From assembly GCA_017469925.1 (NCBI GenBank), contig JAFUFK010000011.1, forward strand, positions 20,450-84,449: a stretch of 64,000 nt of DNA. Direction: 5' to 3'. The stretch is from Bacteroidaceae bacterium (GTDB lineage Bacteria; Bacteroidota; Bacteroidia; Bacteroidales; Bacteroidaceae). Shown piece by piece: positions 1-64,000 of the stretch. The notes under the pieces are model-generated. The model was not told the origin of the DNA, did not search any database, and was given only the letters and a program-made list of their open reading frames with translations. The translations under genes and the position numbers were made by a program. The stretch's first letter is position 1; every line of letters begins with the position of its first letter.

Positions 1-549
1 CTGGCGCTGCATGGCGAGCATCTCGGTCATCTGGCTGTCGGTGGCTGCGAGGTCCTGCTCCCAGTTGGTCAGGCGGCGATAGACCTCGGTCCAGTCGGCG
101 AAGGTGGTGGCGTCGCTGATTTGCATACCTATCTTGCCGAAATCCTGCTGGTAGGCGGTCTGCGCCACTTCGGTGACAATCTCGCGCTGGTGGATGTTCT
201 TCTTCAGGGTCAGGAGTATCTGCGTGGGGTTGACGGGCTTGATGAGGTAGTCGGCAATCTTGGAGCCGATGGCCTGGTCCATGATGTTTTCCTCCTCGCT
301 CTTCGTGACCATGACAACGGGTACGGCGGGCAACACCTCCTTGATGCGGGCCAGGGTCTCGAGGCCGCTGATGCCAGGCATGTTCTCGTCGAGCAGGATG
401 AGGTCGTAGGCCTGCTCGGCACAGCGTTCGAGGGCGTCGAAACCGTTGGTCACGGTGTCAACCGTGTAACCTTTCTTTTCGAGGAAGAGGATATGGGCCT
501 TCAGGAGCTCTATCTCGTCGTCAACCCAAAGAAGTTTATATGAACTCAT
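1..549 (-). CDS. porX: PorX-type response regulator (partial, runs off the left edge)
   Basis: The visible 183 residues are the N-terminal part; the gene continues beyond base 1. A CheY-like receiver domain fills about residues 4-125, with the acidic pair D10-D11, the phosphoacceptor D54 in LLLDENMPG, and the conserved lysine in YLIKP. The following TLKKNIHQREIV helix and the AYQQDFGKIG stretch match the linker of the Bacteroidetes response regulators that end in a PglZ (alkaline-phosphatase-like) domain. In Porphyromonas gingivalis PorX regulates the type IX secretion system together with PorY and SigP. The PglZ domain itself lies outside the window, so that part of the call rests on family resemblance. 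The ATG at 549 lies 9 nt after the porW stop, which suggests co-transcription with porW. Confidence 0.85.
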   Translation of the reverse strand, partial: MSSYKLLWVDDEIELLKAHILFLEKKGYTVDTVTNGFDALERCAEQAYDLILLDENMPGISGLETLARIKEVLPAVPVVMVTKSEEENIMDQAIGSKIADYLIKPVNPTQILLTLKKNIHQREIVTEVAQTAYQQDFGKIGMQISDATTFADWTEVYRRLTNWEQDLAATDSQMTEMLAMQRQ

Positions 550-558
550 AGTCAATAG

Positions 559-3450
559 TTAAAAACCAAATGGAAAGTCGTCGTAACCAGCCTCCTCTGC
601 CTCGGGCTCGGGCGTGTCGATGACATCGTCGGGGTCGCGCACCTCTATCTCGGTAGGCTCGTCGATAAGGAGGTCGTCGGGAATCTGCAAGGGGGCGAAG
701 TTCTGGTCGAAGAAGTCCTTATACTCGTCGAAACTGAAGGCGGTGCCCAGGTGACTGAGGTTCTCGTCGCTGATGAGCAGCGAGCGGATGCCCTCGAGGA
801 GGGTGCGCATGTGCTTGTCGCCATACAGGCGCTGGGCATAGGCGTGGGCCTCGTCGTAGCTGAGGAAACCGCGGATGCACATCATCGAAAGGCCCTGGTC
901 CTCGAGTATCTCTATCTCGAAGTTACGCACCATGTAACTGGTAAAGTTGTAGCGGGCCATCTCGTAGAGGAGTTGGTCCTCGTCGAGACTGTTGGTGGGA
1001 TAGGCCAAGACGAAGTTAAAGGTCGAATAGCGTTCGGCCGAGAGTGTGTCGGCAGTAGCCGTCGAGTCACCATCGACCCAGTTGGTCTTGCGCCGCTTCC
1101 AGATGTCGGAAGCGTTGTACTTGTCGTCGGAGAGCAGGCGCCCTTCTTGCAGTCCTTTCACGATGAAACCGGCCATTTCTGACACATCTTCCTTGCTGCT
1201 CGACTTCACGACTTCCTTCAGCAGGTCGAGGAATTCGGTACGGTGGCCCGTATAGAGATAGGTCATGGCACGCAGGAAGGTGATGCGTCCGCGGTGACGT
1301 CCGAGGGGGAAGTTCTGGGTGTGATAGTCGTAGTTCCGGGCCACCTCGTCGTAGCGGTTAGCCTGATAGGCCTCGTAGGTAGCGGCGTAGAGCGAATCTT
1401 CGAGGTGCTTGCCGTCGCGCGCCAAGAGCTCGAAATTGGGATTGGCCACGCGGATGGCATTCTGGTCCTCGGGGAACTCCTCGACGAGCAGCGAGCGATA
1501 GTACTGGGCCCGTTCGTCGTCGCCCAGACGCCAATAGAGTAGGAAGAGGTGGTAATAGACGTCGGCCTTCGACGTAGTCTCGGGGAAGTCGTCGAGCAGG
1601 CGCTGGAGTAGGCGCAGGGAGTAGGGATAGTTCTGTATCTTCTCCATCACGGCGACACCACCCTTGTAGAGGCCCTCCTCAAGGAGTTGGTTCGAGGCGG
1701 CCATCTGCTCCTCGGTGAAGGGTATCTGGGCCAGATAGTACTCGCGGTGGTGGGGGTCGTTGGCCAAAGAGTCGAGACGGCGCTGTTCCTCTTCGTCAAC
1801 GGCCAGTTCGTCACCGTTCGGGATGGAGTCGCCGCCCTCGCCGTAGTCATAGTCCTCGAACTCCGAACCGTTGGCCACGGTCTTGTTGCTGCGTCGCCAG
1901 TTGTCCTCGTTCTTGCGTTGTCCCCAGCGGCGTTGGAACTCCTGCTTTCCCGTCATGACGGTCTGCGGATTGTAGAAGTACCATGCCCCTTTCGTCTGCG
2001 CAGTGGCAGCAGTCTGCGGAGTGGCCGTGCGGTTGGCGCCCGGGTTGGGCTGGTTGCCTGCCGAAGGGGTCGTCCCGTTGGCCGCGGCCTTCTTTGCCTC
2101 TTCCTTTTCCTTCTTCTTCAGGGCTTCGATGACGCGGTCGATGGCGGCCAGATACTTCTCCTCAGGCATCTGGGCAAGGAGTTGCAGACTGTCCTGAAGT
2201 TTGATGGTCGAGAGATGGGGAGCCGTCTCGTCGAGTGCCTTCGAGCGCCATTCCGACTCCTTGTATTCCTCATGTTCCTTGTCGAGAATGGAGATACACT
2301 GCTGGTAGGTGCGCTGGGCATCGATATAGTTCTCGCGCTCCCAGTAGATTTGGGACAACTTGAGCAGCAGGACGGCCTTGGCCATGCCACTGCGTGTGCT
2401 CTCTTCAACACCCTTCTCATAAGCACCTATACACTTCAGCGTGTCGCCCGCTGTCAGGTGGATGTTGCCGATGGCGTAATAGACCTGGTCGAGATAGTCC
2501 TTGTTCTTGTCGCTTTTGGCCATGCGCTGGAGTTTCTTAATCATCTGCTTGTATTGGCTGCGTGGCATGACCTCGGCCTGGAGGATGCGGGCATTGAAGG
2601 CCAGTTCGTATGGCGGATTGCTGCGGATGACCTTGGCCAGCGACTTGTAGGCTTCGCGGTCCTGACCTATCTCGCGCAGGAGTTGGCCGACAAGGAAGTT
2701 CAGACGCGCACGCTGCAACTTGTGCTTGGTCTGTTTGATGGTCTTCCGTACCTCAGGAATGGCCTGCTCGTACTGCCCCGTCTCAATGAGATAGGCGGCC
2801 CGGGTGGCCGTGAGTTCGCGGCGTCCCTCAGGCGAAATGCTGTCGCGACGCATCTTGTCAAGCACATCCTCGGCATCGTAAGGCCAATCGAGTGCCACGT
2901 AGCAACGGGCCAGCCAGGCCTTGGCCACACTGCAGACCTCGGGTTGCGTGGCATAGAGGCGGGTGATATAGTTGAAAGTGCTGGCGGCCTCGATGAAATC
3001 GCCCTTATTGAACTGAGACTTGCCCATCATCAGCCAAGCATGGCGCAGGTAGGGATTGAACTCCTTACGGGCAAGGTACTCCTTCTGCTTCGGGGTGCGC
3101 TTCTTGCCGCTGCTTACGTTCGGACGCTTCTTGATGCTATGGAGCTTGATGGCCTTCTCGGACTTCAGGATGGCGTTGTCGTAGTTGCCCTTGCCCAGAT
3201 TAGCGGTCTGCTTGTTGGTGCTGATATTTATGGGCAGGAAACGCGTGTAGTCGTCCTGATGGCCTTTCTCCTGGGCCTCTACACCATCGATGTAAGCCAA
3301 CTCACCATTATACATGGTGTTGAAGCGGGCAGTCATGGAGTGGTAGAAGCGTGTGGCCGACGTATTTTTCTTGGTCGAGCAACTGCTAACGAGTAAGAGG
3401 CAGACAACCATGCCTGCCCAAAAAAACGTCCTATAGAACTGCCTTATCAT
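559..3450 (-). CDS. porW: PorW/SprE-like TPR lipoprotein of the type IX secretion system
   Basis: This 963-residue protein starts with a lipoprotein signal peptide (hydrophobic residues 9-21, lipobox VSSC with Cys24). After the cysteine comes the segment with CSTKKNT and FNTMYNGELAY that is typical of SprE/PorW. The body is tetratricopeptide-like helices, with one block at about residues 130-440 and another at about 590-800. They are separated by a low-complexity linker rich in Ala, Thr, Pro and Asn (about 455-490). The C-terminus is acidic and Pro-rich. PorW/SprE is known to be needed for T9SS function, probably linking the PorKN ring to the translocon. It is longer than the P. gingivalis protein and closer to flavobacterial SprE. 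It sits between a small membrane protein and porX on the same strand. Confidence 0.82.
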   Translation of the reverse strand: MIRQFYRTFFWAGMVVCLLLVSSCSTKKNTSATRFYHSMTARFNTMYNGELAYIDGVEAQEKGHQDDYTRFLPINISTNKQTANLGKGNYDNAILKSEKAIKLHSIKKRPNVSSGKKRTPKQKEYLARKEFNPYLRHAWLMMGKSQFNKGDFIEAASTFNYITRLYATQPEVCSVAKAWLARCYVALDWPYDAEDVLDKMRRDSISPEGRRELTATRAAYLIETGQYEQAIPEVRKTIKQTKHKLQRARLNFLVGQLLREIGQDREAYKSLAKVIRSNPPYELAFNARILQAEVMPRSQYKQMIKKLQRMAKSDKNKDYLDQVYYAIGNIHLTAGDTLKCIGAYEKGVEESTRSGMAKAVLLLKLSQIYWERENYIDAQRTYQQCISILDKEHEEYKESEWRSKALDETAPHLSTIKLQDSLQLLAQMPEEKYLAAIDRVIEALKKKEKEEAKKAAANGTTPSAGNQPNPGANRTATPQTAATAQTKGAWYFYNPQTVMTGKQEFQRRWGQRKNEDNWRRSNKTVANGSEFEDYDYGEGGDSIPNGDELAVDEEEQRRLDSLANDPHHREYYLAQIPFTEEQMAASNQLLEEGLYKGGVAVMEKIQNYPYSLRLLQRLLDDFPETTSKADVYYHLFLLYWRLGDDERAQYYRSLLVEEFPEDQNAIRVANPNFELLARDGKHLEDSLYAATYEAYQANRYDEVARNYDYHTQNFPLGRHRGRITFLRAMTYLYTGHRTEFLDLLKEVVKSSSKEDVSEMAGFIVKGLQEGRLLSDDKYNASDIWKRRKTNWVDGDSTATADTLSAERYSTFNFVLAYPTNSLDEDQLLYEMARYNFTSYMVRNFEIEILEDQGLSMMCIRGFLSYDEAHAYAQRLYGDKHMRTLLEGIRSLLISDENLSHLGTAFSFDEYKDFFDQNFAPLQIPDDLLIDEPTEIEVRDPDDVIDTPEPEAEEAGYDDFPFGF

Positions 3451-3487
3451 TATAAATATATAACGCGCGCGAGGCCGATTTATTGTC

Positions 3488-3892
3488 TTAGAGGCCTCTG
3501 CGTTCGCCTACAATCATCAAAACCTCGTCTTTCACGCCGTCGGGAATCTCCACGCCACGAAGCTGGAGACTACGCACCCAACCCGCCACTTCGTCACTGC
3601 GCATCGTATAGAGGATTTCGCGAAATTCCTCGGTTTCATCGACAGAAAAGGTATCTGACGGACGCCCACGAAAGCGGTCGAGTTCTTCGTCGTTGTAGTA
3701 CTCGATTTGTTTACTTAGAGCAGCAAGGAGGCTTTCCTTCTCACAAACTTCGTGCTGACCGCAACACTCCATATCGACGGGATTCAGCACGGGCTCACCA
3801 GCAGGCAATCGGCGATTGCGCCACCAACCAGCCACGGCGGCAACCAAGCCCAACAGGAACAGGGCAAGAAGGATATAAAGTGTCAGTAACAT
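3488..3892 (-). CDS. Small single-pass membrane protein, unknown function
   Basis: The 134-residue product has one N-terminal transmembrane segment (about residues 3-24), followed by RNRR, so the rest probably lies in the cytoplasm. The soluble part has a Cys-containing stretch (ECCGQHEVCEKE, about residues 43-54). Next comes an acidic region, and finally a C-terminal helical part (EFREILYTMRSDEVAGWVRSL). I do not recognise a characterised family. Similar short proteins next to aroA occur in Bacteroidales, but that is recollection and not shown here. The start codon overlaps the end of aroA by 10 nt, so translation is probably coupled, and porW begins 37 nt downstream of its stop. Confidence 0.75.
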   Translation of the reverse strand: MLLTLYILLALFLLGLVAAVAGWWRNRRLPAGEPVLNPVDMECCGQHEVCEKESLLAALSKQIEYYNDEELDRFRGRPSDTFSVDETEEFREILYTMRSDEVAGWVRSLQLRGVEIPDGVKDEVLMIVGERRGL

Positions 3893-5133
3893 ACGCTGAA
3901 TCCGGCTTTTTCGAGGTCGTCCCAGAAAGTGGGATACGACTTGCTTACTACTTGGGGATTAAGGATTGTAATGGCGCCCGTACGCAGACTGGCCGGAGCA
4001 AAGGCCATAGCCATGCGGTGGTCTTCGTACGTGGCAATGGCGGGGCGGTCGTCACCTTCGGAACGATAAAGCCCTTCCCATGCCATGGCGCTTTCGGTCA
4101 CCTCCAGGCTCAGACCAAAGTGGCCCAACTCCGTTTCCAAGGCTGCGATGCGGTCGGTCTCCTTGATGCGAAGGCTTTGTAATCCATACAAGTGGAAGGG
4201 AACCTCGAGCATGGCACAAGTCACGGCCACCGTTTGGGCCAAATCGGGTTGGTGCGTAAAGTCATAGCTAAACCAACAAGTAAGGTTTTGGCCTTTACTC
4301 AGACGAACGATGTTCGTGCCCTCCTTGTCTCGGAAGAATTCGGTCACAACACCTAACTCATTATATATGTCGCGCACGCGCGCATCGCCTTGCAGACTTT
4401 CGTAACAGAGCCCGGGCAAGAGGACCTCAGCATGCGGGTCGTCCGACAAGGCCACCATTTCGTACCAGTAACTGGCAGCACTCCAGTCGTTCTCAATACG
4501 GTAAGGCTGAGGGGTGTAAGGAACGGGGCTGACCCGAATGCTGTCGGCACCTTCCCACTCCACCTGAGCACCGAAGTCGCGCATCATGGCAATGGTCATG
4601 TCGAGGTATGGCCGGCTCACAATCTTGTCGGTAAGGGTTAGGCAAAGTCCCTTCTTCAGCGTAGGGCCTATCATGAGCAAGGCCGAAATGTACTGCGAAC
4701 TGACATTGCCCGGCATCGTCAACTGACCGCCCTCCAACTGGTCGTTGCCCGTGATGCAAAGAGGTGGGAAACCTTCTTCGCCGGCATACGTAATCTGGCC
4801 ACCCAACTGACGTAGAGCATCGACCAAAACGCCAATCGGACGATGGCGCATGCGCTCGGTTCCCGTCAGCATATGTGTGCCGGGAGTTACGGCAAGATAG
4901 GCAGTGAGGAATCGCATAGCCGTCCCAGCAGCTCCGATGTCAATGACCTCGGGCATGTTGCGAAGGGCCGCAAGCATCACACGGGTGTCGTCACAGTCCG
5001 ACACGTTCTCGGGCACGAATGTGCTATGGCTCAAAGCGTTGATGAGCAAGGCACGATTACTGATGCTCTTGCTTGCCGGCAGTTGGATGGTGGCATGCAG
5101 GCGCTGAGTGGGATAGATTGTCAAGCGGTCCAT
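3883..5133 (-). CDS. aroA: 3-phosphoshikimate 1-carboxyvinyltransferase (EPSP synthase)
   Basis: AroA catalyses the sixth step of the shikimate pathway, joining phosphoenolpyruvate to shikimate-3-phosphate in the cytoplasm. The 416-residue protein has the expected landmarks: the substrate-binding PASKSISNRALL near residue 20, the GAAGTAMRFLTAY loop near 70, PGNVSSQYISALLM near 140, KETDRIAALE near 320, and EDHRMAMAFA near 365. Length fits the family, at the short end. It is the first gene of an apparent operon that continues into the small membrane protein, porW and porX. A good Bacteroidetes promoter lies 27 nt upstream of its start, divergent from and interleaved with the tRNA-Pro promoter. 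aroB, another gene of the pathway, is about 10 kb away. Confidence 0.96.
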   Translation of the reverse strand: MDRLTIYPTQRLHATIQLPASKSISNRALLINALSHSTFVPENVSDCDDTRVMLAALRNMPEVIDIGAAGTAMRFLTAYLAVTPGTHMLTGTERMRHRPIGVLVDALRQLGGQITYAGEEGFPPLCITGNDQLEGGQLTMPGNVSSQYISALLMIGPTLKKGLCLTLTDKIVSRPYLDMTIAMMRDFGAQVEWEGADSIRVSPVPYTPQPYRIENDWSAASYWYEMVALSDDPHAEVLLPGLCYESLQGDARVRDIYNELGVVTEFFRDKEGTNIVRLSKGQNLTCWFSYDFTHQPDLAQTVAVTCAMLEVPFHLYGLQSLRIKETDRIAALETELGHFGLSLEVTESAMAWEGLYRSEGDDRPAIATYEDHRMAMAFAPASLRTGAITILNPQVVSKSYPTFWDDLEKAGFSVCY

Positions 5134-5159
5134 CGGCTCATTTTAATGTTTTCAGCGAA

Positions 5160-5190
5160 CAAAATTACAAAAAAGTTTGGTCGTAACAAA
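5160..5190 (-). promoter_or_regulatory. Bacteroidetes-type promoter for aroA
   Basis: Read on the minus strand, TTTG (5190-5187) is followed after 19 nt by TAATTTTG (5167-5160). This matches the -33 TTTG and -7 TAnnTTTG pattern of the Bacteroidetes primary sigma factor. It would start transcription about 20 nt before the aroA ATG. Its -33 box lies inside the spacer of the opposite tRNA promoter. Confidence 0.65.
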
Positions 5191-5207
5191 AAAACATTGT
5201 AACTTTG
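5176..5207 (+). promoter_or_regulatory. Bacteroidetes-type promoter for tRNA-Pro
   Basis: TTTG (5176-5179), 20 nt spacer, TAACTTTG (5200-5207) is an ideal match to the phylum's housekeeping promoter. It lies 16 nt before the mature tRNA 5' end. Its -33 box falls within the spacer of the divergent aroA promoter. Confidence 0.8.
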
Positions 5208-5223
5208 CACTCGCAAAACAGAG

Positions 5224-5297
5224 CGGGATGTAGCTCAGCCCGGTAGAGTACGCGTCTGGGGGGCGTGTGGTCGCAAGTTCGAATCTTGTCATCCCGA
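5224..5297 (+). tRNA. tRNA-Pro (anticodon GGG)
   Basis: A 74-nt cloverleaf folds cleanly. The acceptor stem is CGGGATG (5224-5230) with CATCCCG (5290-5296), and discriminator base A is at 5297. The D stem is GCTC/GAGT. The anticodon stem CGCGT/GCGTG encloses loop CTGGGGG, with anticodon GGG. The T stem GCAAG/CTTGT encloses loop TTCGAAT. No CCA is encoded. It is a monocistronic tRNA with its own promoter and a strong terminator directly after it. Confidence 0.95.
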
Positions 5298-5306
5298 CTC
5301 ATGAAG

Positions 5307-5334
5307 AAAGGCACCGAATTGCTTCGGTGCCTTT
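5307..5334 (+). terminator. Rho-independent terminator after tRNA-Pro
   Basis: A perfect 12-bp stem (AAAGGCACCGAA with TTCGGTGCCTTT, loop TTGC) is followed by CTCTTTTTC. It ends the tRNA transcript. It also lies 17 nt past the stop of the convergent hppA, so it may serve both directions. Confidence 0.88.
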
Positions 5335-5351
5335 CTCTTTTTCATTCTGTC

Positions 5352-7535
5352 TTAGGCAAAAAGTACCGTGAGACCAGCCATAACGATGCTCACCATCGAC
5401 ATCAGTTTGATGAGGATGTTGAGCGACGGACCGCTGGTGTCCTTGAAGGGGTCGCCTACAGTGTCGCCGACGATGGTGGCCTTATGGGCAAACGAGCCCT
5501 TGCCACCAAAGTTGCCTTCCTCGACCATTTTCTTCGCATTGTCCCACGAGCCACCGGCATTGGCCATGAAAACGGCCAACGTGAAGCCGCCGGCCAGTCC
5601 GCCTACGAGCAGCCCCAATACACCGGCAACGCCAAGTATCATGCCCACGACAATGGGGATGGCAATAGCCAGAAGCGAGGGGAATATCATCTCGTGCTGA
5701 GCAGCACGGGTACTAATCTCGACACAACGGCCATAGTCGGGGGTAGCCTTACCCTCGAGAATGCCTGTAATCTCACGGAACTGGCGGCGCACCTCCTCTA
5801 CCATCTTCTGCGCTGCACGTCCCACGGCCTCCATCGTCAGACCACAGAACAGGAAGGCGGCCATGGCACCGATGAAAGCACCAACAAGCACCTTCGGATT
5901 CATCAGGTTTACCTGGAAGTAGTTCATGAAGTCGGGTATAGTAGCCTGCGAAGCCTGAATAATTTCACCTTTCAGGCTGGTCAGCGTCATACCAGCACGC
6001 TCCATGGCAATCTTCACTTCTTCGATATACGAAGCCAGCAGAGCCAGAGCGGTCAGGGCAGCCGAACCAATGGCAAATCCCTTGCCCGTAGCTGCTGTGG
6101 TGTTGCCCAAGGCATCAAGGGCATCGGTGCGGTGACGCACTTCCTCACCCAACTCACACATCTCGGCATTACCGCCCGCATTATCGGCTATGGGGCCATA
6201 GGCGTCGGTGGCCAGTGTGATGCCCAATGTCGAGAGCATACCTACGGCAGCAATGCCTATACCATAAAGCCCTTTAGAAAGGGCTTCGGCCGACATGTCG
6301 CTATTGAACCCATTGGCACAGAGATAACTGAGCATGATAGCTACACCTATGGTAATCACAGGAATACAAGTTGATATCATGCCCGTGCCGATACCCTTGA
6401 TGATAACAGTTGCAGAACCCGTCAGACCTGCCTCCGAAATTTTCTGTGTAGGCTTGTAAGAGTGAGACGTGTAGTACTCCGTAGCCTGGCCTATGATGAC
6501 ACCGGCTGCCAAGCCCGTGATGACGGAGAACGACAGGCCAAGCCAATTGTCGATGTCCAACAGATAAAGGATTGCAAAGGTAGCCACGGCGATAAGCAGG
6601 GCAGCCACGTTCGTACCCACGCTGAGCGAATGGAGAAGGTCTTTCATCGTAGCACCTTCCTTCGTACGCACAAGATAGATGCCCAGAATACTGAGGAAGA
6701 CACCCACGGCCGCAATGAGCATAGGAGCGATAACGGCTTTCAACTGCATTTCGGGCACCATGGCAAATGCCGTAGCACCAAGAGCTGCCGTCGAGAGTAT
6801 GCTTCCGCAGTACGACTCGTAGAGGTCGGCACCCATTCCAGCCACGTCACCCACATTGTCGCCCACGTTGTCGGCAATGGTGGCGGGGTTGCGCGGGTCG
6901 TCCTCGGGGATGTCGGCCTCCACCTTACCCACAATGTCGGCCCCCACGTCGGCGGCCTTCGTATAGATGCCACCTCCCACACGGGCGAAGAGGGCCTGCG
7001 TCGAGGCACCCATGCCGAAGGTCAGCATCGTCGTGGTGATGGAGACGAGTCCGCTGTGGTCGAAGCGGTTCAGGATGAGGAACCACAAGGCAATATCGAG
7101 CAAGCCTAGGCCGACAACGGTCAAACCCATCACGGCACCCGAACGGAAGGCGATGCGTAGTCCGCCGTCCAGACTCTTTCGCGCAGCATTGGCTGTGCGG
7201 GCCGAGGCGTAGGTAGCCGTCTTCATACCGAAGAAGCCAGCCAAGCCCGAGAAGAAGCCACCCGTAAGGAAGGCAAAGGGCACCCAGGTGTTCTGGACAT
7301 GCAGAACATAGGCCATAAAAGCAAAGATGACAGCCAGTACAATGAAAACAATCAGTACCACCTTGTACTGCTGTTTCAGATAAGCCATAGCGCCGCGACG
7401 TACGTGTCCGGCAATCTCACGCATACGGGGCGTGCCCTCGTCGGCCCGCATCATCGAGCGGAAGAAGTACCACGCCATGCTCAGTGCCACAAGGGAGGCG
7501 ATGGGCACGAGCCAAAAAGCTACAGGAATGTTCAT
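5352..7535 (-). CDS. hppA: Membrane-bound cation-translocating pyrophosphatase
   Basis: This integral membrane enzyme couples hydrolysis of pyrophosphate to export of Na+ and/or H+ across the inner membrane. The 727-residue, roughly 16-helix protein carries the pyrophosphate-binding stretches DVGADIVGKVE and DNVGDNVGDVAGMGADL near residues 200-245, and the second cytoplasmic motif with DAYGPIADNAGG near 455. GNTTAATGKG has Ala, not Lys, at the position that separates the two subclasses. That predicts the K+-dependent type, which in related Bacteroidetes pumps sodium, or both ions. The ion is an inference. The gene appears to be monocistronic, with a shared terminator downstream. Pyrophosphate comes from biosynthesis such as aminoacyl-tRNA formation. 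Confidence 0.96.
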   Translation of the reverse strand: MNIPVAFWLVPIASLVALSMAWYFFRSMMRADEGTPRMREIAGHVRRGAMAYLKQQYKVVLIVFIVLAVIFAFMAYVLHVQNTWVPFAFLTGGFFSGLAGFFGMKTATYASARTANAARKSLDGGLRIAFRSGAVMGLTVVGLGLLDIALWFLILNRFDHSGLVSITTTMLTFGMGASTQALFARVGGGIYTKAADVGADIVGKVEADIPEDDPRNPATIADNVGDNVGDVAGMGADLYESYCGSILSTAALGATAFAMVPEMQLKAVIAPMLIAAVGVFLSILGIYLVRTKEGATMKDLLHSLSVGTNVAALLIAVATFAILYLLDIDNWLGLSFSVITGLAAGVIIGQATEYYTSHSYKPTQKISEAGLTGSATVIIKGIGTGMISTCIPVITIGVAIMLSYLCANGFNSDMSAEALSKGLYGIGIAAVGMLSTLGITLATDAYGPIADNAGGNAEMCELGEEVRHRTDALDALGNTTAATGKGFAIGSAALTALALLASYIEEVKIAMERAGMTLTSLKGEIIQASQATIPDFMNYFQVNLMNPKVLVGAFIGAMAAFLFCGLTMEAVGRAAQKMVEEVRRQFREITGILEGKATPDYGRCVEISTRAAQHEMIFPSLLAIAIPIVVGMILGVAGVLGLLVGGLAGGFTLAVFMANAGGSWDNAKKMVEEGNFGGKGSFAHKATIVGDTVGDPFKDTSGPSLNILIKLMSMVSIVMAGLTVLFA

Positions 7536-7646
7536 AGTGTTTAGATTTATGAGGTTAATTTGCTATTCCTATGGCAAATCTAAACATTTTTTCACAAACA
7601 CGGTGCATAAAAGGGGGAGAAAATCATCATTCGCCCCCCAGAAGGG

Positions 7647-8285
7647 CTATTTTTCGACGCGAAAGCCCCGAATCAGGCAGTGGCTCCATGTCGTTCGGAA
7701 GCCAAACCACCCACGCTGGAGGGGCTCGGGGTCGGCGTAGTCAAAGAGCAGTTCTTCATTTATATAATAACGCGTGCGCGAGGTGGTAGCCTCGATGCGG
7801 ATGCGATACCACTCATTGGGCCGAAGCAGGTGGGCAGAGTCGGTGTATTCTGCCAAGAGAGGGGGGTGCGGCCGTCCATTGTAGCGGCGGAAGCGGGTTG
7901 TCGTATTCCAGTTCCCCCCATAGCCCACGTAATAGAGCTGAAGGCTTGAAGCCTGGGCAAAGACTCCGTTGCGCTCAGTAATGCGCGTCAGCACATTGCC
8001 ATCGGGCACGGTTGGGTCGGTGGCCAGCCAGAAGCAGTTGAGGTCGGAGAGGCGGTCGGTAGAATCGCGCTGAACGACCATGGCCTCGTAGTGTAGGGTA
8101 AAAGGTACGCTTATCGGCTGGCGCCACCAAAGCGTAAGGCCAGCCGATGTGTGTATCTCGACGGAGTCGTCGTACACCAAGAGATGGGTGTCAGCACTTT
8201 CGGCCTCCACCTCCCACAGGTTTTGTGCCTGAGTGGCGAAGGCCGAAAGTACAAGGGTCAGCAGAACGAGTATTGTTTTCTGCAT
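7647..8285 (-). CDS. Secreted DUF6250/DUF1961-like protein (concanavalin-type fold)
   Basis: The 212-residue protein has a signal peptide (about 1-20) predicted to be cut at ATQA/Q, leaving Gln at +1. The mature part is beta-rich. It carries segments seen in the DUF6250/YesU-type lectin-like families: FWLATDP, YYVGYGGNWNTTTRFRRYNG, PNEWYRIRIEA and GWFGFRTTWSH. Members of these families sit next to pectin- and rhamnogalacturonan-degrading enzymes, so a role in glycan binding or cleavage is plausible but unproven. It lies 16 nt downstream of the repeat-tailed lipoprotein on the same strand and close to a GH43 gene, which fits carbohydrate use. No SusC/SusD pair is present. Confidence 0.65.
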   Translation of the reverse strand: MQKTILVLLTLVLSAFATQAQNLWEVEAESADTHLLVYDDSVEIHTSAGLTLWWRQPISVPFTLHYEAMVVQRDSTDRLSDLNCFWLATDPTVPDGNVLTRITERNGVFAQASSLQLYYVGYGGNWNTTTRFRRYNGRPHPPLLAEYTDSAHLLRPNEWYRIRIEATTSRTRYYINEELLFDYADPEPLQRGWFGFRTTWSHCLIRGFRVEK

Positions 8286-8301
8286 CTTTCCGTATCAGGT
8301 G

Positions 8302-9297
8302 TCAGCGGCGCGTAGTCGTCGAACGGCTGCCACGTGTACTGGTGGTCGGAGTCGTGTTGCCCGAACGAGTGCCCGTCTGCGTACCGGTCTGTGTTTGCGT
8401 GCCGGTTTGCGTCGTCGAACGGCTGCCACGCGTACTAGTGGTCGGAGTCGTGTTACCCGAGCGAGTGCCCGTCTGCGTACCGGTCTGTGTCTGCGTCCGT
8501 GTGCGGGAGGAGGTGCTGCTGGGCTGCGTCGTAGTAGTTGTGGTAGTCTGCCCACCGCGGGTCGAGCGGTTGTTTATCTGCGGCGAGTGCGTGTTGCCAC
8601 TATTGTCGCGATAGCGCGGGTCAGACTCACGGTTGTTGCTGTTGCGGTTGTTGTAGTTGTTGTAGTCGGGCTTCTGGTTGCGGTCGCGCAGGTTCGAACC
8701 GAAGTCGTTGCGGCGTCCCTCATTGAAGGTGCGTGAACCAGTGATTCTCGTGTCGCCCATGTAGCGCTCGTGCTGGTAGCGATTGTTGTAGAAGCCGTTG
8801 GTGTAATACGTATGGCTGTGGGCACCATGGTACGACTTGAAGATTGTGGGCGCATCGTAGTAGTAGAACGAACGGTTGCTGTAGATGGTATATACACGGA
8901 AGTTCCATGAGCCACCCGACGTATAGATAGGACGATAGAAGTACTCCCTCGACATGAAGCGCAGGTACTGGCTGCGGGTCATGATGCAGCTCAGGTCGGC
9001 GTTACGATAGTCGAGATAGCGGTAATAAGCATTGATGGCATCGTAGTAGCCATAAGCCACATCGGGCATGAAACTCGATACGTAATAGATGAAGTCGTAG
9101 TTGATTTCGTAGCAGTCCTCGTACTGCATGGGCGTAAAGTCGAGTTCGTAAGCCATGCGGTCGGTCAGGAAGCGTGCGTGGGTACGAATCTTGCTTACCG
9201 ACATCGAGGATGTTGCTGCTACGGGGGTCGTGGTTGTCACACACCCTTGGAAGAGGCTCATCAGCATAAAGGCTGTCAGAAGGATTGTCTTTTTCAT
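8302..9297 (-). CDS. Lipoprotein with Tyr/Asn-rich core and Thr-Gln-Gly repeat tail
   Basis: The 331-residue protein starts with a lipoprotein signal peptide (lipobox FQGC, Cys19). Residues 35-125 are a helical domain with many Tyr residues (YEINYDFIYYVSSFMPDV, YYDAINAYYRYLDYRNADL). Residues 130-240 are rich in Tyr, Asn and Arg. From about residue 250 the sequence is low-complexity Thr/Gln/Gly/Ser/Arg, with a 32-residue unit occurring twice. I recognise no enzyme domain. The composition suggests a surface-exposed or cell-wall-spanning tail. It is followed after 16 nt by the DUF6250-like gene. An 85-nt gap separates it from the upstream GH43 gene, so it may have its own promoter. Confidence 0.7.
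   Translation of the reverse strand: MKKTILLTAFMLMSLFQGCVTTTTPVAATSSMSVSKIRTHARFLTDRMAYELDFTPMQYEDCYEINYDFIYYVSSFMPDVAYGYYDAINAYYRYLDYRNADLSCIMTRSQYLRFMSREYFYRPIYTSGGSWNFRVYTIYSNRSFYYYDAPTIFKSYHGAHSHTYYTNGFYNNRYQHERYMGDTRITGSRTFNEGRRNDFGSNLRDRNQKPDYNNYNNRNSNNRESDPRYRDNSGNTHSPQINNRSTRGGQTTTTTTTQPSSTSSRTRTQTQTGTQTGTRSGNTTPTTSTRGSRSTTQTGTQTQTGTQTGTRSGNTTPTTSTRGSRSTTTRR
8315..8500 (-). repeat. Two 96-bp tandem repeats in the lipoprotein gene
   Basis: Copies start at 8315 and 8411, a period of 96 bp, which is 32 codons, so unit gain or loss keeps the frame. The copies differ at a handful of positions. Each encodes the TQTGTQTGTRSGNTTPTTST-type unit. Slippage or recombination here would change tail length. 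Confidence 0.85.
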
Positions 9298-9382
9298 CGT
9301 TCTTTAGTTTTAAGGGTTCAACATCCAGTAACCAATCTCTGATTATAGGATGCTTTTTTCTTATTTTGTTTAATTCTCGACG

Positions 9383-10441
9383 TTATTTTTTAGATTTTTT
9401 CACTTTTACGGGCCTGACCCCTTCATGGGTGGGACGGACGCGACGAATCGTGCCGTCGGCATTGAACTCCATACGGTCGATGCACACCTGACGATGGAAG
9501 CCCGGGCCATGGGGTTCGGGCAGCAGATAGTCTTTGTTGATGCGGTGATAGACAATGTACCACTCGTCACGACCAGGCACTTGCAGGACACTGTTGTGGG
9601 CCGGTCCGTAGATTTCCTTATCAGGGTCCTGAATAAGGACGATGGGGTCGTCGGCCACCGTGATGGGTCCCAAGGGCGAGTCGCTGGTGCCATAGGCCAC
9701 ATGGTAATTGGGCGAACCCGTGTCATCGACACTCCAAAGGAAATAGTACTTGCCTCCACGATAGAATACATAGGCACCCTCACGGAACTGGTAGTCGCGT
9801 AACGAGCCACCGCGAGGTGTCAGCACACGGGTGGTACCAGGGACGAGCGAGACCATGTCGTCGGCCAACTCGGCACCGGCCATATAGCCATTGCCCCAGT
9901 AGAGGTAACTCTTTCCCGTCTGCGGGTCGGTGAACACATCGACATCAATCTGCTGGCCGCCACGCACGCCTTCGGGACGCTCGTCCACCAAGGGACGGCC
10001 CAAATCGACGAAGGGTCCCGTCGGGCTGTCGCTCACGGCCACGCCAATGGACTTGCGGTCCCTGGCCTTGTCGTGACCACTGAAGTAGAAGTAGTACTTG
10101 TACGACCCGTCCGGTTGCCGTTTCTCCTCGATACAGGGTGCCCAGGCATTGCCCGTGGCCCAAGCGACCTGTGAGGTCCCCAGGTCGAGCATGATACCCT
10201 CGTGGCGCCAGTTGGTCAGGTCCTTACTCGAAAATACGGTGAAGTAGTATCCGCCCCACCCTGGCGCACCATCGGTAGTCGAATAGATGTAGAACCTGCC
10301 CGTCTGGTGCGAGTAGAGCACTTCGGGGTCAGCATGGAACTCGGGGAGGATGGGATTTCCCGAGGTCCGCTGCTTTTTCTCTTTGGCTTGCAGCCCTGCC
10401 GTAATCAGCAGGGCTGCAAGTATCACAATAGTCTTCTTCAT
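9383..10441 (-). CDS. Glycoside hydrolase family 43 enzyme
   Basis: The 352-residue protein is a secreted five-bladed beta-propeller of GH43, the family of alpha-L-arabinofuranosidases, beta-xylosidases and related enzymes. A signal peptide (1-19, LQA/KEKK) is followed by NPILPEFHADPEV, whose Asp is the usual catalytic base. The transition-state Asp is in GGQQIDVDVF and the general acid Glu is in YQFREGAYVF. The His of IYGPAHNSV is the conserved calcium or axial ligand. No binding module or sorting tail follows, so it may stay in the periplasm. Its start overlaps the stop of the large modular protein upstream by 4 nt (ATGA), so the two are probably translated together and act on the same glycan. 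The substrate cannot be read from sequence. Confidence 0.88.
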   Translation of the reverse strand: MKKTIVILAALLITAGLQAKEKKQRTSGNPILPEFHADPEVLYSHQTGRFYIYSTTDGAPGWGGYYFTVFSSKDLTNWRHEGIMLDLGTSQVAWATGNAWAPCIEEKRQPDGSYKYYFYFSGHDKARDRKSIGVAVSDSPTGPFVDLGRPLVDERPEGVRGGQQIDVDVFTDPQTGKSYLYWGNGYMAGAELADDMVSLVPGTTRVLTPRGGSLRDYQFREGAYVFYRGGKYYFLWSVDDTGSPNYHVAYGTSDSPLGPITVADDPIVLIQDPDKEIYGPAHNSVLQVPGRDEWYIVYHRINKDYLLPEPHGPGFHRQVCIDRMEFNADGTIRRVRPTHEGVRPVKVKKSKK

Positions 10442-13400
10442 TTTACAAGAACCTTACGAACAGAGCCATCAGCCATACGGACGATATTGATGCCACGCTG
10501 CAACGTATTCAGGCGGGCACCGCTCAGCGAGTAGATGCCGGCAGGCATGGCGGCAGGCCTTACGGCCACCTCTTCGACACCCGTCAGCAGGTCAACATTG
10601 TTGCCGCTTCCATAGTAGTAGAGATTCCATTCGCCTACAACTTCGTAGTCGTTGGCCAGCACCTTAGTCTTCTTCAGGCCGATGCGCACATTGCCGTCAG
10701 CACCTACGTAGAAGGGAAGTTCGTTCAGATAGTACCCGGCCTTAAAGTAAGCCACCGTCGGGGTTGTACCGTCAGGGGCATACTTGCCATTGCTCAGGGT
10801 GTAGCACTTCACGTCATCCACGGGTTCATCAGTAGCATCCTCACAGAGGTTCATGACGGGCTTCGAATACGTCTCGTCGGCAGTCTTGGCATAGAAGGTC
10901 GTCAAGTGCGTTTCTTCGCCTCTAGCAATACGATCTTCCTCCTCGTTGTAGTAACCTGCACGATAGTAGGTGTGGACGGTTACCTTATACGTACCCTCAC
11001 GCAGACCGGAAAGGTCCTGATAGAGATCGATGCCGGCACGGTTGTACGAGACGGTGTTCTCCTTATAGCCGTTCATGGCACTCGTTACCCAGCCATCGAT
11101 GGTCTGCGAATTTTTATCGCCGCGGTCGGGGTCGAACTTGTTATTGACGATGAGCGACGACATGTCTTGTTCGTCAGCCAGGCCTTCCTGTTCCTCGCCC
11201 ATATACCAAAGTTTCCATTCGCCCACGACCTCATAGTCGTTGGCATAGGTTTCCTTCTTCGACAGGCCTATCGTCACCTCGCCGTCCTCGGGAACAGTAA
11301 AGCGCAACTCGTTCAAATAGTAGCCAGCCTTGAAGTAGGCAGCCGTAGGCGACGTGCCGTCGGGAGCATACTTGCCATTGCTCAGCGTATAGCACTTCAC
11401 ATCATCGACGGGCTGGTCGGTAGCATCTTCGTAGAGGTTCATCACCTTGGTCTCGAAGCGGTCGGCACTCGTCTGGGCATACAGGGTGGTCAGGTGAGTC
11501 TCCTCGCCATTTGCCACGCGGGTCTCTTCCTCGTTATAGTAACCCGCACGATAGTAGGTGTGGACGGTTACCTTGTACTTGCCCTTTGGCAGACCAGTCA
11601 GTTTCTGGTTCAGTTCGAAGGGAGCACGGTTATACGATACGGTATATTCCTTATAGCCGTTCATGGCAGTCGTTGTCCAGCCATCGATGGTGCCGTCGTT
11701 CTTCGAACCACGATCGGGGTCGAAGTTGCTGTTGACAATAGCCGACGTGTAGTCCACGGGATTCTCCTCCGAAGCTTCGCCATCGGGGAACAGGATGTTG
11801 ACTACCATTGCATTCAGGTTTGCTGTTGCCTCTTCGGCTTCGGCAGAGCTGTAGGCCTGAGTCTGATAGGCATCCATACACTCGTTGTAGAGGGCTTTTG
11901 CCTTTTTTATGACATCGGCACCGGCCGTCGTGTTGCCCAGGATAGCCTGATCGAGATTGAACAGGGCCACCGCAAGTTTCTGATAGATGGAGGTACCTTC
12001 CTCCACGGCCTCTATCTTTTCCTTCAGGTCAATCAGTGCATTGTAGAGGTCCTCGTCGGCACACTCCGAAGCATAGGTGGCAGCAGTTTCCATTGCATCA
12101 AGTTCTGGTTTGCCACAATAGTTCGAGAGCAGTTCGTTGACGGTTACGTTCGTGTTGGAAATGACCTCACGCAGGGCCTCGACATTCTTCGAGCGGAAAA
12201 TCAGCTTCACCGGACCAATCCATGCGGCAGAACCGTCGGTAACGCGCAGGTTGTTCAGGAAGCCCACCTTCATGGTGCCGTCGGTCACCAGTCCATAGAC
12301 ATGGCCTGCATAACGGCCTGCCTGGAAGTAGGTGTAAGCACCTTCGGCGCCATCCTTTCCGTCGTTAGGGCCATACAAATCTTTCTCATACAGATAGTCT
12401 CCGCTTGTCAAGGGCTCTTCTGACAGGTCGTCGAGGATGCCAGGGAGCTTCGACTGGTAATTATTGATGTAGGCATAGGCCTTGGCAGCCTCTACATGCT
12501 CTGCGTTAAACTCGCCGGCATTGCCTGGACGATACAGGGCATTGTAGTCGAGTTCGTACAGACCATTTTGCAGGCCTTCCAACTCCTGATATACGTCGAA
12601 CACCATGTTCCAACCCTGCAGTACGGGACGTCCGCCCGTAGGATAGGTCAGGCTCGAGGTGGTGGTCCAGCCGGTCGATTGCTCGAAGTTGGGGTTGCGC
12701 AGCAGTTCGGTGCAGTCGTCGCCGTCGGCCATGCTGTTGGCCATGGCATCGGTCAGAATCTTATTGAGATACTCCATTTCGGCCGCAATCTCCTCGGCCG
12801 AGAGTGTACCATTCTCCAGGATATAGTCGGAACTTCCGTGTCCGTTGAATCCCTCGCCCGTAGCGCCGCCGAGGTAGTCGGAAAGCAGGATTATCTCGTC
12901 CGAGTCGCTGTCCTTCGTATCCAACCACTCAAAGGCAGCGGTTATGGCTTCAAAGTACTTGGCATAGGCATCGGCACTCGTCTTCATACCCTCGAGGGCG
13001 GGGGCAAACTTCTCCAGTGCATCTATCACGTCGGCAGCAGCCGTTGCCGCTTGCAGATTGTGTTTCGCAGTCAGGTAGGCCTCATAGACCAAGTGCTGGT
13101 AGTAGAATTCTTCGCCAGCCTCCTTCAGGGCTTCATAGTCGGTACCACTCTCCAGCGCTTCCTTAGCCACGGACTGATAGGCCTCGTCGCCGGTGCCCAG
13201 ATACATCATTCGCCAGTCGTCCCAGCACATCCAGTCGCCATCCAGCGTCTCTGTCTTTTGCAGCCCGATTGTCATCTTCTGTCCCGTCTTCACGATGACG
13301 TTCAACTGGGTGGGCGCATACTGTCCGGCCTTTACGAAGATGTCGGCCGTGTGCATGTTGTCGGGGACAAATCCCACGTTGGTCTCCACGGCTGCGCTCG

Positions 13401-14541
13401 AGCCCTCAGGAGCCGTTTCCGAAGCGCCGCTGCTCAGCATCGGCAGGGGAGACTGGTGGTCCCAGACGGAGCCTGTGACATACAGTTTTCCCTTCTGCCA
13501 GGGATTTTCGCCCGTCAGTTCCAGGGTCTCCTGGTACCGGTCGGCATCCTGCTCCTTCCAGCCTGCGCGATAGAAGCCGGTCACCTGGACACGATATACA
13601 CCGGCGGGGAGTTCGGGCAGTTGCTGATAGTGGTTGATATTGCCCCAATAGCGCTCGGCATTGCCATAGCTCTGGAAACCAGGTGTATCGCCACTCCAGC
13701 CGTCGTTGTTGTCCTTGTTGTACGAGGGATTTACGATGGTGGTAGAGGTGATGTCCACAGGCTTCTCCACGGAGGCGATCTTACCAGCCAGGTTCCATGC
13801 GGCATTCTGCAACTGGTCGGTTGTGCTATTGGTATTGTTATACACGGCCGAAGCCTCGGCGACGTCTGCTCCGCTGGCCTTGGCCGTCTCTATGATCTCT
13901 CCCAGTGCAAGGGCAGCATTATAGCGTTTCGTCTCGCTCACATAGGTGTCGTAGTCGGCGGGCAGGACGAACACCCAACGCGAGTACCAATCGTCGTCGC
14001 CAAAGCGGTCGTCCACCTCGGGGCATCCAAGATACAGACGCAGGTCGTCGGTCACGGGCTTCATGCCGATGAAGTAGCTGCCATACAAGTCGTAGCTCAG
14101 GTTCTCGTTGTTCTTTGCAGGCTGGAACTTATATACGTTGTCGCCCACGTTAACGAACAGGAATCCGCCATATTTCTTCACTTCGTCCGTGTCTATCAGA
14201 CGATCTACCCAGAAGTTCGACACGCCATCCATGAACATGTATTCCCGGGTGTTGCCATGGGCCTCGACATAGTTTCCGATGCGATAGGTCTCCCCGTCCC
14301 AGACGACATCGTCGAACTCAAACTTCTCCAGCCATATCTTGTGGCCGGTAGAGGTCACAATGCTGGCGCGCGTGCCCCAATCGTTGGCTCCGGCGAGGAA
14401 TCCTTCCGCATCGAGGTTATAGAGGTAGTACTCGGTACCCACCGTCAGGGGCTGGGTCTTCAGAGTGGGTTTTGTCCACTGGCCATAAGCGACTGTGACC
14501 AGCATCATGCTCAGCAGAGCAGACAGTAGTTTTTTCATCAT
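10438..14541 (-). CDS. Large modular surface protein with four carbohydrate-binding-like modules and a T9SS-type tail
   Basis: The 1367-residue protein has a signal peptide cut at AYG/Q and an N-terminal domain opening with GTEYYLYNLDAEGFLAG, a motif also found at the N-terminus of the dockerin protein at 31018. Four beta-sandwich-like modules follow at about residues 262-450, 611-810, 930-1115 and 1126-1315. Each has an N-x-x-F/Y start, a YRAGYY or similar strand, and a W-x-L/M-Y-Y-x-G end. Helical spacers separate the first three. Modules 3 and 4 are close copies. The C-terminus (about 1320-1367, with GIYSLSGARL and NIVRMADGSVRKVLVK) resembles a type A T9SS sorting domain. No catalytic domain is recognised. 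It probably presents binding modules at the surface and is coupled to GH43. aroB ends 30 nt upstream. Confidence 0.75.
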   Translation of the reverse strand: MMKKLLSALLSMMLVTVAYGQWTKPTLKTQPLTVGTEYYLYNLDAEGFLAGANDWGTRASIVTSTGHKIWLEKFEFDDVVWDGETYRIGNYVEAHGNTREYMFMDGVSNFWVDRLIDTDEVKKYGGFLFVNVGDNVYKFQPAKNNENLSYDLYGSYFIGMKPVTDDLRLYLGCPEVDDRFGDDDWYSRWVFVLPADYDTYVSETKRYNAALALGEIIETAKASGADVAEASAVYNNTNSTTDQLQNAAWNLAGKIASVEKPVDITSTTIVNPSYNKDNNDGWSGDTPGFQSYGNAERYWGNINHYQQLPELPAGVYRVQVTGFYRAGWKEQDADRYQETLELTGENPWQKGKLYVTGSVWDHQSPLPMLSSGASETAPEGSSAAVETNVGFVPDNMHTADIFVKAGQYAPTQLNVIVKTGQKMTIGLQKTETLDGDWMCWDDWRMMYLGTGDEAYQSVAKEALESGTDYEALKEAGEEFYYQHLVYEAYLTAKHNLQAATAAADVIDALEKFAPALEGMKTSADAYAKYFEAITAAFEWLDTKDSDSDEIILLSDYLGGATGEGFNGHGSSDYILENGTLSAEEIAAEMEYLNKILTDAMANSMADGDDCTELLRNPNFEQSTGWTTTSSLTYPTGGRPVLQGWNMVFDVYQELEGLQNGLYELDYNALYRPGNAGEFNAEHVEAAKAYAYINNYQSKLPGILDDLSEEPLTSGDYLYEKDLYGPNDGKDGAEGAYTYFQAGRYAGHVYGLVTDGTMKVGFLNNLRVTDGSAAWIGPVKLIFRSKNVEALREVISNTNVTVNELLSNYCGKPELDAMETAATYASECADEDLYNALIDLKEKIEAVEEGTSIYQKLAVALFNLDQAILGNTTAGADVIKKAKALYNECMDAYQTQAYSSAEAEEATANLNAMVVNILFPDGEASEENPVDYTSAIVNSNFDPDRGSKNDGTIDGWTTTAMNGYKEYTVSYNRAPFELNQKLTGLPKGKYKVTVHTYYRAGYYNEEETRVANGEETHLTTLYAQTSADRFETKVMNLYEDATDQPVDDVKCYTLSNGKYAPDGTSPTAAYFKAGYYLNELRFTVPEDGEVTIGLSKKETYANDYEVVGEWKLWYMGEEQEGLADEQDMSSLIVNNKFDPDRGDKNSQTIDGWVTSAMNGYKENTVSYNRAGIDLYQDLSGLREGTYKVTVHTYYRAGYYNEEEDRIARGEETHLTTFYAKTADETYSKPVMNLCEDATDEPVDDVKCYTLSNGKYAPDGTTPTVAYFKAGYYLNELPFYVGADGNVRIGLKKTKVLANDYEVVGEWNLYYYGSGNNVDLLTGVEEVAVRPAAMPAGIYSLSGARLNTLQRGINIVRMADGSVRKVLVK
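10605..11754 (-). repeat. 588-bp in-frame duplication (196-residue module)
   Basis: Copy one runs from about 11754 down to 11167 and copy two from 11166 to about 10605. Shared landmarks include NFDPDRG/KFDPDRG, VTVHTYYRAGYYNEEE, VDDVKCYTLSNGKYAPDG and ANDYEVVGEW. Long stretches are nearly identical at the DNA level, which points to recent duplication or homogenisation. Confidence 0.88.
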
Positions 14542-14571
14542 AGTATTAGTTTAGTTTGGTAGTTATATTAG

Positions 14572-15624
14572 TTAGTATTCGCGGTAGAAGTCGAGCATGT
14601 CCATGATTTCCTCCCGTGTGGCGGTCTGGTCGATGCGTATGTCGCCCAGGTCGCCGAGCAGGGTGAAGTTGATGCGGCCCGAGGTGTTCTTCTTGTCGTG
14701 GGTCATCAGTTCGAAGAGGCGCGGGTAGTCGTTGCAGTCGAACGGGAAGCGCCCATAGTGGTCGCGCACGAACTGGATGGTCTGGTAGAACTTGTCGCGC
14801 GGGAATCCTGCGCGCCGGGTGCTGAGGTAAAGTTCGCAGACGAGGCCCCATGCCACGGCGTATCCGTGCAGTACGGTACGCTCCTGGGCGAGGGCCATCG
14901 ACTCGAAGGCATGGCCCACGGTATGGCCCAGGTTCAGGGCCCGGCGGATGCCGTGCTCGAGCGGGTCGGCATCGACGATGCGTTCCTTGACGGCCACGCT
15001 GCGGGCCACCATGCGCTGGAGGTGGCCGTAGTCGATGTCGTCGAGCGGGAAGCGCATCAGTTCGGCCCACGTGGGTTCGTCACTGATGAGTCCGTGCTTC
15101 AGCATCTCGGCGTAGCCGGAGAGGAGGTTCTGGTGGTCGAGGGTGCGCAGGAACTGGGTGTCGATGATGACCGATGCAGCGCAGTTGAAGACACCGATTT
15201 CGTTCTTCAGGCCACCGAAGTTGATGCCCGTCTTTCCGCCCACCGAGGCATCGACCATCGAGAGCAGGGTCGTGGGGATGTTGATGTACTGGATGCCGCG
15301 CTTAAAGGTGCTGGCGGCGAATCCACCGAGGTCGGTCACCATGCCGCCGCCCAGGTTCACCATGAGCGAGTGGCGCGTGGCGCCGCCCTGTTGCAGGGCC
15401 GTCCAGACGGCGGAGAGCGACTCCAGGGTCTTATGTTCGTCGGTGGCGCCGATGGTTATCGTCTGGGCTCCGGCCATGCAGCGCATCGGGGCCAGCAGGG
15501 GCCAGCAGAGTTGCAGGGTGGTCGTGTCGCAGAGCACGAACAGACGGTCGTGGCTGCACCGCCCGATGGCGTCCTCCAGACTGCCCTCCAGATGCTCACT
15601 CAGTATCACCTCTTTTCTTTCCAT
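14572..15624 (-). CDS. aroB: 3-dehydroquinate synthase
   Basis: AroB converts the sugar phosphate DAHP to 3-dehydroquinate, the second step of the shikimate pathway, using NAD+ and a divalent metal. From the ATG at 15624 the protein has 350 residues. Markers are the nucleotide-binding GGGMVTDLGGFAASTFKRG, then IPTTLLSMVDASVGGKTG, the metal-ligand Glu in SGYAEMLKHG, and the His residues in LNLGHTVGHAFE. An in-frame TTG ten codons upstream is unlikely to be the start. It lies inside the -7 promoter element at 15652-15659, so it would precede transcription. The large modular surface protein begins 30 nt downstream, perhaps in the same transcript. Confidence 0.96.
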   Translation of the reverse strand: MERKEVILSEHLEGSLEDAIGRCSHDRLFVLCDTTTLQLCWPLLAPMRCMAGAQTITIGATDEHKTLESLSAVWTALQQGGATRHSLMVNLGGGMVTDLGGFAASTFKRGIQYINIPTTLLSMVDASVGGKTGINFGGLKNEIGVFNCAASVIIDTQFLRTLDHQNLLSGYAEMLKHGLISDEPTWAELMRFPLDDIDYGHLQRMVARSVAVKERIVDADPLEHGIRRALNLGHTVGHAFESMALAQERTVLHGYAVAWGLVCELYLSTRRAGFPRDKFYQTIQFVRDHYGRFPFDCNDYPRLFELMTHDKKNTSGRINFTLLGDLGDIRIDQTATREEIMDMLDFYREY

Positions 15625-15651
15625 GAAGTACGATTTTGGCCATTCATTATG

Positions 15652-15683
15652 CAAACTTACTAAAAAAAAGTGTTTCCGACAAC
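15652..15683 (-). promoter_or_regulatory. Probable aroB promoter
   Basis: On the minus strand GTTG (15683-15680), 20 nt spacer, TAAGTTTG (15659-15652). The -7 box is a full TAnnTTTG match; the -33 box has one mismatch. The implied start site, about 7 nt further on, supports the ATG at 15624 as the aroB start. Confidence 0.55.
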
Positions 15684-15793
15684 GAAATGGGCAATTTCTT
15701 TCGCGGGGGCGCGCACGATAGAATATAGTATAGAGGGGCGTATTGTAAAGAATTTTCGCACTTCCCGAAAAGTCTCCCCGAACTCACCGCCGC

Positions 15794-15885
15794 ATGTTAT
15801 ATTAACTTGCGGCCACAGGTTAACATAACTCGCGGCCATAGATTAACATAACTCGTGGCCGAAGGTTAACATAACTTACAGCCGC
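15794..15885. repeat. Palindrome array A: four 23-nt units with GTTA-N3-TAAC cores
   Basis: Cores begin at 15796, 15819, 15842 and 15865, exactly 23 nt apart: GTTATATTAAC, GTTAACATAAC, ATTAACATAAC, GTTAACATAAC. Each is a dyad with 4-bp arms and a 3-nt centre. The 12-nt spacers are also related, with a central GGCC or AGCC. The period is not a multiple of three, so the array is not coding. It sits in the 537-bp gap between divergent aroB and the first FKBP gene. The rest of that gap holds the two promoters, a GC-rich stretch with no gene I can see (15886-16070), and AT-rich leader DNA. The same core family recurs at 26136. Confidence 0.85.
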
Positions 15886-16109
15886 CGGTTTCGGGCCCCG
15901 TCCGGAGAAGGAAATATCCGTCTGATTTTCAATCTGTTGCCATTTCTCCCAAAATCCTCCCCTCACCACGGGCCGAACGCAGCCCCCTCTTCACACCATT
16001 CGCCGGGAGGGGCCCGCTTGTAACGATTTTTCAAAACCCGCGAATCTCCGCCCTATGTTATTTTTCTATTAAAAAACCTTAAAGCAGGGCTCGTTTCGTT
16101 TATTTTCCG

Positions 16110-16117
16110 TATCTTTG
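16110..16117 (+). promoter_or_regulatory. -7 element upstream of the FKBP cluster
   Basis: TATCTTTG followed by CAC is a full TAnnTTTG match 44 nt before the first FKBP start. I do not see a clear TTTG at the right distance upstream, so the promoter may be weak or need an activator. Confidence 0.5.
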
Positions 16118-16161
16118 CACGCGAAAATTATTATTTCATAATAAAAACAGCAAAAAAAACT

Positions 16162-16746
16162 ATGGACAAAATCAGTTACGCTCTGGGCCTCGGCATCGGC
16201 CAACAGCTTAAGAGCATGAACATTAAGGGATTCAACATCGGCGACTTCACGAAGAGCATTGCCGACGTCATCGACGGCCAACCTACCCTGATGACGGCAC
16301 GCGAGGCACAGGAGCTGCTGAACGAATACTTTGCCACGAAGCAGGCCGAGGAATCGAAACGGGCCATCGAGGAAGGAGCCGTGTTCCTGCGCAACAACGG
16401 TCAGCGCGAGGGCGTGGTGACCACGAAGAGCGGCCTGCAGTACGAGGTATTGCAGGAAGGCACGGGCCGCAGCCCGAAGGCTACCGACCGGGTGCGCTGC
16501 CACTACGAGGGACGCCTCATCAGCGGCGACGTCTTCGACAGTTCGTACAAGCGCCAGCAACCCGCCGACTTCGGCCTCAACCAGGTAATCCCCGGCTGGA
16601 CGGAAGGCGTGCAGCTGATGAAGGAGGGCGCGAAGTTCCGCTTCTTCATCCCCTACCTGCTGGGCTATGGCGAGCAGGGGGCCGGCAGTTCCATCCCACC
16701 CTACTCTACCCTCATCTTCGACGTAGAATTAATCAAAGTTTTATAA
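16162..16746 (+). CDS. FKBP-type peptidyl-prolyl isomerase, cytoplasmic
   Basis: The 194-residue protein has no signal peptide and starts directly with the helical dimerisation region of FkpA/FKBP22-type enzymes (MDKISYALGLGIGQQL, residues 1-75). The isomerase domain fills about residues 88-194: TTKSGLQYEVLQEGTG, VRCHYEGRLISGDVFDSSY, FGLNQVIPGWTEGVQLM, GAGSSIPPYSTLIFDVELI. Active-site positions (Tyr, Phe, Asp, Ile, Trp, Tyr, Phe) are kept. It speeds cis-trans isomerisation of prolyl bonds and probably acts as a folding chaperone. It is the first of three tandem FKBP genes, and the only one predicted to stay in the cytoplasm. The next gene starts 23 nt after its stop. Confidence 0.9.
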   Translation: MDKISYALGLGIGQQLKSMNIKGFNIGDFTKSIADVIDGQPTLMTAREAQELLNEYFATKQAEESKRAIEEGAVFLRNNGQREGVVTTKSGLQYEVLQEGTGRSPKATDRVRCHYEGRLISGDVFDSSYKRQQPADFGLNQVIPGWTEGVQLMKEGAKFRFFIPYLLGYGEQGAGSSIPPYSTLIFDVELIKVL

Positions 16747-16769
16747 ATCCTAAAAACACAAAAAACAAA

Positions 16770-17639
16770 ATGAAAAAGTTAAGCATTATCTTCGTGGTGG
16801 CCATTGCTGCCATCATTGCATCTTGCGGCAACGGCACCCCCAAGGCCGACCTCAAGAACGACATCGACACCTTCTCCTATGCCTTCGGCATGGACCGCAC
16901 ACAGGGTCTGAAGGAGTACATGGTCAGCATGGGCGTGGACACCGCCTACATGGACGAGTTCATCAAGGGTCTGAACGAAGGCGCCAACGCCAACGACGAC
17001 AAGAAGAAGGCAGCCTACTTCTTCGGCCTCAACATCGGCCAGCAAATCAGCCAGCAGATGGTTAAGGGCGTCAACTACGAACTCTTCGGCGAGGACTCGA
17101 CCCAGAGCATCAGCATGAAGAACTTCATGGCCGGCTTCGTAAGCGCACTCACCGAGAAGGGTGGCCTGATGACCCTCAACGAGGCTCAGGTGGTATCGCG
17201 CCAGAAGCAGCAGGAAATCAAGAAGGCCCAGATGGAGAAACTCTACGGCCCCTGGAAGCAGGAGAACGAGGACTTCATGGCTAAGATTGCCAAGCAGGAA
17301 GGCCTGTCGAAACTCGACAACGGCGTCTTCTACAAGGTCATCGAGGAAGGCAAGGGCGAAGTGCCCGCCGACACCAGCCGCGTCAAGGTGAACTACGAAG
17401 GCAAGCTCATCAACGACACCATCTTCGACAGTTCGTACAAGCGCAACGAACCCACCACGTTCCGTTGCAATCAGGTAATCCCCGGATGGACCAACGCACT
17501 GACCCACATGCCCGTAGGCTCGAAGTGGGAGGTTTACATCCCCGCCGACCAAGCTTACGGGGACCGCGAGGCCGGGCCCGTCATCAAGCCCTTCTCGGCA
17601 CTGGTATTCACCATCGAACTCCTGGGCATCGAGAAGTAA
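16770..17639 (+). CDS. FKBP-type peptidyl-prolyl isomerase, lipoprotein
   Basis: This 289-residue FkpA/Mip-like isomerase is lipid-anchored. The signal peptide ends in the lipobox IASC (Cys19). The alpha-helical N-domain (about 28-175: DTFSYAFGMDRTQGLKEYMV, FFGLNIGQQISQQM) is followed by the FKBP domain (about 185-289: VNYEGKLINDTIFDSSYKR, NQVIPGWTNAL, AYGDREAG, FSALVFTIELLGI). The usual IPP before the last strands is replaced by VIKPFS. It likely folds exported proteins at the periplasmic face of a membrane. It ends one nucleotide before the start of the third FKBP, so the two are almost certainly co-translated. Confidence 0.9.
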   Translation: MKKLSIIFVVAIAAIIASCGNGTPKADLKNDIDTFSYAFGMDRTQGLKEYMVSMGVDTAYMDEFIKGLNEGANANDDKKKAAYFFGLNIGQQISQQMVKGVNYELFGEDSTQSISMKNFMAGFVSALTEKGGLMTLNEAQVVSRQKQQEIKKAQMEKLYGPWKQENEDFMAKIAKQEGLSKLDNGVFYKVIEEGKGEVPADTSRVKVNYEGKLINDTIFDSSYKRNEPTTFRCNQVIPGWTNALTHMPVGSKWEVYIPADQAYGDREAGPVIKPFSALVFTIELLGIEK

Positions 17640-17640
17640 A

Positions 17641-18531
17641 ATGAAAAAGACACTCATCCTCTTAGCGGCGCTGTGCTGTCTGACGGCCAGCGCCGCCAAC
17701 AAGAAGAAGGCCAAGAAGGTCGCCGCCCCCGTGGAGAAGGTCGATACCGTCAGCATCAACGACTTCTGTTATGCCCTCGGCAAGGTCAACACACAGGGAC
17801 TGAAGGAGTATCTCGCCCAACGCATGGGCGTGGATGCCGCCTACATGGACGACTTCGTGAAAGGCTTCGACGCAGGCACCCTGACCGAGGCCGACAAGCG
17901 CGAGAAGGCTCGCCTGGCCGGACTGGAGATTCGCGAACAGGTGATGAATCAAATCATCCCCCGATTCTCGAAGCAAATCAACGACTCCGTTGACCTGATG
18001 AATGCCGACCGCTTCGTGGCTGGCTTCCGTGCCGGACTGACGGGCGAGAACGACGAGATGCCCATCTCGATGGACAGCGCACAGACCATCGTGAGCAAGC
18101 AGATGGACTACTACCACAAGGAACAGATGGAACGCAAGTACGGCGCCAACCGCAAGGCCGGTGAGGAATTCCTGAAGCAGAATGCCAAGGCGAAGGACGT
18201 AGTCACTACCCCCAGCGGACTGCAGTACAAGGTGCTCACGAAGGGCGAGGGCGAAGTGCCCACCGCCTCACAGCGCGTCAAGGTGAACTACGAAGGTCGC
18301 CTGCTCGACGGCACCGTATTCGACAGCTCGTACAAGCGTAACGAACCCGCCACCTTCGGTTGCAGCCAAGTCATCAAGGGATGGACCGAAGCCCTGACCA
18401 TGATGCCCGTCGGCTCGAAGTGGGAACTCTACATCCCGCAGGAACTGGCCTACGGCGACCGCGAGACGGGCAGCATACCACCTTACTCCATGCTCATTTT
18501 TACAGTTGAACTGTTAAGCATTGAAAAGTAA
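17641..18531 (+). CDS. FKBP-type peptidyl-prolyl isomerase, periplasmic
   Basis: The 296-residue protein has a cleavable signal peptide (MKKTLILLAALCCLTASA, cut near residue 18). A Lys/Ala-rich linker, the helical FkpA-type N-domain (about 38-180), and a complete FKBP domain follow (about 190-296: TTPSGLQYKVLTKGEG, VKVNYEGRLLDGTVFDSSYKR, CSQVIKGWTEALTMMPVGS, GSIPPYSMLIFTVELLSI). It should be soluble in the periplasm, unlike its two neighbours. The last 11 nt of the gene also contain the TTG start of the CotH-type gene, so expression of the two is probably coupled. Confidence 0.9.
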   Translation: MKKTLILLAALCCLTASAANKKKAKKVAAPVEKVDTVSINDFCYALGKVNTQGLKEYLAQRMGVDAAYMDDFVKGFDAGTLTEADKREKARLAGLEIREQVMNQIIPRFSKQINDSVDLMNADRFVAGFRAGLTGENDEMPISMDSAQTIVSKQMDYYHKEQMERKYGANRKAGEEFLKQNAKAKDVVTTPSGLQYKVLTKGEGEVPTASQRVKVNYEGRLLDGTVFDSSYKRNEPATFGCSQVIKGWTEALTMMPVGSKWELYIPQELAYGDRETGSIPPYSMLIFTVELLSIEK

Positions 18532-20584
18532 CCGATTCACTACCCTACTGCTGGGCTGCCTGGCAGTCCTCGCAATCCATGCGCAGGTTGATGAGACGCA
18601 CGTTCGCCTCACCAACCTGCCGCATGTTTACATCAACACCTTCACGGGCAGCAGCATCACCAGTAAGGTGAACTACGTCTATGCCCGCATGTGGTACGTC
18701 GATGAGCGCGACAGCGTCGCCTTCTACGACTCACTGGAAATCCGCGGACGCGGCAACTCGACATGGAACCTCGCCAAGAAACCCTACAAACTGAAGTTCC
18801 ACGAAAAGGAGAAGCTCCTGGGCAAAGGCTATGCCAACACCAAGAAGTGGACCCTCATGGCCAACCATGCCGACAAGACGCTCATCCGCAACGCCATAAC
18901 CAGCCTGCTGGGCGAACGCCTGGGGCTGAAGTTCAATCCTGCCGCAAAGTTCGTTGACCTCACGCTCAACGACAAGTACGTGGGCAACTACCAGATTTCG
19001 GACCACGTCGATGTGCGCCCCCATCGGGTCAACGTCGCCGAGCAGGACTACCCCTTACTCGAAGAAAGCAACATCACGGGCGGATACCTGTTGGAGGCCG
19101 ACGGCTTCTACGACTTCACCAACGGAGTCTCGGGCTTCTACACCCCGAACAGCAATGTGCCCATCCGCATACACTATCCCGACGAAGACGAAATTGCCAG
19201 CACCCAGTACAAATATATCCGCAACAGCGTCTATGACTTCGAGAACCGGCTCTTCGCCGACTCGTTCAAGGACGCCACGGAAGGCTACCGCCCACGCGTA
19301 GATAGCGTTTCCCTGGCCTATTGGTATATTGCCACGGAGGTCAGCGGCAACGTCGATGGATTCTTCTCGGCCTATTTCTATAAGGAACGCGACGACGACC
19401 GCTTCTTCTGGGGGCCACTCTGGGACTACGACATTGCCTATGGCAACGACGACCGCAAGGGCGACACCTCGCGACAGATGATGAAGGACGTGGCCCACGG
19501 AGCTGCCATGCGCACCTGGGTCAACCGCATGTGGGAGGACCCCTGGTTCGCCCGCCTCATCAATCGGCGCTATCAGAAGGCCGTCGATGACGGGCTGGCC
19601 GATTACATGATAGAGAAAATCGACAGTCTGGCCAACCTGCTCCAACGCTCGCAGGCCAAAAACTATGAACTCTGGGGCATCAACCGGAAGACCCTGCGCG
19701 AGCGGGTGCTCTACTCCTCTTACGACCAGTACGTCAGCGACCTGCGCTCGTACGTCAACACGCACATCGCCTACCTGCAGACGGCCTTTGCCAACCTGCT
19801 GCCCGACGAACCCGAACCGCCACAGCCACCTCAGCCCAAGGTGCCCGACTTCGAGGCCGACACGTTGCTCTACTATACGATTACAAATGTCGGTTCGGGC
19901 ACAGTCTTCGACATCAATGCCGAGACGGACCAAATCTGCGGCAACCATCGCGACGAGGAGGCCGAAAGCCAGCAGTGGCGCATCTTCCCCCTCTCAAACG
20001 GCTACCTGCACATCGTAAACCGTGCCACGGGCATGGCCCTTTGCGACCCCACCGAGGGTGAGCCTACGGCAACAACACTCATCGGCACCCAACTAAGCGT
20101 GGCCGCTTCCGACTCACTCGACACCCGTCAGCAATGGGACCTCGTGGCCCAGAGCGACGAACAGTTCAACGTCATCAACCGCTTCAGCGACCACGAAGCC
20201 AACCTGAGCGGAGGCAGCAGCAACAACGGTACACGCATCATCAGCTACACCAACGACGAGCGCAACACCTCCTCGAAGAACCGCCTTTGGCGCCTGACTG
20301 CCGTCGATTCCGTAGAGGTTGACACTCACGACGAATACGATGGTATCGAGGCTCCCCTACCCGACTATGCCTTGGCTTACGACCCGGCGGGCGAACGCCT
20401 GCACTTCGGAAGCGACGACCTGTCGCAGTTGGGTTTCGTAGTACGCGTCTATGACCAATCGGGCCGCAACGTCCGTACCTTCCGCGCCACGGAGGAGTGC
20501 AGCATGAGCGGACTGCCCCGAGGCCTCTACATCGTCTCGTGGACGGAGCAGGGCAAGCGCCGCAGCGTGAAGTTTATGAAGTAA
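18521..20584 (+). CDS. CotH-kinase-family protein with ricin-type domain and T9SS-type tail
   Basis: The 687-residue exported protein appears to start at a TTG overlapping the FKBP stop. This is the only in-frame start that gives a signal peptide (MKSNRFTTLLLGCLAVLAIHA, cut before Gln). Residues 60-420 form the CotH kinase domain, including EIRGRGNSTW, KKPYKLKFHEK, WTLMANHADKTLIRNAI and the metal-binding-like WDYD at 301-304 (WGPLWDYDIAYGND). CotH proteins are atypical protein kinases in Bacillus spores; substrates in Bacteroidetes are unknown. Residues 450-595 look like a ricin-type beta-trefoil (QQWRIFPL, QQWDLVA, NRLWRLT). The C-terminus (FVVRVYDQSGRNVRTF, GLYIVSWTEQGKRRSVKFMK) resembles a T9SS sorting domain. 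So it is probably a surface protein. Confidence 0.85.
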   Translation: MKSNRFTTLLLGCLAVLAIHAQVDETHVRLTNLPHVYINTFTGSSITSKVNYVYARMWYVDERDSVAFYDSLEIRGRGNSTWNLAKKPYKLKFHEKEKLLGKGYANTKKWTLMANHADKTLIRNAITSLLGERLGLKFNPAAKFVDLTLNDKYVGNYQISDHVDVRPHRVNVAEQDYPLLEESNITGGYLLEADGFYDFTNGVSGFYTPNSNVPIRIHYPDEDEIASTQYKYIRNSVYDFENRLFADSFKDATEGYRPRVDSVSLAYWYIATEVSGNVDGFFSAYFYKERDDDRFFWGPLWDYDIAYGNDDRKGDTSRQMMKDVAHGAAMRTWVNRMWEDPWFARLINRRYQKAVDDGLADYMIEKIDSLANLLQRSQAKNYELWGINRKTLRERVLYSSYDQYVSDLRSYVNTHIAYLQTAFANLLPDEPEPPQPPQPKVPDFEADTLLYYTITNVGSGTVFDINAETDQICGNHRDEEAESQQWRIFPLSNGYLHIVNRATGMALCDPTEGEPTATTLIGTQLSVAASDSLDTRQQWDLVAQSDEQFNVINRFSDHEANLSGGSSNNGTRIISYTNDERNTSSKNRLWRLTAVDSVEVDTHDEYDGIEAPLPDYALAYDPAGERLHFGSDDLSQLGFVVRVYDQSGRNVRTFRATEECSMSGLPRGLYIVSWTEQGKRRSVKFMK

Positions 20585-20604
20585 AGACAACTACAACATA
20601 TATT

Positions 20605-22377
20605 ATGGATTTCGACTGGAAAGCAAAGTACGACGCGCTGCACAGCACGTTTCCTACGCACAAGCGTCGGCCCGTAATCGGCATCACCGGCAACTTTGGC
20701 GATAAAGGTTGCGAACTGGCTGAAGGATATTACCGTTCCGTGCTCGAAGCCGGCGGCACGCCTTTTATCATCCCGCCCTACGAGGACAAGGATGCCCTGC
20801 TCGGTGTGCTCGACCATATCGACGGACTGCTGCTCTCGGGCGGCGGCGACATCAATCCGCTCTTCCTCAACGAAGACCCTTCTCCCCAATTGGGAAGCAT
20901 CAATCCTCGTCGCGACCTGCCCGAACTGCTGTTAGTCCGCCTGGCCTACGACCGTCAAATCCCGATGTTAGGCATTTGCCGAGGCATCCAGATGCTGGCC
21001 GCCGCATTGGACGGCAAGCTCTATCAGGACATCAGTCATGCCCCGTGCAAGCACGAGAGCGAATGCCCCATCAAGCATGACCAAAGCCTGCCCCGCGAAT
21101 ATGCTTCGCATCGGATTTCGGTAGAGCAGGACAGCACGCTCGAGCACATCTTCGGCGGCAACCACACATTGTTTGTCAACTCCTTCCACCACCAAGCTGT
21201 AGCCGCCCCTGGACCCCACCTCCGCGTGTCGGCCACTGCACCTGACGGCATTATCGAAGCCATCGAGAGCACGGAGCACAAGAGCATTCTGGGCGTCCAG
21301 TGGCATCCCGAATGTTTTATCTTGCGGGGCGACCGTACGATGCTTCCTCTGTTCCAGTGGCTCGTGGGCGAAGCCTCATCGTTCCGCGAGGCCATCGAGT
21401 TACACGAACGCATCCTCACCCTCGACAGCCATTGCGACACACCGATGTTCTTCGACCAGGACATCTGCTTCAACCAGCGCGATCCTAGGATTCTCGTCGA
21501 TTTACACAAGATGACCGAGGGACACCTCGACGCCAGCATCATGGTGGCCTACCTGCCTCAGGGCGAACGCGACGACGAAAGCCTGCGTAAGGTTACGGCC
21601 AAGACCTATCAGTTGCTCGACGGCATCGAGCATCTCGTTGTCAGCAACAGCAAGCACATCGGACTGGCTCGTACGCCCGACGAACTCTACCAGTTGAAGG
21701 CCGAGGGAAAGAAAGCCATCATGATGGGCATCGAAAACGGCTATGCCATCGGTCGCGACCTTTCGCTACTCGGACATTTCCGCCGGCGCGGCATCGTCTA
21801 TATGACACTTTGCCACAATGGCGACAACGACATCTGCGACTCGGCCCGTGGCAAGGGCGAGCATGGAGGTCTGAGTCCCTTCGGCCGCGAGGTCGTCCGC
21901 GAGATGAATCGTCTGGGCATCATGGTTGACCTGAGCCATGCTGCCGAGAGTAGTTTCTGGGATGCTTTGCAATTGAGTTCGGTACCCATCGTATGCAGCC
22001 ACTCCAATTGTCGCTCTCTCTGCGACCACCCACGCAACCTTACCGACGAACAGATGCGAGCCTTGGCCGAAAGGGGCGGAGTCATGCAAATAACCCTCTA
22101 CGAAGGTTTCCTGCGTCGCGACGGGCAAGCAACAATCCTCGATGCCGTCCGACACATCAACCATGCCGTTGAGGTCATGGGCATCGAGCACGTAGGCATC
22201 GGCACCGACTTCGATGGCGACGGCGGTGTGCCTGGCGTGGCCTCGGCCAGCGAACTTATCAATCTCACGCGCCTCTTACGCCAGGTGGGCTACAACGAGC
22301 AGCAACTGCGCATGCTCTGGGGCGAGAACTTCCTCCGCGTGATGCGTGAAGTACAATTGAATGTTGATGAAAACTGA
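20605..22377 (+). CDS. Fusion of peptidase C26-type glutamine amidotransferase domain and M19 dipeptidase
   Basis: One 590-residue reading frame joins two hydrolases. Residues 15-255 are a class I glutamine-amidotransferase/peptidase C26 domain of the PuuD (gamma-glutamyl-GABA hydrolase) type. The nucleophile Cys125 is in GICRGIQML, and His234 and Glu236 are in WHPE. Residues 270-585 are a zinc-dependent M19 (renal-dipeptidase-type) domain, with His276-x-Asp278, the metal-bridging Glu in GIENGYAIG, and His residues in DLSHAAESS and CSHSNCRSL. It ends with GIGTDFDGDGG. There is no signal peptide, so it should act in the cytoplasm. A two-step cleavage of gamma-glutamyl peptides is a natural inference. 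The ATG at 20605 gives the expected MDFDWKAKYDAL start; longer frames upstream overlap the CotH gene. Confidence 0.88.
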   Translation: MDFDWKAKYDALHSTFPTHKRRPVIGITGNFGDKGCELAEGYYRSVLEAGGTPFIIPPYEDKDALLGVLDHIDGLLLSGGGDINPLFLNEDPSPQLGSINPRRDLPELLLVRLAYDRQIPMLGICRGIQMLAAALDGKLYQDISHAPCKHESECPIKHDQSLPREYASHRISVEQDSTLEHIFGGNHTLFVNSFHHQAVAAPGPHLRVSATAPDGIIEAIESTEHKSILGVQWHPECFILRGDRTMLPLFQWLVGEASSFREAIELHERILTLDSHCDTPMFFDQDICFNQRDPRILVDLHKMTEGHLDASIMVAYLPQGERDDESLRKVTAKTYQLLDGIEHLVVSNSKHIGLARTPDELYQLKAEGKKAIMMGIENGYAIGRDLSLLGHFRRRGIVYMTLCHNGDNDICDSARGKGEHGGLSPFGREVVREMNRLGIMVDLSHAAESSFWDALQLSSVPIVCSHSNCRSLCDHPRNLTDEQMRALAERGGVMQITLYEGFLRRDGQATILDAVRHINHAVEVMGIEHVGIGTDFDGDGGVPGVASASELINLTRLLRQVGYNEQQLRMLWGENFLRVMREVQLNVDEN

Positions 22378-22382
22378 AAGTC

Positions 22383-23390
22383 ATGACACGTACCTTATTC
22401 CTTATTTTCTCATTTTCTCCTCTTCTCATTTTCATGACTTCATGTGGCCATACGGCCAAGAATCAGAACGACGTCGATACCATCGCGCTTGAACCCTGCC
22501 CTGTGTTCGTAGCCGAGAACGCCATGCACCACATCGAGGCCCAGTGCGCCCTCGGTCCTCGCGTGCCAGGCACGAAGGCATGGCAACAATGTGGCGACAG
22601 CATCGTGGCCTGGTTCACGGAACTCGGACTCGACGTGTCGGAACAGCGCACCGAGGTCACCCTCTATGATGGGTCCACCCTGCCCTGCCGCAACATCACG
22701 GCCCGACTGAATCCCGACAATCGCGACCGCATCCTGCTCTGTACCCATTGGGACAGCCGACCCTGGGCCGACAACGACCCTGACGAGCAACACCATCGCC
22801 AGCCCGTTCCCGCTGCCAACGACGGAGCCAGCGGAGTGGCCGTCATGCTCGAGTTGGCTCGTGTCCTGCGTCAGGACAGCGTGGTACGCACGGGCATCGA
22901 CTTCGTCTGCTTCGACGTCGAAGATGCCGGCACGCCACAATGGTTCGACGGCGAGGTGGAGAGCGACGAAAGCACTTGGTGCCTGGGCTCACGGCAATGG
23001 GCCATGCAGGCCGCCCAGGACGGTTATCAGGCTCGCTTCGGCATCCTCTTCGACATGGTGGGCGGCCGCGGCAGCACCTTCTCAAAGGAGGGTTACTCGA
23101 TGTACTATGCCCAACCCGTCGTCGATATGCTATGGCACCTGGCCCAGCAAATCGGCTATGGCCACTACTTCCCCCTGCGCGACGGCGGCACCATCACCGA
23201 CGACCACGCCAACGTCAACCAGATTACCCGTGTGCCCTGCATCGATATCGTGCCCTACCACACCGACGGGCCCAGCAGTTTCGGCCCCACATGGCACACC
23301 CTTGCCGACACGCCCGAGAACATCGACCCCAACGTCCTCGAGGCCGTTGGCCAAAGTGTATTACAACTTATCTATAACGACGCCAAATGA
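22383..23390 (+). CDS. Glutaminyl-peptide cyclotransferase (M28-fold lipoprotein)
   Basis: The 335-residue lipoprotein (lipobox FMTSC, Cys21) has the M28 peptidase fold with the pattern of bacterial type II glutaminyl cyclases from oral Bacteroidetes. The features are THWDSRPWADND (121-132), the zinc ligand Asp147 in AANDGASG, Glu180 in FDVEDAG, and the C-terminal WHTLADTPENI that supplies the His. These enzymes convert N-terminal Gln of exported proteins to pyroglutamate in the periplasm. Substrates are at hand: several exported proteins in this window are predicted to expose Gln after signal-peptide cleavage. An M28 aminopeptidase is the alternative, but the DSRPWAD signature favours the cyclase. 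The stop overlaps the sufE start by 4 nt. Confidence 0.82.
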   Translation: MTRTLFLIFSFSPLLIFMTSCGHTAKNQNDVDTIALEPCPVFVAENAMHHIEAQCALGPRVPGTKAWQQCGDSIVAWFTELGLDVSEQRTEVTLYDGSTLPCRNITARLNPDNRDRILLCTHWDSRPWADNDPDEQHHRQPVPAANDGASGVAVMLELARVLRQDSVVRTGIDFVCFDVEDAGTPQWFDGEVESDESTWCLGSRQWAMQAAQDGYQARFGILFDMVGGRGSTFSKEGYSMYYAQPVVDMLWHLAQQIGYGHYFPLRDGGTITDDHANVNQITRVPCIDIVPYHTDGPSSFGPTWHTLADTPENIDPNVLEAVGQSVLQLIYNDAK

Positions 23391-23809
23391 CAATCAACGA
23401 AATACAAGACGAAATCGTCGAAGAGTTCCTGGAACTCGACGACTGGATGGACCGCTACCAGTTGCTCATCGACATGGGCAGCGAGCAGGAGCCCCTTCCC
23501 GAACGGTATAAGACCGAACAGAACCTCATCGACGGCTGTCAGAGCCGTGTCTGGCTGCAGGCCGACCTCGTGGACGGTCGCGTCCACTTCCAGGCCGAGA
23601 GCGATGCGCTCATCGTGAAGGGCATCGTCACCCTGCTCCTGCGCGTCTTCAACGACCAGACGCCGCAAGACATCCTTTCGGCCGACCTCTACTTCATCGA
23701 GCGCATCGGTCTGCGCGAGCATCTCTCGCCCACCCGCAGCAACGGCCTACTGGCCATGCTCAAGCAAATGAAGATGTATGCCCTGGCCTTCTCGACTAAA
23801 CTTTCCTGA
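23387..23809 (+). CDS. sufE: SufE-family sulfur acceptor protein
   Basis: SufE accepts persulfide sulfur from the cysteine desulfurase SufS for iron-sulfur cluster assembly in the cytoplasm. The 140-residue protein has the family's length and features: an N-terminal helix (EIQDEIVEEFLELDDWMDRYQLLIDMG), then the active cysteine Cys51 in IDGCQSRVW, and a C-terminal helix following LSPTRSNGL. The start overlaps the upstream stop (ATGA). The last 32 nt overlap the start of the dihydrouridine synthase gene, so this is a tight operon. The U32 protein two genes on probably needs an Fe-S cluster. Confidence 0.93.
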   Translation: MTINEIQDEIVEEFLELDDWMDRYQLLIDMGSEQEPLPERYKTEQNLIDGCQSRVWLQADLVDGRVHFQAESDALIVKGIVTLLLRVFNDQTPQDILSADLYFIERIGLREHLSPTRSNGLLAMLKQMKMYALAFSTKLS

Positions 23810-24770
23810 CCGCCCCGTCTTCCTCGCTCCGATGGAGGACGTCACCGACATTGGCTTCCGCCTGCTCTGTAAGCAGATGGGGGCCGACCTCGTCTATTCC
23901 GAATTCGTATCGAGCGACGCCCTTATCCGCGGTGTCAATCGCTCGTTGGAGAAGTTGGAGGTATGCGCCGACGAGCGCCCCGTAGCCATACAAATCTATG
24001 GCCGCTTCGTCGAGGCCATGCGTGACGCCGCCCAGATTGTAGTCGAGCAGGCCCATCCCGACCTCCTCGACATCAACTTCGGCTGTCCTGTCAAGCGCGT
24101 GGCAGGCAAGGGAGCCGGAGCCGGCATGCTACAGAACATACCCCTCATGCTCGAGATTACCCGCGCCGTCGTCGATGCCGTCCCCGGCACCCCTGTCACC
24201 GTCAAGACACGCCTCGGCTGGGACCACGATCACCGCATCATCACCACCCTGGCCGAGCAACTTCAGGACTGTGGCATCCAGGCCCTGACCATCCACGGTC
24301 GCACCCGCTCGCAGATGTACACCGGCGAGGCCGACTGGACGCTCATCGGCGAGGTCAAGCGCAACCCGCGCATCCATATCCCCATCATCGGCAACGGCGA
24401 CGTCACCACCCCCGAGCGGGCCAGCGAATGCTTCGAGCGCTACGGCGTCGATGCCATCATGGTCGGCCGCGCCACCTTTGGTCGCCCCTGGATTTTCCGC
24501 GAGATTCGCAACCACCTCGACGGTCGCGAAGAAGTGCTCACGCCCGACTGGAAGCTCGACATTCTGAAGCAGCAGGTCCACATCAGCGTAGAGCGACTGG
24601 GCGAGTATCGCGGTATTCTCCATAGCCGTCGCCACCTGGCCGCCTCGCCCCTCTTCAAGGGCATCCCCAACTTCCGCGAAACCCGCATTCGCATGCTCCG
24701 TGCCGAGACCGTTGCCGAGCTGTTCGAGATTATGGACACCGTCAGACCAACTCTAAACTCTCAACTATGA
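23778..24770 (+). CDS. dusB: tRNA-dihydrouridine synthase, DusB type
   Basis: Dus enzymes use FMN and NADPH to reduce uridines in the tRNA D-loop. The 330-residue protein shows the FMN-binding FLAPMEDVTDIGFRLL near residue 15, then the catalytic Cys103 in NFGCPVKRVAGKGAGAG, VKTRLGWD, IHGRTRSQMYTGEADW and IGNGDVTTPERA, and GRATFGRPWIF. The start at 23778 lies inside sufE in another frame. A later start would remove strand one of the barrel, so the overlap is probably real. The C-terminal codons fall in a 7-nt-period repeat that also contains the start of the next gene, with which it overlaps by 4 nt. Confidence 0.9.
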   Translation: MPWPSRLNFPDRPVFLAPMEDVTDIGFRLLCKQMGADLVYSEFVSSDALIRGVNRSLEKLEVCADERPVAIQIYGRFVEAMRDAAQIVVEQAHPDLLDINFGCPVKRVAGKGAGAGMLQNIPLMLEITRAVVDAVPGTPVTVKTRLGWDHDHRIITTLAEQLQDCGIQALTIHGRTRSQMYTGEADWTLIGEVKRNPRIHIPIIGNGDVTTPERASECFERYGVDAIMVGRATFGRPWIFREIRNHLDGREEVLTPDWKLDILKQQVHISVERLGEYRGILHSRRHLAASPLFKGIPNFRETRIRMLRAETVAELFEIMDTVRPTLNSQL

Positions 24771-24781
24771 ACTCTGAACTG
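24747..24781 (+). repeat. 7-nt-period repeat spanning the dusB/U32 junction
   Basis: Five consecutive heptamers share the frame xxAACTx: CCAACTC, TAAACTC, TCAACTA, TGAACTC, TGAACTG. They encode the last residues of the dihydrouridine synthase and, in another frame, the MNSEL start of the U32 protein. Similar heptads occur at 27256 and, inverted, at 57168. Confidence 0.75.
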
Positions 24782-26047
24782 CGGCATAGCCGCTACGAAA
24801 TCATGGCCCCCGTGGGCTCCCCCGAGTCGCTGCCAGCAGCCCTGCGTGCCGGAGCCGACAGCATATACTTCGGCATCGAACGGCTCAACATGCGGGCCCA
24901 CTCAGCCTCCGTGTTCACCATCAACGACCTGCGACGCATCGCCCGCGAGTGCAGGACGTTCGGTGTCAAGAGCTACCTTACCGTCAACACCATCATCTAC
25001 GACGACGACCTCTCCCTCATGCGCCAAATCATCGATGCGGCCAAGGAAGCGGGCATCACGGCCGTCATAGCCTCCGACGTGGCCGTCATGACCTACTGCC
25101 GACAGGTAGGCATGGAGGTACACCTCTCCACCCAACTCAACATCTCCAACACCGAGGCCTTGCGCTTCTATGCCCAGTTTGCCGACGTCGTAGTCCTGGC
25201 CCGCGAACTGCGCCTCGAACAGGTCGCCGAAATCTATCGCCACATCGAGGAACAGCACATCACAGGGCCCTCGGGCCAGTTAGTGCGCATCGAGATGTTC
25301 TGCCACGGAGCCCTCTGCATGGCCGTCAGCGGCAAGTGCTACCTCAGCCTCGACAACATGGGCCGCTCGGCCAATCGCGGCGAATGCATGCAACTCTGTC
25401 GCCGTTCGTACACCGTTCGCGACACCGAGACGGGTACCGAACTCCAGGTCGATAACAAGTACGTCATGAGCCCAAAAGACTTAAAAACCATCGGTTTCAT
25501 CGATAAAATGATGCACGCCGGCGTCCGCGTTTTCAAGATTGAGGGCCGCGCCCGTGGGGCCGACTACGTCGATACCGTAGTCCGCTGCTACCGCGAGGCC
25601 ATCGCCAGCGTAGAGGAGGGCACGTTCACCGAGGAACGCGTCCGCGAGTGGGACGAGCGCCTCGCTCGCGTTTTCAATCGCGGATTCTGGGACGGCTACT
25701 ATCAGGGGCAGTTGCTCGGCGAATGGACGCGGAAGCCCGGTTCCTGTGCCACGGAACGGAAGACCTACTGCGGCCGCGCCATCCGCTACTACTCCAGACT
25801 TGGCGTCGCCGAGTTCAAGATCGAGGCGTGCGAACTCCACCAAGGCGACCGCATCCTCGTCACCGGCCCCACCACTGGCGCCCAATACGGCGAGGCCGAG
25901 GAGATTCGCTTCGACCTCCGTCCCGTCGAGGTGGCCAAGAAGGGGCAGCACATCAGCATTCCCTTCCCCGTCAAGGTTCGTCACAACGACAAACTCTTCA
26001 TCCTCACCAGCGAAAATCTGCCCAATATTTTGCCTTCAAAAATCTGA
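24767..26047 (+). CDS. U32-family protein (TrhP-like, tRNA uridine hydroxylation)
   Basis: The 426-residue protein carries the U32 signature, a stretch from EMFCHGALCMAVSGKCYLS through SANRGECMQLCRRSY near residues 182-218. Its cysteines bind an Fe-S cluster in related proteins. The N-terminal half is a TIM-barrel-like region (MAPVGSPESLPAALRAGADS) and the C-terminal region has a beta-rich extension ending with LPNILPSKI. In E. coli the related TrhP makes 5-hydroxyuridine at position 34 of tRNAs, with prephenate as hydroxyl source, while RlhA acts on 23S rRNA. Older records call these collagenases, without good support here. Its position directly after a dihydrouridine synthase fits RNA modification. 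Exact substrate is inferred. Confidence 0.82.
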   Translation: MNSELRHSRYEIMAPVGSPESLPAALRAGADSIYFGIERLNMRAHSASVFTINDLRRIARECRTFGVKSYLTVNTIIYDDDLSLMRQIIDAAKEAGITAVIASDVAVMTYCRQVGMEVHLSTQLNISNTEALRFYAQFADVVVLARELRLEQVAEIYRHIEEQHITGPSGQLVRIEMFCHGALCMAVSGKCYLSLDNMGRSANRGECMQLCRRSYTVRDTETGTELQVDNKYVMSPKDLKTIGFIDKMMHAGVRVFKIEGRARGADYVDTVVRCYREAIASVEEGTFTEERVREWDERLARVFNRGFWDGYYQGQLLGEWTRKPGSCATERKTYCGRAIRYYSRLGVAEFKIEACELHQGDRILVTGPTTGAQYGEAEEIRFDLRPVEVAKKGQHISIPFPVKVRHNDKLFILTSENLPNILPSKI

Positions 26048-26135
26048 CAAAAAAATTGACTGGGGGCGATTTTTAACATATTTTGTTCGGATTTTTCCTA
26101 CCTCTTTGGGGGCGGTCCGGAACCTGCCGCCGGAA

Positions 26136-26227
26136 GTTATGTTAACCTATCGGTCGAAATTATGTTAACTTCTGGCCACTGATTAACTTAACCTGGGGGC
26201 GTAGGTTAACATAACTTTCGGCAACCC
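26136..26227. repeat. Palindrome array B: four 23-nt units with GTTA-N3-TAAC cores, orientation mixed
   Basis: Cores begin at 26136, 26159, 26182 and 26205, strictly 23 nt apart: GTTATGTTAAC, ATTATGTTAAC, ATTAACTTAAC, GTTAACATAAC. The first two are the reverse complement form of the core in array A; the last is the direct form. Three of the four 12-nt spacers contain GGYC or GGGC. The array lies between convergent genes (U32 and uvrA2), so it is not a promoter-proximal operator for either. The rest of this 290-bp gap has a GC-rich imperfect hairpin (about 26312-26335) just past the uvrA2 stop that may help termination. Confidence 0.85.
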
Positions 26228-26337
26228 CTTCGAAGGCATAAAGAAAACACCCCATTTATCGTTGATAGACAGTGTGTTACGCTTTTTGTCGAATGCTGCA
26301 ATTCGGAGATGGGCTCGCCCCGCCGCCCCGGGCGAAG

Positions 26338-28611
26338 TTATAAATAGCGGGCGGTGAGGGACTCCCGGCAATGGGCCAAGGCCTCGGGCGTACCCTGGAA
26401 GACGATGCGCCCACCCTGTTCGCCAGCCCCAGGACCGAGTTCTACGACGTAGTCGGCAGCACGGATGACGTCGGTGTTGTGCTCGATGACGAAGACCGTA
26501 TTGCCCCCCTCGCAGACCATGCGACGGAAGAGTTGGACGATGCGGCCCGTGTCCTTGGGATGCAGTCCGTCGGTGGGTTCGTCGATGACAAAGATTTTGC
26601 CCTCTTCGCCCAGCATCGAGGCCATCTTCAGACGGCGCAATTCGCCGCCCGACAGGGTGGAGAGGGCCTGATTGAGGTGGAGGTAGCCGAGGCCGACGTC
26701 CATCATCGGCTGCAACTTCTCGCTGATGGGCGTGCCCGCGAACTGCTCTACGGCTCGCCGCACGGAGAAGTCCATGACCTGGGCGATGGAGTAACTGCCC
26801 TGGGGAAGGTCTAAAGTGTATTGCAGCGCTTCGGGCGAATAGCGCAGGCCATGGCAAGCCTCACACTGGGTCTCGATGTTGTCCATAAAGGCCATCTCGG
26901 CCACGACGACACCCTTGCCGCCGCAGACGGGACAGGCGCCCTTTCCGTTGAAGGCAAAGTCGGTCTCCTTCTTCTTATATTTACGCGCGAAGAGTTTACG
27001 GATGTCGCCCGCCACGTCCATGTAGGTGGCGGGGGTGGAACGCAGGCTCACGCCGATGTCCTTCTGCCCAATATAGACGACGGACTGACCGTGTTCGGCC
27101 CTCATGCTTTCCATAAGCGAACTCTTGCCCGAGCCGGCCACGCCGCAGATGACGCAGAGGCAATGGATGGGCAGGTCGATGCTGACGTCCTGCAGGTTGT
27201 GCAGTGTGGCGTGGCGAAGAGGGATGCAGCCTTGCCGCAGTTCTTGACTCGCCCGAGAACTATGCACTTCGAACTTTGAACTGGACTCTGTCCTTAGGCA
27301 TTTGCCCGTGTCCGTCCCGCTCTTCAGCAGCGCGTCGTAGGAGCCCTGGAAGATGATGCGCCCGCCATCGCTGCCGGGGCCGGGACCCATATCGACTATG
27401 TGGTCGGCCATGCGAATCATCTCCCGATGGTGCTCGACGAGCAACACCGTGTTGCCCGCATCGCGCAGACGGCGCACGGAATGCTTCATCAGCTCGATGT
27501 CGTGGTTGTGGAGTCCCGTCGAGGGTTCGTCGAGGATATAGAGCACGTCGGAGAGGCTCGAGTTGATGTACTTGGCAATCTTACAGCGCTGCGCTTCGCC
27601 GCCGGAGAGCGTACCCACGGCGCGGTCGAGGCTCAGGTAACCCAGGCCAATCTCCTCCAGGGCGGTCAGTCGGGCCGTGATGGCCTGCTTCAGGTCCTGC
27701 GCCAGCGGTTGTGTCAGGGAGCGCACCCACTCGTTCAGCTTCGTAATGGAGAGGGCACAAGCCTCGGCGATGTTCAGCCCGTCGATGCGGCACGAGCGAA
27801 TCTTCTCGTTCAGGCGTGTACCGTGGCAGTCGGGACACGTGCCCATGCGCAACATGGGGTTGAGCACGGCGCTGTGCAACAGGCCCTCCTCCGAATTGAT
27901 GATGCTGCGGTACATGCGCGGTATGAGTCCCTCGTACTTCGCCGACTTCGGCCATCCGGCGGGCGGATTCTTCAGGCGTATCTGGGGGCTGTGGAGGAAG
28001 AGTTCGAGTTCCTCAGGCGAGTAGTCGCGAATCTTCTTGTCGAGGTCGAAGAGTCCGCTGCGTGCATAGCGAATCCAGCGCCAGCCGCCCTTGCCGAAGG
28101 CAATGTAGTGGATGGTGTCCTCGTCGTTCAGGCTCTTGTCGAAATCGACCAGTTTGTGGATGTCCAGTTCGCGTATCTCCCCCAGCCCAGAACAGCGTGG
28201 GCACGAGCCGTCGGGATGGTTGAAGGAGAACGATTCGGCATAGCCCACAAAAGGCTGCCCAACACGCGAGAAGAGCAGGCGCAAGAGGGCATAGATGTCG
28301 GTGTACGTGCCCACGGTGGAGCGCGAGTTGGTGCCCGGCTTCCGCTGGTCGATGACGATGGCGATGGGCAGGTTCTCGATGGCCTCCACATGGGGCCGTC
28401 CGTACTTGGGCAGGTATTGCTGTACGAAGGTGGGGAAGGTGTCGTTCAGTTCGCGTCGCGACTTGGCGGCGATGGTGTCCATGACCAGGCTGCTCTTGCC
28501 CGAGCCCGAAACGCCCGTTACCACCGTAATCTGGTGCTTCGGTATCTCGAGCGACACGTTTTGCAGATTGTTCTCCGTCGCCCCCCGTATGATGATTCGG
28601 TCGTTCCGCAT
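26338..28611 (-). CDS. UvrA2-like excinuclease ABC subunit A ATPase (short form)
   Basis: The 757-residue protein has two ABC ATPase halves. Half one has Walker A GVSGSGKSSL near residue 35, signature GTLSGGEAQR and Walker B LYILDEPSTG. Half two has GVAGSGKSSL, STLSGGELRR and FVIDEPTDG. Zinc-knuckle cysteines are present (CPRCSGLG, CPDCHGTR, CPVCGGKG, CEACHG). It is about 180 residues shorter than housekeeping UvrA, and lacks the space for a full UvrB-binding region. That is typical of the UvrA2/drug-resistance class thought to help clear DNA lesions or DNA-bound drugs. A Ser-rich insert before half two (KCLRTESSSKFEVHSSRASQ) is encoded by a heptad repeat. It starts 9 nt after the metG stop, suggesting an operon. 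Confidence 0.87.
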   Translation of the reverse strand: MRNDRIIIRGATENNLQNVSLEIPKHQITVVTGVSGSGKSSLVMDTIAAKSRRELNDTFPTFVQQYLPKYGRPHVEAIENLPIAIVIDQRKPGTNSRSTVGTYTDIYALLRLLFSRVGQPFVGYAESFSFNHPDGSCPRCSGLGEIRELDIHKLVDFDKSLNDEDTIHYIAFGKGGWRWIRYARSGLFDLDKKIRDYSPEELELFLHSPQIRLKNPPAGWPKSAKYEGLIPRMYRSIINSEEGLLHSAVLNPMLRMGTCPDCHGTRLNEKIRSCRIDGLNIAEACALSITKLNEWVRSLTQPLAQDLKQAITARLTALEEIGLGYLSLDRAVGTLSGGEAQRCKIAKYINSSLSDVLYILDEPSTGLHNHDIELMKHSVRRLRDAGNTVLLVEHHREMIRMADHIVDMGPGPGSDGGRIIFQGSYDALLKSGTDTGKCLRTESSSKFEVHSSRASQELRQGCIPLRHATLHNLQDVSIDLPIHCLCVICGVAGSGKSSLMESMRAEHGQSVVYIGQKDIGVSLRSTPATYMDVAGDIRKLFARKYKKKETDFAFNGKGACPVCGGKGVVVAEMAFMDNIETQCEACHGLRYSPEALQYTLDLPQGSYSIAQVMDFSVRRAVEQFAGTPISEKLQPMMDVGLGYLHLNQALSTLSGGELRRLKMASMLGEEGKIFVIDEPTDGLHPKDTGRIVQLFRRMVCEGGNTVFVIEHNTDVIRAADYVVELGPGAGEQGGRIVFQGTPEALAHCRESLTARYL
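27256..27290 (+). repeat. 7-nt-period repeat inside the uvrA2-like gene
   Basis: The plus strand reads AGAACTA, TGCACTT, CGAACTT, TGAACTG, GACTCTG, a degenerate heptad array of the same AACT type as at 24747. It encodes a Ser-rich linker between the two ATPase halves and keeps the frame open. Confidence 0.6.
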
Positions 28612-28620
28612 TCGGGAGCG

Positions 28621-30678
28621 TCAGCTGATGCGACTGCCGGGCTTCACAGGATGTTCCGTGGTGGTGACGGCGATGGTGCCATCATAGTTCTCGGCCGAGA
28701 GTATCATGCCCTCGCTGACGAGGCCGTTCTTGAACTCGCGCGGAGCAAGGTTGGCCACGAAGAGCACCTGCTTGCCGACGAGTTGCTCGGGCTCATACCA
28801 CTGGCTGATGCCGCTCACGATGGTGCGGTCCTGGAGTCCGTCGGCAATGCGGAACTTCAGCAGTTTCTTCATCTTGGGCACACGCTCGCACTCCAGGACG
28901 GTGCCCACGCGGATGTCCAACTTCTGGAAGTCGTCGAACGCGATGGTGTCCTTGATAGGCTCTGCCTTGTAGTTGGCGGCCTCGTTGGCCTTGATGGTGT
29001 CGGCCAACTTCTGCTGCTGCTGGGCGATGACGTCGTCCTCAATCTTGCTGAACAGGAGCGAGGGCTTAGCCAATTGCTTGCCCACGGGCAAGAGGTCGGT
29101 GCGGCCGAGCCAGTCCCACTGGAACTCGTCCATGCAAATCATGTCGCGCAGGCGCTTGCTGCTGAAGGGCAGGAAGGGCTCGAAGGCGATGGCCAGGTTG
29201 GCCGTCAGCTGGAGGCTGATGTAGATGATGGTCTTCACGCGCTCGGGGTCGGTCTTGATGACCTTCCACGGTTCGCAGTCGGCGATGTACTTGTTGCCGA
29301 TGCGGGCGAGATTCATGGCCTCCTTCTGGGCATCGCGGAACTTGAAGTTCTCGAGCAGCTGCTCCAGCCGGTCCTTCACGCCTTGGAACTCGGCCAGGGT
29401 CTCGCGGTCGTAGTCGGTCAGTTCGCCGCACTCGGGCACGCGGCCCTCGTAGTACTTCTGCGTCAGTTGCAGGGCACGGTTGACGAAGTTGCCATAGACG
29501 GCCACCAACTCGTTGTTGCAACGGGCCTGGAAGTCGGCCCACGTGAAGTCGTTGTCCTTCGTCTCGGGCGCATTGGCGGTCAGCACATAGCGCAGTTCGT
29601 CCTGCCGGTCGGGCAGTTCGTCGAGGTATTCGTTGAGCCAGACGGCATAGTTCTTCGACGTACTGATTTTGTTGCCTTCGAGGTTCAAGAACTCATTCGA
29701 GGGCACGTTGTCGGGCAGGATATAGTCGCCGTGTGCCTTGAGCATGGCGGGGAAGACGATGCAGTGGAAGACGATGTTGTCCTTGCCGATGAAGTGGACG
29801 AGCCGTGTCTCGGGGTCCTTCCACCAGGTCTCCCACGAACCTAACTCAGGATGAGCATCACACAATTCCTTCGTATTGGAGATGTAGCCGATGGGGGCGT
29901 CGAACCAGACGTAGAGCACCTTGCCCTCTGCCCCTTCTACGGGCACGGGGATGCCCCAGTCGAGGTCGCGAGTGACGGCACGCGGGTGCAGTCCGCCGTC
30001 GAGCCACGACTTGCACTGGCCATAGACGTTCGGGCGCCACTCCTTGTGCTCCTCCAGTATCCAGCGTTCGAGCCACGCCTGGTCCTTGTCCAAGGGCAGG
30101 TACCAGTGCTTCGTCTCGCGCTTCACCAGGGGGTTGCCCGTCTCGGCGTTATAGGGATTGATGAGTTCCTCAGGCGATAGCGTGGCACCGCAGTGCTCGC
30201 ACTGGTCGCCATAGGCCTCGGGGGCGTGGCAACGGGGACATTCGCCGCGGATGTTGCGGTCGGTCAGGAAGTGGCCCGTCTCGGGGTCGTAGAACTGCTC
30301 GCTCACCTGCTCCACGAACTTGCCGTCGTCGTACAGTTTGCGGAAGAAGTCGCTGGCCAGTTGGTGGTGGGTCTTCGACGTCGTGCGGCTATAAATGTCG
30401 AACGAGATGCCGAAGCGCTCGAAGGAGTCCTTAATCAGATTGTGATACCTATCGACGACCTCCTGCACGGTGATGCCCTCCTTGCGGGCTCGGATGGTGA
30501 CAGGCACACCATGTTCGTCGCTACCGCCGATGAACAGGACGTCGCGCCCCTTCAGACGGAGGTAGCGCACATAGATGTCGGCCGGCACATATACGCCAGC
30601 CAAATGACCGATATGGACGGGACCGTTGGCATACGGAAGGGCTGCCGTGACGGTCGTCCGCTTAAAATTCTTCTGCAT
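28621..30678 (-). CDS. metG: Methionyl-tRNA synthetase
   Basis: MetRS charges tRNA-Met. From the ATG at 30678 the protein has 685 residues. It shows the HIGH motif at 22-25, zinc-binding [17 protein letters not shown] near 145, the class-defining loop as KISTS at about 337-341 in place of KMSKS, and the anticodon-binding helical domain. A C-terminal EMAP/Trbp111-type tRNA-binding domain follows (about 580-685: [32 protein letters not shown]). An in-frame upstream methionine lies inside the promoter (-33 region), so the longer form is rejected. Forms such as KISTS occur in other Bacteroidetes enzymes to my knowledge. uvrA2 follows after 9 nt. Confidence 0.96.
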
Positions 30679-30710
30679 ATTATATTGTTTCTTTTTTGTT
30701 TTCGCGCGTG

Positions 30711-30742
30711 CAAAGATACGAATAAGCGTGTGATTTTCCAAA
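30711..30742 (-). promoter_or_regulatory. metG promoter
   Basis: On the minus strand TTTG (30742-30739), 20 nt spacer, TATCTTTG (30718-30711), followed by CAC. This is a full match to the Bacteroidetes consensus and fixes the metG start at 30678. Confidence 0.8.
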
Positions 30743-30798
30743 TACATTTGAGAAATACTTTAAAGGGATTCGGCAGAAAAGTTCTCGTCCCCTTCGTC

Positions 30799-30939
30799 GT
30801 TCGGCCACGGTGGAACGATGATTCGGCCGCGGTGGAACGTTCGTTCGTCCGCGGACGAACGATGAGAACCTTTCGTCGTTCCATCGCGATGGAACGTTCG
30901 TTCAATGCGCATCGGTCGTTCGTTCAATGCGCATTGAAC
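30799..30939. repeat. Palindrome array D: six 18-nt GTTC-N10-GAAC cores in two triplets at 22-nt period
   Basis: Cores begin at 30799, 30821, 30843 and then 30878, 30900, 30922; the period is 22 nt within each triplet and 35 nt between them. The pattern is GTTC-N3-CGCG or GCGC-N3-GAAC. Units at 30843, 30878 and 30922 are perfect 18-bp palindromes with different inner triplets (gtc/gac, cat/atg, aat/att). The arms therefore covary. The unit at 30900 matches 30922 on its left arm only. Spacers are 4 nt, GTTC or GATG. The array fills the gap between the metG promoter and the promoter of the dockerin gene, ending 20 nt before the latter's -33 box. Confidence 0.88.
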
Positions 30940-30959
30940 GATGGAAATGTATCGATATA

Positions 30960-30991
30960 TTTGGTATATTCCTTGCTTATTCGTACCTTTG
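30960..30991 (+). promoter_or_regulatory. Promoter of the dockerin-containing gene
   Basis: TTTG (30960-30963), 20 nt spacer, TACCTTTG (30984-30991) is a full consensus match, 26 nt before the ATG at 31018. Palindrome array D ends just upstream, in a position suited to regulation. Confidence 0.8.
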
Positions 30992-31017
30992 ACCGTCGAA
31001 CTAATACGGAATACTCT

Positions 31018-33660
31018 ATGAAACGTACTTGTATCAGTCTGCTCCTGACGCTCCTCTTCCTGCTCCCCGGCACGGGAGCAAGGGCCGCCGGCTACACGGG
31101 CAGCACGCCCGCGGCGGGCACGCGGTATTACCTCTATAATGTATATCAGGCGAAGTTCCTGTCCGACGGAGGCTCCGGGGGCACGCAGCTGTCGCTCTCC
31201 GACAGGCAACCCCTGCTTTGCACGCTGGAGGCGAGCGGCAGCGGCTACGTGCTGGGCACCAGCTACGGCAATCTGCTGGACACGGTGTTCACCCTCGGCG
31301 AGGCCGACGAGGGGTACTACCTCGACGGGGCACAGGGTGCCCTGATGTTCGACGCGGGCACGGCCTGCACGGTGGCCAACCGCAGCGAGGGCTACAACGC
31401 CGACAAGGCGCTCTGGCGCTTCGTCACCGAACAGGAGTATGCCGAGATGCAGGGGAAGGCACGCTTCACCGTGGCGGCCATGAACGTCGATGGCATGCCG
31501 CGCAGCATCAAGGTGGCTGGAATCTATACCGTCAACCTGAACTCCGACGGCAAGGAGGCCGAAGGGGCCACGGCCATGGGGCAGAAGATGAAGACCCTGG
31601 GCTACGACTTCATCGCCGCCAGCGAGGACTTCAACTACAACGACGAAATCATGGCCCAGATAGGCGACACTTACAACCAGGGTACCCACCGGGGGAAGAT
31701 TGACGGCTCGCTGGGCACGGCCATCAATTACCTGGCTAAGAAGACTCTCTTCGACACCGACGGCCTGAACTTCTTCTGGAAGAAGACCCTGGGAGCGGGC
31801 TCCGAAAGCTGGACGGCCTGGAACGAGCATTACGGCTACGACGACCACGAGGCCGACGGCCTGATAAACAAGGGCTACCGCTACTACCTGGCGACGCTGG
31901 CCGACGGCACGCAGGTGGACATCTACATCCTGCACATGGAGGCCGGTTCCGACACGGGCGACAACGCAGCCCGAGCCACCCAAATCACGCAACTGGCCAA
32001 CGCCATACTGGCCTCGGCGGGCAACCGCCCCATCATCATCATGGGCGACACCAACTGCCGATACACCCGCGACGCCCTGAAGTCGCGCCTCATCGACGTC
32101 ATCAATGCCGACGAACGCTTCACCATCCACGACGCCTGGGTGGAACACGGCCGACAGGGCATCTACCCGACCGGTTCCAATGCCATCATGGCTTCGGAAC
32201 ACGGCTACCGAAAGGGGGAGGTCGTAGATAAGGTGTTCTACATCAACAGCACCCGCTCCGACATCCGACTGGTGGCCGAGGCGTACCGCCAAGACCTGTC
32301 GTTCGTGAACGACGCGGGCGAGGCCCTGGCCGACCACTGGCCCTGCGTGGTCGATTTCTCGTACCACACCTACGACCCGGCCATCGACGACCTCACGGAC
32401 GTGGGCAGCATGGAGGACGTCTTCCTGCGCAACGTAGAGACGGGCTGCTTCCTGAAGGCAGGCGGCTGGTGGTGTACGCATGCCGTGGCGGGCGACTATG
32501 GCAGCGCACTCAACCTCAACCAGTTGCCCAACGGGAAGTATGTCATACAAACACCTATGGGATTCCTCAGCCAGGACGACCCCTACATGGACAGGCCCGA
32601 GCAGTATTCCTGGACACTCCTTGAGCGCAACGGCCACTACCTCTTAGCCTACGAGAGCGGCGGCGCCATGAAGGCCCTGACGGGCAACGCCCCCACCACA
32701 TTCCCCTACGGGCCCAACAGGCGATACGTCACCTGCGCCGCCCTGAACATGGACGACCGCTACCAGATGTGGGACATCGTAAGCCGCGAGGAACTCATGG
32801 ACGAGATGCTGCGAGGGGGCGAGAAACACCCCTACAACTGCACCTTCCTATTGCCCGGAGCCAACTTCGACCGCAACGACCCCAAGAGCAAATCGACCGA
32901 CAACGGCGGAGCATGGTCGTGCAACATCTCGGCCACGGCCAGCAAGATGTGGTACAACTTCGAGGACGGCAAGGTGGACTATGAGCGAGGCAACTATGTA
33001 GGCGAGGTCTATAATGACTCTTACAGCGGTATCACCTCTTACGAAACCCGATGGGAGATGGGGCAGACGCTCACCGGACTGCCCAAGGGGCGGTATCGGG
33101 TGACCTGCCAGGGATTCTACCGCGACGGCAGCATGAACCAGAACAACCCGGGCACCATCCACTCCTACCTCTACCTGCGCACCAAAGCGGGGGCAACGGA
33201 GGTGAAGACGACGCTCAAGTCGATGTACTCGGCCCAGTGCCAGACGAATCTGGAGGGCATTATCGGGAACACCGACGCCAACGGCTACTACATCCCGAAC
33301 ACAATGGCCGAAGCCAGCATCTTCTTCAGCCAGGGCTATTACGAGAACGAACTGACCATCGACGTTAGCGACGGCACGCTTGGCGTCGCCATCGGAAAAC
33401 CTGACGTCACGAAGAGCACCAGCGGATGGACGTGCTTCGACAACTTCCAAATCTATTACCTCGGTTCGGGCATCGCAGGCGACGTGAATTGCGACGGTCT
33501 CGTGACCATTGCCGACGTGACGGCGCTGGTGAACATCATCCTCGGGAAGGACGACACAAAACCTTACCAGTACAGCCACGACGCGGCCGACGTGAACCAG
33601 GACGACAGCATCACCATCGCCGACGTGACGGCGCTGGTGAACCTGATTCTGGGTAAGTAA
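31018..33660 (+). CDS. Secreted endonuclease/exonuclease/phosphatase-fold protein with C-terminal dockerin
   Basis: From the ATG at 31018 the 880-residue protein has a signal peptide (1-22, ARA/AGYT). An N-terminal domain follows with RYYLYNVYQAKFLSDGG, resembling that of the 1367-residue protein. An EEP-fold domain spans about 149-445, with Asn in AAMNVDGMP, GDTNCRYTRD, and the catalytic DHWP at 439-442. Next come a second trefoil-like region (about 460-590) and a beta-sandwich binding-like module (about 608-815). The C-terminus (821-880) has two calcium-loop repeats, DVNCDGLVTIADVTALVNII and DVNQDDSITIADVTALVNLI, forming a type I dockerin. EEP enzymes cut phosphodiesters or phosphomonoesters; DNA, lipid and sugar-phosphate substrates are all possible. 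The substrate and any cohesin partner are unknown. No T9SS tail follows. Confidence 0.83.
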   Translation: MKRTCISLLLTLLFLLPGTGARAAGYTGSTPAAGTRYYLYNVYQAKFLSDGGSGGTQLSLSDRQPLLCTLEASGSGYVLGTSYGNLLDTVFTLGEADEGYYLDGAQGALMFDAGTACTVANRSEGYNADKALWRFVTEQEYAEMQGKARFTVAAMNVDGMPRSIKVAGIYTVNLNSDGKEAEGATAMGQKMKTLGYDFIAASEDFNYNDEIMAQIGDTYNQGTHRGKIDGSLGTAINYLAKKTLFDTDGLNFFWKKTLGAGSESWTAWNEHYGYDDHEADGLINKGYRYYLATLADGTQVDIYILHMEAGSDTGDNAARATQITQLANAILASAGNRPIIIMGDTNCRYTRDALKSRLIDVINADERFTIHDAWVEHGRQGIYPTGSNAIMASEHGYRKGEVVDKVFYINSTRSDIRLVAEAYRQDLSFVNDAGEALADHWPCVVDFSYHTYDPAIDDLTDVGSMEDVFLRNVETGCFLKAGGWWCTHAVAGDYGSALNLNQLPNGKYVIQTPMGFLSQDDPYMDRPEQYSWTLLERNGHYLLAYESGGAMKALTGNAPTTFPYGPNRRYVTCAALNMDDRYQMWDIVSREELMDEMLRGGEKHPYNCTFLLPGANFDRNDPKSKSTDNGGAWSCNISATASKMWYNFEDGKVDYERGNYVGEVYNDSYSGITSYETRWEMGQTLTGLPKGRYRVTCQGFYRDGSMNQNNPGTIHSYLYLRTKAGATEVKTTLKSMYSAQCQTNLEGIIGNTDANGYYIPNTMAEASIFFSQGYYENELTIDVSDGTLGVAIGKPDVTKSTSGWTCFDNFQIYYLGSGIAGDVNCDGLVTIADVTALVNIILGKDDTKPYQYSHDAADVNQDDSITIADVTALVNLILGK

Positions 33661-33666
33661 GTGCTG

Positions 33667-34497
33667 CTAAGCCTGGTGAACAGTGATTTGCGGGAAGGGG
33701 AAGGAGATGCCTTGGCGGTTGAACTCGGCATAGATGCGCTCCTGAGTCTGGAAAAATACGTCCCAATAGTTGGCGGCATCGACCCATAGGCGGATGGTCA
33801 GGTCAACACTGCTCTCAGCCAACTTCGACAGGGCCACGAAGGGCGTTGCGGGGTCGGAAAGGATGCGCTCATCCTGGTGGAAGAGTTCGAGCAAGACCGC
33901 ACGGGCCTTATCGACATCCTCACCATATTCGATGCTGATGACAAGATCAACGCGACGCTTCTCCATACGGCTGTAGTTGGTGATGTTGCCACTCGAGAGT
34001 GCCCCGTTGGGCAGGAAGATGACCTTGTTATCGACGGTCGTCAGTACGGTGTGGAATATCTGTATCTCCTTGACGGTTCCGGCCACGCCTTGGGCCTCAA
34101 CCCAATCACCTACCTTGAACGGTTTGAGCAGGAGGATGATGAGTCCGCCCGCGAAGTTCTGCAAGTTGCCGCTCAGGGCCATGCCCGCAGCCACGCCGAC
34201 GGAGGCCAGCAGGGCGGCAAACGACGTCGTATTGACACCCAAGGCCGAGACGACGGCAATGATGAGCAGGACGGTGAGCAGGATGTTGACAAACGACTTG
34301 ATGAAGGACTCGATGGTTGGGTCGAGGCGACGGCGGTCGAGAGCTTTCGAGACGAGACGATTGAGGAAAGAAACGAGGAAACGCCCTACAAAATAAATGA
34401 CGACGGCCAGCAGGATGGACTTGCCCGCCTCGATACAGAACGAGACGCATTGCCCGATGAGTTGCGTAACCTGAGCCTCAGAAAAGAAAGTTGTCAT
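33667..34497 (-). CDS. Small-conductance mechanosensitive channel, MscS family
   Basis: MscS channels open under membrane tension and release osmolytes during hypo-osmotic shock. The 276-residue protein has three N-terminal transmembrane segments (about 18-45, 65-90, 95-125). The third is the Gly/Ala-rich pore helix (LLASVGVAAGMALSGNLQNFAGGLIILLLKPF). The beta domain follows with VGDWVEAQGVAGTVKEIQIFHTVL and LPNGALSSGNITNYS. It ends with the alpha-beta domain and a final beta strand (GISFPFPQITVHQ). Length fits the basic E. coli type. It converges with the dockerin gene, the two stops being only 6 nt apart. Confidence 0.94.
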   Translation of the reverse strand: MTTFFSEAQVTQLIGQCVSFCIEAGKSILLAVVIYFVGRFLVSFLNRLVSKALDRRRLDPTIESFIKSFVNILLTVLLIIAVVSALGVNTTSFAALLASVGVAAGMALSGNLQNFAGGLIILLLKPFKVGDWVEAQGVAGTVKEIQIFHTVLTTVDNKVIFLPNGALSSGNITNYSRMEKRRVDLVISIEYGEDVDKARAVLLELFHQDERILSDPATPFVALSKLAESSVDLTIRLWVDAANYWDVFFQTQERIYAEFNRQGISFPFPQITVHQA

Positions 34498-34577
34498 ATT
34501 GTTTCATTTATGGGTCAAAATTGTTGCAAAGGTACATAATAATTGAAAATAAAAAATCAATAATTAAAAATATTTCA

Positions 34578-34585
34578 TAACTTTG
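34578..34585 (+). promoter_or_regulatory. -7 element upstream of xylB
   Basis: TAACTTTG is a full TAnnTTTG match 26 nt before the xylB ATG, in an AT-rich region. No good TTTG is seen 19-20 nt upstream, which is compatible with a regulated, activator-dependent promoter. Confidence 0.5.
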
Positions 34586-34611
34586 TAGCAATACAATTTA
34601 AACGCAAGACT

Positions 34612-36075
34612 ATGTACTTACTTGGTTATGACATTGGCAGCAGTTCGGTGAAGGCCGCATTGGTAGAGACCCAGACCGGACGCATTGCCGCCTCGGCCTT
34701 CTATCCCAAGAAGGAAATGCCCATCGCCGCTCCACAGGCCGGGTGGGCCGAGCAAGACCCCGCCATGTGGTGGGAAAACCTGCGGCTGGCCACGGCCGAC
34801 GTGCTGCAAAGGACGGGGGCAAAGGGCGACGACATAGAGGCCATCGGCATCAGTTATCAGATGCACGGACTGGTTGTTGTCGATAAGGCCAGAAAGCCCC
34901 TGCGTCCCAGCATCATCTGGTGCGACAGCCGTGCCGTACCCTATGGCGAACGGGCCCTGAAGGACCTGGGCGAGGACTACTGTCTGGGCCATCTGCTGAA
35001 CTCGCCCGGCAACTTCACTGCCTCGAAGTTGGCCTGGGTGCGCGAAAACGAACCCGAACTCTTCGGCAAGGTATTCCGCTTTATGCTTCCCGGAGACTAC
35101 ATCGCCCTACGCCTGACCGGCGAGATGACAACCACACTGAGCGGTCTGTCGGAGGGTATGCTGTGGGACTTCCGCGAGAACAGCATTGCCAACGAACTCA
35201 TCGACTACTATGGCATCGACCCCACCACGCCCTGCGACCTAGTTAAGACTTTCGGTCATCAGGGGCAGGTACGCGAAGAGGCTGCCCGCGAACTGGGACT
35301 GAAGGTGGGCACCCCCGTGACCTACCGTGCTGGCGACCAGCCCAACAACGCCCTCTCGCTGGGTGTGATGAACCCGGGCGAAGTGGCTGCTACGGCGGGG
35401 ACGAGTGGTGTCGTATATGGAATCTTGGACACCATCAACTACGACCCGAAGAGCCGCGTCAACACCTTTGCCCACGTCAATCACTATCCCGAAGACCCGC
35501 GCTTGGGCGTCCTGCTCTGTATCAACGGTACGGGCTGCCTGAATAGTTGGATGCACCGCAACGTAGTTCCCAACCTCTCGTACAACGAGATGAACGACCT
35601 GGCCATGCAGGCCCCCATCGGTAGCGAAGGACTGTGCGTACTGCCCTTCGGCAACGGCAGCGAGCGCATGCTCGAGAATCGCAACCCGGGATGCAGTCTG
35701 CACGGGCTGAACTTCAACGTCCACACACAGGCTCACTTGCTTCGTGCCAGTCAGGAAGGCATAGCCTTTGCCTTTGCCTATGGCATGGAAGTGATGCAAG
35801 GCATGGGTATGGACATCCGCAAGATTCGTGCCGGCGAGGCTAACCTGTTCCTCTCGCCCCTCTTCCGCCAGGCCATTGCCGACACGACGGGCGCCACCAT
35901 TGAACTGTGCGACACCGACGGAGCCGCTGGCGCTGCCCGCGGAGCAGGCATCGGAGCTGGCATCTACCAGAATGCCGACGAGGCCATGCAGACCCTGCGC
36001 ATCGTAGATACCATCGCCCCACGTGACTCCGAGGCCTACCGCACTGCCTACCAGCAGTGGAAGGCCCTCCTATAA
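34612..36075 (+). CDS. xylB: Xylulokinase (FGGY family)
   Basis: XylB phosphorylates D-xylulose to xylulose-5-phosphate with ATP. The 487-residue protein has the FGGY-kinase N-domain (YDIGSSSVKAALVE, GWAEQDPAMWW, GISYQMHGLVVVD) with the substrate-binding MHG and the catalytic Asp in AGDQPNNALSLGV near residue 243. The ATP-binding C-domain has VAATAGTSGVVYG, then GGA-like loops near LCDTDGAAGAARGAGIGAG. xylA begins 33 nt downstream, so the pair forms the standard isomerase-kinase operon, in kinase-first order. No xylose transporter or regulator gene is adjacent. Confidence 0.93.
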   Translation: MYLLGYDIGSSSVKAALVETQTGRIAASAFYPKKEMPIAAPQAGWAEQDPAMWWENLRLATADVLQRTGAKGDDIEAIGISYQMHGLVVVDKARKPLRPSIIWCDSRAVPYGERALKDLGEDYCLGHLLNSPGNFTASKLAWVRENEPELFGKVFRFMLPGDYIALRLTGEMTTTLSGLSEGMLWDFRENSIANELIDYYGIDPTTPCDLVKTFGHQGQVREEAARELGLKVGTPVTYRAGDQPNNALSLGVMNPGEVAATAGTSGVVYGILDTINYDPKSRVNTFAHVNHYPEDPRLGVLLCINGTGCLNSWMHRNVVPNLSYNEMNDLAMQAPIGSEGLCVLPFGNGSERMLENRNPGCSLHGLNFNVHTQAHLLRASQEGIAFAFAYGMEVMQGMGMDIRKIRAGEANLFLSPLFRQAIADTTGATIELCDTDGAAGAARGAGIGAGIYQNADEAMQTLRIVDTIAPRDSEAYRTAYQQWKALL

Positions 36076-36108
36076 CTCCTTATCCAACCCTATTAAACCT
36101 TATAACCT

Positions 36109-37416
36109 ATGAAACAGTATTTCGAAAACATCGGTAAGATTCCCTTCGAGGGAGCAGAGAGTAAGAACCCCATGGCTTTCCACTACTACGACCCCGAGCG
36201 CGTGGTGATGGGCAAGAAGATGAAGGACTGGCTGCGCTTCGCCATGGCCTGGTGGCACACATTGTGTGCCGAAGGTGGCGACCAGTTTGGCGGTGGCACG
36301 AAGACGTTCCCTTGGAACGACTCGGCCAACCCCGTCGAGGCTGCCAAGCACAAGGTTGATGCCGGCTTCGAGTTCATGCAGAAGATGGGCATCCCCTACT
36401 ACTGCTTCCACGACGTTGACCTCTGCCAGGAGGCCGAAACCGTTGAAGAGTACGAGAAGAACCTGAAGGAAGTGGTTGCCTACCTGAAGCAAAAGCAACA
36501 GGAGACGGGCATTAAGCTGCTGTGGGGCACGGCCAACGTATTCGGCCACAAACGCTACATGAACGGCGCTTCGACGAACCCCGACTTCGACGTTGTGGCT
36601 CGCGCCATCGTACAGATTAAGAATGCCATCGACGCCACCATCGAACTAGGCGGCGAGAACTACGTATTCTGGGGCGGTCGCGAAGGCTACATGAGCCTAC
36701 TGAATACCGACATGAAGCGTGAGAAAGAGCACATGGCCACCATGCTCCGCATGGCTCGCGACTATGCTCGCGCCAAGGGTTTCAAGGGCACCTTCCTCAT
36801 CGAACCCAAACCCATGGAGCCTTCGAAGCACCAGTACGACGTTGACACCGAGACCGTTATCGGTTTCCTCCGCGCCCATGGTCTGGACAAGGACTTCAAG
36901 GTAAACATTGAGGTAAACCATGCCACACTGGCCGGTCACACCTTCGAGCACGAACTGGCTTGCGCCGTCGATGCAGGTCTGCTGGGCAGCATCGATGCTA
37001 ACCGCGGTGACTATCAGAATGGCTGGGACACCGACCAGTTCCCTATTGACCACTTCGAACTCGTACAGGCCTGGATGCAAATCCTTCGCAATGGTGGCCT
37101 GGGCACGGGCGGCACGAACTTCGACGCCAAGACCCGTCGCAACTCGACCGACCTGGAGGACATCTTCGTAGCTCACATCAGCGGCATGGACGCTATGGCC
37201 AAGGCACTGCTCTCGGCCGCCGAACTCATCGAGAAGAGCCCCATCTGCGCCATGGTGAAGGAGCGCTACGCCAGCTTCGACCAGGGCGAAGGCAAGCGTT
37301 TCGAAGAGGGCAAGATGACCTTCGAGGAGGCTTACGAATATGGTAAGAAGGTAGGTGAGCCCAAGCAGACCAGTGGCAAGCAGGAACTGTACGAAGCCAT
37401 CGTTGCCATGTACTAA
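36109..37416 (+). CDS. xylA: Xylose isomerase
   Basis: XylA interconverts D-xylose and D-xylulose with two divalent metals. The 435-residue protein matches the class II length and carries the diagnostic segments: CFHDVDL with the catalytic His near residue 104, [16 protein letters not shown] near 187, [13 protein letters not shown] near 235 (metal Glu), [18 protein letters not shown] near 266, and [20 protein letters not shown] near 298. The sequence uses very regular, favoured codons, suggesting strong expression. It is co-transcribed with xylB. The stop is 13 nt from that of the convergent helicase gene, and I see no terminator between them. Confidence 0.97.
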
Positions 37417-37429
37417 AGAGAGAGAATAC

Positions 37430-38875
37430 TTACTTAGATGCGATTTGCTGCGGAGGCCAGTTTACGAGGTAAACGGTCTCCGTAGCTCTTGTCAGGGCGG
37501 TATAGAGCCAGCGGAAATAGTCGGGCGAGAGCATGTCCTGCGTGACGTAGCCTTGGTCGATAAAGACACGTTGCCACTGACCGCCCTGTGCCTTATGGCA
37601 GGTTACAGCGTAGGAATACTTCACCTGTAAGGCATTGAAATAGGGGTCTTGCTTTATCTTCTCGATGAGCTTGCGCCGGTCGTGAATCTCAGGATAGTCT
37701 TCACAGACGGCTGTGAAGAGTTGGTTTTGCTGCTCTTGCGTCAGGGCGGGTGCCTCGCTTTGCAGCGTATCGAGGACGATGGTAGCATCGAGTTCCATGT
37801 CGTCGAAGTCGGGGAAGGTCAGGCTGACGTCGGCAAAGCGGAACCCATAGAGTTCCCGCTCGTTACGGAAACGGCGCACGACACAGACATCGCCATTGGC
37901 GATAAAATCGGTAGAATGCGAGGCTTCACCCTCCTCTTCCTCCTGCAACCAATAGTAGTTGTTGCGGACGACAATGAGTTGGTCGCCCGAGGTCAGTTCG
38001 TCCTCGTAAAAGAGTATGCGCCCACGAATGCCATTATTGAAGAGATTGGCTCGCTTGTTGCTCCGTGTCACGACGATGGTCTGATCGACTCCGCAACGAT
38101 AATAGCTTTCCTCCAAGAGTTCGACCAATTCATCGCCAGGCACGACTCGCACATCGGGGAAACCCATAATGCGCAATCGTGGGAAATCGCCCATTTCATC
38201 GGAAGAAATCAGCCGGCGAAGCATGGTTGCATTCCACAGGATGCCCGAGTCATTGACCTGACGGACAACCTGCGTCAGGATGGATTCCCTTACCTCCAGT
38301 CCGTAACCCGCCAAAGCCAACGGACTAAGAGCCGGACTTAACTCTTCTCCAACGGGAGGCAACTGGGCAGAGTCGCCACAGAGCATCAGGCGACATCCCT
38401 CGCCGGCATAGACATAGTGAATCAGGTCGTCGAGCAGGCGTCCCGAGCCAAACATACGCCCTGAGATGCCCTCGTTGTTAATCATCGAAGCCTCATCGAC
38501 GATAAAGAGCGTATTGCGGTGGTTGTTGACGTTCGACTGGAAGTTGGTCATCTCCACCGAAAACACCTTCTGGCGGTATATCTTCTTGTGAATCGTATAG
38601 GCCACATGGTCGGCATGAAGTGAGAACACCTTAGCAGCTCGCCCTGTCGGAGCCAGCAACACCACAGGACGACGAAGGGCAACCATGGCACGCACAAGGG
38701 CACCGACGAGGGAGGTCTTGCCCGTTCCTGCATAACCCCGTAAGAGGTATATTTCTTCACGATTCGTGGAACAGAGAAATTCGCACCATCCCGACACGGT
38801 TTGAAGTTGCTCTTCGGTCGGTTCGTGAGCAAATTTATCAAGGATAAAGGCGGCTAAATCGGCTTTTATTGGCAT
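37430..38875 (-). CDS. RecD-like superfamily 1 DNA helicase
   Basis: The 481-residue protein has a Walker A motif GYAGTGKTSLV near residue 48, motif Ia VVLLAPTGRAAKV near 72, and Walker B FIVDEASMI near 125. Then come GDSAQLPPVG (motif III) near 162, and the C-terminal UvrD_C_2 motif with YAVTCHKAQGGQWQRVFID near 430. It resembles the short, stand-alone RecD/Pif1-like helicases common in Bacteroidetes, usually annotated as ATP-dependent endonuclease or exodeoxyribonuclease V alpha-like. No RecB or RecC neighbours exist. It likely unwinds DNA 5' to 3' in repair, by homology only. The ATG at 38875 follows an AT-rich leader shared with the divergent hypothetical gene at 38970. Confidence 0.86.
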   Translation of the reverse strand: MPIKADLAAFILDKFAHEPTEEQLQTVSGWCEFLCSTNREEIYLLRGYAGTGKTSLVGALVRAMVALRRPVVLLAPTGRAAKVFSLHADHVAYTIHKKIYRQKVFSVEMTNFQSNVNNHRNTLFIVDEASMINNEGISGRMFGSGRLLDDLIHYVYAGEGCRLMLCGDSAQLPPVGEELSPALSPLALAGYGLEVRESILTQVVRQVNDSGILWNATMLRRLISSDEMGDFPRLRIMGFPDVRVVPGDELVELLEESYYRCGVDQTIVVTRSNKRANLFNNGIRGRILFYEDELTSGDQLIVVRNNYYWLQEEEEGEASHSTDFIANGDVCVVRRFRNERELYGFRFADVSLTFPDFDDMELDATIVLDTLQSEAPALTQEQQNQLFTAVCEDYPEIHDRRKLIEKIKQDPYFNALQVKYSYAVTCHKAQGGQWQRVFIDQGYVTQDMLSPDYFRWLYTALTRATETVYLVNWPPQQIASK

Positions 38876-38969
38876 CTTTCTGTAAAAAGTGGCCCAAATT
38901 GTGGGTAGTTCAGTTTATTTATTTTATATTTGCATCACGAAATTACAAATAATATTCTAAATACACATC

Positions 38970-39668
38970 ATGAAAAAGCTAATTAATGTAGTTTTGGGCA
39001 TCTGTGCACTGGCAATGTTGTTCATTTGCTACCGCAGTATCGCCGATCAGCAGAACTTTGAGGCTGAGGTTAAACAGCGCGAAGCCGACGTGAAGGCTCG
39101 CCTTATCGAAATCCGTAAGGCACAGGAAGCCTACAAGGAGCAGTACAAGGAGTATTGCAGCACTTGGGACAGCCTCATCATCTTCATCAAGGAGGGTCAG
39201 CTCCCCACCGTTGTCAAGCAAGGTGTGCTCACAGAGGAGCAGATGGAGAAGGGCTTGACCGAGGCCAAGGCCGCAGCCATCGTCAATCGTGGCAATGCAG
39301 CCGAAATCGCAGCCAATGGCTTGCAGGACTTCCGTCGTGACACCACCTGGGTATCGCTCATCGACTCCCTTTATCCTGAAGGCTACGACCCCGAGGAAAT
39401 CCGCTACATTCCTCATTCTGACGCCAAGGATGGCCAGAAGAAAGAGTTTGACCTGATTGCTGTTTGGATTAAGACCAAGTCCGATGCCATCATCCCCGTA
39501 ATGGAATGTGGAGCAGAGGTTGAAAACTACATCTGTGGCGAGAGCAAGTTGTGGAGCCGCGAGGCTGCCAATCGTCGCGAAATTGCCGAAGGCATGGGCA
39601 ACTATCCCGGCCTGAAGATTGGTGAAGCTGGTCTGAACTGGAACAACAATGCTGGCAACTGGGAGTAA
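38970..39668 (+). CDS. Membrane-anchored coiled-coil protein, unknown function
   Basis: The 232-residue protein has one N-terminal membrane segment (about 5-22). A charged helix likely to form a coiled coil follows (about 28-62: FEAEVKQREADVKARLIEIR). The rest is a compact soluble region facing the periplasm, with IRYIPHSDAKDGQKKEFDL and a C-terminal NYPGLKIGEAGLNWNNNAGN. I recognise no catalytic motif. A TATATTTG -7 box at 38925-38932 lies 37 nt before the start. The last 20 nt overlap the DUF3822 gene, which in turn overlaps rsmD, so the three form one unit. Confidence 0.78.
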   Translation: MKKLINVVLGICALAMLFICYRSIADQQNFEAEVKQREADVKARLIEIRKAQEAYKEQYKEYCSTWDSLIIFIKEGQLPTVVKQGVLTEEQMEKGLTEAKAAAIVNRGNAAEIAANGLQDFRRDTTWVSLIDSLYPEGYDPEEIRYIPHSDAKDGQKKEFDLIAVWIKTKSDAIIPVMECGAEVENYICGESKLWSREAANRREIAEGMGNYPGLKIGEAGLNWNNNAGNWE

Positions 39669-40359
39669 GCGTCTTACAGAACAAAAACTATCCATCCGGA
39701 TTTATTCGGATGGATTTTCTTTTTCCACGCCGCAAAGCGAACGTAGTGTAACGGTCGGAAGAGGAGAATCGTTGTGCCGTGCCCTAGAGGAAGCTTTCAA
39801 GACCAATGCACTCCTGCGCCCCGACTATGACGAGGTGGACGTCTTTGCCGACTATCCTTCGACCCGCATTCCCCTGGATGAATTCCGTAGCGAAGAGGCA
39901 CAAGCGCTATACCGACTGACCTTCGGTCCCGACAGCCTTGCTGGCATGAACATGCACTACGAAATGCTGCCTGCACTGGAGGTCATTGAGGTCTTTGTCA
40001 TCGCCACCGACATCGAGGTACTGATACTAAAGCATTACCCACATGCCACCATCCACAGCTACTTCGGGCAGCTAATCAATCGCATGCTGACCCGCGACAA
40101 ACGCCGTCAGGACGAGGAGCGCCGACTCTATGCCCACTGCAATGGACGCCAACTCTTCATCTTTACCTACAATCAGGGCCGACTGCAATTCGCCAATTCG
40201 TTCGAAGCCCGCAACACTGCCAACCAACTTTACTACCTGCTCTTCGTATGGAAGCAACTGGAAATGCGACCAACAAAGGATACGCTGATACTAATTGGCA
40301 AGGACAAACAACTGGAACAGGAACTGGGTAAATACTTAAAGCACATAGAATGCGTGTAA
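39649..40359 (+). CDS. DUF3822-family protein
   Basis: The 236-residue protein resembles the Bacteroidetes DUF3822 family, which has an actin/ASKHA-like layout and is often encoded directly before rsmD, as here. Visible features are an N-terminal KLSIRIYSDGFSFS strand pair, a central VIATDIEVLILKHYPHATIHSYFGQLI stretch and a C-terminal LILIGKDKQLEQELGKYLKHI helix. The biochemical role is unknown. The start overlaps the upstream gene by 20 nt, and the stop overlaps the rsmD start by 10 nt. The gene order suggests a link to ribosome or RNA metabolism, but that is inference. Confidence 0.72.
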   Translation: MLATGSKRLTEQKLSIRIYSDGFSFSTPQSERSVTVGRGESLCRALEEAFKTNALLRPDYDEVDVFADYPSTRIPLDEFRSEEAQALYRLTFGPDSLAGMNMHYEMLPALEVIEVFVIATDIEVLILKHYPHATIHSYFGQLINRMLTRDKRRQDEERRLYAHCNGRQLFIFTYNQGRLQFANSFEARNTANQLYYLLFVWKQLEMRPTKDTLILIGKDKQLEQELGKYLKHIECV

Positions 40360-40880
40360 TTACTGGAAAATACAAGGGACGTCATTTCGACGTCCCTCGG
40401 TCGTTTAGGGCCCGGCCTACCACCGACTTTGCCAAGGAGAGCCTTTTCAACGTGCTCATGGGCTACATCGACCTCGATGGAGCCCGTGCGCTCGACCTCT
40501 TTGCAGGTACCGGCAGCATCACACTGGAATTACTCTCGCGGGGATGCAACCGTGTGGTTTCTGTGGAGAAGGACCCAATGCATTACCGTTTCATCACCGG
40601 TTTCCTCGACCGCCTTGCCGACCCTGCCGCCTTCCCTGTTCGTGGCGATGTCTTTAAGTACATCACCACCCTCGGTGAACAGTTCGACTTCATCTTTGCC
40701 GACCCTCCCTACACGCTGCCGCAATTAGGTGAGTTGCCAGATCTTATCCTTGGCCGTAACCTATTACTTCCCGATGGACTCTTTGTGCTTGAGCACGGCA
40801 AGTCCAACAACTTTGAGGACCATCCCCGCTTTGTTGAACGCCGCCAATACGGCAGCGTCAACTTCTCCTTCTTTCAATAA
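40350..40880 (+). CDS. rsmD: 16S rRNA (guanine-966 N2)-methyltransferase
   Basis: RsmD methylates G966 of 16S rRNA in the 30S subunit using S-adenosylmethionine. The 176-residue protein has the full small-methyltransferase fold: MRVITGKYKGRHFDVP at the N-terminus, RPTTDFAKESLFNVL, and the SAM motif I ALDLFAGTGSITLELLSRG near residue 48. VVSVEKDPMHYRFI follows, with the catalytic motif IV FIFADPPYTLPQL near 112. It is the last gene of a three-gene overlapping set. Only 3 nt separate its stop from that of the convergent outer-membrane protein gene. Confidence 0.95.
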   Translation: MRVITGKYKGRHFDVPRSFRARPTTDFAKESLFNVLMGYIDLDGARALDLFAGTGSITLELLSRGCNRVVSVEKDPMHYRFITGFLDRLADPAAFPVRGDVFKYITTLGEQFDFIFADPPYTLPQLGELPDLILGRNLLLPDGLFVLEHGKSNNFEDHPRFVERRQYGSVNFSFFQ

Positions 40881-40883
40881 CCT

Positions 40884-43800
40884 TTAGCGTGGGCCACCGC
40901 CTCCACCACCACCGCGGCCACCACGACCACCGCCAAAGCCTCCAAAGCCACCGCCAGGGAATCCGCCAGGCCCCATCATGCCACGGGCTTCCTTATTACC
41001 CAGGAGGTTGAGGGTATAGATGACGTGCACCATGACATAGCTATTGATGGCATTGCTCCAGGTATCACTACGCATCGAGGCTGTAATGGCTCGGCTAATG
41101 TTAGAGCGTTGCTTCAAGATGTCGTACCACTGGACACTGATAGCAAGGTCTTGTCCCTTAATCCACTGCCTCAGATTCTGACTAAGTTGGGCATTCCAGA
41201 TAAGTTCGTTCGTGTTCATCGACTCGTCGGAATAGCCGCGACGGCTCTGCTGACTGATGTCGGTGGCGAAGGAGAGATTGAAGGGGAAGGTGATGTTAAA
41301 GTTTCCACCATAGTTGAAGGTCCAGCTGTCAATGTTGGCGTTGGTCTGCAGTTTGTTGCGGGCATGCTGATAGTTGAAACCGCTATTCAAGCCGATTTCG
41401 TAGGTTCCCGTCTCACCAAAGTCGTTGCGGTAGTTGATGCGAAGGTTATCACTCAGGTTCGTATTCTTTGTGGTAGCCTTCTGCAAGGGAACCTGGCGGA
41501 AGACCTTATCCAAATCGACCAGAACAGGATTATCGTCACGGAAGATATTACCCCAAGTAGAACCATCTGAGTTGCTGCTCTGATAACCTACGTTATTGGC
41601 GTAGTTGATGTTGGCTGAATTCATCAGGTTGAGGTGCTTGCCACTATCGAGGGCTGTGTTGAACATGATGAAGGCGCCAGTATTCCAATTGCCATTGATG
41701 TTCATGGGGCGCGTATATCGGGCACCCGACTGAGTATCGTAGATGGTGGCTGTAGAGATGCTGTTCTTCGTGTTGCTGTAGTTAAGATTCATCGCCCAGC
41801 CACGCTGTTTATCGATGTTGTAACCGTTGTAGAAGGCAAACACATTGTTGCTCCACGAAGAACGCAGCCCAGAGTTTCCGGTCGAGATATTGAGGGGGTC
41901 GCTCGAGTCAACGACCTCGAGCAAGTTGGTCATCGAAGGCTGCGACATGCGGGCATTGTAACGTACGCGCAATTGGCTGGTGTTCGATATCTTCCAACGC
42001 ATGTCGATACGCGGAGCCCAGTTGAAGGTATGGCGCACGACGGTGGTATCAAGGCGGTTCTTCTTATAGTCCATGTGTGTGGTCTGGGGTTGGAAGTTGA
42101 TACCAGCATTCAGTCGCATCTCCTGCCCATTGTCGAACTTACGGTTGTAGCGAGCCAGGAGGTTTGCGTCGTGGTTGTACTCGCGATAGGTGGCATATTG
42201 GCTGTTCTCCCAGTTCTTGATATAGTCGAGGCTGTCGAGTCCTGGCAGATAACCGAGGTAGAGCTGTTCCTGAGTGTAATAGCCTTCGTACTTGGTCAGC
42301 AGGGAGTCGATGCTGTACATCGAGCGGTCGCTGTCGGAATAGCGATACTGGAACTGGTACGAGGCCTGCAGGTTCAGGTTTTGGGTAATAGGCTCGGTGT
42401 ATGAGAGACGGCCCTGCACGTTATACGACGTCGAGGGGGAGAGGTTGTACTGGTTGGTAAAGGTGTTGCGTTGTTGCTGATAGTAATTGATGAGCGAGCG
42501 GCTCCACGACTTTGAGTCAGAGTTCGAATAACGTGCGCCAGCATTCAGTGTCAGGTTGCGCCCAGGCTTGGCCAAGCGGCGGTTGACCTGCAAGTCTCCA
42601 TTAAAGTTAGTCGAATGACTCTCACCCATCGACTGGCGGTTATTGTCGTTGACGGCAACACTGTCGCGGATGGTACGATTCTCTTCTATATTGTACTGGG
42701 CAAGCGGGTCGGAGAAATAGTCGTAAGGATTCTGGTTGAAGGTTACGCTGGCACTGGAAGCATGGTTCGACGACCAGGAGCGCGAGAAGTTAGGACGGAA
42801 CATGAGGTTCGTCATCGAATCGACCATCCACTCGAAGCGGAAGTTGGCATTTACGTCCTGACTCTTATTGAACGACTGGTTGTGGGAGTTGGAGAAAGTC
42901 GATGTCGTTTGGTTGAGAAACATCTCGCTGTTGGTCTTCGTCTGTACGTCACTATAGCGATGACTATAACGGACATTACCACCCAACTCCAGATAACCGG
43001 CATCAGACTCCTTCTTTCCGTTGTCCCAAGCAAAGTTCATGCCATACATGTCGCTCGTGGTGATACCATTGCCTCCGCCGAAGCCCCATCCTCGACCTCC
43101 GCCGCCAGGGAACGAGTTGTCGTTGATGTTGTTACGGCTACCGATGATGGTCAGTTGCATGTTGTCGGTATAACGGCTGATATTGGCCTTGGCCGTATAA
43201 CGGTCTTCGGTTCCATAGCCGAGGTCGGCATTGATGAGCCAACCTTCCTTCATTCCCTTCTTTACGGTCAGGTCGAGCACGGTCTCTTCCTCACCATCAT
43301 CGATGCCTGTGATGCGGCTGTAGTCGCTCTTCTTGTCATACGACTTCACCTTTTCGACCATCTTTGTCGGGATGTTCTTCATCGCCATCTTTGTATCATT
43401 ATCGAAGAACTCCTTACCTCCCACCATAATCTTCGAGACGGTCTTACCGTTAATCTTGATGGTCCCGTCATCGCCCACCTCTGCGCCTGGGAGTTTGCGC
43501 ACGAGTTCCTCAAGGTTCGACCCCTCGGGCAGACGGAAGGCACCGGCGTTATAGACGAAGGTATCTTCCTTCATCTCCACCTGAGCCAACTGGGCCGTCA
43601 CCTGGGCCTCCTTCATAACCTTAGCATCCTCCTGGAGGGTGATGGTGCCAAGATTGAGGGTCTTGTTCTTCTTGTCGAGGGTAATCGTACGATACTGGGT
43701 TATGTATCCCATGTAGGAGATGCGGGTCAGGAAGGTGCCGTACTTCGATACCGGCAGATTGATGCGCCCGTTCACGTCAGAGACGACACCCGTTACCTGG

Positions 43801-43958
43801 GTGCTGTCCTTGGGATTCAACAAAACGACGGCAGCACCAGGCAGGGGTTCGTTCAGGGCTCCGTCTAAAATAGTTCCACTTACAGTAGCCTTCTGTGCCA
43901 TTGCGCTAAGAGAAGAAAGCGCAAAGAACAGCAGGGTAAGAATCTTCGTTTTCATCAT
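40884..43958 (-). CDS. Outer-membrane beta-barrel protein with carboxypeptidase-like and plug-like domains
   Basis: From the first ATG of an ATG-ATG pair (43958) the protein has 1024 residues. A signal peptide (about 1-22, AMA/Q) is followed by a carboxypeptidase-regulatory-like beta-sandwich (about 24-110, KATVSGTILDGALNEPLPGA). A TonB-receptor-plug-like region follows (about 140-215, LVRKLPGAEVGDDGTIKING). The rest is a long barrel of the OmpP_b-brl family with many Asn/Ser/Tyr-rich strands. The C-terminal 30 residues are almost all Gly, Pro, Arg and Phe (GGFGGFGGGRGGRGGGGGGG), so there is no standard final aromatic barrel residue. It is not a SusC, because no SusD gene or SusC box accompanies it. 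Cargo is unknown. Confidence 0.85.
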   Translation of the reverse strand: MMKTKILTLLFFALSSLSAMAQKATVSGTILDGALNEPLPGAAVVLLNPKDSTQVTGVVSDVNGRINLPVSKYGTFLTRISYMGYITQYRTITLDKKNKTLNLGTITLQEDAKVMKEAQVTAQLAQVEMKEDTFVYNAGAFRLPEGSNLEELVRKLPGAEVGDDGTIKINGKTVSKIMVGGKEFFDNDTKMAMKNIPTKMVEKVKSYDKKSDYSRITGIDDGEEETVLDLTVKKGMKEGWLINADLGYGTEDRYTAKANISRYTDNMQLTIIGSRNNINDNSFPGGGGRGWGFGGGNGITTSDMYGMNFAWDNGKKESDAGYLELGGNVRYSHRYSDVQTKTNSEMFLNQTTSTFSNSHNQSFNKSQDVNANFRFEWMVDSMTNLMFRPNFSRSWSSNHASSASVTFNQNPYDYFSDPLAQYNIEENRTIRDSVAVNDNNRQSMGESHSTNFNGDLQVNRRLAKPGRNLTLNAGARYSNSDSKSWSRSLINYYQQQRNTFTNQYNLSPSTSYNVQGRLSYTEPITQNLNLQASYQFQYRYSDSDRSMYSIDSLLTKYEGYYTQEQLYLGYLPGLDSLDYIKNWENSQYATYREYNHDANLLARYNRKFDNGQEMRLNAGINFQPQTTHMDYKKNRLDTTVVRHTFNWAPRIDMRWKISNTSQLRVRYNARMSQPSMTNLLEVVDSSDPLNISTGNSGLRSSWSNNVFAFYNGYNIDKQRGWAMNLNYSNTKNSISTATIYDTQSGARYTRPMNINGNWNTGAFIMFNTALDSGKHLNLMNSANINYANNVGYQSSNSDGSTWGNIFRDDNPVLVDLDKVFRQVPLQKATTKNTNLSDNLRINYRNDFGETGTYEIGLNSGFNYQHARNKLQTNANIDSWTFNYGGNFNITFPFNLSFATDISQQSRRGYSDESMNTNELIWNAQLSQNLRQWIKGQDLAISVQWYDILKQRSNISRAITASMRSDTWSNAINSYVMVHVIYTLNLLGNKEARGMMGPGGFPGGGFGGFGGGRGGRGGGGGGGPR

Positions 43959-44062
43959 CTGATAGATATAGTATTTAGTATTTCCCGTATGTGCGAGTTG
44001 TGGAATCTCCACGACTATTAAGACGCAGATGAGGACTTTTGGTTTAATCCGTAAGGCAAACT

Positions 44063-44094
44063 ATTGGGCGAAGATGGTTTTTTTTGTACCTTTG
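44063..44094 (+). promoter_or_regulatory. Promoter of the OprP-like porin gene
   Basis: ATTG (44063-44066), 20 nt spacer, TACCTTTG (44087-44094), with one mismatch in the -33 box. It implies an RNA start about 10 nt before the ATG at 44115. This excludes in-frame upstream starts. Confidence 0.65.
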
Positions 44095-44114
44095 TGCAAA
44101 ATAACATCGCAAAT

Positions 44115-45254
44115 ATGAACAAAAGATTGCTCACTTTCGGACTCGTAGTCTTGCTTCCTTTTCTATCCAATGGTGCGGAAGAGCCCATTGACGAAATGTT
44201 TCTCGATACGACTTACTACACATTGCAGGATGTTGTGCTTCCTCATGCCCAATGGAAACGAAGCGACGTAGCCAGCGTGCCAAAGTTTGGCGGCTACATC
44301 ATTGGCTCGTACAAGTATAATGGTCAGGAAGGCGACCACGGGGGAGATGGATTCAACATGCGGTTGGTCCGCGTCTATGTCGATGGCACGGTGATGCGCG
44401 ACTTCAAGTATCGCCTGCAAGTAGAGTTGAATGGTTCGCCACACATCAAGGACGCCTTCATAGCCTGGAGCCATTGGAAAGAACTAGAGGTAAAGGTGGG
44501 TGAGTTTAAGCGTTGCTTTACGTTCGAGAATCCCTATAATCCTTGGGACGTTGGCGTGGGCGACTATAGCCAGTTGGCCAAGAAGTTCTCGGGTTTCGGC
44601 GACCGCGTAGGCGAGGCTTCGATGGGAGGGCGCGATTTGGGTCTGCAAGTAGGAGGCGACCTGCTGAAAAACCGTCGCGACGGACATCGCCAGTTGCGCT
44701 ATGCCATGGGCGTATTCAACGGACAAGGCATCAACCAACGCGACAAGAATCATCGCAAAGACCTCATCGGAACCCTACAATGGAGCCCCGTCAGGGACCT
44801 TTGGATAGGAGCCTTCGGATGGTGGGGCAACTGGAAAAGTCCAAATGGCATTACAGTGGACCGCAACCGCTTCAACCTCGGTGTAAAGTACGAAGGTACG
44901 GAGAACCACTGGAGTGCACGGGCTGAGTACGCCCGTTCCTTTGGACACAAGGCCAGCGACTACGTAGCTGCTACGGAGACTACACCCGCCTATTGGGCTG
45001 GTGGGAAGAAGGCCGACGCTTGGTATCTGACCCTGGGCATACCCGTCTGGCGATGGATTAAGGTCTATGGAAAGTACGATACCTATCGCGACTATGCCGA
45101 CAAGAGTTCGATGCATAGCATCTACAGCCTTGCGGCTAACCTGCAACCCCATAAGAATCTTATGCTGCAGCTCCAGTATAATTACCACAAAGACAATATG
45201 GCGCCGGACCAGAAATACCACCAGGTTTGGACACAAATCTATATAAGGTTCTAA
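44115..45254 (+). CDS. Phosphate-selective porin OprO/OprP-family protein
   Basis: The 379-residue protein has a signal peptide (MNKRLLTFGLVVLLPFLSNG, cut before AEEP). A 16-strand-type barrel sequence follows, with typical alternating strands (FGGYIIGSYKYNG, MRLVRVYVDGTVMRDFKYRLQVELNG, KVGEFKRCFTFENPY). It ends with a C-terminal aromatic residue in VWTQIYIRF, as outer-membrane insertion requires. Segments such as GVFNGQGINQRDKNHRKDLIGTL are characteristic of the OprP family. The members in Pseudomonas pass phosphate or pyrophosphate; selectivity here is unknown. The Phe C-terminus and the nearby promoter support a complete gene. Confidence 0.85.
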   Translation: MNKRLLTFGLVVLLPFLSNGAEEPIDEMFLDTTYYTLQDVVLPHAQWKRSDVASVPKFGGYIIGSYKYNGQEGDHGGDGFNMRLVRVYVDGTVMRDFKYRLQVELNGSPHIKDAFIAWSHWKELEVKVGEFKRCFTFENPYNPWDVGVGDYSQLAKKFSGFGDRVGEASMGGRDLGLQVGGDLLKNRRDGHRQLRYAMGVFNGQGINQRDKNHRKDLIGTLQWSPVRDLWIGAFGWWGNWKSPNGITVDRNRFNLGVKYEGTENHWSARAEYARSFGHKASDYVAATETTPAYWAGGKKADAWYLTLGIPVWRWIKVYGKYDTYRDYADKSSMHSIYSLAANLQPHKNLMLQLQYNYHKDNMAPDQKYHQVWTQIYIRF

Positions 45255-45304
45255 CCCTAATACGCGCGCGTATATATTATTAATTAAGGTAACGTTGTAA
45301 AGGC

Positions 45305-45338
45305 GAAGGGGTACGCTCCTCACGGAGAATGCCCCTTC
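45305..45338. terminator. Hairpin between convergent porin and secDF genes
   Basis: GAAGGGG (45305-45311) pairs with CCCCTTC (45332-45338), and CTCC with GGAG inside an internal bulge. It lies between two convergent stops (45254 and 45386). No long U-tract follows, so it may act in both directions with moderate efficiency. Confidence 0.55.
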
Positions 45339-45385
45339 TAACATTTACAACTATAAAACAACTATTGTCGCTAAGCGACTTTTCC

Positions 45386-48300
45386 TTACTTTGTCTCTTC
45401 CTCGTTGATCTTGCGGCCCATTACCAGATAAGCAATGGGAGCAGCCACAAACATCGAGGTGAACGTACCGCAGACAACACCCAGAATCATCGCGAACGAA
45501 AAACTGATGATAGAGTCGGCACCCTTGAAGAATAGACCAATCACGAAGATTACGGCCAGCACAATGAAGGTGCTGACAGAGGTGTTAATGGTACGGTTCA
45601 GTGTAGCGTTCAGCGAATCATTGAACAGACGCTGGCGGTCACGCTTGGGATAGAGGTTAAGATTCTCACGAATACGGTCGAAGACAACCACCTTATCGTT
45701 GATAGAGTAACCCACAGCCGTCAGGATGGCACCGATAAACGTCTGGTCGATTTCCAGAGAGAAGGGAACCAAACCCCACAGCATGGCATAGGCACCGAAG
45801 ATGACGATGATATCGACAATCAGTGCAGCGATAGCGCCCACGGAGAATGCCCAGTTGCGGAAGCGGAACAGGATGTAGAGGAAGATGGCGATGAAAGCCA
45901 GTGTCACGGCTATCTTGGCACCCGTAGTGATATCCTCAGCCACCGAAGGACCGACCTTCTGGCTAGAGATAATAGAGCCACCCTCGCGCACGTCGCGGTT
46001 GATAAAGGTCTCCAGTTCCAGGTCGCTGGCCAGCAGACCGGCACCCTGCAGGGTGTTGAAGAGCTGTGCCTCGAGTTCGCTATCCACGTCCAGTCCGTCC
46101 TCATCGATGCGATAGTTCGTCGAGATACGGATGGTGTGGCCATCAGTACCGATGGCGATGGCGCTGGTGTTACTCTCGGGGAAGGCCTCGGCCAACAGGC
46201 CACGAACCTGCTCGGGCTGAACTTCCTTATCGAAGGTTACCACAAAGTTGCGACCACCCGTGAAGTCGATACTCTTGCTAAATCCGCGACCAAATACGAA
46301 GGCCAAGGAAATTAGGGCAAGTGCACCAAAGATGGCGAAACTCTTCTTGTAGTTCGACATGAACTTGAAGTTGGGGTTCTTGAACGAAATGCGGTTACCA
46401 AGAGCGGTCTTGAAGGTAAGGTTCTGCCACTTGTCGCGATCCATCATCTCGGTATAGACTACACGGGTAAGGAACACGGCAGTGAAGAACGATACTAAGA
46501 TACCGATGATAAGAGTCGTAGCAAAGCCGCGGATAGGACCTGTACCGAAGTAGTATAGGATAACACCCGTGATGATACTGGTCAGGTTCGAGTCGAAGAT
46601 AGCGCTGAAGGCATTGCTGTAACCAGCATTCAGAGCCTCACGCAGACGCTTGCCACCCTTCATCTCTTCCTTCGTACGTTCGTAGATAAGCACATTGGCA
46701 TCCACAGCCATACCGAGGGTCAGCACCATACCGGCGATACCACTCATCGTCAGGGCGGCCTGGAAGCTCGTCAGGATACCTACGGTGAAGAAGAGGTTGA
46801 GCAACAGAGCGCCATTGGCCACCATACCAGGGATAAAGCCATACATAGCAATCATGTAGAACATCAGGATGATGAAGGCCAACACGGCACTGTAGATACC
46901 CATGCGGATAGACTCGGCACCCAGCGTAGGACCAACGATTTCCTCACTTACGATATGGGCAGGAGCAGGCATCTTACCCGACTGCAGCACATTGGCCAAG
47001 TCCTTGGTCTCTTCTGGAGTAAAGCTACCGGAGATTTCAGAACTACCACCAGTAATCTCACCCCTTACGTTAGGAGCACTATACACATTGTCGTCGAGAA
47101 CAATGGCAATGCAACGGTTGACGTTCAGTTTCGTAAGCTGAGCCCAACGGCGGGCACCGTCGATGTTCATCTTCATGTTGACGCAGGGACGGCCGTTCTG
47201 GTCGAATGCATCCGAGGCATCAGTGATGACGTCACCTTCCAGCGGAGCACGGCCATCGCGCTCGGTCACGCGAATAGCATAGAGATAGTAGTAGTCGGCA
47301 CCGTCCTCGTCGTTGATGCCCTTGACACCCCACTTCAGGCGCAGGTCGCCAGGAAGTGTAGCCTTAGCCTCGGGAGTCTCAAACAAGGCAGAGATAGCCT
47401 CGAGGTTACGCTTGTGAGCGATACCTACGACACAACCCTGTGAGGGCTGAACCTGCAGGCGAGCCAGCAGGGGGTGCTCCTTCAAGGCCTGTTCCATGTC
47501 GGCAGCATTGGCCGTCTCGGCAGGTTTGTCTCCAGCGATGGCAGCAGCCAGGTCGCCCTTGGCTTCAGCCTTGGTGGTATCAGCCTCGGCAACAGTTTCT
47601 GCAGTCTCGGTCGTATCGGCCTTAGCCTCCTCACCCGTTACGTTAGCAGCAGCCAGACGGGCATCGAGGTCGTACAGCGTCTGATAAATCTCATCGGCAT
47701 TGTAGGTCTCCCAGAACTCCAGGTTGGCACTACCCTGCAACAGCTTACGTACGCGGTCGGGTTCCTTCACGCCAGGCATTTCCACCATGATGCGACCCTC
47801 CTGACCCTCAAGAGCCTGGATGTTGGGCTGAACGACACCAAAGCGGTCGATACGCGTGCGGAGTACGTTGTAAGAGTTGCTGATGGCAGCCTTCACCTCC
47901 TGGCGAAGCACTTTCTCCACCTGCGAGTCGGTGCTCGTAGTCGAAACCTTGTCGCGAAGCTGCTGCGTAGCAAAAAGTTCGCGCAGATAACCGTCGGGAG
48001 CCACCTTCTTGTATTCGTTGATAAACAGCGTGATGAAGTCGCCCTGGCCCTTCGAGGCTGCCTTCTGTGCGGTCTCTACCGCAGTGGCAAACTTCTCGTT
48101 CGTCAGTTCTTTGTGGTCGGACAGCGCCTTAACCACGTCAGCCACGCTGACTTCCAAAATCACGTTCATACCGCCCTTCAGGTCCAGACCCAGTCCAAGA
48201 CCCATCTCGCGGCACTGCTTCAGTGTCCACACGTTGGCGTACACCTTTTTGTTCTGGACTGAATCCAGATAGTTCTGTCCTGCCTCTTCGCCCTTCAGAG

Positions 48301-48418
48301 CGGCAATCTTCTCTGCCTTATTCTCATGATAACTGGCCACCCAGCTAAAGCTCATGTAGAAGAGGCAAATCAGCGCAAGCAGAACTGCAATCACTTTTAC
48401 AAATCCTTTGTTTTGCAT
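45386..48418 (-). CDS. secDF: Fused SecD-SecF protein translocase subunit
   Basis: SecDF uses the proton or sodium gradient to help pull preproteins through SecYEG on the periplasmic side. The 1010-residue protein fuses SecD (about 1-660) to SecF (about 670-1010). SecD markers are LGLGLDLKGGMNVILEV near residue 75, the first periplasmic domain with NSYNVLRTRIDRFGVVQPNIQ, and MSGIAGMVLTLGMAVDANVLIYER with the conserved Asp. SecF markers are FGRGFSKSIDFTGGRNFVV and AILTAVGYSINDKVVVFDRIREN. An Ala/Glu/Thr-rich insert (about 265-320, ADTTKAEAKGDLAAAIAGDK) lies in the periplasmic part. Fusion is usual in Bacteroidetes. A TATCTTTG -7 box (48481-48474 on the minus strand) precedes the gene. Confidence 0.96.
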   Translation of the reverse strand: MQNKGFVKVIAVLLALICLFYMSFSWVASYHENKAEKIAALKGEEAGQNYLDSVQNKKVYANVWTLKQCREMGLGLGLDLKGGMNVILEVSVADVVKALSDHKELTNEKFATAVETAQKAASKGQGDFITLFINEYKKVAPDGYLRELFATQQLRDKVSTTSTDSQVEKVLRQEVKAAISNSYNVLRTRIDRFGVVQPNIQALEGQEGRIMVEMPGVKEPDRVRKLLQGSANLEFWETYNADEIYQTLYDLDARLAAANVTGEEAKADTTETAETVAEADTTKAEAKGDLAAAIAGDKPAETANAADMEQALKEHPLLARLQVQPSQGCVVGIAHKRNLEAISALFETPEAKATLPGDLRLKWGVKGINDEDGADYYYLYAIRVTERDGRAPLEGDVITDASDAFDQNGRPCVNMKMNIDGARRWAQLTKLNVNRCIAIVLDDNVYSAPNVRGEITGGSSEISGSFTPEETKDLANVLQSGKMPAPAHIVSEEIVGPTLGAESIRMGIYSAVLAFIILMFYMIAMYGFIPGMVANGALLLNLFFTVGILTSFQAALTMSGIAGMVLTLGMAVDANVLIYERTKEEMKGGKRLREALNAGYSNAFSAIFDSNLTSIITGVILYYFGTGPIRGFATTLIIGILVSFFTAVFLTRVVYTEMMDRDKWQNLTFKTALGNRISFKNPNFKFMSNYKKSFAIFGALALISLAFVFGRGFSKSIDFTGGRNFVVTFDKEVQPEQVRGLLAEAFPESNTSAIAIGTDGHTIRISTNYRIDEDGLDVDSELEAQLFNTLQGAGLLASDLELETFINRDVREGGSIISSQKVGPSVAEDITTGAKIAVTLAFIAIFLYILFRFRNWAFSVGAIAALIVDIIVIFGAYAMLWGLVPFSLEIDQTFIGAILTAVGYSINDKVVVFDRIRENLNLYPKRDRQRLFNDSLNATLNRTINTSVSTFIVLAVIFVIGLFFKGADSIISFSFAMILGVVCGTFTSMFVAAPIAYLVMGRKINEEETK

Positions 48419-48535
48419 TGTTAATTTATGTTTTAATTATACTTTTAATATTCGTACACGCGTAATTAGCGCACAAAGATAGGGATTTTTTATGAAACAA
48501 CCGCCATCTCTGCGAAAGAATTTAGGCTAAAGGGC

Positions 48536-49636
48536 CTATTTTTGCCAATTTTTCAGGTCTGCAATAACTGGGTAATGGTCCGAAATGTCCGTCGAGCGGT
48601 CGATTCGTGCACTCACGCACTCCCACTCCTGCGAATGGAAAATATGGTCAATGCGAACAGGGAAATTCTTTTCACGGAACGAGAGTCCCACGCCAAAACC
48701 TCCTCCTCTATAGGCATTCTCGAGGCGTTTGTCGATTTGCTGGTAGGCGTACGATATGGGCGTATCGTTGAAGTCGCCACAGAGCAGCACCCGCCGTCCC
48801 TTAGGCAAGTTGTCGAGGAACTGCGCGATGGCTTTCACTTGTAGGGCACGATAGCGCGAGGAATAGGCCAAACGGCCCGTCAGGTACTTCACCTCCGACT
48901 TCATCTTGTCACGGTCGCGCGAGTGCAGTACATCACCGTATTCGTCCTTCTCGTCGGCCGAGAGGTTATAGCACTCGAGGTGAGCATTAAGCAGTGTCAC
49001 CGTATCGCCGTCCATCAGTAGGTGATAATAACGCGTGTTATTACCGTATTTCGACTTCGACTCGGCCTCAATCGTGCCCTTATCTACAACTGGGAAGCGC
49101 GAGATCAGCACCCTCGTCCCTTCGCGTTCGAAGTATCCCCCCTCTCCAGTCACCCGTTCCTCCAGCGTTCTCATAAGATAGGGCGAGGGCTGGGCCTCTT
49201 GCAGACAAACGATATCGGCCCGACAACTCATGATGTAATCGAGACCAAGCAGGAAGGAGTCGGAGGGCAGCCCGTTGAAGTAACCCGCATTCCACGTCAT
49301 GATACGCAGGTCGTGCGCCTTATCCTTCCCGCCCAGGTTCAGGGGGAAGTAGTCGAGGATATAGTTACCACAAAGGGCCATGCCCACGAGGGGGACGACC
49401 ATCATGCGCGGTTTGTAGATAAGCCACAGGAGCAGGAAGGCCACATTCAGGAACAGGAAGACGGGGAACACCAGTCCGACGACCGACATACGAGGGTGCA
49501 TCGAGGGGTCCACCCACGTCGAAGCACAACAAATCCAGAGCAGGAAGAGCGTGACCAGATTGGCTCCCAGGAAGAGGGTCGCCAACAACTGCTTAACGGC
49601 CGAGAATGCTCCGTTCGACGTCTTCTTTTGGGCCAT
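48536..49636 (-). CDS. Membrane protein with endonuclease/exonuclease/phosphatase domain
   Basis: The 366-residue protein has an N-terminal membrane part with about three segments (residues 15-40, 45-65, 72-95). An EEP-fold domain follows (about 105-366). Motifs are RIMTWNAGYF, the metal Glu in VCLQEAQPSP near residue 147, LNAHLECYN, GDFNDTPISYAY near 300, and the C-terminal DHYPVIADL. This pattern is common in Bacteroidetes inner-membrane proteins whose substrate, possibly a lipid phosphodiester or DNA, is not known. The start shares one base with the stop of the rhomboid gene upstream, so the two are co-translated. The gap to secDF, 117 nt, holds the secDF promoter. Confidence 0.87.
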   Translation of the reverse strand: MAQKKTSNGAFSAVKQLLATLFLGANLVTLFLLWICCASTWVDPSMHPRMSVVGLVFPVFLFLNVAFLLLWLIYKPRMMVVPLVGMALCGNYILDYFPLNLGGKDKAHDLRIMTWNAGYFNGLPSDSFLLGLDYIMSCRADIVCLQEAQPSPYLMRTLEERVTGEGGYFEREGTRVLISRFPVVDKGTIEAESKSKYGNNTRYYHLLMDGDTVTLLNAHLECYNLSADEKDEYGDVLHSRDRDKMKSEVKYLTGRLAYSSRYRALQVKAIAQFLDNLPKGRRVLLCGDFNDTPISYAYQQIDKRLENAYRGGGFGVGLSFREKNFPVRIDHIFHSQEWECVSARIDRSTDISDHYPVIADLKNWQK

Positions 49637-50520
49637 TACCTTCCGCTTGCGTCAAAGAGTTTACGTTTCTCTTCCTCGGTCAGGCTGCCATAGCCGTGCG
49701 CCTTCACCTTCTCCAGTATGCGATCAACCTCTTGCTGATAGGCATTACGGCGCGCATTTTCTTCCATTTCATCGGCAAATTTCGTATTTCGCTGGTAGTG
49801 GAAAGTCTTTGTCTTGGGTGCTCTCAGTTTGTCCCACCACGAAAGTATCTTCTTCTGCAAACCACCTGGATGGCGCCAGTGGAGCAACAGCAGCAAGCCG
49901 AAGAGCATACCACCCAGATGGGCCATGTGGGCCACTTGGTCGTTGCTACGAAGCATGGCCGAAAGGAGTTCAATGACGGCATAGCCCACAACGAAGTACT
50001 TGGCCTTGATGGGGAACGGGATGGGGATGATGAACATACGTTCCTCGGGGAATGTCATACCGAATGCCAGCAAGATACCATAGATGGCACCCGACGCGCC
50101 CACCGTGTTCCACATATTCAGGGCATCGGACATAGCCATCAGCTGACCATTGACAATAATCTGCTCGTAGCCACCATAGCCCTCCAGCAAGTAATGGACG
50201 TACTGTGCCAATTCCTGGACCAAGCCGGCACCGATGCCGCAGACCAGATAGTAGGTGAGGAAGCGCTTCTGCCCCATCACCTGTTCGATGATGCGACCGA
50301 ACATCCACAGGGCAAACATATTGAAGAACAGATGCTCGAAACTCCCGTGCATGAACAGATAAGTAAGAATCTGGTGGAGGCGGAAGCCCGAGGCCTTGAA
50401 GAAGTGCAGTCCCAGCAGGGCGTTCAGGTCGATGCCATAGCGCAGCAATACTATGCTGGCCAGGAACATCAATATGTTGATAATAAGCAGATTTTTTGTT
50501 ATCGGGGGCATAGAGTTCAT
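49636..50520 (-). CDS. Rhomboid-family intramembrane serine protease
   Basis: Rhomboids cleave membrane proteins within the lipid bilayer using a Ser-His dyad. The 294-residue protein has six or more membrane segments. It carries HGSFEHLFFNMFALWMFG near residue 60, the catalytic Ser in GASGAIYGILLAFG near 142, and the catalytic His in VAHMAHLGGMLFGLLLL near 200. A C-terminal cytoplasmic extension of about 80 residues (KKILSWWDKLRAPKTKTF to EEKRKLFDASGR) is typical of Bacteroidetes members. It is the first gene of a pair with the EEP protein. Substrates cannot be predicted. Confidence 0.94.
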   Translation of the reverse strand: MNSMPPITKNLLIINILMFLASIVLLRYGIDLNALLGLHFFKASGFRLHQILTYLFMHGSFEHLFFNMFALWMFGRIIEQVMGQKRFLTYYLVCGIGAGLVQELAQYVHYLLEGYGGYEQIIVNGQLMAMSDALNMWNTVGASGAIYGILLAFGMTFPEERMFIIPIPFPIKAKYFVVGYAVIELLSAMLRSNDQVAHMAHLGGMLFGLLLLLHWRHPGGLQKKILSWWDKLRAPKTKTFHYQRNTKFADEMEENARRNAYQQEVDRILEKVKAHGYGSLTEEEKRKLFDASGR

Positions 50521-50631
50521 ATTATTACTGTTTTAGCGGCACAAAAGTACATAAAATCCGCATAAAATCAGCACAAAAGGGGCCGAATGATAATTATTTT
50601 GCCTAAAAAGTTGATTTTTTTATCAATTTTC

Positions 50632-50662
50632 TTTGTTTGTATGCGAACTTTGCCTAAATTTG
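50632..50662 (+). promoter_or_regulatory. HU gene promoter
   Basis: TTTG (50632-50635), 19 nt spacer, TAAATTTG (50655-50662) is a full consensus match. It leaves a leader of about 45 nt, AT-rich, before the ATG at 50717, suited to strong expression. Confidence 0.75.
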
Positions 50663-50716
50663 CCCATATAAGAACTGTTAAAAACACATTTTTTATTAAC
50701 TTATTAAAAATTAACT

Positions 50717-50986
50717 ATGAACAAGACTGAATTGATCGCAAAGGTTGCCGAGGTTGCAGGCCTGAGCAAAGTTGACGCAAAGAAGGCTGTTGACGCAGCT
50801 GTTGAAGCCGTTAAGGATGCCCTGAAGAAGGGTGAAAAGGTTCAGCTCCCTGGCGTTATCACGCTGAGTGTTGAGGAGCGTGCTGCTCGCAAGGGCATCA
50901 ACCCCCTCACCAAGAAGCCTATCAGCATCCCCGCTAAGAAGGTGGTTAAGGCCAAGGTTGGTTCTGAAATCGCTGCTGCTGTCTAA
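50717..50986 (+). CDS. HU-family DNA-binding protein
   Basis: HU bends and compacts DNA as a dimer. The 89-residue protein starts MNKTELIAKVAEVAGLSK and has the dimerisation helices (1-40) and the beta-arm region with RKGINPLTKKPISIPAKKVVKAKVG. In place of the usual GFGTF before the arms it has LPGVITLSV, which makes it a divergent HU form seen in Bacteroidetes. Codon use is biased (many GTT, AAG and GCT), fitting high expression. It has its own promoter and a strong terminator, so it is monocistronic. Confidence 0.95.
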   Translation: MNKTELIAKVAEVAGLSKVDAKKAVDAAVEAVKDALKKGEKVQLPGVITLSVEERAARKGINPLTKKPISIPAKKVVKAKVGSEIAAAV

Positions 50987-51012
50987 GTAACCTAAGCGAC
51001 ACACATCACCTG

Positions 51013-51042
51013 GGGGGGACTACATTCACGTGTGGTTCCCCC
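51013..51042 (+). terminator. Rho-independent terminator after HU
   Basis: GGGGGGACTACA (51013-51024) pairs over 12 bp, with G-U pairs, with TGTGGTTCCCCC (51031-51042); the loop is TTCACG, followed by TTTCTTTCC. It separates HU from the ABC exporter gene at 51084. Confidence 0.82.
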
Positions 51043-51083
51043 TTTCTTTCCTTTCCAATCTATAACACGTAACATCGGAACGA

Positions 51084-52889
51084 ATGAAGACAGATAAAAT
51101 GACCATCTGGGGACTCCTTCGCAACCTGATTCCCTTCGTCCTGCCCTACAAGTGGCTCATCATAGTCACGGTCGCCCTCACTTTTGTCGGGTCACTGATG
51201 GCACAGGTCAACGCCGTCGTGCTCGACCGCACCGTCGATGCCATCAACGCACTCATTCAGGCCCCCAGCTTCACTTGGGCCCAGGCCACACGCATACTGA
51301 CCGTCGTCAGCATCATCCTACTGGGCAAGGAGGTGGTAGCCGCTGTCATCACCTTCTTCCAGCGCTACTATGGCGAGAAGATGCGCATCCTCGTTAGCCG
51401 CGACCTCTCGGTACAGGTGGTCGAGCGCATACTGTCGTTCCGCATGGCATTCTTCAATACCGGCGACAACGAGACGGGCAAGCTCCAGTCGCGCATCGAC
51501 CGCGGCGTCATGAGTCTCTCGAACACGGTCAACAACTTCTTCATCGAGATTCTGCCCCTCTTCACCAGTGCCGTACTTGCCCTCGGGCTGATGTTCATGG
51601 CCAACTTCTACGTCGGGCTCGTTGCCCTGTGCATCGTCCCCATCTACTTCTACGTCACCAACCTCCAGGCCAAGCGCATGAAGGGCGGCCGTCGCCACAT
51701 CTTCGAGAACCACCAGCGCGTCTCGCAGGGCATACTGAACATCATCGAGAGCATCACCGTCATCAAGTCCTTCAACCGCGAGGACATCGAAGCCCGCCGC
51801 CAGGAACAGGTCCAGCAGGACATGACCGACCAGCAGATGGCCACCCGCCGGCAGAGCTACCTCTTCAACGGACTGAAGACCTTCCTCGAACAGATTGGCA
51901 CCGTACTCATCATCATCCTTACCGCCTACCTCGTACTCATCGACTATCCCGGCATGACCATTGGTAAAATCATGTACCACGTCATGCTCTTCTCCAACGT
52001 CAGCGCCCCCATTCGCCAACTCCACCGCATCTACGACGACATGAACGATGCTCTCATCTACGCCGAAGGATTCTTCGGCATCCTCCATGCCGACCACGAG
52101 GTGGAGGCCACGGGCCAGTTCCGTCCCGCGGAGGTAAAGGGTTGCTTCGAGATGCAGGACGTCGATTTCACCTACCCCAACGGCACGAAGGCCCTCCACA
52201 GTGTATCGATGCGCATCGAACCTGGCAAGATTACGGCCCTCGTGGGCCTCAGCGGAGCCGGCAAGAGCACCATCGTCAACCTGCTCGACAAATTTTACCA
52301 CCCACAGTCGGGCAGCATCCGGCTCGATGGTATGGAACTCCACGAATGGGACACGCAGTGGCTGCGCGAGAATATCGGGCTGGTATTGCAGAAAAATCAC
52401 ATTTTCAGCGGTTCCATCGAGGAAAACATCCGTTACGGCAACCCCCAGGCAACCCATGAAGACGTGGTCCGCGCCGCTCGCCAGGCCTACATCTACGACC
52501 AGATAGTCGCACTGCCCAAGGGCTTCGACTCGCAGGCTCTCGAACTCTCCGGCGGACAGCAACAGCGCATCGCCATCGCGCGCATGTTCATTAAGAATCC
52601 GCCCATCATTTTCCTCGACGAGCCCACGGCTTCGCTCGACGCCATTGCCACCGAACAGATAAAGAACAGCATCGACGCCATCAAGCAGGGCCGCACGGTC
52701 ATCATCATCTCGCACAACATCGGCCAAATCATCGACGCTGACCAAATCTACGTCCTCGAGCGCGGTCGCGTCGTACAGAGCGGCACGCCCACCGAGGTCT
52801 ATCACCAGGGCGGGCTCTACAAGGAAATATTCGACGCCTCGGCCCGCAGCATGAATGCCGACAAGATTGCAGAGACGCTGCAAGGCTAA
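51084..52889 (+). CDS. ABC exporter (fused permease and ATPase)
   Basis: The 601-residue half-transporter has a six-helix membrane domain (about 1-320), then an ATPase domain (about 345-590). The ATPase has Walker A GLSGAGKSTIV near 390, Q-loop LVLQKNHIFSGS, signature LSGGQQQRIAIA near 492, Walker B IIFLDEPTASLD near 512, and the switch His in IIISHNIGQI. It should work as a homodimer or heterodimer exporting lipids, peptides or drugs. Substrate is not predictable. A second start, at the Met five codons in, is possible. It is a single gene: the terminator of HU lies upstream and the argS promoter immediately follows. Confidence 0.92.
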   Translation: MKTDKMTIWGLLRNLIPFVLPYKWLIIVTVALTFVGSLMAQVNAVVLDRTVDAINALIQAPSFTWAQATRILTVVSIILLGKEVVAAVITFFQRYYGEKMRILVSRDLSVQVVERILSFRMAFFNTGDNETGKLQSRIDRGVMSLSNTVNNFFIEILPLFTSAVLALGLMFMANFYVGLVALCIVPIYFYVTNLQAKRMKGGRRHIFENHQRVSQGILNIIESITVIKSFNREDIEARRQEQVQQDMTDQQMATRRQSYLFNGLKTFLEQIGTVLIIILTAYLVLIDYPGMTIGKIMYHVMLFSNVSAPIRQLHRIYDDMNDALIYAEGFFGILHADHEVEATGQFRPAEVKGCFEMQDVDFTYPNGTKALHSVSMRIEPGKITALVGLSGAGKSTIVNLLDKFYHPQSGSIRLDGMELHEWDTQWLRENIGLVLQKNHIFSGSIEENIRYGNPQATHEDVVRAARQAYIYDQIVALPKGFDSQALELSGGQQQRIAIARMFIKNPPIIFLDEPTASLDAIATEQIKNSIDAIKQGRTVIIISHNIGQIIDADQIYVLERGRVVQSGTPTEVYHQGGLYKEIFDASARSMNADKIAETLQG

Positions 52890-52900
52890 ACCACGTATCG

Positions 52901-52932
52901 TTTGGCCAACTCGGAATTATTTTGTACCTTTG
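52901..52932 (+). promoter_or_regulatory. argS promoter
   Basis: TTTG (52901-52904), 20 nt spacer, TACCTTTG (52925-52932), followed by CAGCC. A full consensus match. It supports the argS start at 52978 and excludes the longer in-frame reading that begins inside the ABC gene. Confidence 0.8.
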
Positions 52933-52977
52933 CAGCCGCAATGTAATAGAAATAAGGTAAAAGAAAGAAAAAACAGC

Positions 52978-54777
52978 ATGGAAATAACGAATCGAATACA
53001 GGAAGCAGTGGCCAGCGGCATAAAGTCGCTCTACGGTCAGGAGGTGGCGGCAGAGAGCGTGCAACTGCAAGAGACAAGGCCTGAGTTCGAGGGGCAGGTG
53101 ACACTCGTTGTGTTCCCCTACCTTCGTATGAGCCGCAAGCGCCCCGAGGATACGGCTCAGGACGTGGGCGAATACCTCGTGCGCGAGGTGCCCGACGTGG
53201 TGGCCCGCTTCAATGTGGTCAAGGGGTTCCTGAACCTCGTCATCGCCCCGGCGCAGTGGATTGGGCTTTTGCAGGAGATTAACTCGCAGGAGCACTTTGG
53301 TTTCCGCCCCGTCACCCCGGAGAGTCCGCTGGTGATGATTGAATTCTCGAGCCCGAACACCAACAAGCCCTTGCACCTGGGCCACGTCCGCAACAACCTC
53401 TTGGGCTGGGCACTGGCACAGGTGATGGAGGCCAACGGCAACCGCGTCGTCAAGACCAACATCGTGAACGACCGCGGCATCCACATCTGCAAGTCGATGC
53501 TGGCCTGGCTCAAGTGGGGCAACGGCGAGACGCCCGAGACAAGTGGAAAGAAGGGCGACCACCTGATTGGCGACTACTACGTCCTGTTCGACAAGCACTA
53601 CCGCGAGGAAGTGAAGGAACTCGTAGCCCAAGGCATGGACGAGGAGCAGGCGAGGCAGGAGGCTCCCCTCATTAAGGAGGCCCACGAGATGCTGGTCCGC
53701 TGGGAGCAGGGCGATGAGGAGGTGCGCAGCCTGTGGCGCAGGATGAACGAGTGGGTCTATGCCGGCTTCGACGAGACCTATCGGGCCCTCGGAGTATCGT
53801 TCGACAAGATTTACTACGAAAGCGAAACCTATCTGGAGGGCAAGGAGAAGGTGGAGGAAGGCCTGGCGAAGGGCTTCTTCTACCGTCGCGAGGACGGCAG
53901 TGTATGGGCCGACCTGACGAAGGAAGGACTGGACGAGAAACTCTTGCTCCGATCTGACGGCACCAGCGTATATATGACACAGGACATCGGCACGGCCAAA
54001 CTGCGCTTCCAAGACTATCCCATCGACAAGATGATATACGTCGTGGGCAACGAACAGAACTACCATTTCCAGGTCCTCTCCATCCTGCTCGACAAGTTGG
54101 GATTCAAGTGGGGACGGGACCTGGTACACTTCTCGTACGGCATGGTGGAACTGCCCAACGGCAAGATGAAGTCACGCGAAGGCACCGTAGTGGATGCCGA
54201 CGACCTCATCCAGACCATGATAGAGGATGCCAGCCAGATGAGTGCCGACAAGGTGAACCGTCTGGAGGACATCACACCCGAGGAGGCCCGGGAGATTGCC
54301 CGCATCGTCGGCATGGGTGCCCTGAAGTACTTCATCCTGAAGGTCGATGCCCGTAAGAACATGCTCTTCAACCCCGAAGAATCGATTGACTTCAACGGCA
54401 ACACGGGCCCCTTCATCCAATACACCTATGCCCGCATCCGCAGCATCCTGCGCAAGGCCCAGGCTCAGGGTATCGAGATTCCCGCCGAACTGCCCACCAC
54501 TGCCGAACTGAGCGACAAGGAGGTCAGCCTCATCCAACACCTGCAGGGCTTTGCACAGACGGTCCGCCAGGCCGGTCAGGACTACAACCCCTCATGCATC
54601 GCCAACTACTGCTACGACCTGGTAAAGGAGTACAACCAGTTCTACCACGACTTCAGTGTCCTGCGCGAGGAGGACAAGCAGAAACAGGTAGTTCGTCTGG
54701 CCCTGTCCGAGGCCGTCAGCAAGGTGGTCCGGAACGGCCTTGGCCTGCTGGGCATCGAAGTGCCTGAACGCATGTAG
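52978..54777 (+). CDS. argS: Arginyl-tRNA synthetase
   Basis: ArgRS charges tRNA-Arg. The 599-residue protein has an N-terminal Add-1 domain (1-110). The HIGH motif appears as HLGHVRNN in SSPNTNKPLHLGHV near residue 130. A catalytic core follows with MTQDIGTAKLRFQDYPIDK and the KMSKS equivalent GKMKSREGTVVDADDL near 400. The alpha-helical anticodon-binding DALR domain ends with NGLGLLGIEVPERM, the usual last residues of the family. Downstream, after 3 nt, a REP-like palindrome begins, then the RNase HI gene. Confidence 0.97.
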   Translation: MEITNRIQEAVASGIKSLYGQEVAAESVQLQETRPEFEGQVTLVVFPYLRMSRKRPEDTAQDVGEYLVREVPDVVARFNVVKGFLNLVIAPAQWIGLLQEINSQEHFGFRPVTPESPLVMIEFSSPNTNKPLHLGHVRNNLLGWALAQVMEANGNRVVKTNIVNDRGIHICKSMLAWLKWGNGETPETSGKKGDHLIGDYYVLFDKHYREEVKELVAQGMDEEQARQEAPLIKEAHEMLVRWEQGDEEVRSLWRRMNEWVYAGFDETYRALGVSFDKIYYESETYLEGKEKVEEGLAKGFFYRREDGSVWADLTKEGLDEKLLLRSDGTSVYMTQDIGTAKLRFQDYPIDKMIYVVGNEQNYHFQVLSILLDKLGFKWGRDLVHFSYGMVELPNGKMKSREGTVVDADDLIQTMIEDASQMSADKVNRLEDITPEEAREIARIVGMGALKYFILKVDARKNMLFNPEESIDFNGNTGPFIQYTYARIRSILRKAQAQGIEIPAELPTTAELSDKEVSLIQHLQGFAQTVRQAGQDYNPSCIANYCYDLVKEYNQFYHDFSVLREEDKQKQVVRLALSEAVSKVVRNGLGLLGIEVPERM

Positions 54778-54779
54778 AA

Positions 54780-54908
54780 GACCCTCCCCCGTCCCCTCCC
54801 TTATAGGGCGGGGAGCAGATACAAACAAGAAAAATGAGTGAAGAGCATACACATAATGCAAATATAAATGCCCCCCTCCTTCAAAGGGAGGAGCAAGGAG
54901 GTGGGTCC
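54780..54908. repeat. Inverted pair of REP-like GC-rich palindromes
   Basis: A left copy (54780-54815, beginning GACCCTCCCCCG and containing CCCTCCCTTATAGGGCGGGG) and a right copy (54870-54908, containing CTCCTTCAAAGGGAGGAG and ending in GTGGGTCC) are related in opposite orientation. They flank about 54 nt of AT-rich DNA. The pair begins right after the argS stop and extends into the first 25 codons of the RNase HI gene. It resembles the paired REP units known from many bacteria; no transposase is in the window. Confidence 0.65.
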
Positions 54909-55298
54909 GCCTTGGCCGTTGATGCAGCCTGCTCGGGGAACCCTGGCCCGATGGAGTATCGCGGTGTGCATCTGCCGTCGGGGGGGCAGCTATTCCACTA
55001 TGGCCCCATCTGGGGAACCAACAATATCGGTGAGTTCCTGGCCATTGTCCATGCGCTGGCACTTATCAAGCAAAACGGATGGGACATGAAGGTCTATAGC
55101 GACTCGTACAACGCCATCCTATGGGTCGGCAAACGGCAGTGCAAGACCAAATTGGAACGCAACGAGAAGACGGCCAAGGCCTACGAACTCATTGCCCGCG
55201 CCGAGCGCTGGCTTCGGGAGAACCCTCAGCACGCCCCCGTGCTGAAGTGGGAAACCGCCGAGTGGGGCGAGGTTCCTGCCGACTTTGGTAGAAAATAA
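54834..55298 (+). CDS. rnhA: Ribonuclease HI
   Basis: RNase HI cuts the RNA strand of RNA-DNA hybrids. The 154-residue protein keeps the catalytic carboxylates Asp30 (AVDAACSGNPG), Glu67 (NNIGEFLAI), Asp90 (VYSDSYNAI) and Asp150 (ADFGRK). The fold otherwise fits the compact Bacteroidetes type (MEYRGVHLPSGGQLFHYGP). Residues 1-25 precede the first core strand. Residues 13-25 are encoded by the right half of a REP-like palindrome, so this N-terminal tail looks acquired. No other ATG in frame would keep Asp30; a non-ATG start just before LAVD is possible. The next gene follows after 15 nt. Confidence 0.88.
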   Translation: MSEEHTHNANINAPLLQREEQGGGSALAVDAACSGNPGPMEYRGVHLPSGGQLFHYGPIWGTNNIGEFLAIVHALALIKQNGWDMKVYSDSYNAILWVGKRQCKTKLERNEKTAKAYELIARAERWLRENPQHAPVLKWETAEWGEVPADFGRK

Positions 55299-55313
55299 AA
55301 CCAGAACGTAAGG

Positions 55314-57152
55314 ATGAAGGCTTTCTATCAGACCATGGGCAAGTACTTTGCCCGCTACAAACGCTACATTGCCGGCACGCTGGTAATGAACATCCTGGCA
55401 GCCCTGTTCAATGTTTTTTCGTTCACCGTCATCCTGCCCATCTTACAGATTCTGTTCAAAATCAACGACGAACGCTACTCGCTGATTCCTTGGGAGACGG
55501 CCAACTGGGACGACTTCGTCAATGTGGCCAAGAACAACGGCTACTACTACAGCCAGCAGATGATTGAGACCTACGGACCCTCCACCACCCTGCTGCTGCT
55601 CGGTCTGTTGCTGGCCGGGCTGACCCTACTGAAGACGCTTACCTACTTCGGAGGCTCGGCCATGCTGGCCCCGCTGCGCACGGGCATTGTGCGCGACATC
55701 CGCAACGACATCTACCGCAAGATTGTCAGCCTGCCCCTGTCGTTCTTCAGCGAAGAGCGCAAGGGCGACATCATGACGCGCATCACGGCCGACGTCAACG
55801 AGGTCGATTCCAGCATCACCTCGTCGCTCGACATGGTCATCAAGAACCCCATTTTCATTCTCGTCTATCTGTTCGCACTTATCCGCATCAGTTGGCAACT
55901 GACGCTCTTCACCATGCTCGTCGTGCCCCTCCTGGCCCTAAGCATCGGCCGTATCGGTAAGAAGTTGCGCTCGAAGTCGCTGGTCATGCAGGCCAAGTTA
56001 TCCGACAGCGTCAGCCAAATCGAGGAGACCCTGGGCGGACTGCGCATCATCAAGGCCTTCATTGCCGAGGGGAAGATGATTGACCGCTTCGAACGCGTGA
56101 CGGCCGAATATCGCCACATCGGCAACCGTGTGGCCATACGCCATTCGGCAGCTCACCCCCTGAGCGAGTTCCTCGGCACGCTGATGATTGTCCTCGTGCT
56201 GTGGTTCGGTGGCTGGCTCATCTTCAACGGCGACAGCCCCATCGATGCCAGTCTGTTCATCTACTACCTCATCATCCTCTACACCATCCTCCAGCCCATC
56301 AAGGACCTCTCGAAGGCGGGCTACAGCATCCAGCGAGGCATGGCTTCGATGGACCGCATCAACAAGATACTGTCTGCCGAGAACAACATCCGCGAGCCCG
56401 AAAAGCCCCATTTCATCGATGACTTCCGTCAGGACATCACACTCCACGACGTCAATTTTGCCTACGCCGAGGGGCGCGAGGTGCTCCATGGCATCAACCT
56501 CACCATACCGAAGGGCAAGACCATCGCACTCGTCGGGCAGTCGGGTTCGGGCAAGAGCACGCTGGTCGATCTCATTCCGCGTTTCCACGACGTCAGCGCA
56601 GGCTGCATCACCATCGACGGCACCGACATTCGTCAACTGGGCATCCACTCCCTGCGTTCGCTCATCGGTAATGTCAACCAGGAGGCCATCCTCTTCAACG
56701 ACACCATCCGCAACAACATCGCCTTTGGCAAGGACGGTGCCACGCAGGAGGAGATAGAACAGGCGGCCCGCATAGCCAACGCCCACGACTTCATCATGGA
56801 GATGGCCGAGGGCTACGACACGATGGTGGGCGACCGCGGTTGCCGCCTCTCCGGCGGTCAGCGCCAGCGCATCTCCATCGCCCGTGCTATCCTGAAGAAT
56901 CCGCCCATCCTCATCCTCGACGAGGCCACTTCGGCACTCGACACCGAGAGCGAGCGACTGGTGCAGGACGCACTGGAGCGACTAATGTCGAACCGCACCA
57001 CCATTGCCATAGCCCACCGCCTCTCGACCATCAAGCATGCCGACGAAATCTGCGTCCTCCACGAGGGTCGCATCGTGGAGCGTGGCACACACGAAGAGCT
57101 CATTGCCCTCGACGGCTACTACAAGCGGCTCAACGACATGCAGCAACTGTGA
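55314..57152 (+). CDS. MsbA-like ABC exporter
   Basis: The 612-residue half-transporter resembles lipid flippases of the MsbA type. The membrane domain (about 1-345) includes FSFTVILPILQILF and a large loop with DDFVNVAKNNGYYYSQQM. The ATPase (about 365-605) has Walker A GQSGSGKSTLVDLIP near 408, signature LSGGQRQRISIARAIL near 515, Walker B PILILDEATSALD near 535, and AHRLSTIKHADEI. Its place directly before an LtaS-like enzyme and an LpxL-like acyltransferase supports export of lipid A or another envelope lipid, which is inference. Drug export is the main alternative. Confidence 0.87.
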   Translation: MKAFYQTMGKYFARYKRYIAGTLVMNILAALFNVFSFTVILPILQILFKINDERYSLIPWETANWDDFVNVAKNNGYYYSQQMIETYGPSTTLLLLGLLLAGLTLLKTLTYFGGSAMLAPLRTGIVRDIRNDIYRKIVSLPLSFFSEERKGDIMTRITADVNEVDSSITSSLDMVIKNPIFILVYLFALIRISWQLTLFTMLVVPLLALSIGRIGKKLRSKSLVMQAKLSDSVSQIEETLGGLRIIKAFIAEGKMIDRFERVTAEYRHIGNRVAIRHSAAHPLSEFLGTLMIVLVLWFGGWLIFNGDSPIDASLFIYYLIILYTILQPIKDLSKAGYSIQRGMASMDRINKILSAENNIREPEKPHFIDDFRQDITLHDVNFAYAEGREVLHGINLTIPKGKTIALVGQSGSGKSTLVDLIPRFHDVSAGCITIDGTDIRQLGIHSLRSLIGNVNQEAILFNDTIRNNIAFGKDGATQEEIEQAARIANAHDFIMEMAEGYDTMVGDRGCRLSGGQRQRISIARAILKNPPILILDEATSALDTESERLVQDALERLMSNRTTIAIAHRLSTIKHADEICVLHEGRIVERGTHEELIALDGYYKRLNDMQQL

Positions 57153-57167
57153 GGCGCGGAGCGCCAG

Positions 57168-57199
57168 TGCAAAGTTCAAAATGCAAAGTTGAAAGTTAT
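57168..57199 (-). repeat. 7-nt-period repeat before the LtaS-like gene
   Basis: Read on the minus strand: ATAACTT, TCAACTT, TGCATTT, TGAACTT, TGCAC. This is the same AACTT heptad type as at 24747 and 27256. It fills most of the 45-nt gap between the ABC gene stop and the ATG at 57198, and the ATG overlaps its edge. Confidence 0.65.
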
Positions 57200-58928
57200 G
57201 AAAAAGGCCGACAAATACATCTTATCGCTTCTGCTTCTGCTGATAGTCATCTTCCTGCTCGGCAAGATGGCTTTCATGTTCTATAACGGGGACATCCACG
57301 CCGTGACGGGCGGAGAACTATTGGGCGTGCTTGCCCACGGCCTGTTGCTCGACGTGCGTACGGCGGCCCTGCTCCTGCTGTTCCCTGCGGCATGTGTCTG
57401 CCTCATACGACACAGGTTGCGCTGGGTCTTGGTGCCCTACTTCTGCCTGCTGGGCTTCGTGGTGGGCACCATCGTCGTGGCCGACATGGTGATGTACGAA
57501 TTCTGGGAGTTCAAGCTCTGTGCCGTACACCTCGCCTACGCCGCCTCCCCCGAGGGCACGACCAACAGCGTCAGCACAACCTTCCTGCTTACCCGTGTGC
57601 TCACCGTCGCGGCCTTCATCCTATTGGTGGCCGTACCCGCTATCAGACTGACGCCCAAAGGCTTCGCCCGCGGTCGCCAGCATTGGCTGTTCATTCTGCT
57701 GGCCATCCTCGCCATACTCCCGGTCGGCGTCGGCTCCTGCTACCATCGGGGGCCGCTCTTCCTGAGCCATGCGGCCACGAATCCCGTCTATCGTTTCGCC
57801 ACATCCTTCGCCGACACGCGCCGCTACAGCTCCGTGCCCGCCGACGTCAGCACGGCCTTCCGCACCTCTGATGAGGTGACCGACTCCCTCCTGCGCACCG
57901 ACCGCCCCAACGTGCTCTTCGTTATGATGGAGAGTTTCGGCGGCAAGTTCGTCCGGGAACTCGGCGGACTGCCCGACGTAGCCCCCCAGTTGTCGCGCCT
58001 CATCCCCGAAGGCATCTTCTGGGACCAGTACTACAGCAGTTCGTTCCGCACCGACCGCGGCACCGTCTGCGCCTATTCGGGTTGGCTGGGCTACCCCACC
58101 ATCAGCCCCATGAAGGAGGTCGGGATGCACCCCCGTCTCTCGTCGTTGCCCCAGCCCTTGCGTCAGAATGGGTACCAGACGGGCTACATGTACGCCGGCG
58201 CCATGACCAACATGGGCAAGATGCGCTACCTCGCCGACGCCAGTTTCGAGACACTCTTCGACGAGACCTACTTCACGCCCGACGAACTCAACTCCAGTTG
58301 GGGAGCCAACGACAGCACGTCGGCCATGAAGATGTTCCACACCATCGCCGAAGTGCGCCCCGAGGCCCAGTGGATGATGGTGTGGCAGACCATCTCGAGC
58401 CACGAGCCCTGGGACGTGCCCTACCAGCGCCTGCCGGACAAGCGCCTCAACGCCTTTGCCTACACCGACCACTGCCTGGGCCAACTCATCGACAGCCTCA
58501 AGACCCTGCCCGTCTGGGACAACCTGCTGGTCATCGTCATCCCCGACCACGGATTCCTCTATGAGCAGACCTACGACGACGCCGAGTTCTTCCACAGCCC
58601 CATGCTCTGGCTGGGCGGAGCCGTCCGAGAGCCACGCCGCATCTCCGTGCTCATGAACCAGAGCGACATCGCCGCGACCCTGTTGGCCCAGATGCAGTTG
58701 CCCCACGACCAGTTCCCCTGGAGCCGCAACGTCCTGGCCCCCGACTACGAACCCTTCGTCTATTGCACCTACCCCGCGGGCCTGCTCTATAAGGACCCCT
58801 CGGGCGAGACCCTCTACGACCTTACGGCCAACCAGCCCGTCCCCATAGGCCAGCCCGCCGACTCCCTGCGCCTGCAGAAGGCACTCGGCATCCTCCATGC
58901 CAGCTATTCCCAAATCCTTAAACCCTGA
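57198..58928 (+). CDS. LtaS-like membrane sulfatase-fold enzyme (phosphoglycerol/phosphoethanolamine transferase type)
   Basis: The 576-residue protein has five predicted membrane segments in the first 180 residues. A periplasmic alkaline-phosphatase/sulfatase-fold domain follows (about 230-540). The metal-binding start is RPNVLFVMMESFGGKF with Glu245. The nucleophile region is SSFRTDRGTVCAYSGW, where the Thr of RGT is the likely nucleophile. Further motifs are GYMYAGAMTNMGKM, WQTISSHEPWDVP (metal His) and VIVIPDHGFLYEQ (Asp-His). Relatives transfer phosphoglycerol or phosphoethanolamine to envelope glycans or lipids. Bacteroidetes lack lipoteichoic acid, so lipid A or capsule modification is more likely. 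Its last 32 nt overlap the acyltransferase gene. Confidence 0.85.
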   Translation: MKKADKYILSLLLLLIVIFLLGKMAFMFYNGDIHAVTGGELLGVLAHGLLLDVRTAALLLLFPAACVCLIRHRLRWVLVPYFCLLGFVVGTIVVADMVMYEFWEFKLCAVHLAYAASPEGTTNSVSTTFLLTRVLTVAAFILLVAVPAIRLTPKGFARGRQHWLFILLAILAILPVGVGSCYHRGPLFLSHAATNPVYRFATSFADTRRYSSVPADVSTAFRTSDEVTDSLLRTDRPNVLFVMMESFGGKFVRELGGLPDVAPQLSRLIPEGIFWDQYYSSSFRTDRGTVCAYSGWLGYPTISPMKEVGMHPRLSSLPQPLRQNGYQTGYMYAGAMTNMGKMRYLADASFETLFDETYFTPDELNSSWGANDSTSAMKMFHTIAEVRPEAQWMMVWQTISSHEPWDVPYQRLPDKRLNAFAYTDHCLGQLIDSLKTLPVWDNLLVIVIPDHGFLYEQTYDDAEFFHSPMLWLGGAVREPRRISVLMNQSDIAATLLAQMQLPHDQFPWSRNVLAPDYEPFVYCTYPAGLLYKDPSGETLYDLTANQPVPIGQPADSLRLQKALGILHASYSQILKP

Positions 58929-59835
58929 TTCCCCCGTGAGCCTCCTCCTCCGCCTCCTGTCTCGTCTGCCCTTGTCGGTCCACTACTTCTTCTCCGACTG
59001 GCTGCTCTATCCCATAGCCCGCTACGTGATACGCTACCGCCGCCGCATCGTGCGCCAGCAGTTGGCCGACAGTTTCCCCGAGCGCACCGAACGCGAACTT
59101 CGCGACATCGAGCGCCGCTTCTACCACTTCCTGTGCGACATCATTGTCGAGACCATCAAACTCCTGACCATGCCCCACCAGGAGGTCAAGCGCCGCGTAG
59201 AGTTCGTCGGCATCGACGAGATGCAGGAGACCCTGCACCGCGAGGGCAAGCACTTCGGATTCTTCTACCTCGGCCACTACGGCAATTGGGAGTGGCTCGC
59301 CTCCTTCCCCCTCTGGCTCAGCGACGAATGGCAGGGAGCCCAAATCTACCACCCCCTCTACAACGCCACGGCCGACCGTATCTTCCTACAGCTTCGCGAA
59401 CAGTTCGGCGGCCGTTGCATCCCCATGAAGCAGACCCTCCGCCAGATACTCAGTGCCCAGCGCGACGGCCAGCGGCAAATCATCGGTTTCATCGCCGACC
59501 AGAGCCCCAAGTGGCAGGCCATGCACCACTGGACACCCTTCCTCCACCACCCGACGGCCTTCTTCACCGGCACCGAGCGCATCGCCCGCCAGGTCGATGC
59601 CGCCCTCTACTACGTCCATGTCACCCGCCCCCGTCGCGGCTACTACCGTGCCGAACTCGTCCCCATCAGCCTCCAGCCCTCCGACCTCGCCGAGTTCGAG
59701 GCCACCGACCGCTACGTCCAACTCCTCGAGGCCCAGATTCAGGCGCAGCCCCACCTCTGGCTCTGGACCCACAACCGCTGGAAGCGCACCTACGAACGTT
59801 GGCTCGAAAGGGAACAAAGTTCCAGACAAAACTAA
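58897..59835 (+). CDS. LpxL/HtrB-family lipid A acyltransferase
   Basis: These inner-membrane enzymes add secondary acyl chains to lipid A. The 312-residue protein has an N-terminal hydrophobic segment (about 14-40), then RRIVRQQLADSFPERTERE, and the HX4E catalytic motif His127-Glu132 in FYLGHYGNWEWL. The downstream conserved stretches are IYHPLYNATADRIFLQLREQFGG and GFIADQSPKW. The sequence ends with LWLWTHNRWKR, the classical C-terminal motif. Overlap of 32 nt with the LtaS-like gene shows tight coupling. With the MsbA-like exporter it makes a plausible lipid A assembly and export operon. Which acyl position is modified cannot be told. Confidence 0.9.
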   Translation: MPAIPKSLNPDSPVSLLLRLLSRLPLSVHYFFSDWLLYPIARYVIRYRRRIVRQQLADSFPERTERELRDIERRFYHFLCDIIVETIKLLTMPHQEVKRRVEFVGIDEMQETLHREGKHFGFFYLGHYGNWEWLASFPLWLSDEWQGAQIYHPLYNATADRIFLQLREQFGGRCIPMKQTLRQILSAQRDGQRQIIGFIADQSPKWQAMHHWTPFLHHPTAFFTGTERIARQVDAALYYVHVTRPRRGYYRAELVPISLQPSDLAEFEATDRYVQLLEAQIQAQPHLWLWTHNRWKRTYERWLEREQSSRQN

Positions 59836-59903
59836 AATCCTTTCCACCCCCTCCTTTACACATCTTTAACCCGTCGCGCGTACGCTCGCACATGCGCGTT
59901 GGA

Positions 59904-59984
59904 AACCAGTGACTGGTTAAGCCGAAACCAGTCACTGGTTTCGCCGAAAGGAGTGACTGGTTAAAATTTAACCAGTGACTGGTT
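59904..59984. repeat. Palindrome array C: four AACCAGT-N-ACTGGTT cores at 22-nt period
   Basis: Cores begin at 59904, 59926, 59948 and 59970, exactly 22 nt apart. Three are perfect 7-bp-arm dyads with a single central base (G, C, G); the third has two arm changes (AAGGAGT). Spacers of 7 nt are aagccga, tcgccga and aaaattt. If transcribed, adjacent arms could also form hairpins (ACTGGTT-N7-AACCAGT). The array lies in the 354-bp gap between the acyltransferase and the BspA-like gene. The rest of the gap is AT-rich with TTTTTG runs; I see no gene and only weak promoter-like matches near 60146-60174. Confidence 0.87.
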
Positions 59985-60189
59985 GCCAGGGAAGCAGATT
60001 CTCGTATAGGGCGGACAGATTTGCCGTTTCCGATTATTTTCGCAAGTTACAATTCGGGCCAAATTTAGTTAAAAATCGCCTCCAGTCAATTTTTGTCAAT
60101 TTTTTGACAGCAAAAAATTTGGTGGTTTTTTGCTTTATTCCGAAATTTGTGGCTGGAAATATAACTATATTCTAATACCTAAATTCTAT

Positions 60190-61695
60190 ATGAAGAATTT
60201 CCTGACACCGCTATTCGTGTTCCTGCTTCTCTCCCCTGCATACGGCAGGAATGAAGAGAGTTTCAAGCAAGACGGCTATGAGTTTACCCTTTGGAGCGAC
60301 ACCTCTGTCGTCATTTCGGATGCAGATTTCGAGGAACCCATACCCCTGACTGGGGACGGTACACTGGTGCTTCCGACTTCGGTGACGTTCGAGGGGAAGA
60401 CCTATCTGGTGGAGCGAATAGGAAAGTATGCGTTTGCCGGACGGGTGGAAATCAAACATCTCGTCATCGGCGAGGGGGTGAATTTCATAGACCCTTATGC
60501 CTTCTACAGATGTTCAGGGCTGGAGAGCATTCATTTCCCTTCCACGTTTGAGTGCGCGCCGTGCTACGACAGCGATGGAATTTTCCTCGGCTGCAGCAAC
60601 CTTCGCCGCATTACGGTGGACGAGGGCAATGAGGAGTTCGACTCGCAGGACGGTTGCAACGCGCTTATCGTAACAGAGAGCAATACACTCTTGCTGGGCT
60701 GTCGGGGCACGGAGATTCCCTCGTCAGTCACGACCATAGGGCCGAGGGCCTTCGAGGGTTGTCAGGACTTGGAGAGCATCGCCCTGCCCGAGGGGGTGAG
60801 GAAGATTGAGTATTGTGCCTTCAGAAATTGTACCAACCTGAAGGAGATTGTCCTGCCCAGTACGCTCGACAGCATCGGAGGAAGTCTGTTTGAGGGCTGT
60901 GCGAGTCTGGAGTCGATAAGGATTCCCCAGAATGTCAAGAAGGTTAGCAGCAGGGTATTCCAGGGTTGCTACAGTCTGAAGGAGGTCGTGGTCGATGAGC
61001 GGAACCGCACGTTCGACTCGCGCCGCCACTGCAATGCCATCATAGACTCAGCCCAGGACACCATCGTGGCAGGCTGCGGGGCTTCTGTCATTCTGGAGGG
61101 TATCAAGGGCATAGGCGCGGAGGCGTTTTCCGATACCGGTGTTCGTAGCATCTACATCCCCAAGAGCGTGCAGAAGATTGGCGAAATGGCTTTCTCCGGC
61201 TGCCAGTTCTGCAACACCATCACAGTTCATCCCAAGAATCCCGTGTATGACTCGCGCGACAACTGCAACGCCATCATAGAGACGGCCACGGACAAACTGG
61301 TACAGGGATGCAGCGTAACCAACATCCCCGGCAGTGTGAAGGAACTGGGCAATTTTTCTTTCTTGCGTATGATTCTGCCTCCGTGCCTTGTCATACCAGA
61401 AGGTGTGGAAGTCATCGGCAAGTATGTGTTTTCGCGCTTCTGTGGCATAGAGCGAGTGCAGTTGCCCTCCTCGCTCAAACACATAAAGAGTGATGCCTTC
61501 ATGGGTTGTAACATGTTGTATTATGTAGATATGTCGAGGTGCAGCCCGAGCATTGAGGATTTCGCCTTCTCCCATTGCAAGAACTTGCAACTCGTAGATT
61601 TTTCTCCTACGCCAAGCGAAGACATAAGCAACCTAGCTTTTTCAGATACTCCCTTCGAGGAGCGGGTGGATAAGATTCTCGAACGCAGTAAATGA
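60190..61695 (+). CDS. BspA-like leucine-rich-repeat surface protein
   Basis: The 501-residue protein has a signal peptide (MKNFLTPLFVFLLLSPAYG, cut before RNEES). About twelve LRR_5-type repeats of the BspA/TpLRR kind fill residues 70-500: repeated I-x-x-x-A-F-x-G/x-C and L-x-x-I-x-x-P modules such as GPRAFEGCQDLESIALPEGV and GEMAFSGCQFCNTITVHP. Three repeats share FDS/YDSRxxCNAII inserts. Such proteins bind host or bacterial surface molecules in oral relatives. The frame stops at TGA 61693-61695 directly after the last repeat, without an anchor. A sorting-tail-like coding remnant lies just beyond in the same frame. The ATG at 60190 is chosen because it begins the signal peptide. Confidence 0.85.
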   Translation: MKNFLTPLFVFLLLSPAYGRNEESFKQDGYEFTLWSDTSVVISDADFEEPIPLTGDGTLVLPTSVTFEGKTYLVERIGKYAFAGRVEIKHLVIGEGVNFIDPYAFYRCSGLESIHFPSTFECAPCYDSDGIFLGCSNLRRITVDEGNEEFDSQDGCNALIVTESNTLLLGCRGTEIPSSVTTIGPRAFEGCQDLESIALPEGVRKIEYCAFRNCTNLKEIVLPSTLDSIGGSLFEGCASLESIRIPQNVKKVSSRVFQGCYSLKEVVVDERNRTFDSRRHCNAIIDSAQDTIVAGCGASVILEGIKGIGAEAFSDTGVRSIYIPKSVQKIGEMAFSGCQFCNTITVHPKNPVYDSRDNCNAIIETATDKLVQGCSVTNIPGSVKELGNFSFLRMILPPCLVIPEGVEVIGKYVFSRFCGIERVQLPSSLKHIKSDAFMGCNMLYYVDMSRCSPSIEDFAFSHCKNLQLVDFSPTPSEDISNLAFSDTPFEERVDKILERSK

Positions 61696-61848
61696 TGCAG
61701 CAGACCTGATTCGAAACCCTATTTTTTTGAGTGTATTAAAGAGCTGCCAGATGACGATGCCTACGACCTCTCAGGTCGTCGCGTCGGCGACGGACGGCGA
61801 GGACTGAGGATACAGGGAGGAAAGAAGTTCCTTGTGCCTTTGCGATAG
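61696..61848 (+). pseudogene. Orphan T9SS-type sorting-tail remnant, in frame after the BspA-like stop
   Basis: Reading on in the same frame after the TGA gives 50 codons to TAG at 61848. The last part, DDDAYDLSGRRVGDGRRGLR followed by IQGGKKFLVPLR, looks like the end of a Bacteroidetes type A sorting domain (YDLxGRRV ... G-I-x-I-x-x-GKK-hydrophobic). No start codon or promoter of its own is seen. Either the upstream gene lost its tail by a stop mutation, or the remnant belonged to a deleted neighbour. Confidence 0.55.
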
Positions 61849-61873
61849 AGATTTCAGTCTTCATACAAAACGC

Positions 61874-61907
61874 ATCCGAGGCGGCTCCCACGGGAGTCGC
61901 CTCGGAT
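61874..61907. terminator. Strong hairpin downstream of the BspA-like gene
   Basis: ATCCGAGGCG-CTCC pairs with GGAG-CGCCTCGGAT (one mismatch, short loop). No U-tract follows on either strand. It lies between the convergent BspA-like and WaaP-like genes. The remaining sequence to 62008 shows no gene. Confidence 0.5.
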
Positions 61908-62008
61908 TGATGAAGTAGTACGAAAAGCTCTATCCACACCTCTCTCACAATGCGGAACAATATTATGCAAAATCCGAGAGAGTTGATGTGACCTCATGAG
62001 GAATCAGG

Positions 62009-62761
62009 TCACTTCTTACCGAGGAAGACGCGCTTGGCCCAGTGCTTGACGTCGTGCTTCAGGCTGCGCCAGCGCTCGAAGCGGCGGAAACGGCGGCGGA
62101 AGTCGTCGAGCCAGGCGGGCGTGTAGTCGGCATAGAGTGGCAGATAGTCCATGATGCGTTCGAGGGGCAGGCCGAGTTGCTGGAAGAAGATGACGAGGTC
62201 GTGCTTCGAAGGCCGACGACCGAATTGCAGGCGGTTGATATCGACGAGGGCAAACCGTCCGGGCTGGTCGGGACTGACGAGGTAGTTGCCGCTGTTGTTG
62301 TCACGCAGGAGCATGTGGCGGCGATGCATCTCGTGGGCCAGTTGCATGTACGACTGCCAGAGGCTGGTGCGCGCCTGGGGGCTGGCAAGGGTCTGGTCGA
62401 GGTGGCCCAGCGTCGGCCAGGGCAGGTATTCGGAGACAAACCAACAGGTATGTACGAAGCCGTAGCGGCGCTCGACGATGTAGGCAATGGGCTCGGGCGT
62501 CGGGATGTCCTCGGAGAGCAGGCGTCGGGCGTTTTCGTAGGCCCGCTGGGCCTTGTTCTTACGGAACAGGGTGTAGATGACGCAATTGGCCAACGTGGGG
62601 CGTTTGTAACGTTTCACTACCACGCGGAGGTCGCCCAGGGGACAGACGGCTACGAGGTTGCGGTGGTTACAGAAGGTGTGGGTGGGGCGCACACCCTCGG
62701 CAGGCATTCGTTCTATGTCGGCGCGAAGGGCTTCGTACTTCGGATTTATGACAATCTTCAT
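62009..62761 (-). CDS. Lipopolysaccharide kinase (Kdo/WaaP) family protein
   Basis: The 250-residue cytoplasmic protein has a small-kinase fold of the Kdo/WaaP/InaA type, which phosphorylates sugars of the LPS inner core. Visible elements are VVVKRYKRPT (ATP-binding Lys) near residue 53, EYLPWPTLGHL near 122 (hinge), the catalytic loop RDNNSGNYLV near 161, and the metal-binding VDINRLQFG near 180. The catalytic loop is RDNNSGN rather than the usual HxDxxxxN, so activity should not be assumed. The ATG at 62761 is supported by a promoter just upstream; the longer in-frame reading begins before the transcription start. Confidence 0.82.
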   Translation of the reverse strand: MKIVINPKYEALRADIERMPAEGVRPTHTFCNHRNLVAVCPLGDLRVVVKRYKRPTLANCVIYTLFRKNKAQRAYENARRLLSEDIPTPEPIAYIVERRYGFVHTCWFVSEYLPWPTLGHLDQTLASPQARTSLWQSYMQLAHEMHRRHMLLRDNNSGNYLVSPDQPGRFALVDINRLQFGRRPSKHDLVIFFQQLGLPLERIMDYLPLYADYTPAWLDDFRRRFRRFERWRSLKHDVKHWAKRVFLGKK

Positions 62762-62786
62762 GGTTCGGGCTTTTGCTTTTTCAGGA

Positions 62787-62817
62787 CAAAGGTAGTGAAA
62801 GAAGGATGAAATACAAA
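62787..62817 (-). promoter_or_regulatory. Promoter of the WaaP-like kinase gene
   Basis: On the minus strand TTTG (62817-62814), 19 nt spacer, TACCTTTG (62794-62787). A full consensus match 26 nt before the ATG. Confidence 0.7.
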
Positions 62818-62921
62818 ACAAAATGCCCTCTTTACGTATTTTTCTACCTCTTTGGAGTAAAATTACTCCTTTTGTTTCAAAAGTTTACATTATATTTGCA
62901 ACATCAAAACCACGAAAACGC

Positions 62922-64000
62922 ATGAAACTAACACTAAATAATGACTTTATGAAAAGAGATTTCCTAAAGAGAACCGTGCTGCTTAGTATGCTGATGGTAC
63001 TGGGCAGCCTGTCTGCCATGGCACAGAACGAGCTGACCATCCGTTTCGTCGATGAACAGGGAGCTCCGCTGCGCAAGGCCAGTGCCACACTGCCTGAGGT
63101 GATTCGCCTCGAAGGTACAGGCGAGTCGGCCACCGTCACCGTGGAGGCCACGGGACTGACCGAGGACATTCAGGTGAGCGTGACAAATGGATTCACGGTT
63201 AGTCCTGCCACCATCAAGGCCGGTAGCGAGAGTACGCCCGTGACGGTGACCAACCATTCCACCCTAATCACCACCGAGGGGCGGCTGATTCTGCGCTCGG
63301 GCGACATTCGCACGTACGTTAATATAGTAGCGTACGGAACGCCACTGCCCGCCAAGGACCTTTCGCAGAATCCTATCTATAAAGGCCAGGGCGACGATGA
63401 GTCCAAGAGTTTCGATGCATCGGCACTCAACGAGGGAGGATTCACCATAGAGGTGCGCGCCAAGACGGACAATGCCGCCAAGCAGATTCTGCCCTATGCC
63501 GTGACCAGTGGAGGACTGGGATTCAAGGGCTACGTCAAGGACACCTCCATGGGTCTGAAGAACTCCAAGGACATCTTCGTCTCGGAGAAGGGTATCAGTA
63601 ACCCGGCCAACGGAGGTACGTTCTACAACACCGACGGCGAGTACCACACCTACCGCTACGCCGTGACGGCTGACAGACGCGTATTCGTATATCGCGACGG
63701 TATGCCCGTCGATACCTTCCGCGTGGCAGACCTTGCCCTGCAGCCCGAATGGAGCGAAAAGAACGGTGAAATCGAGCGAAATCTCATCAAAAACGGAGAC
63801 TTCGAGGGTGAATGGAACTTCTCCAGTTCGCAGAATATCACGAAGTACATCGAGGGTTGGGACGTATATCCCTACGACCAGTACAACTCGTACCAGAACA
63901 TCAGCAGCGAGGAGCGCTCGAACGAGGTCGATCAGAACAACCACGTCCTCTCAGTACACCGCTACATGTGGGAAGGCGGATGGGCCGACGGCGAAATCTC
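62922..64000 (+). CDS. Large secreted multidomain protein (partial, runs off the right edge)
   Basis: The frame is open from the ATG at 62922 to the window end (about 359 residues). A second in-frame ATG at 62949 gives a more regular signal peptide (MKRDFLKRTVLLSMLMVLGS, cut at AMA/Q); either may be used. Residues about 45-145 form an Ig/BACON-like beta domain (VTVEATGLTEDIQVSVTNGF, TTEGRLILRSGDIRTYVNIV). A concanavalin/LamG-like region follows (FTIEVRAKTDNAAKQILPYA, EYHTYRYAVTADRRVFVYRD), then the start of a carbohydrate-binding-like module (NLIKNGDFEGEWNFSSS). It is probably a T9SS- or SP-exported surface protein, but its end and function are not visible. TATATTTG at 62891-62898 is a likely -7 box, with TTTG 16 nt upstream. 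Confidence 0.75.
   Translation, partial: MKLTLNNDFMKRDFLKRTVLLSMLMVLGSLSAMAQNELTIRFVDEQGAPLRKASATLPEVIRLEGTGESATVTVEATGLTEDIQVSVTNGFTVSPATIKAGSESTPVTVTNHSTLITTEGRLILRSGDIRTYVNIVAYGTPLPAKDLSQNPIYKGQGDDESKSFDASALNEGGFTIEVRAKTDNAAKQILPYAVTSGGLGFKGYVKDTSMGLKNSKDIFVSEKGISNPANGGTFYNTDGEYHTYRYAVTADRRVFVYRDGMPVDTFRVADLALQPEWSEKNGEIERNLIKNGDFEGEWNFSSSQNITKYIEGWDVYPYDQYNSYQNISSEERSNEVDQNNHVLSVHRYMWEGGWADGEI

Follow-up and report, generated by a model that had tools for sequence, protein, structure and literature searches.

Four arrays of short, phased palindromes, indicated as A, B, C and D, are found in the window, i.e. the whole 64-kb stretch of DNA analyzed; their units follow one another at steps of 22 or 23 nt and, as the original prediction held, all of them are placed between called genes. 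Array A (15781..15895; G000:C17:36230-36345 in the host genome, that of a relative of ruminant-gut Bacteroidaceae) consists of dyads phased at 23 nt, with core GTTAACATAAC. Array B (26121..26222) is a second copy of the same family, with an imperfect inverted repeat at its ends (GGAACCTGCCGCCGGAAGTTATGTTAACC ... GGTTAACATAACTTTCGGC); neither array is assigned to a strand. Array B adjoins a terminator-like hairpin on the minus strand (26244..26280), whose family consensus, GCCCCGTTTCTcGTTGAgAAACAGGGC, is found again next to many family A arrays; a simple terminator scan called no terminator at array B or at the hairpin.

Array C (30790-30945) is composed of two blocks, 35 nt apart, of palindromes of about 20 bp, CGTTC-N10-GAACG, repeated at a 22-nt step. 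Both blocks are on the plus strand: the first (30790..30869) contains CGTTC-GGCCACGGTG-GAACG, a related imperfect unit and CGTTC-GTCCGCGGAC-GAACG, the second (30871..30945) CGTTC-CATCGCGATG-GAACG, an imperfect middle unit and CGTTC-AATGCGCATT-GAACG. This corrects the original description of array C. Array D (59902..59989, plus strand) contains four dyads, AACCAGTSACTGGTT, at 22 nt; its third unit is GAAAGGAGTGACTGGTT, a sequence also present in most family D copies. It is enclosed, on the same strand, by a left arm (59874..59901, alternating CGCGTACGCTCGCACATGCGCGTTG) and a right arm (59990..60040, GGGAAGCAGATTCTCG...GATTTGCCGTTTCCGATTATTTTCG), both aligning with other complete D copies. An identical 111-nt copy is located at G000:C3:17289-17399.

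A scan of the window for tandem arrays, set at 68% identity, recovered A, D and the two blocks of C, and missed B. In 40 dinucleotide shuffles of the window only 2 tandem arrays of any period were found, none of them at 22/23, and 200 kb of E. coli DNA contained no such arrays: the possibility, raised beforehand, that shuffled or unrelated sequence yields them at a similar rate is not borne out. Dyad symmetry was also scored by itself, as the best run of four dyads, disregarding repeat identity: D scores 27, C 23 and 22, B 22 and A 19, against a control maximum of 24 (20 shuffles, all periods). On dyads alone, only D is above chance; A, B and C are distinguished as repeats, and many of their dyads are imperfect.

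The window arrays are local copies of three families, dispersed across the host genome (A with B, C, and D). A different core had been described for each array: C and D are indeed distinct families, while B matches A at 6e-13 and shares its core (GTTAACATAAC/GTTATGTTAAC), so that three families, rather than four, are present. Family A, inclusive of B, has 27 loci and a 23-nt step: 67 out of 80 intervals measure 23, 7 measure 46 and 6 are off register. Families C and D, analyzed at 15 and 18 loci respectively, have a 22-nt step, found in 22 out of 41 intervals for C (11 measure 44 and 7 measure 35) and in 54 out of 55 for D. Family D copies are up to 100% identical, five loci being 97–100% identical across 111 nt. 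Terminal inverted repeats are clear in many family A copies and present in the family consensus, which folds into a long hairpin; by eye, they are not evident in C, D or CAACGCGTTG elements. None of the A, C and D arrays was found in 150 other genomes of Bacteroidaceae (BLAST, 1e-5 or 1e-6), indicating taxon restriction. A phage or plasmid origin is not supported: viral contigs gave no match to three exact array patterns, two of them from the host genome, and plasmids and phages, searched with the D array, gave none either.

The arrays are intergenic: 58 out of 60 are clear of called ORFs, and in the remaining two the overlap with a called end amounts to 2 and 23 nt. Co-directional gaps are relatively avoided, 14 of 23 distinct array-bearing gaps being convergent or divergent, compared with 71 among the 269 that have no array (p = 0.001). 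At 13 of the 15 family C loci the right-hand gene, 73–777 nt off, points away from the array, and just downstream of many C arrays there are promoter-like TTTG...TAnnTTTG motifs; the right arm of complete D copies is also promoter-like. Family A has no such bias (16 out of 27 right-hand genes point away). In family D a call was obtained at 16 loci, and at 11 of them the right-hand gene is directed at the array, these calls being unsure and three called neighbors lying more than 2 kb off. A common function of the neighbors is not supported: among 112 neighboring proteins, truncated at 350 residues, each Pfam family occurs in 2 at most.

One and the same architecture is built on unrelated cores elsewhere too, in further genomes of the genus, of the family and of other Bacteroidales families, which supports the original prediction and extends it. 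Among gut bacteria of the Bacteroides group the layout is shared, the palindrome being mostly different in each species. In 1.96 Mb of Bacteroidales DNA, surveyed for non-coding tandem arrays of period 14–40, 45 out of 95 arrays have period 22/23. Dyad symmetry (p<0.01) is a feature of 27 of these 45, versus 3 of the 50 arrays of other periods (Fisher 8e-9); in 14 of the 45, it is absent even at p<0.05.

The densest array family was found in G060, a genome of the same genus as the host. Here 255 pairs of the core CAACRYGTTG occur at a gap of exactly 12; widening the gap to 2–32 nt still gives 255, and a reversed control gives 0. Arrays detected without using the core provided 39 phased units, 27 of which contain the exact core and 34 the core with at most one mismatch. 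The core is kept better than the spacer, with within-array identities of 0.82 and 0.47 respectively. Fold-back identity of the spacers is 0.29 (10 comparisons) in G060, where random pairs give 0.41; in g30 it is 0.51 (12 comparisons) versus 0.57: the lack of mutual fold-back favors double-strand sites over a long hairpin. Spacer self-complementarity, on the other hand, exceeds that of shuffles (0.31 vs 0.19 in G060, 0.49 vs 0.26 in g30), indicating that spacers are not free. In a comparison of orthologues, 0 of 200 core sites are changed; of the 2369 non-coding sites aligned in the flanks, 103 are. No weight is given to this result, which is biased because the choice of loci required exact cores and similar spacers.

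When array expansion and movement, proposed as a check, are considered, changes in unit number and one ectopic copy are seen. In related species array length differs by exactly 22 or 44 nt: L342 and L344 differ from L343 in the number of cores (3 vs 4), as L350 does from L351, and L352 and L360 differ by exactly 44 nt. At the one locus where an empty site was searched for, loss or gain of units was observed. An 89-nt array is present, 98.9% identical, at two loci with non-aligning flanks, L352 and L353, i.e. as an ectopic copy.

Several known systems share some of these features. CRISPR arrays feature repeats of 24–48 nt, unique spacers and cas genes; here the unit is 22/23 nt and neighboring spacers resemble one another, so that the misfit already anticipated is confirmed. 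In iterons, parS and operator arrays, phased dyads or repeats are multivalent protein sites; the present arrays differ in number, from tens of loci in the host to 255 core pairs in G060, and no cognate gene was found. The original prediction knew of no named equivalent; a relative does exist, and the nearest one is BrickBuilt from Porphyromonas gingivalis, a MITE/minisatellite made of tandem 23-nt units without spacer (PMC4596501). BrickBuilt occupies 19 strictly intergenic loci, has dyad/stem-loop potential, varies among strains by whole repeats and is confined to P. gingivalis and P. gulae; its repeats are accompanied by a leader and a tail, which bear IS5-like TIRs, GAGACCTTTGCA (PMC4596501). 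The likeness, based on the published description, lies in the Bacteroidales host, the tandem unit (23 nt in family A, 22 in C and D), the intergenic, multi-locus distribution, the change by whole repeats, the dyad potential and the narrow taxonomic range; a difference is that three families coexist here in one genome. The BrickBuilt TIR has 6 matches in the window with up to 2 mismatches (5.0 expected), none of them at an array. Direct repeats of 22, 23 and 41 nt in the P. gingivalis W83 genome, as cited in PMC4596501, are also similar in unit length. REP, BIME and REPIN sequences are likewise short intergenic palindromes, present in many copies, in clusters and in uneven families (PMC3733652, PMC6006769); they differ by lacking the exact 22-nt phasing and by featuring a constant GTAG/CGTC foot and an association with RAYTs. 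Searched on both strands up to 6 nt from the core, GTAG/CGTC is found at 0 of 53 exact D cores, 1 of 37 in G060, 14 of 48 in A and 16 of 48 in C: families A and C have the foot frequently, but it is not a constant feature. Beyond BrickBuilt, no account of the class was found in the open PMC literature, a scope outside which most subscription papers fall.

The reading we prefer, which we consider about evenly balanced between right and wrong, is that the phased dyads are double-strand sites of a predicted dimeric protein with species-specific recognition, carried by dispersed elements similar to BrickBuilt or REPs. The elements are small, non-coding and dispersed, about 80–230 nt long, and their working part would be the 2–7 palindromic sites, which a step of about two turns (22 or 23 bp) aligns on one helix face. 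Each dyad is probably occupied by a homodimer of a protein binding double-stranded DNA, and adjacent dimers would bind cooperatively; selection for occupancy would preserve core and exact spacing, letting the spacers drift more. Whole units would be gained and lost, probably via slippage or unequal recombination, and whole elements may reach new intergenic sites via a putative mobilizer. The recognized core would turn over between species, leaving most genomes with their own families. The arrays might organize or insulate DNA between transcription units, or merely serve the mobility of the element itself. A family of binding proteins tracking the cores had been postulated; none was found, and the distribution of the sole candidate tested, the RAYT-like transposase, does not follow that of the arrays. 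Weighing against the preferred reading are also the 14 arrays of period 22/23 devoid of dyad symmetry, the fact that D alone of the window arrays passes the dyads-only comparison, the self-complementarity of the spacers, the varying inner decamers of family C, and the terminal inverted repeats and long consensus hairpin of family A.

It is possible, though rather unlikely, that the arrays are purely selfish MITE/REP-like elements, bringing no gain to the cell, where the dyads are sites for a transposase (a RAYT-like Y1 enzyme or that of an IS), whose complex would set the 22-nt phase. The near-identical D loci, the 89-nt copy at unrelated loci, the TIR-like ends of family A and the host's two RAYT-like genes all fit this explanation. 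RAYT-like matches are found in 47 genomes; yet G060 has none at 1e-10, three other array-bearing genomes (G089, G120, G148) are not among the 47, and in G030, which also has arrays, the match is no more than weak and partial (4.5e-13, residues 276-353). Nor are arrays associated with RAYT genes when metG loci serve for comparison: with a limit of 300 nt, an array is found at 2 of 39 RAYT loci versus 5 of 80 metG loci (p = 1.0), and with a limit of 1500 nt at 7 of 39 versus 6 of 80 (p = 0.12). A search of the host genome with the D array, in which ISs were not searched as such, listed no longer element sharing the D ends, and the better conservation of core over spacer also argues against selfishness alone. 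As a mobilizer, the RAYT-like transposase is unsupported, given the arrays of G060 and the lack of proximity.

A profile search of solved structures with the RAYT family returned only weak matches (best E 0.01, chains named transposase), and PADLOC gave none for two proteins of this family. Weak leads are provided by G153, where two RAYT loci are near arrays with cores resembling those of that genome, and by G038 and G124, where arrays with similar cores are beside RAYTs.

That the arrays are structured RNA or single-strand DNA elements, such as terminators or mRNA ends, in which the hairpins matter as in REP/BIME, is improbable. The recurrent hairpin beside family A arrays and the excess of convergent and divergent gaps point in this direction, as do the inner decamers of family C, which differ (AATGCGCATT, GTCCGCGGAC, CATCGCGATG) and in many cases remain palindromic: this would be unnecessary for a simple dimer recognizing one sequence, and hints at hairpin-templated correction or at a structure-specific protein. 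Loopless 10-bp cores such as CAACRYGTTG, however, would make poor hairpins, and the spacers do not fold back. Rfam, at gathering score, matched only a tRNA in the window and no array; at E<=0.5, in eight array-bearing sources, the arrays obtained only sub-threshold animal or plant RNA families and tmRNA.

Functionless minisatellites, produced by replication slippage with 22 nt as the length favored here, are already disfavored and quite improbable: tandem structure, whole-unit changes in length (exactly 22 or 44 nt) and the arrays devoid of dyads agree with them, but not the dispersal of one family to 15–27 loci in a single genome, the tie between dyad symmetry and period 22/23, the contrast of core and spacer, or the absence from 200 kb of E. 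coli. Portable promoter/operator modules of a regulon, suggested by gene orientation and promoter-like motifs at C and by the right arm of D, are very improbable, given the orientations at A and, calls being unsure, at D, and the lack of any Pfam family shared by more than 2 neighbors.

Returning to the dimeric protein, a broader version, tentative and on the whole doubtful, is that across Bacteroidales a predicted protein with fast-evolving specificity co-evolves with its genome-wide phased dyad arrays. Close relatives would then share the 22-bp architecture, while their cores would differ and be incompatible with one another. Such a system would be the equivalent, in bacteria, of a satellite with rapid turnover and the protein that binds it, and the arrays may organize or insulate transcription units or serve as a self-marking code. 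If so, one rule, dyads at two helical turns with any core, would unite scattered Bacteroidales repeat families, possibly including BrickBuilt, and would predict an undiscovered DNA-binding protein whose specificity changes rapidly. Array families could also act as strain markers. Finally, three D copies sit at contig ends of the host assembly, and such families may therefore break assemblies.

The four phased palindrome arrays of the window are all located between genes, as originally noted and as confirmed by coordinates and gene calls: array A at 15781-15895, B at 26121-26222, C at 30790-30945 and D at 59902-59989. A and B, to which distinct cores had been attributed, turn out to share one core and form a single family (A), while C and D represent families of their own. 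The window corresponds to positions 20450-84449 of contig C17 in the host genome (G000; 2.87 Mb, 28 contigs), whose closest named relatives, by methionyl-tRNA synthetase, are ruminant-gut Bacteroidaceae (best segment: water deer 90%, red deer 89%). When each array is searched against this genome, dispersed families are found. Family A features 39 matches at E<=0.001, corresponding to 27 loci, all analyzed, with identities of 69-84% once array A itself is excluded. Matches reach 96% identity for family C (15 loci analyzed; five further loci, with E >=1.8, left out) and 100% over 111 nt for family D (18 loci analyzed; one, with E 0.5, left out). D arrays are found at, or within 30 nt of, the ends of three contigs (C4 start, 29; C2 end, 100976; C28 end, 31397), indicating that near-identical copies probably break the assembly. 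At E<=1e-6 or 1e-5, none of the 150 other genomes of the bacterial family, eight of which belong to the host genus, has a match to the DNA of arrays D, A or C.

Cores are spaced by 22 nt in 54 of the 55 intervals of family D. In family A the distance is 23 nt in 67 of 80 intervals, 46 in seven, and off register (18 or 28) in six; in family C it is 22 nt in 22 of 41 intervals, 44 in 11, 48 in one, and 35 in the seven found between the two blocks of the array. Alignment of the 27 family A loci shows invariant core positions and variable spacers, the 23-nt register being held across the shared array (about columns 135-231) without internal gaps; many copies also feature inverted-repeat ends and a recurrent hairpin at one side. 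Copies of family C all keep the outer CGTTC...GAACG; their inner decamer occurs in several forms, many of them self-complementary. Family D includes complete copies, with common left and right arms, the remaining ones being bare arrays of 4-7 cores. 58 of 60 arrays are clear of ORFs called by a simple gene caller, which missed some genes; the other two extend 2 and 23 nt into the end of a called ORF.

The view of the arrays as a recurrent design, not produced by chance, is borne out by the controls: no tandem array at 22/23 is generated by 40 shuffles of the window, nor is any array present in the non-coding DNA of 200 kb of E. coli MG1655, sampled as four stretches, where the only two tandem arrays, of periods 18 and 33, are inside coding DNA. 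When dyads only are scored, the best run of four reaches 27 in D, 23 and 22 in C, 22 in B and 19 in A, the shuffle maximum being 24. Non-coding tandem arrays with a period of 14-40, three or more units and a unit identity of 68% or higher were scanned for in 1,959,287 bases, made up of the window, stretches of six other family genomes and 80 Bacteroidales methionyl-tRNA synthetase (metG) loci. The 95 arrays found, which are not independent (10 come from G060, a genome of the host genus), have period 22 in 39 cases and 23 in six, the next commonest period being 14 (19 arrays). Arrays of period 22/23 are present in all seven sampled family genomes, G082 having only one in 200 kb, and at 11 of the 80 metG loci. 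Their units are dyad-symmetrical (p<0.01) in 27 of 45 cases, versus 3 of 50 for other periods. The proposal of one design with unrelated cores also stands: by eye, most of the scanned family genomes feature their own core, CCTTAGG-like in G078, CGACCGGTCG-like in G110, GCGAATATTCGC-like in G153 and CAACRYGTTG in G060.

In G060, CAACRYGTTG-N(2..32)-CAACRYGTTG has 255 matches, as many as with the gap fixed at 12, indicating a 22-nt step, although rare other gaps behind the 12-nt one would stay hidden if one match is reported per start; the reversed pattern has none. Exact cores number 37 in ten stretches (198 kb), of which 35 are in non-coding DNA; between cores no more than 110 nt apart, the only distances are 22, 44, 66 and 88. 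For G060 arrays found by autocorrelation alone, within-array unit identity is 82% in the core versus 47% in the spacer. The fixed-gap pair is present in seven of 151 genomes: G060, four genomes of another genus, g30 (33 in G030, 19 in G120, 17 in G089, 15 in G148) and, once each, G010 and G114. A core can thus be common to different genera; within the host genus, the pair is found at most once in the host and in each of seven other genomes. In G089, G120 and G148 the spacer often contains a second dyad around ACGT, generating dyads every 11 bp.

In six locus groups, two or all three of these last genomes have the array at the orthologous position. Unit number differs by exactly one in two of the groups (loci L342 and L344 versus L343; L350 versus L351); at a seventh locus, L352 and L360 differ by two units (44 nt), L359 agreeing with L352. 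Cores are unchanged at 200 sites, versus 103 changes at 2369 aligned flanking sites, a comparison biased by the way in which loci were selected. L352 (G148) and L353 (G120), with no alignment between their flanks, share an 89-nt array at 98.9% identity, and L347 and L348 have the array sequence alone in common. Such an ectopic array, along with the near-identical D copies, supports the spread of arrays as whole elements, as far as sequence comparison can indicate. A SAM-II riboswitch (Rfam RF01726, 59 bits) is located at L352:2246-2305 in G148, little more than 100 nt downstream of an array.

Exact phasing, kept cores and more variable spacers, which do not fold back in the few comparisons made, are predicted by cooperative double-strand binding of a dimer: the arrays would be double-strand sites, cooperatively bound by a putative dimeric protein, which was not found in this analysis. 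The phased, kept-core pattern fits a long hairpin or neutral slippage less well. One family C copy, L055 (G000:C6:361458-361620), corresponds to L049 with an 18-nt stretch between two neighboring palindrome centers apparently inverted, when inspected by eye, which is what template switching at palindromes, or an invertase, would be expected to leave.

A Y1 transposase related to REP-associated tyrosine transposases (RAYT-like) was considered as array mobilizer. It is present in 47 of 151 family genomes, sometimes in several copies, with a conserved C-terminal domain of about 120 residues (GxVLVSPxISxGEK...FxACAxGRLLILAPW). At the threshold used, none is found in the array-bearing G060, G089, G120 and G148; the match in G030, also array-bearing, is weak and partial. 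Nor do RAYT-like genes lie close to arrays significantly more often than metG does. Two such Y1/HUH genes of the host are located at L239:817-1860 (G000:C5:90995-92035; NCBIfam REP_Tyr_transpos 6e-13, under cut-off) and at L249:1447-2496 (G000:C6). In G102, a 27-nt array of CTGCAACaccGTTGCAG hairpins is found directly upstream of a RAYT-like gene (L256:1355-1479), more REP-like in arrangement than the 22-nt arrays.

We rate the arrays among the small dispersed palindromic elements. The nearest named element is BrickBuilt of P. gingivalis (PMC4596501), which looks similar in build and behavior; its TIR occurs in the window at chance level only. What defines REP families is a tag together with a cognate RAYT (PMC3733652, PMC6006769); in these arrays the tag is not constant and a link to a RAYT is not found. 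No description of the phased-dyad rule with species-specific core turnover was found in the open-access literature searched.

Genomic context was evaluated on the window and stretches of five relatives. Of their 30 arrays, 24 could be placed in a gap of 80 nt or more. These represent 23 distinct gaps, co-directional in 9 cases, convergent in 8 and divergent in 6, versus 207, 35 and 50 for all gaps (Fisher p = 0.0012): arrays are thus rarer than expected in co-directional gaps. At host-genome loci, the gene to the right of the array is directed away from it in 13 of 15 cases for C and 16 of 27 for A, and towards it in 11 of the 16 D loci with a call. HU-HIG matched two of 112 array-neighbor proteins, too few to be meaningful; a gene for an HU-related DNA-binding protein (TIGR01201) is found close to a D array, at L233:3297-3824 (G000:C22). 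Adjoining array C, positions 31018-33660 of the window encode a large protein that contains a dockerin type I domain.
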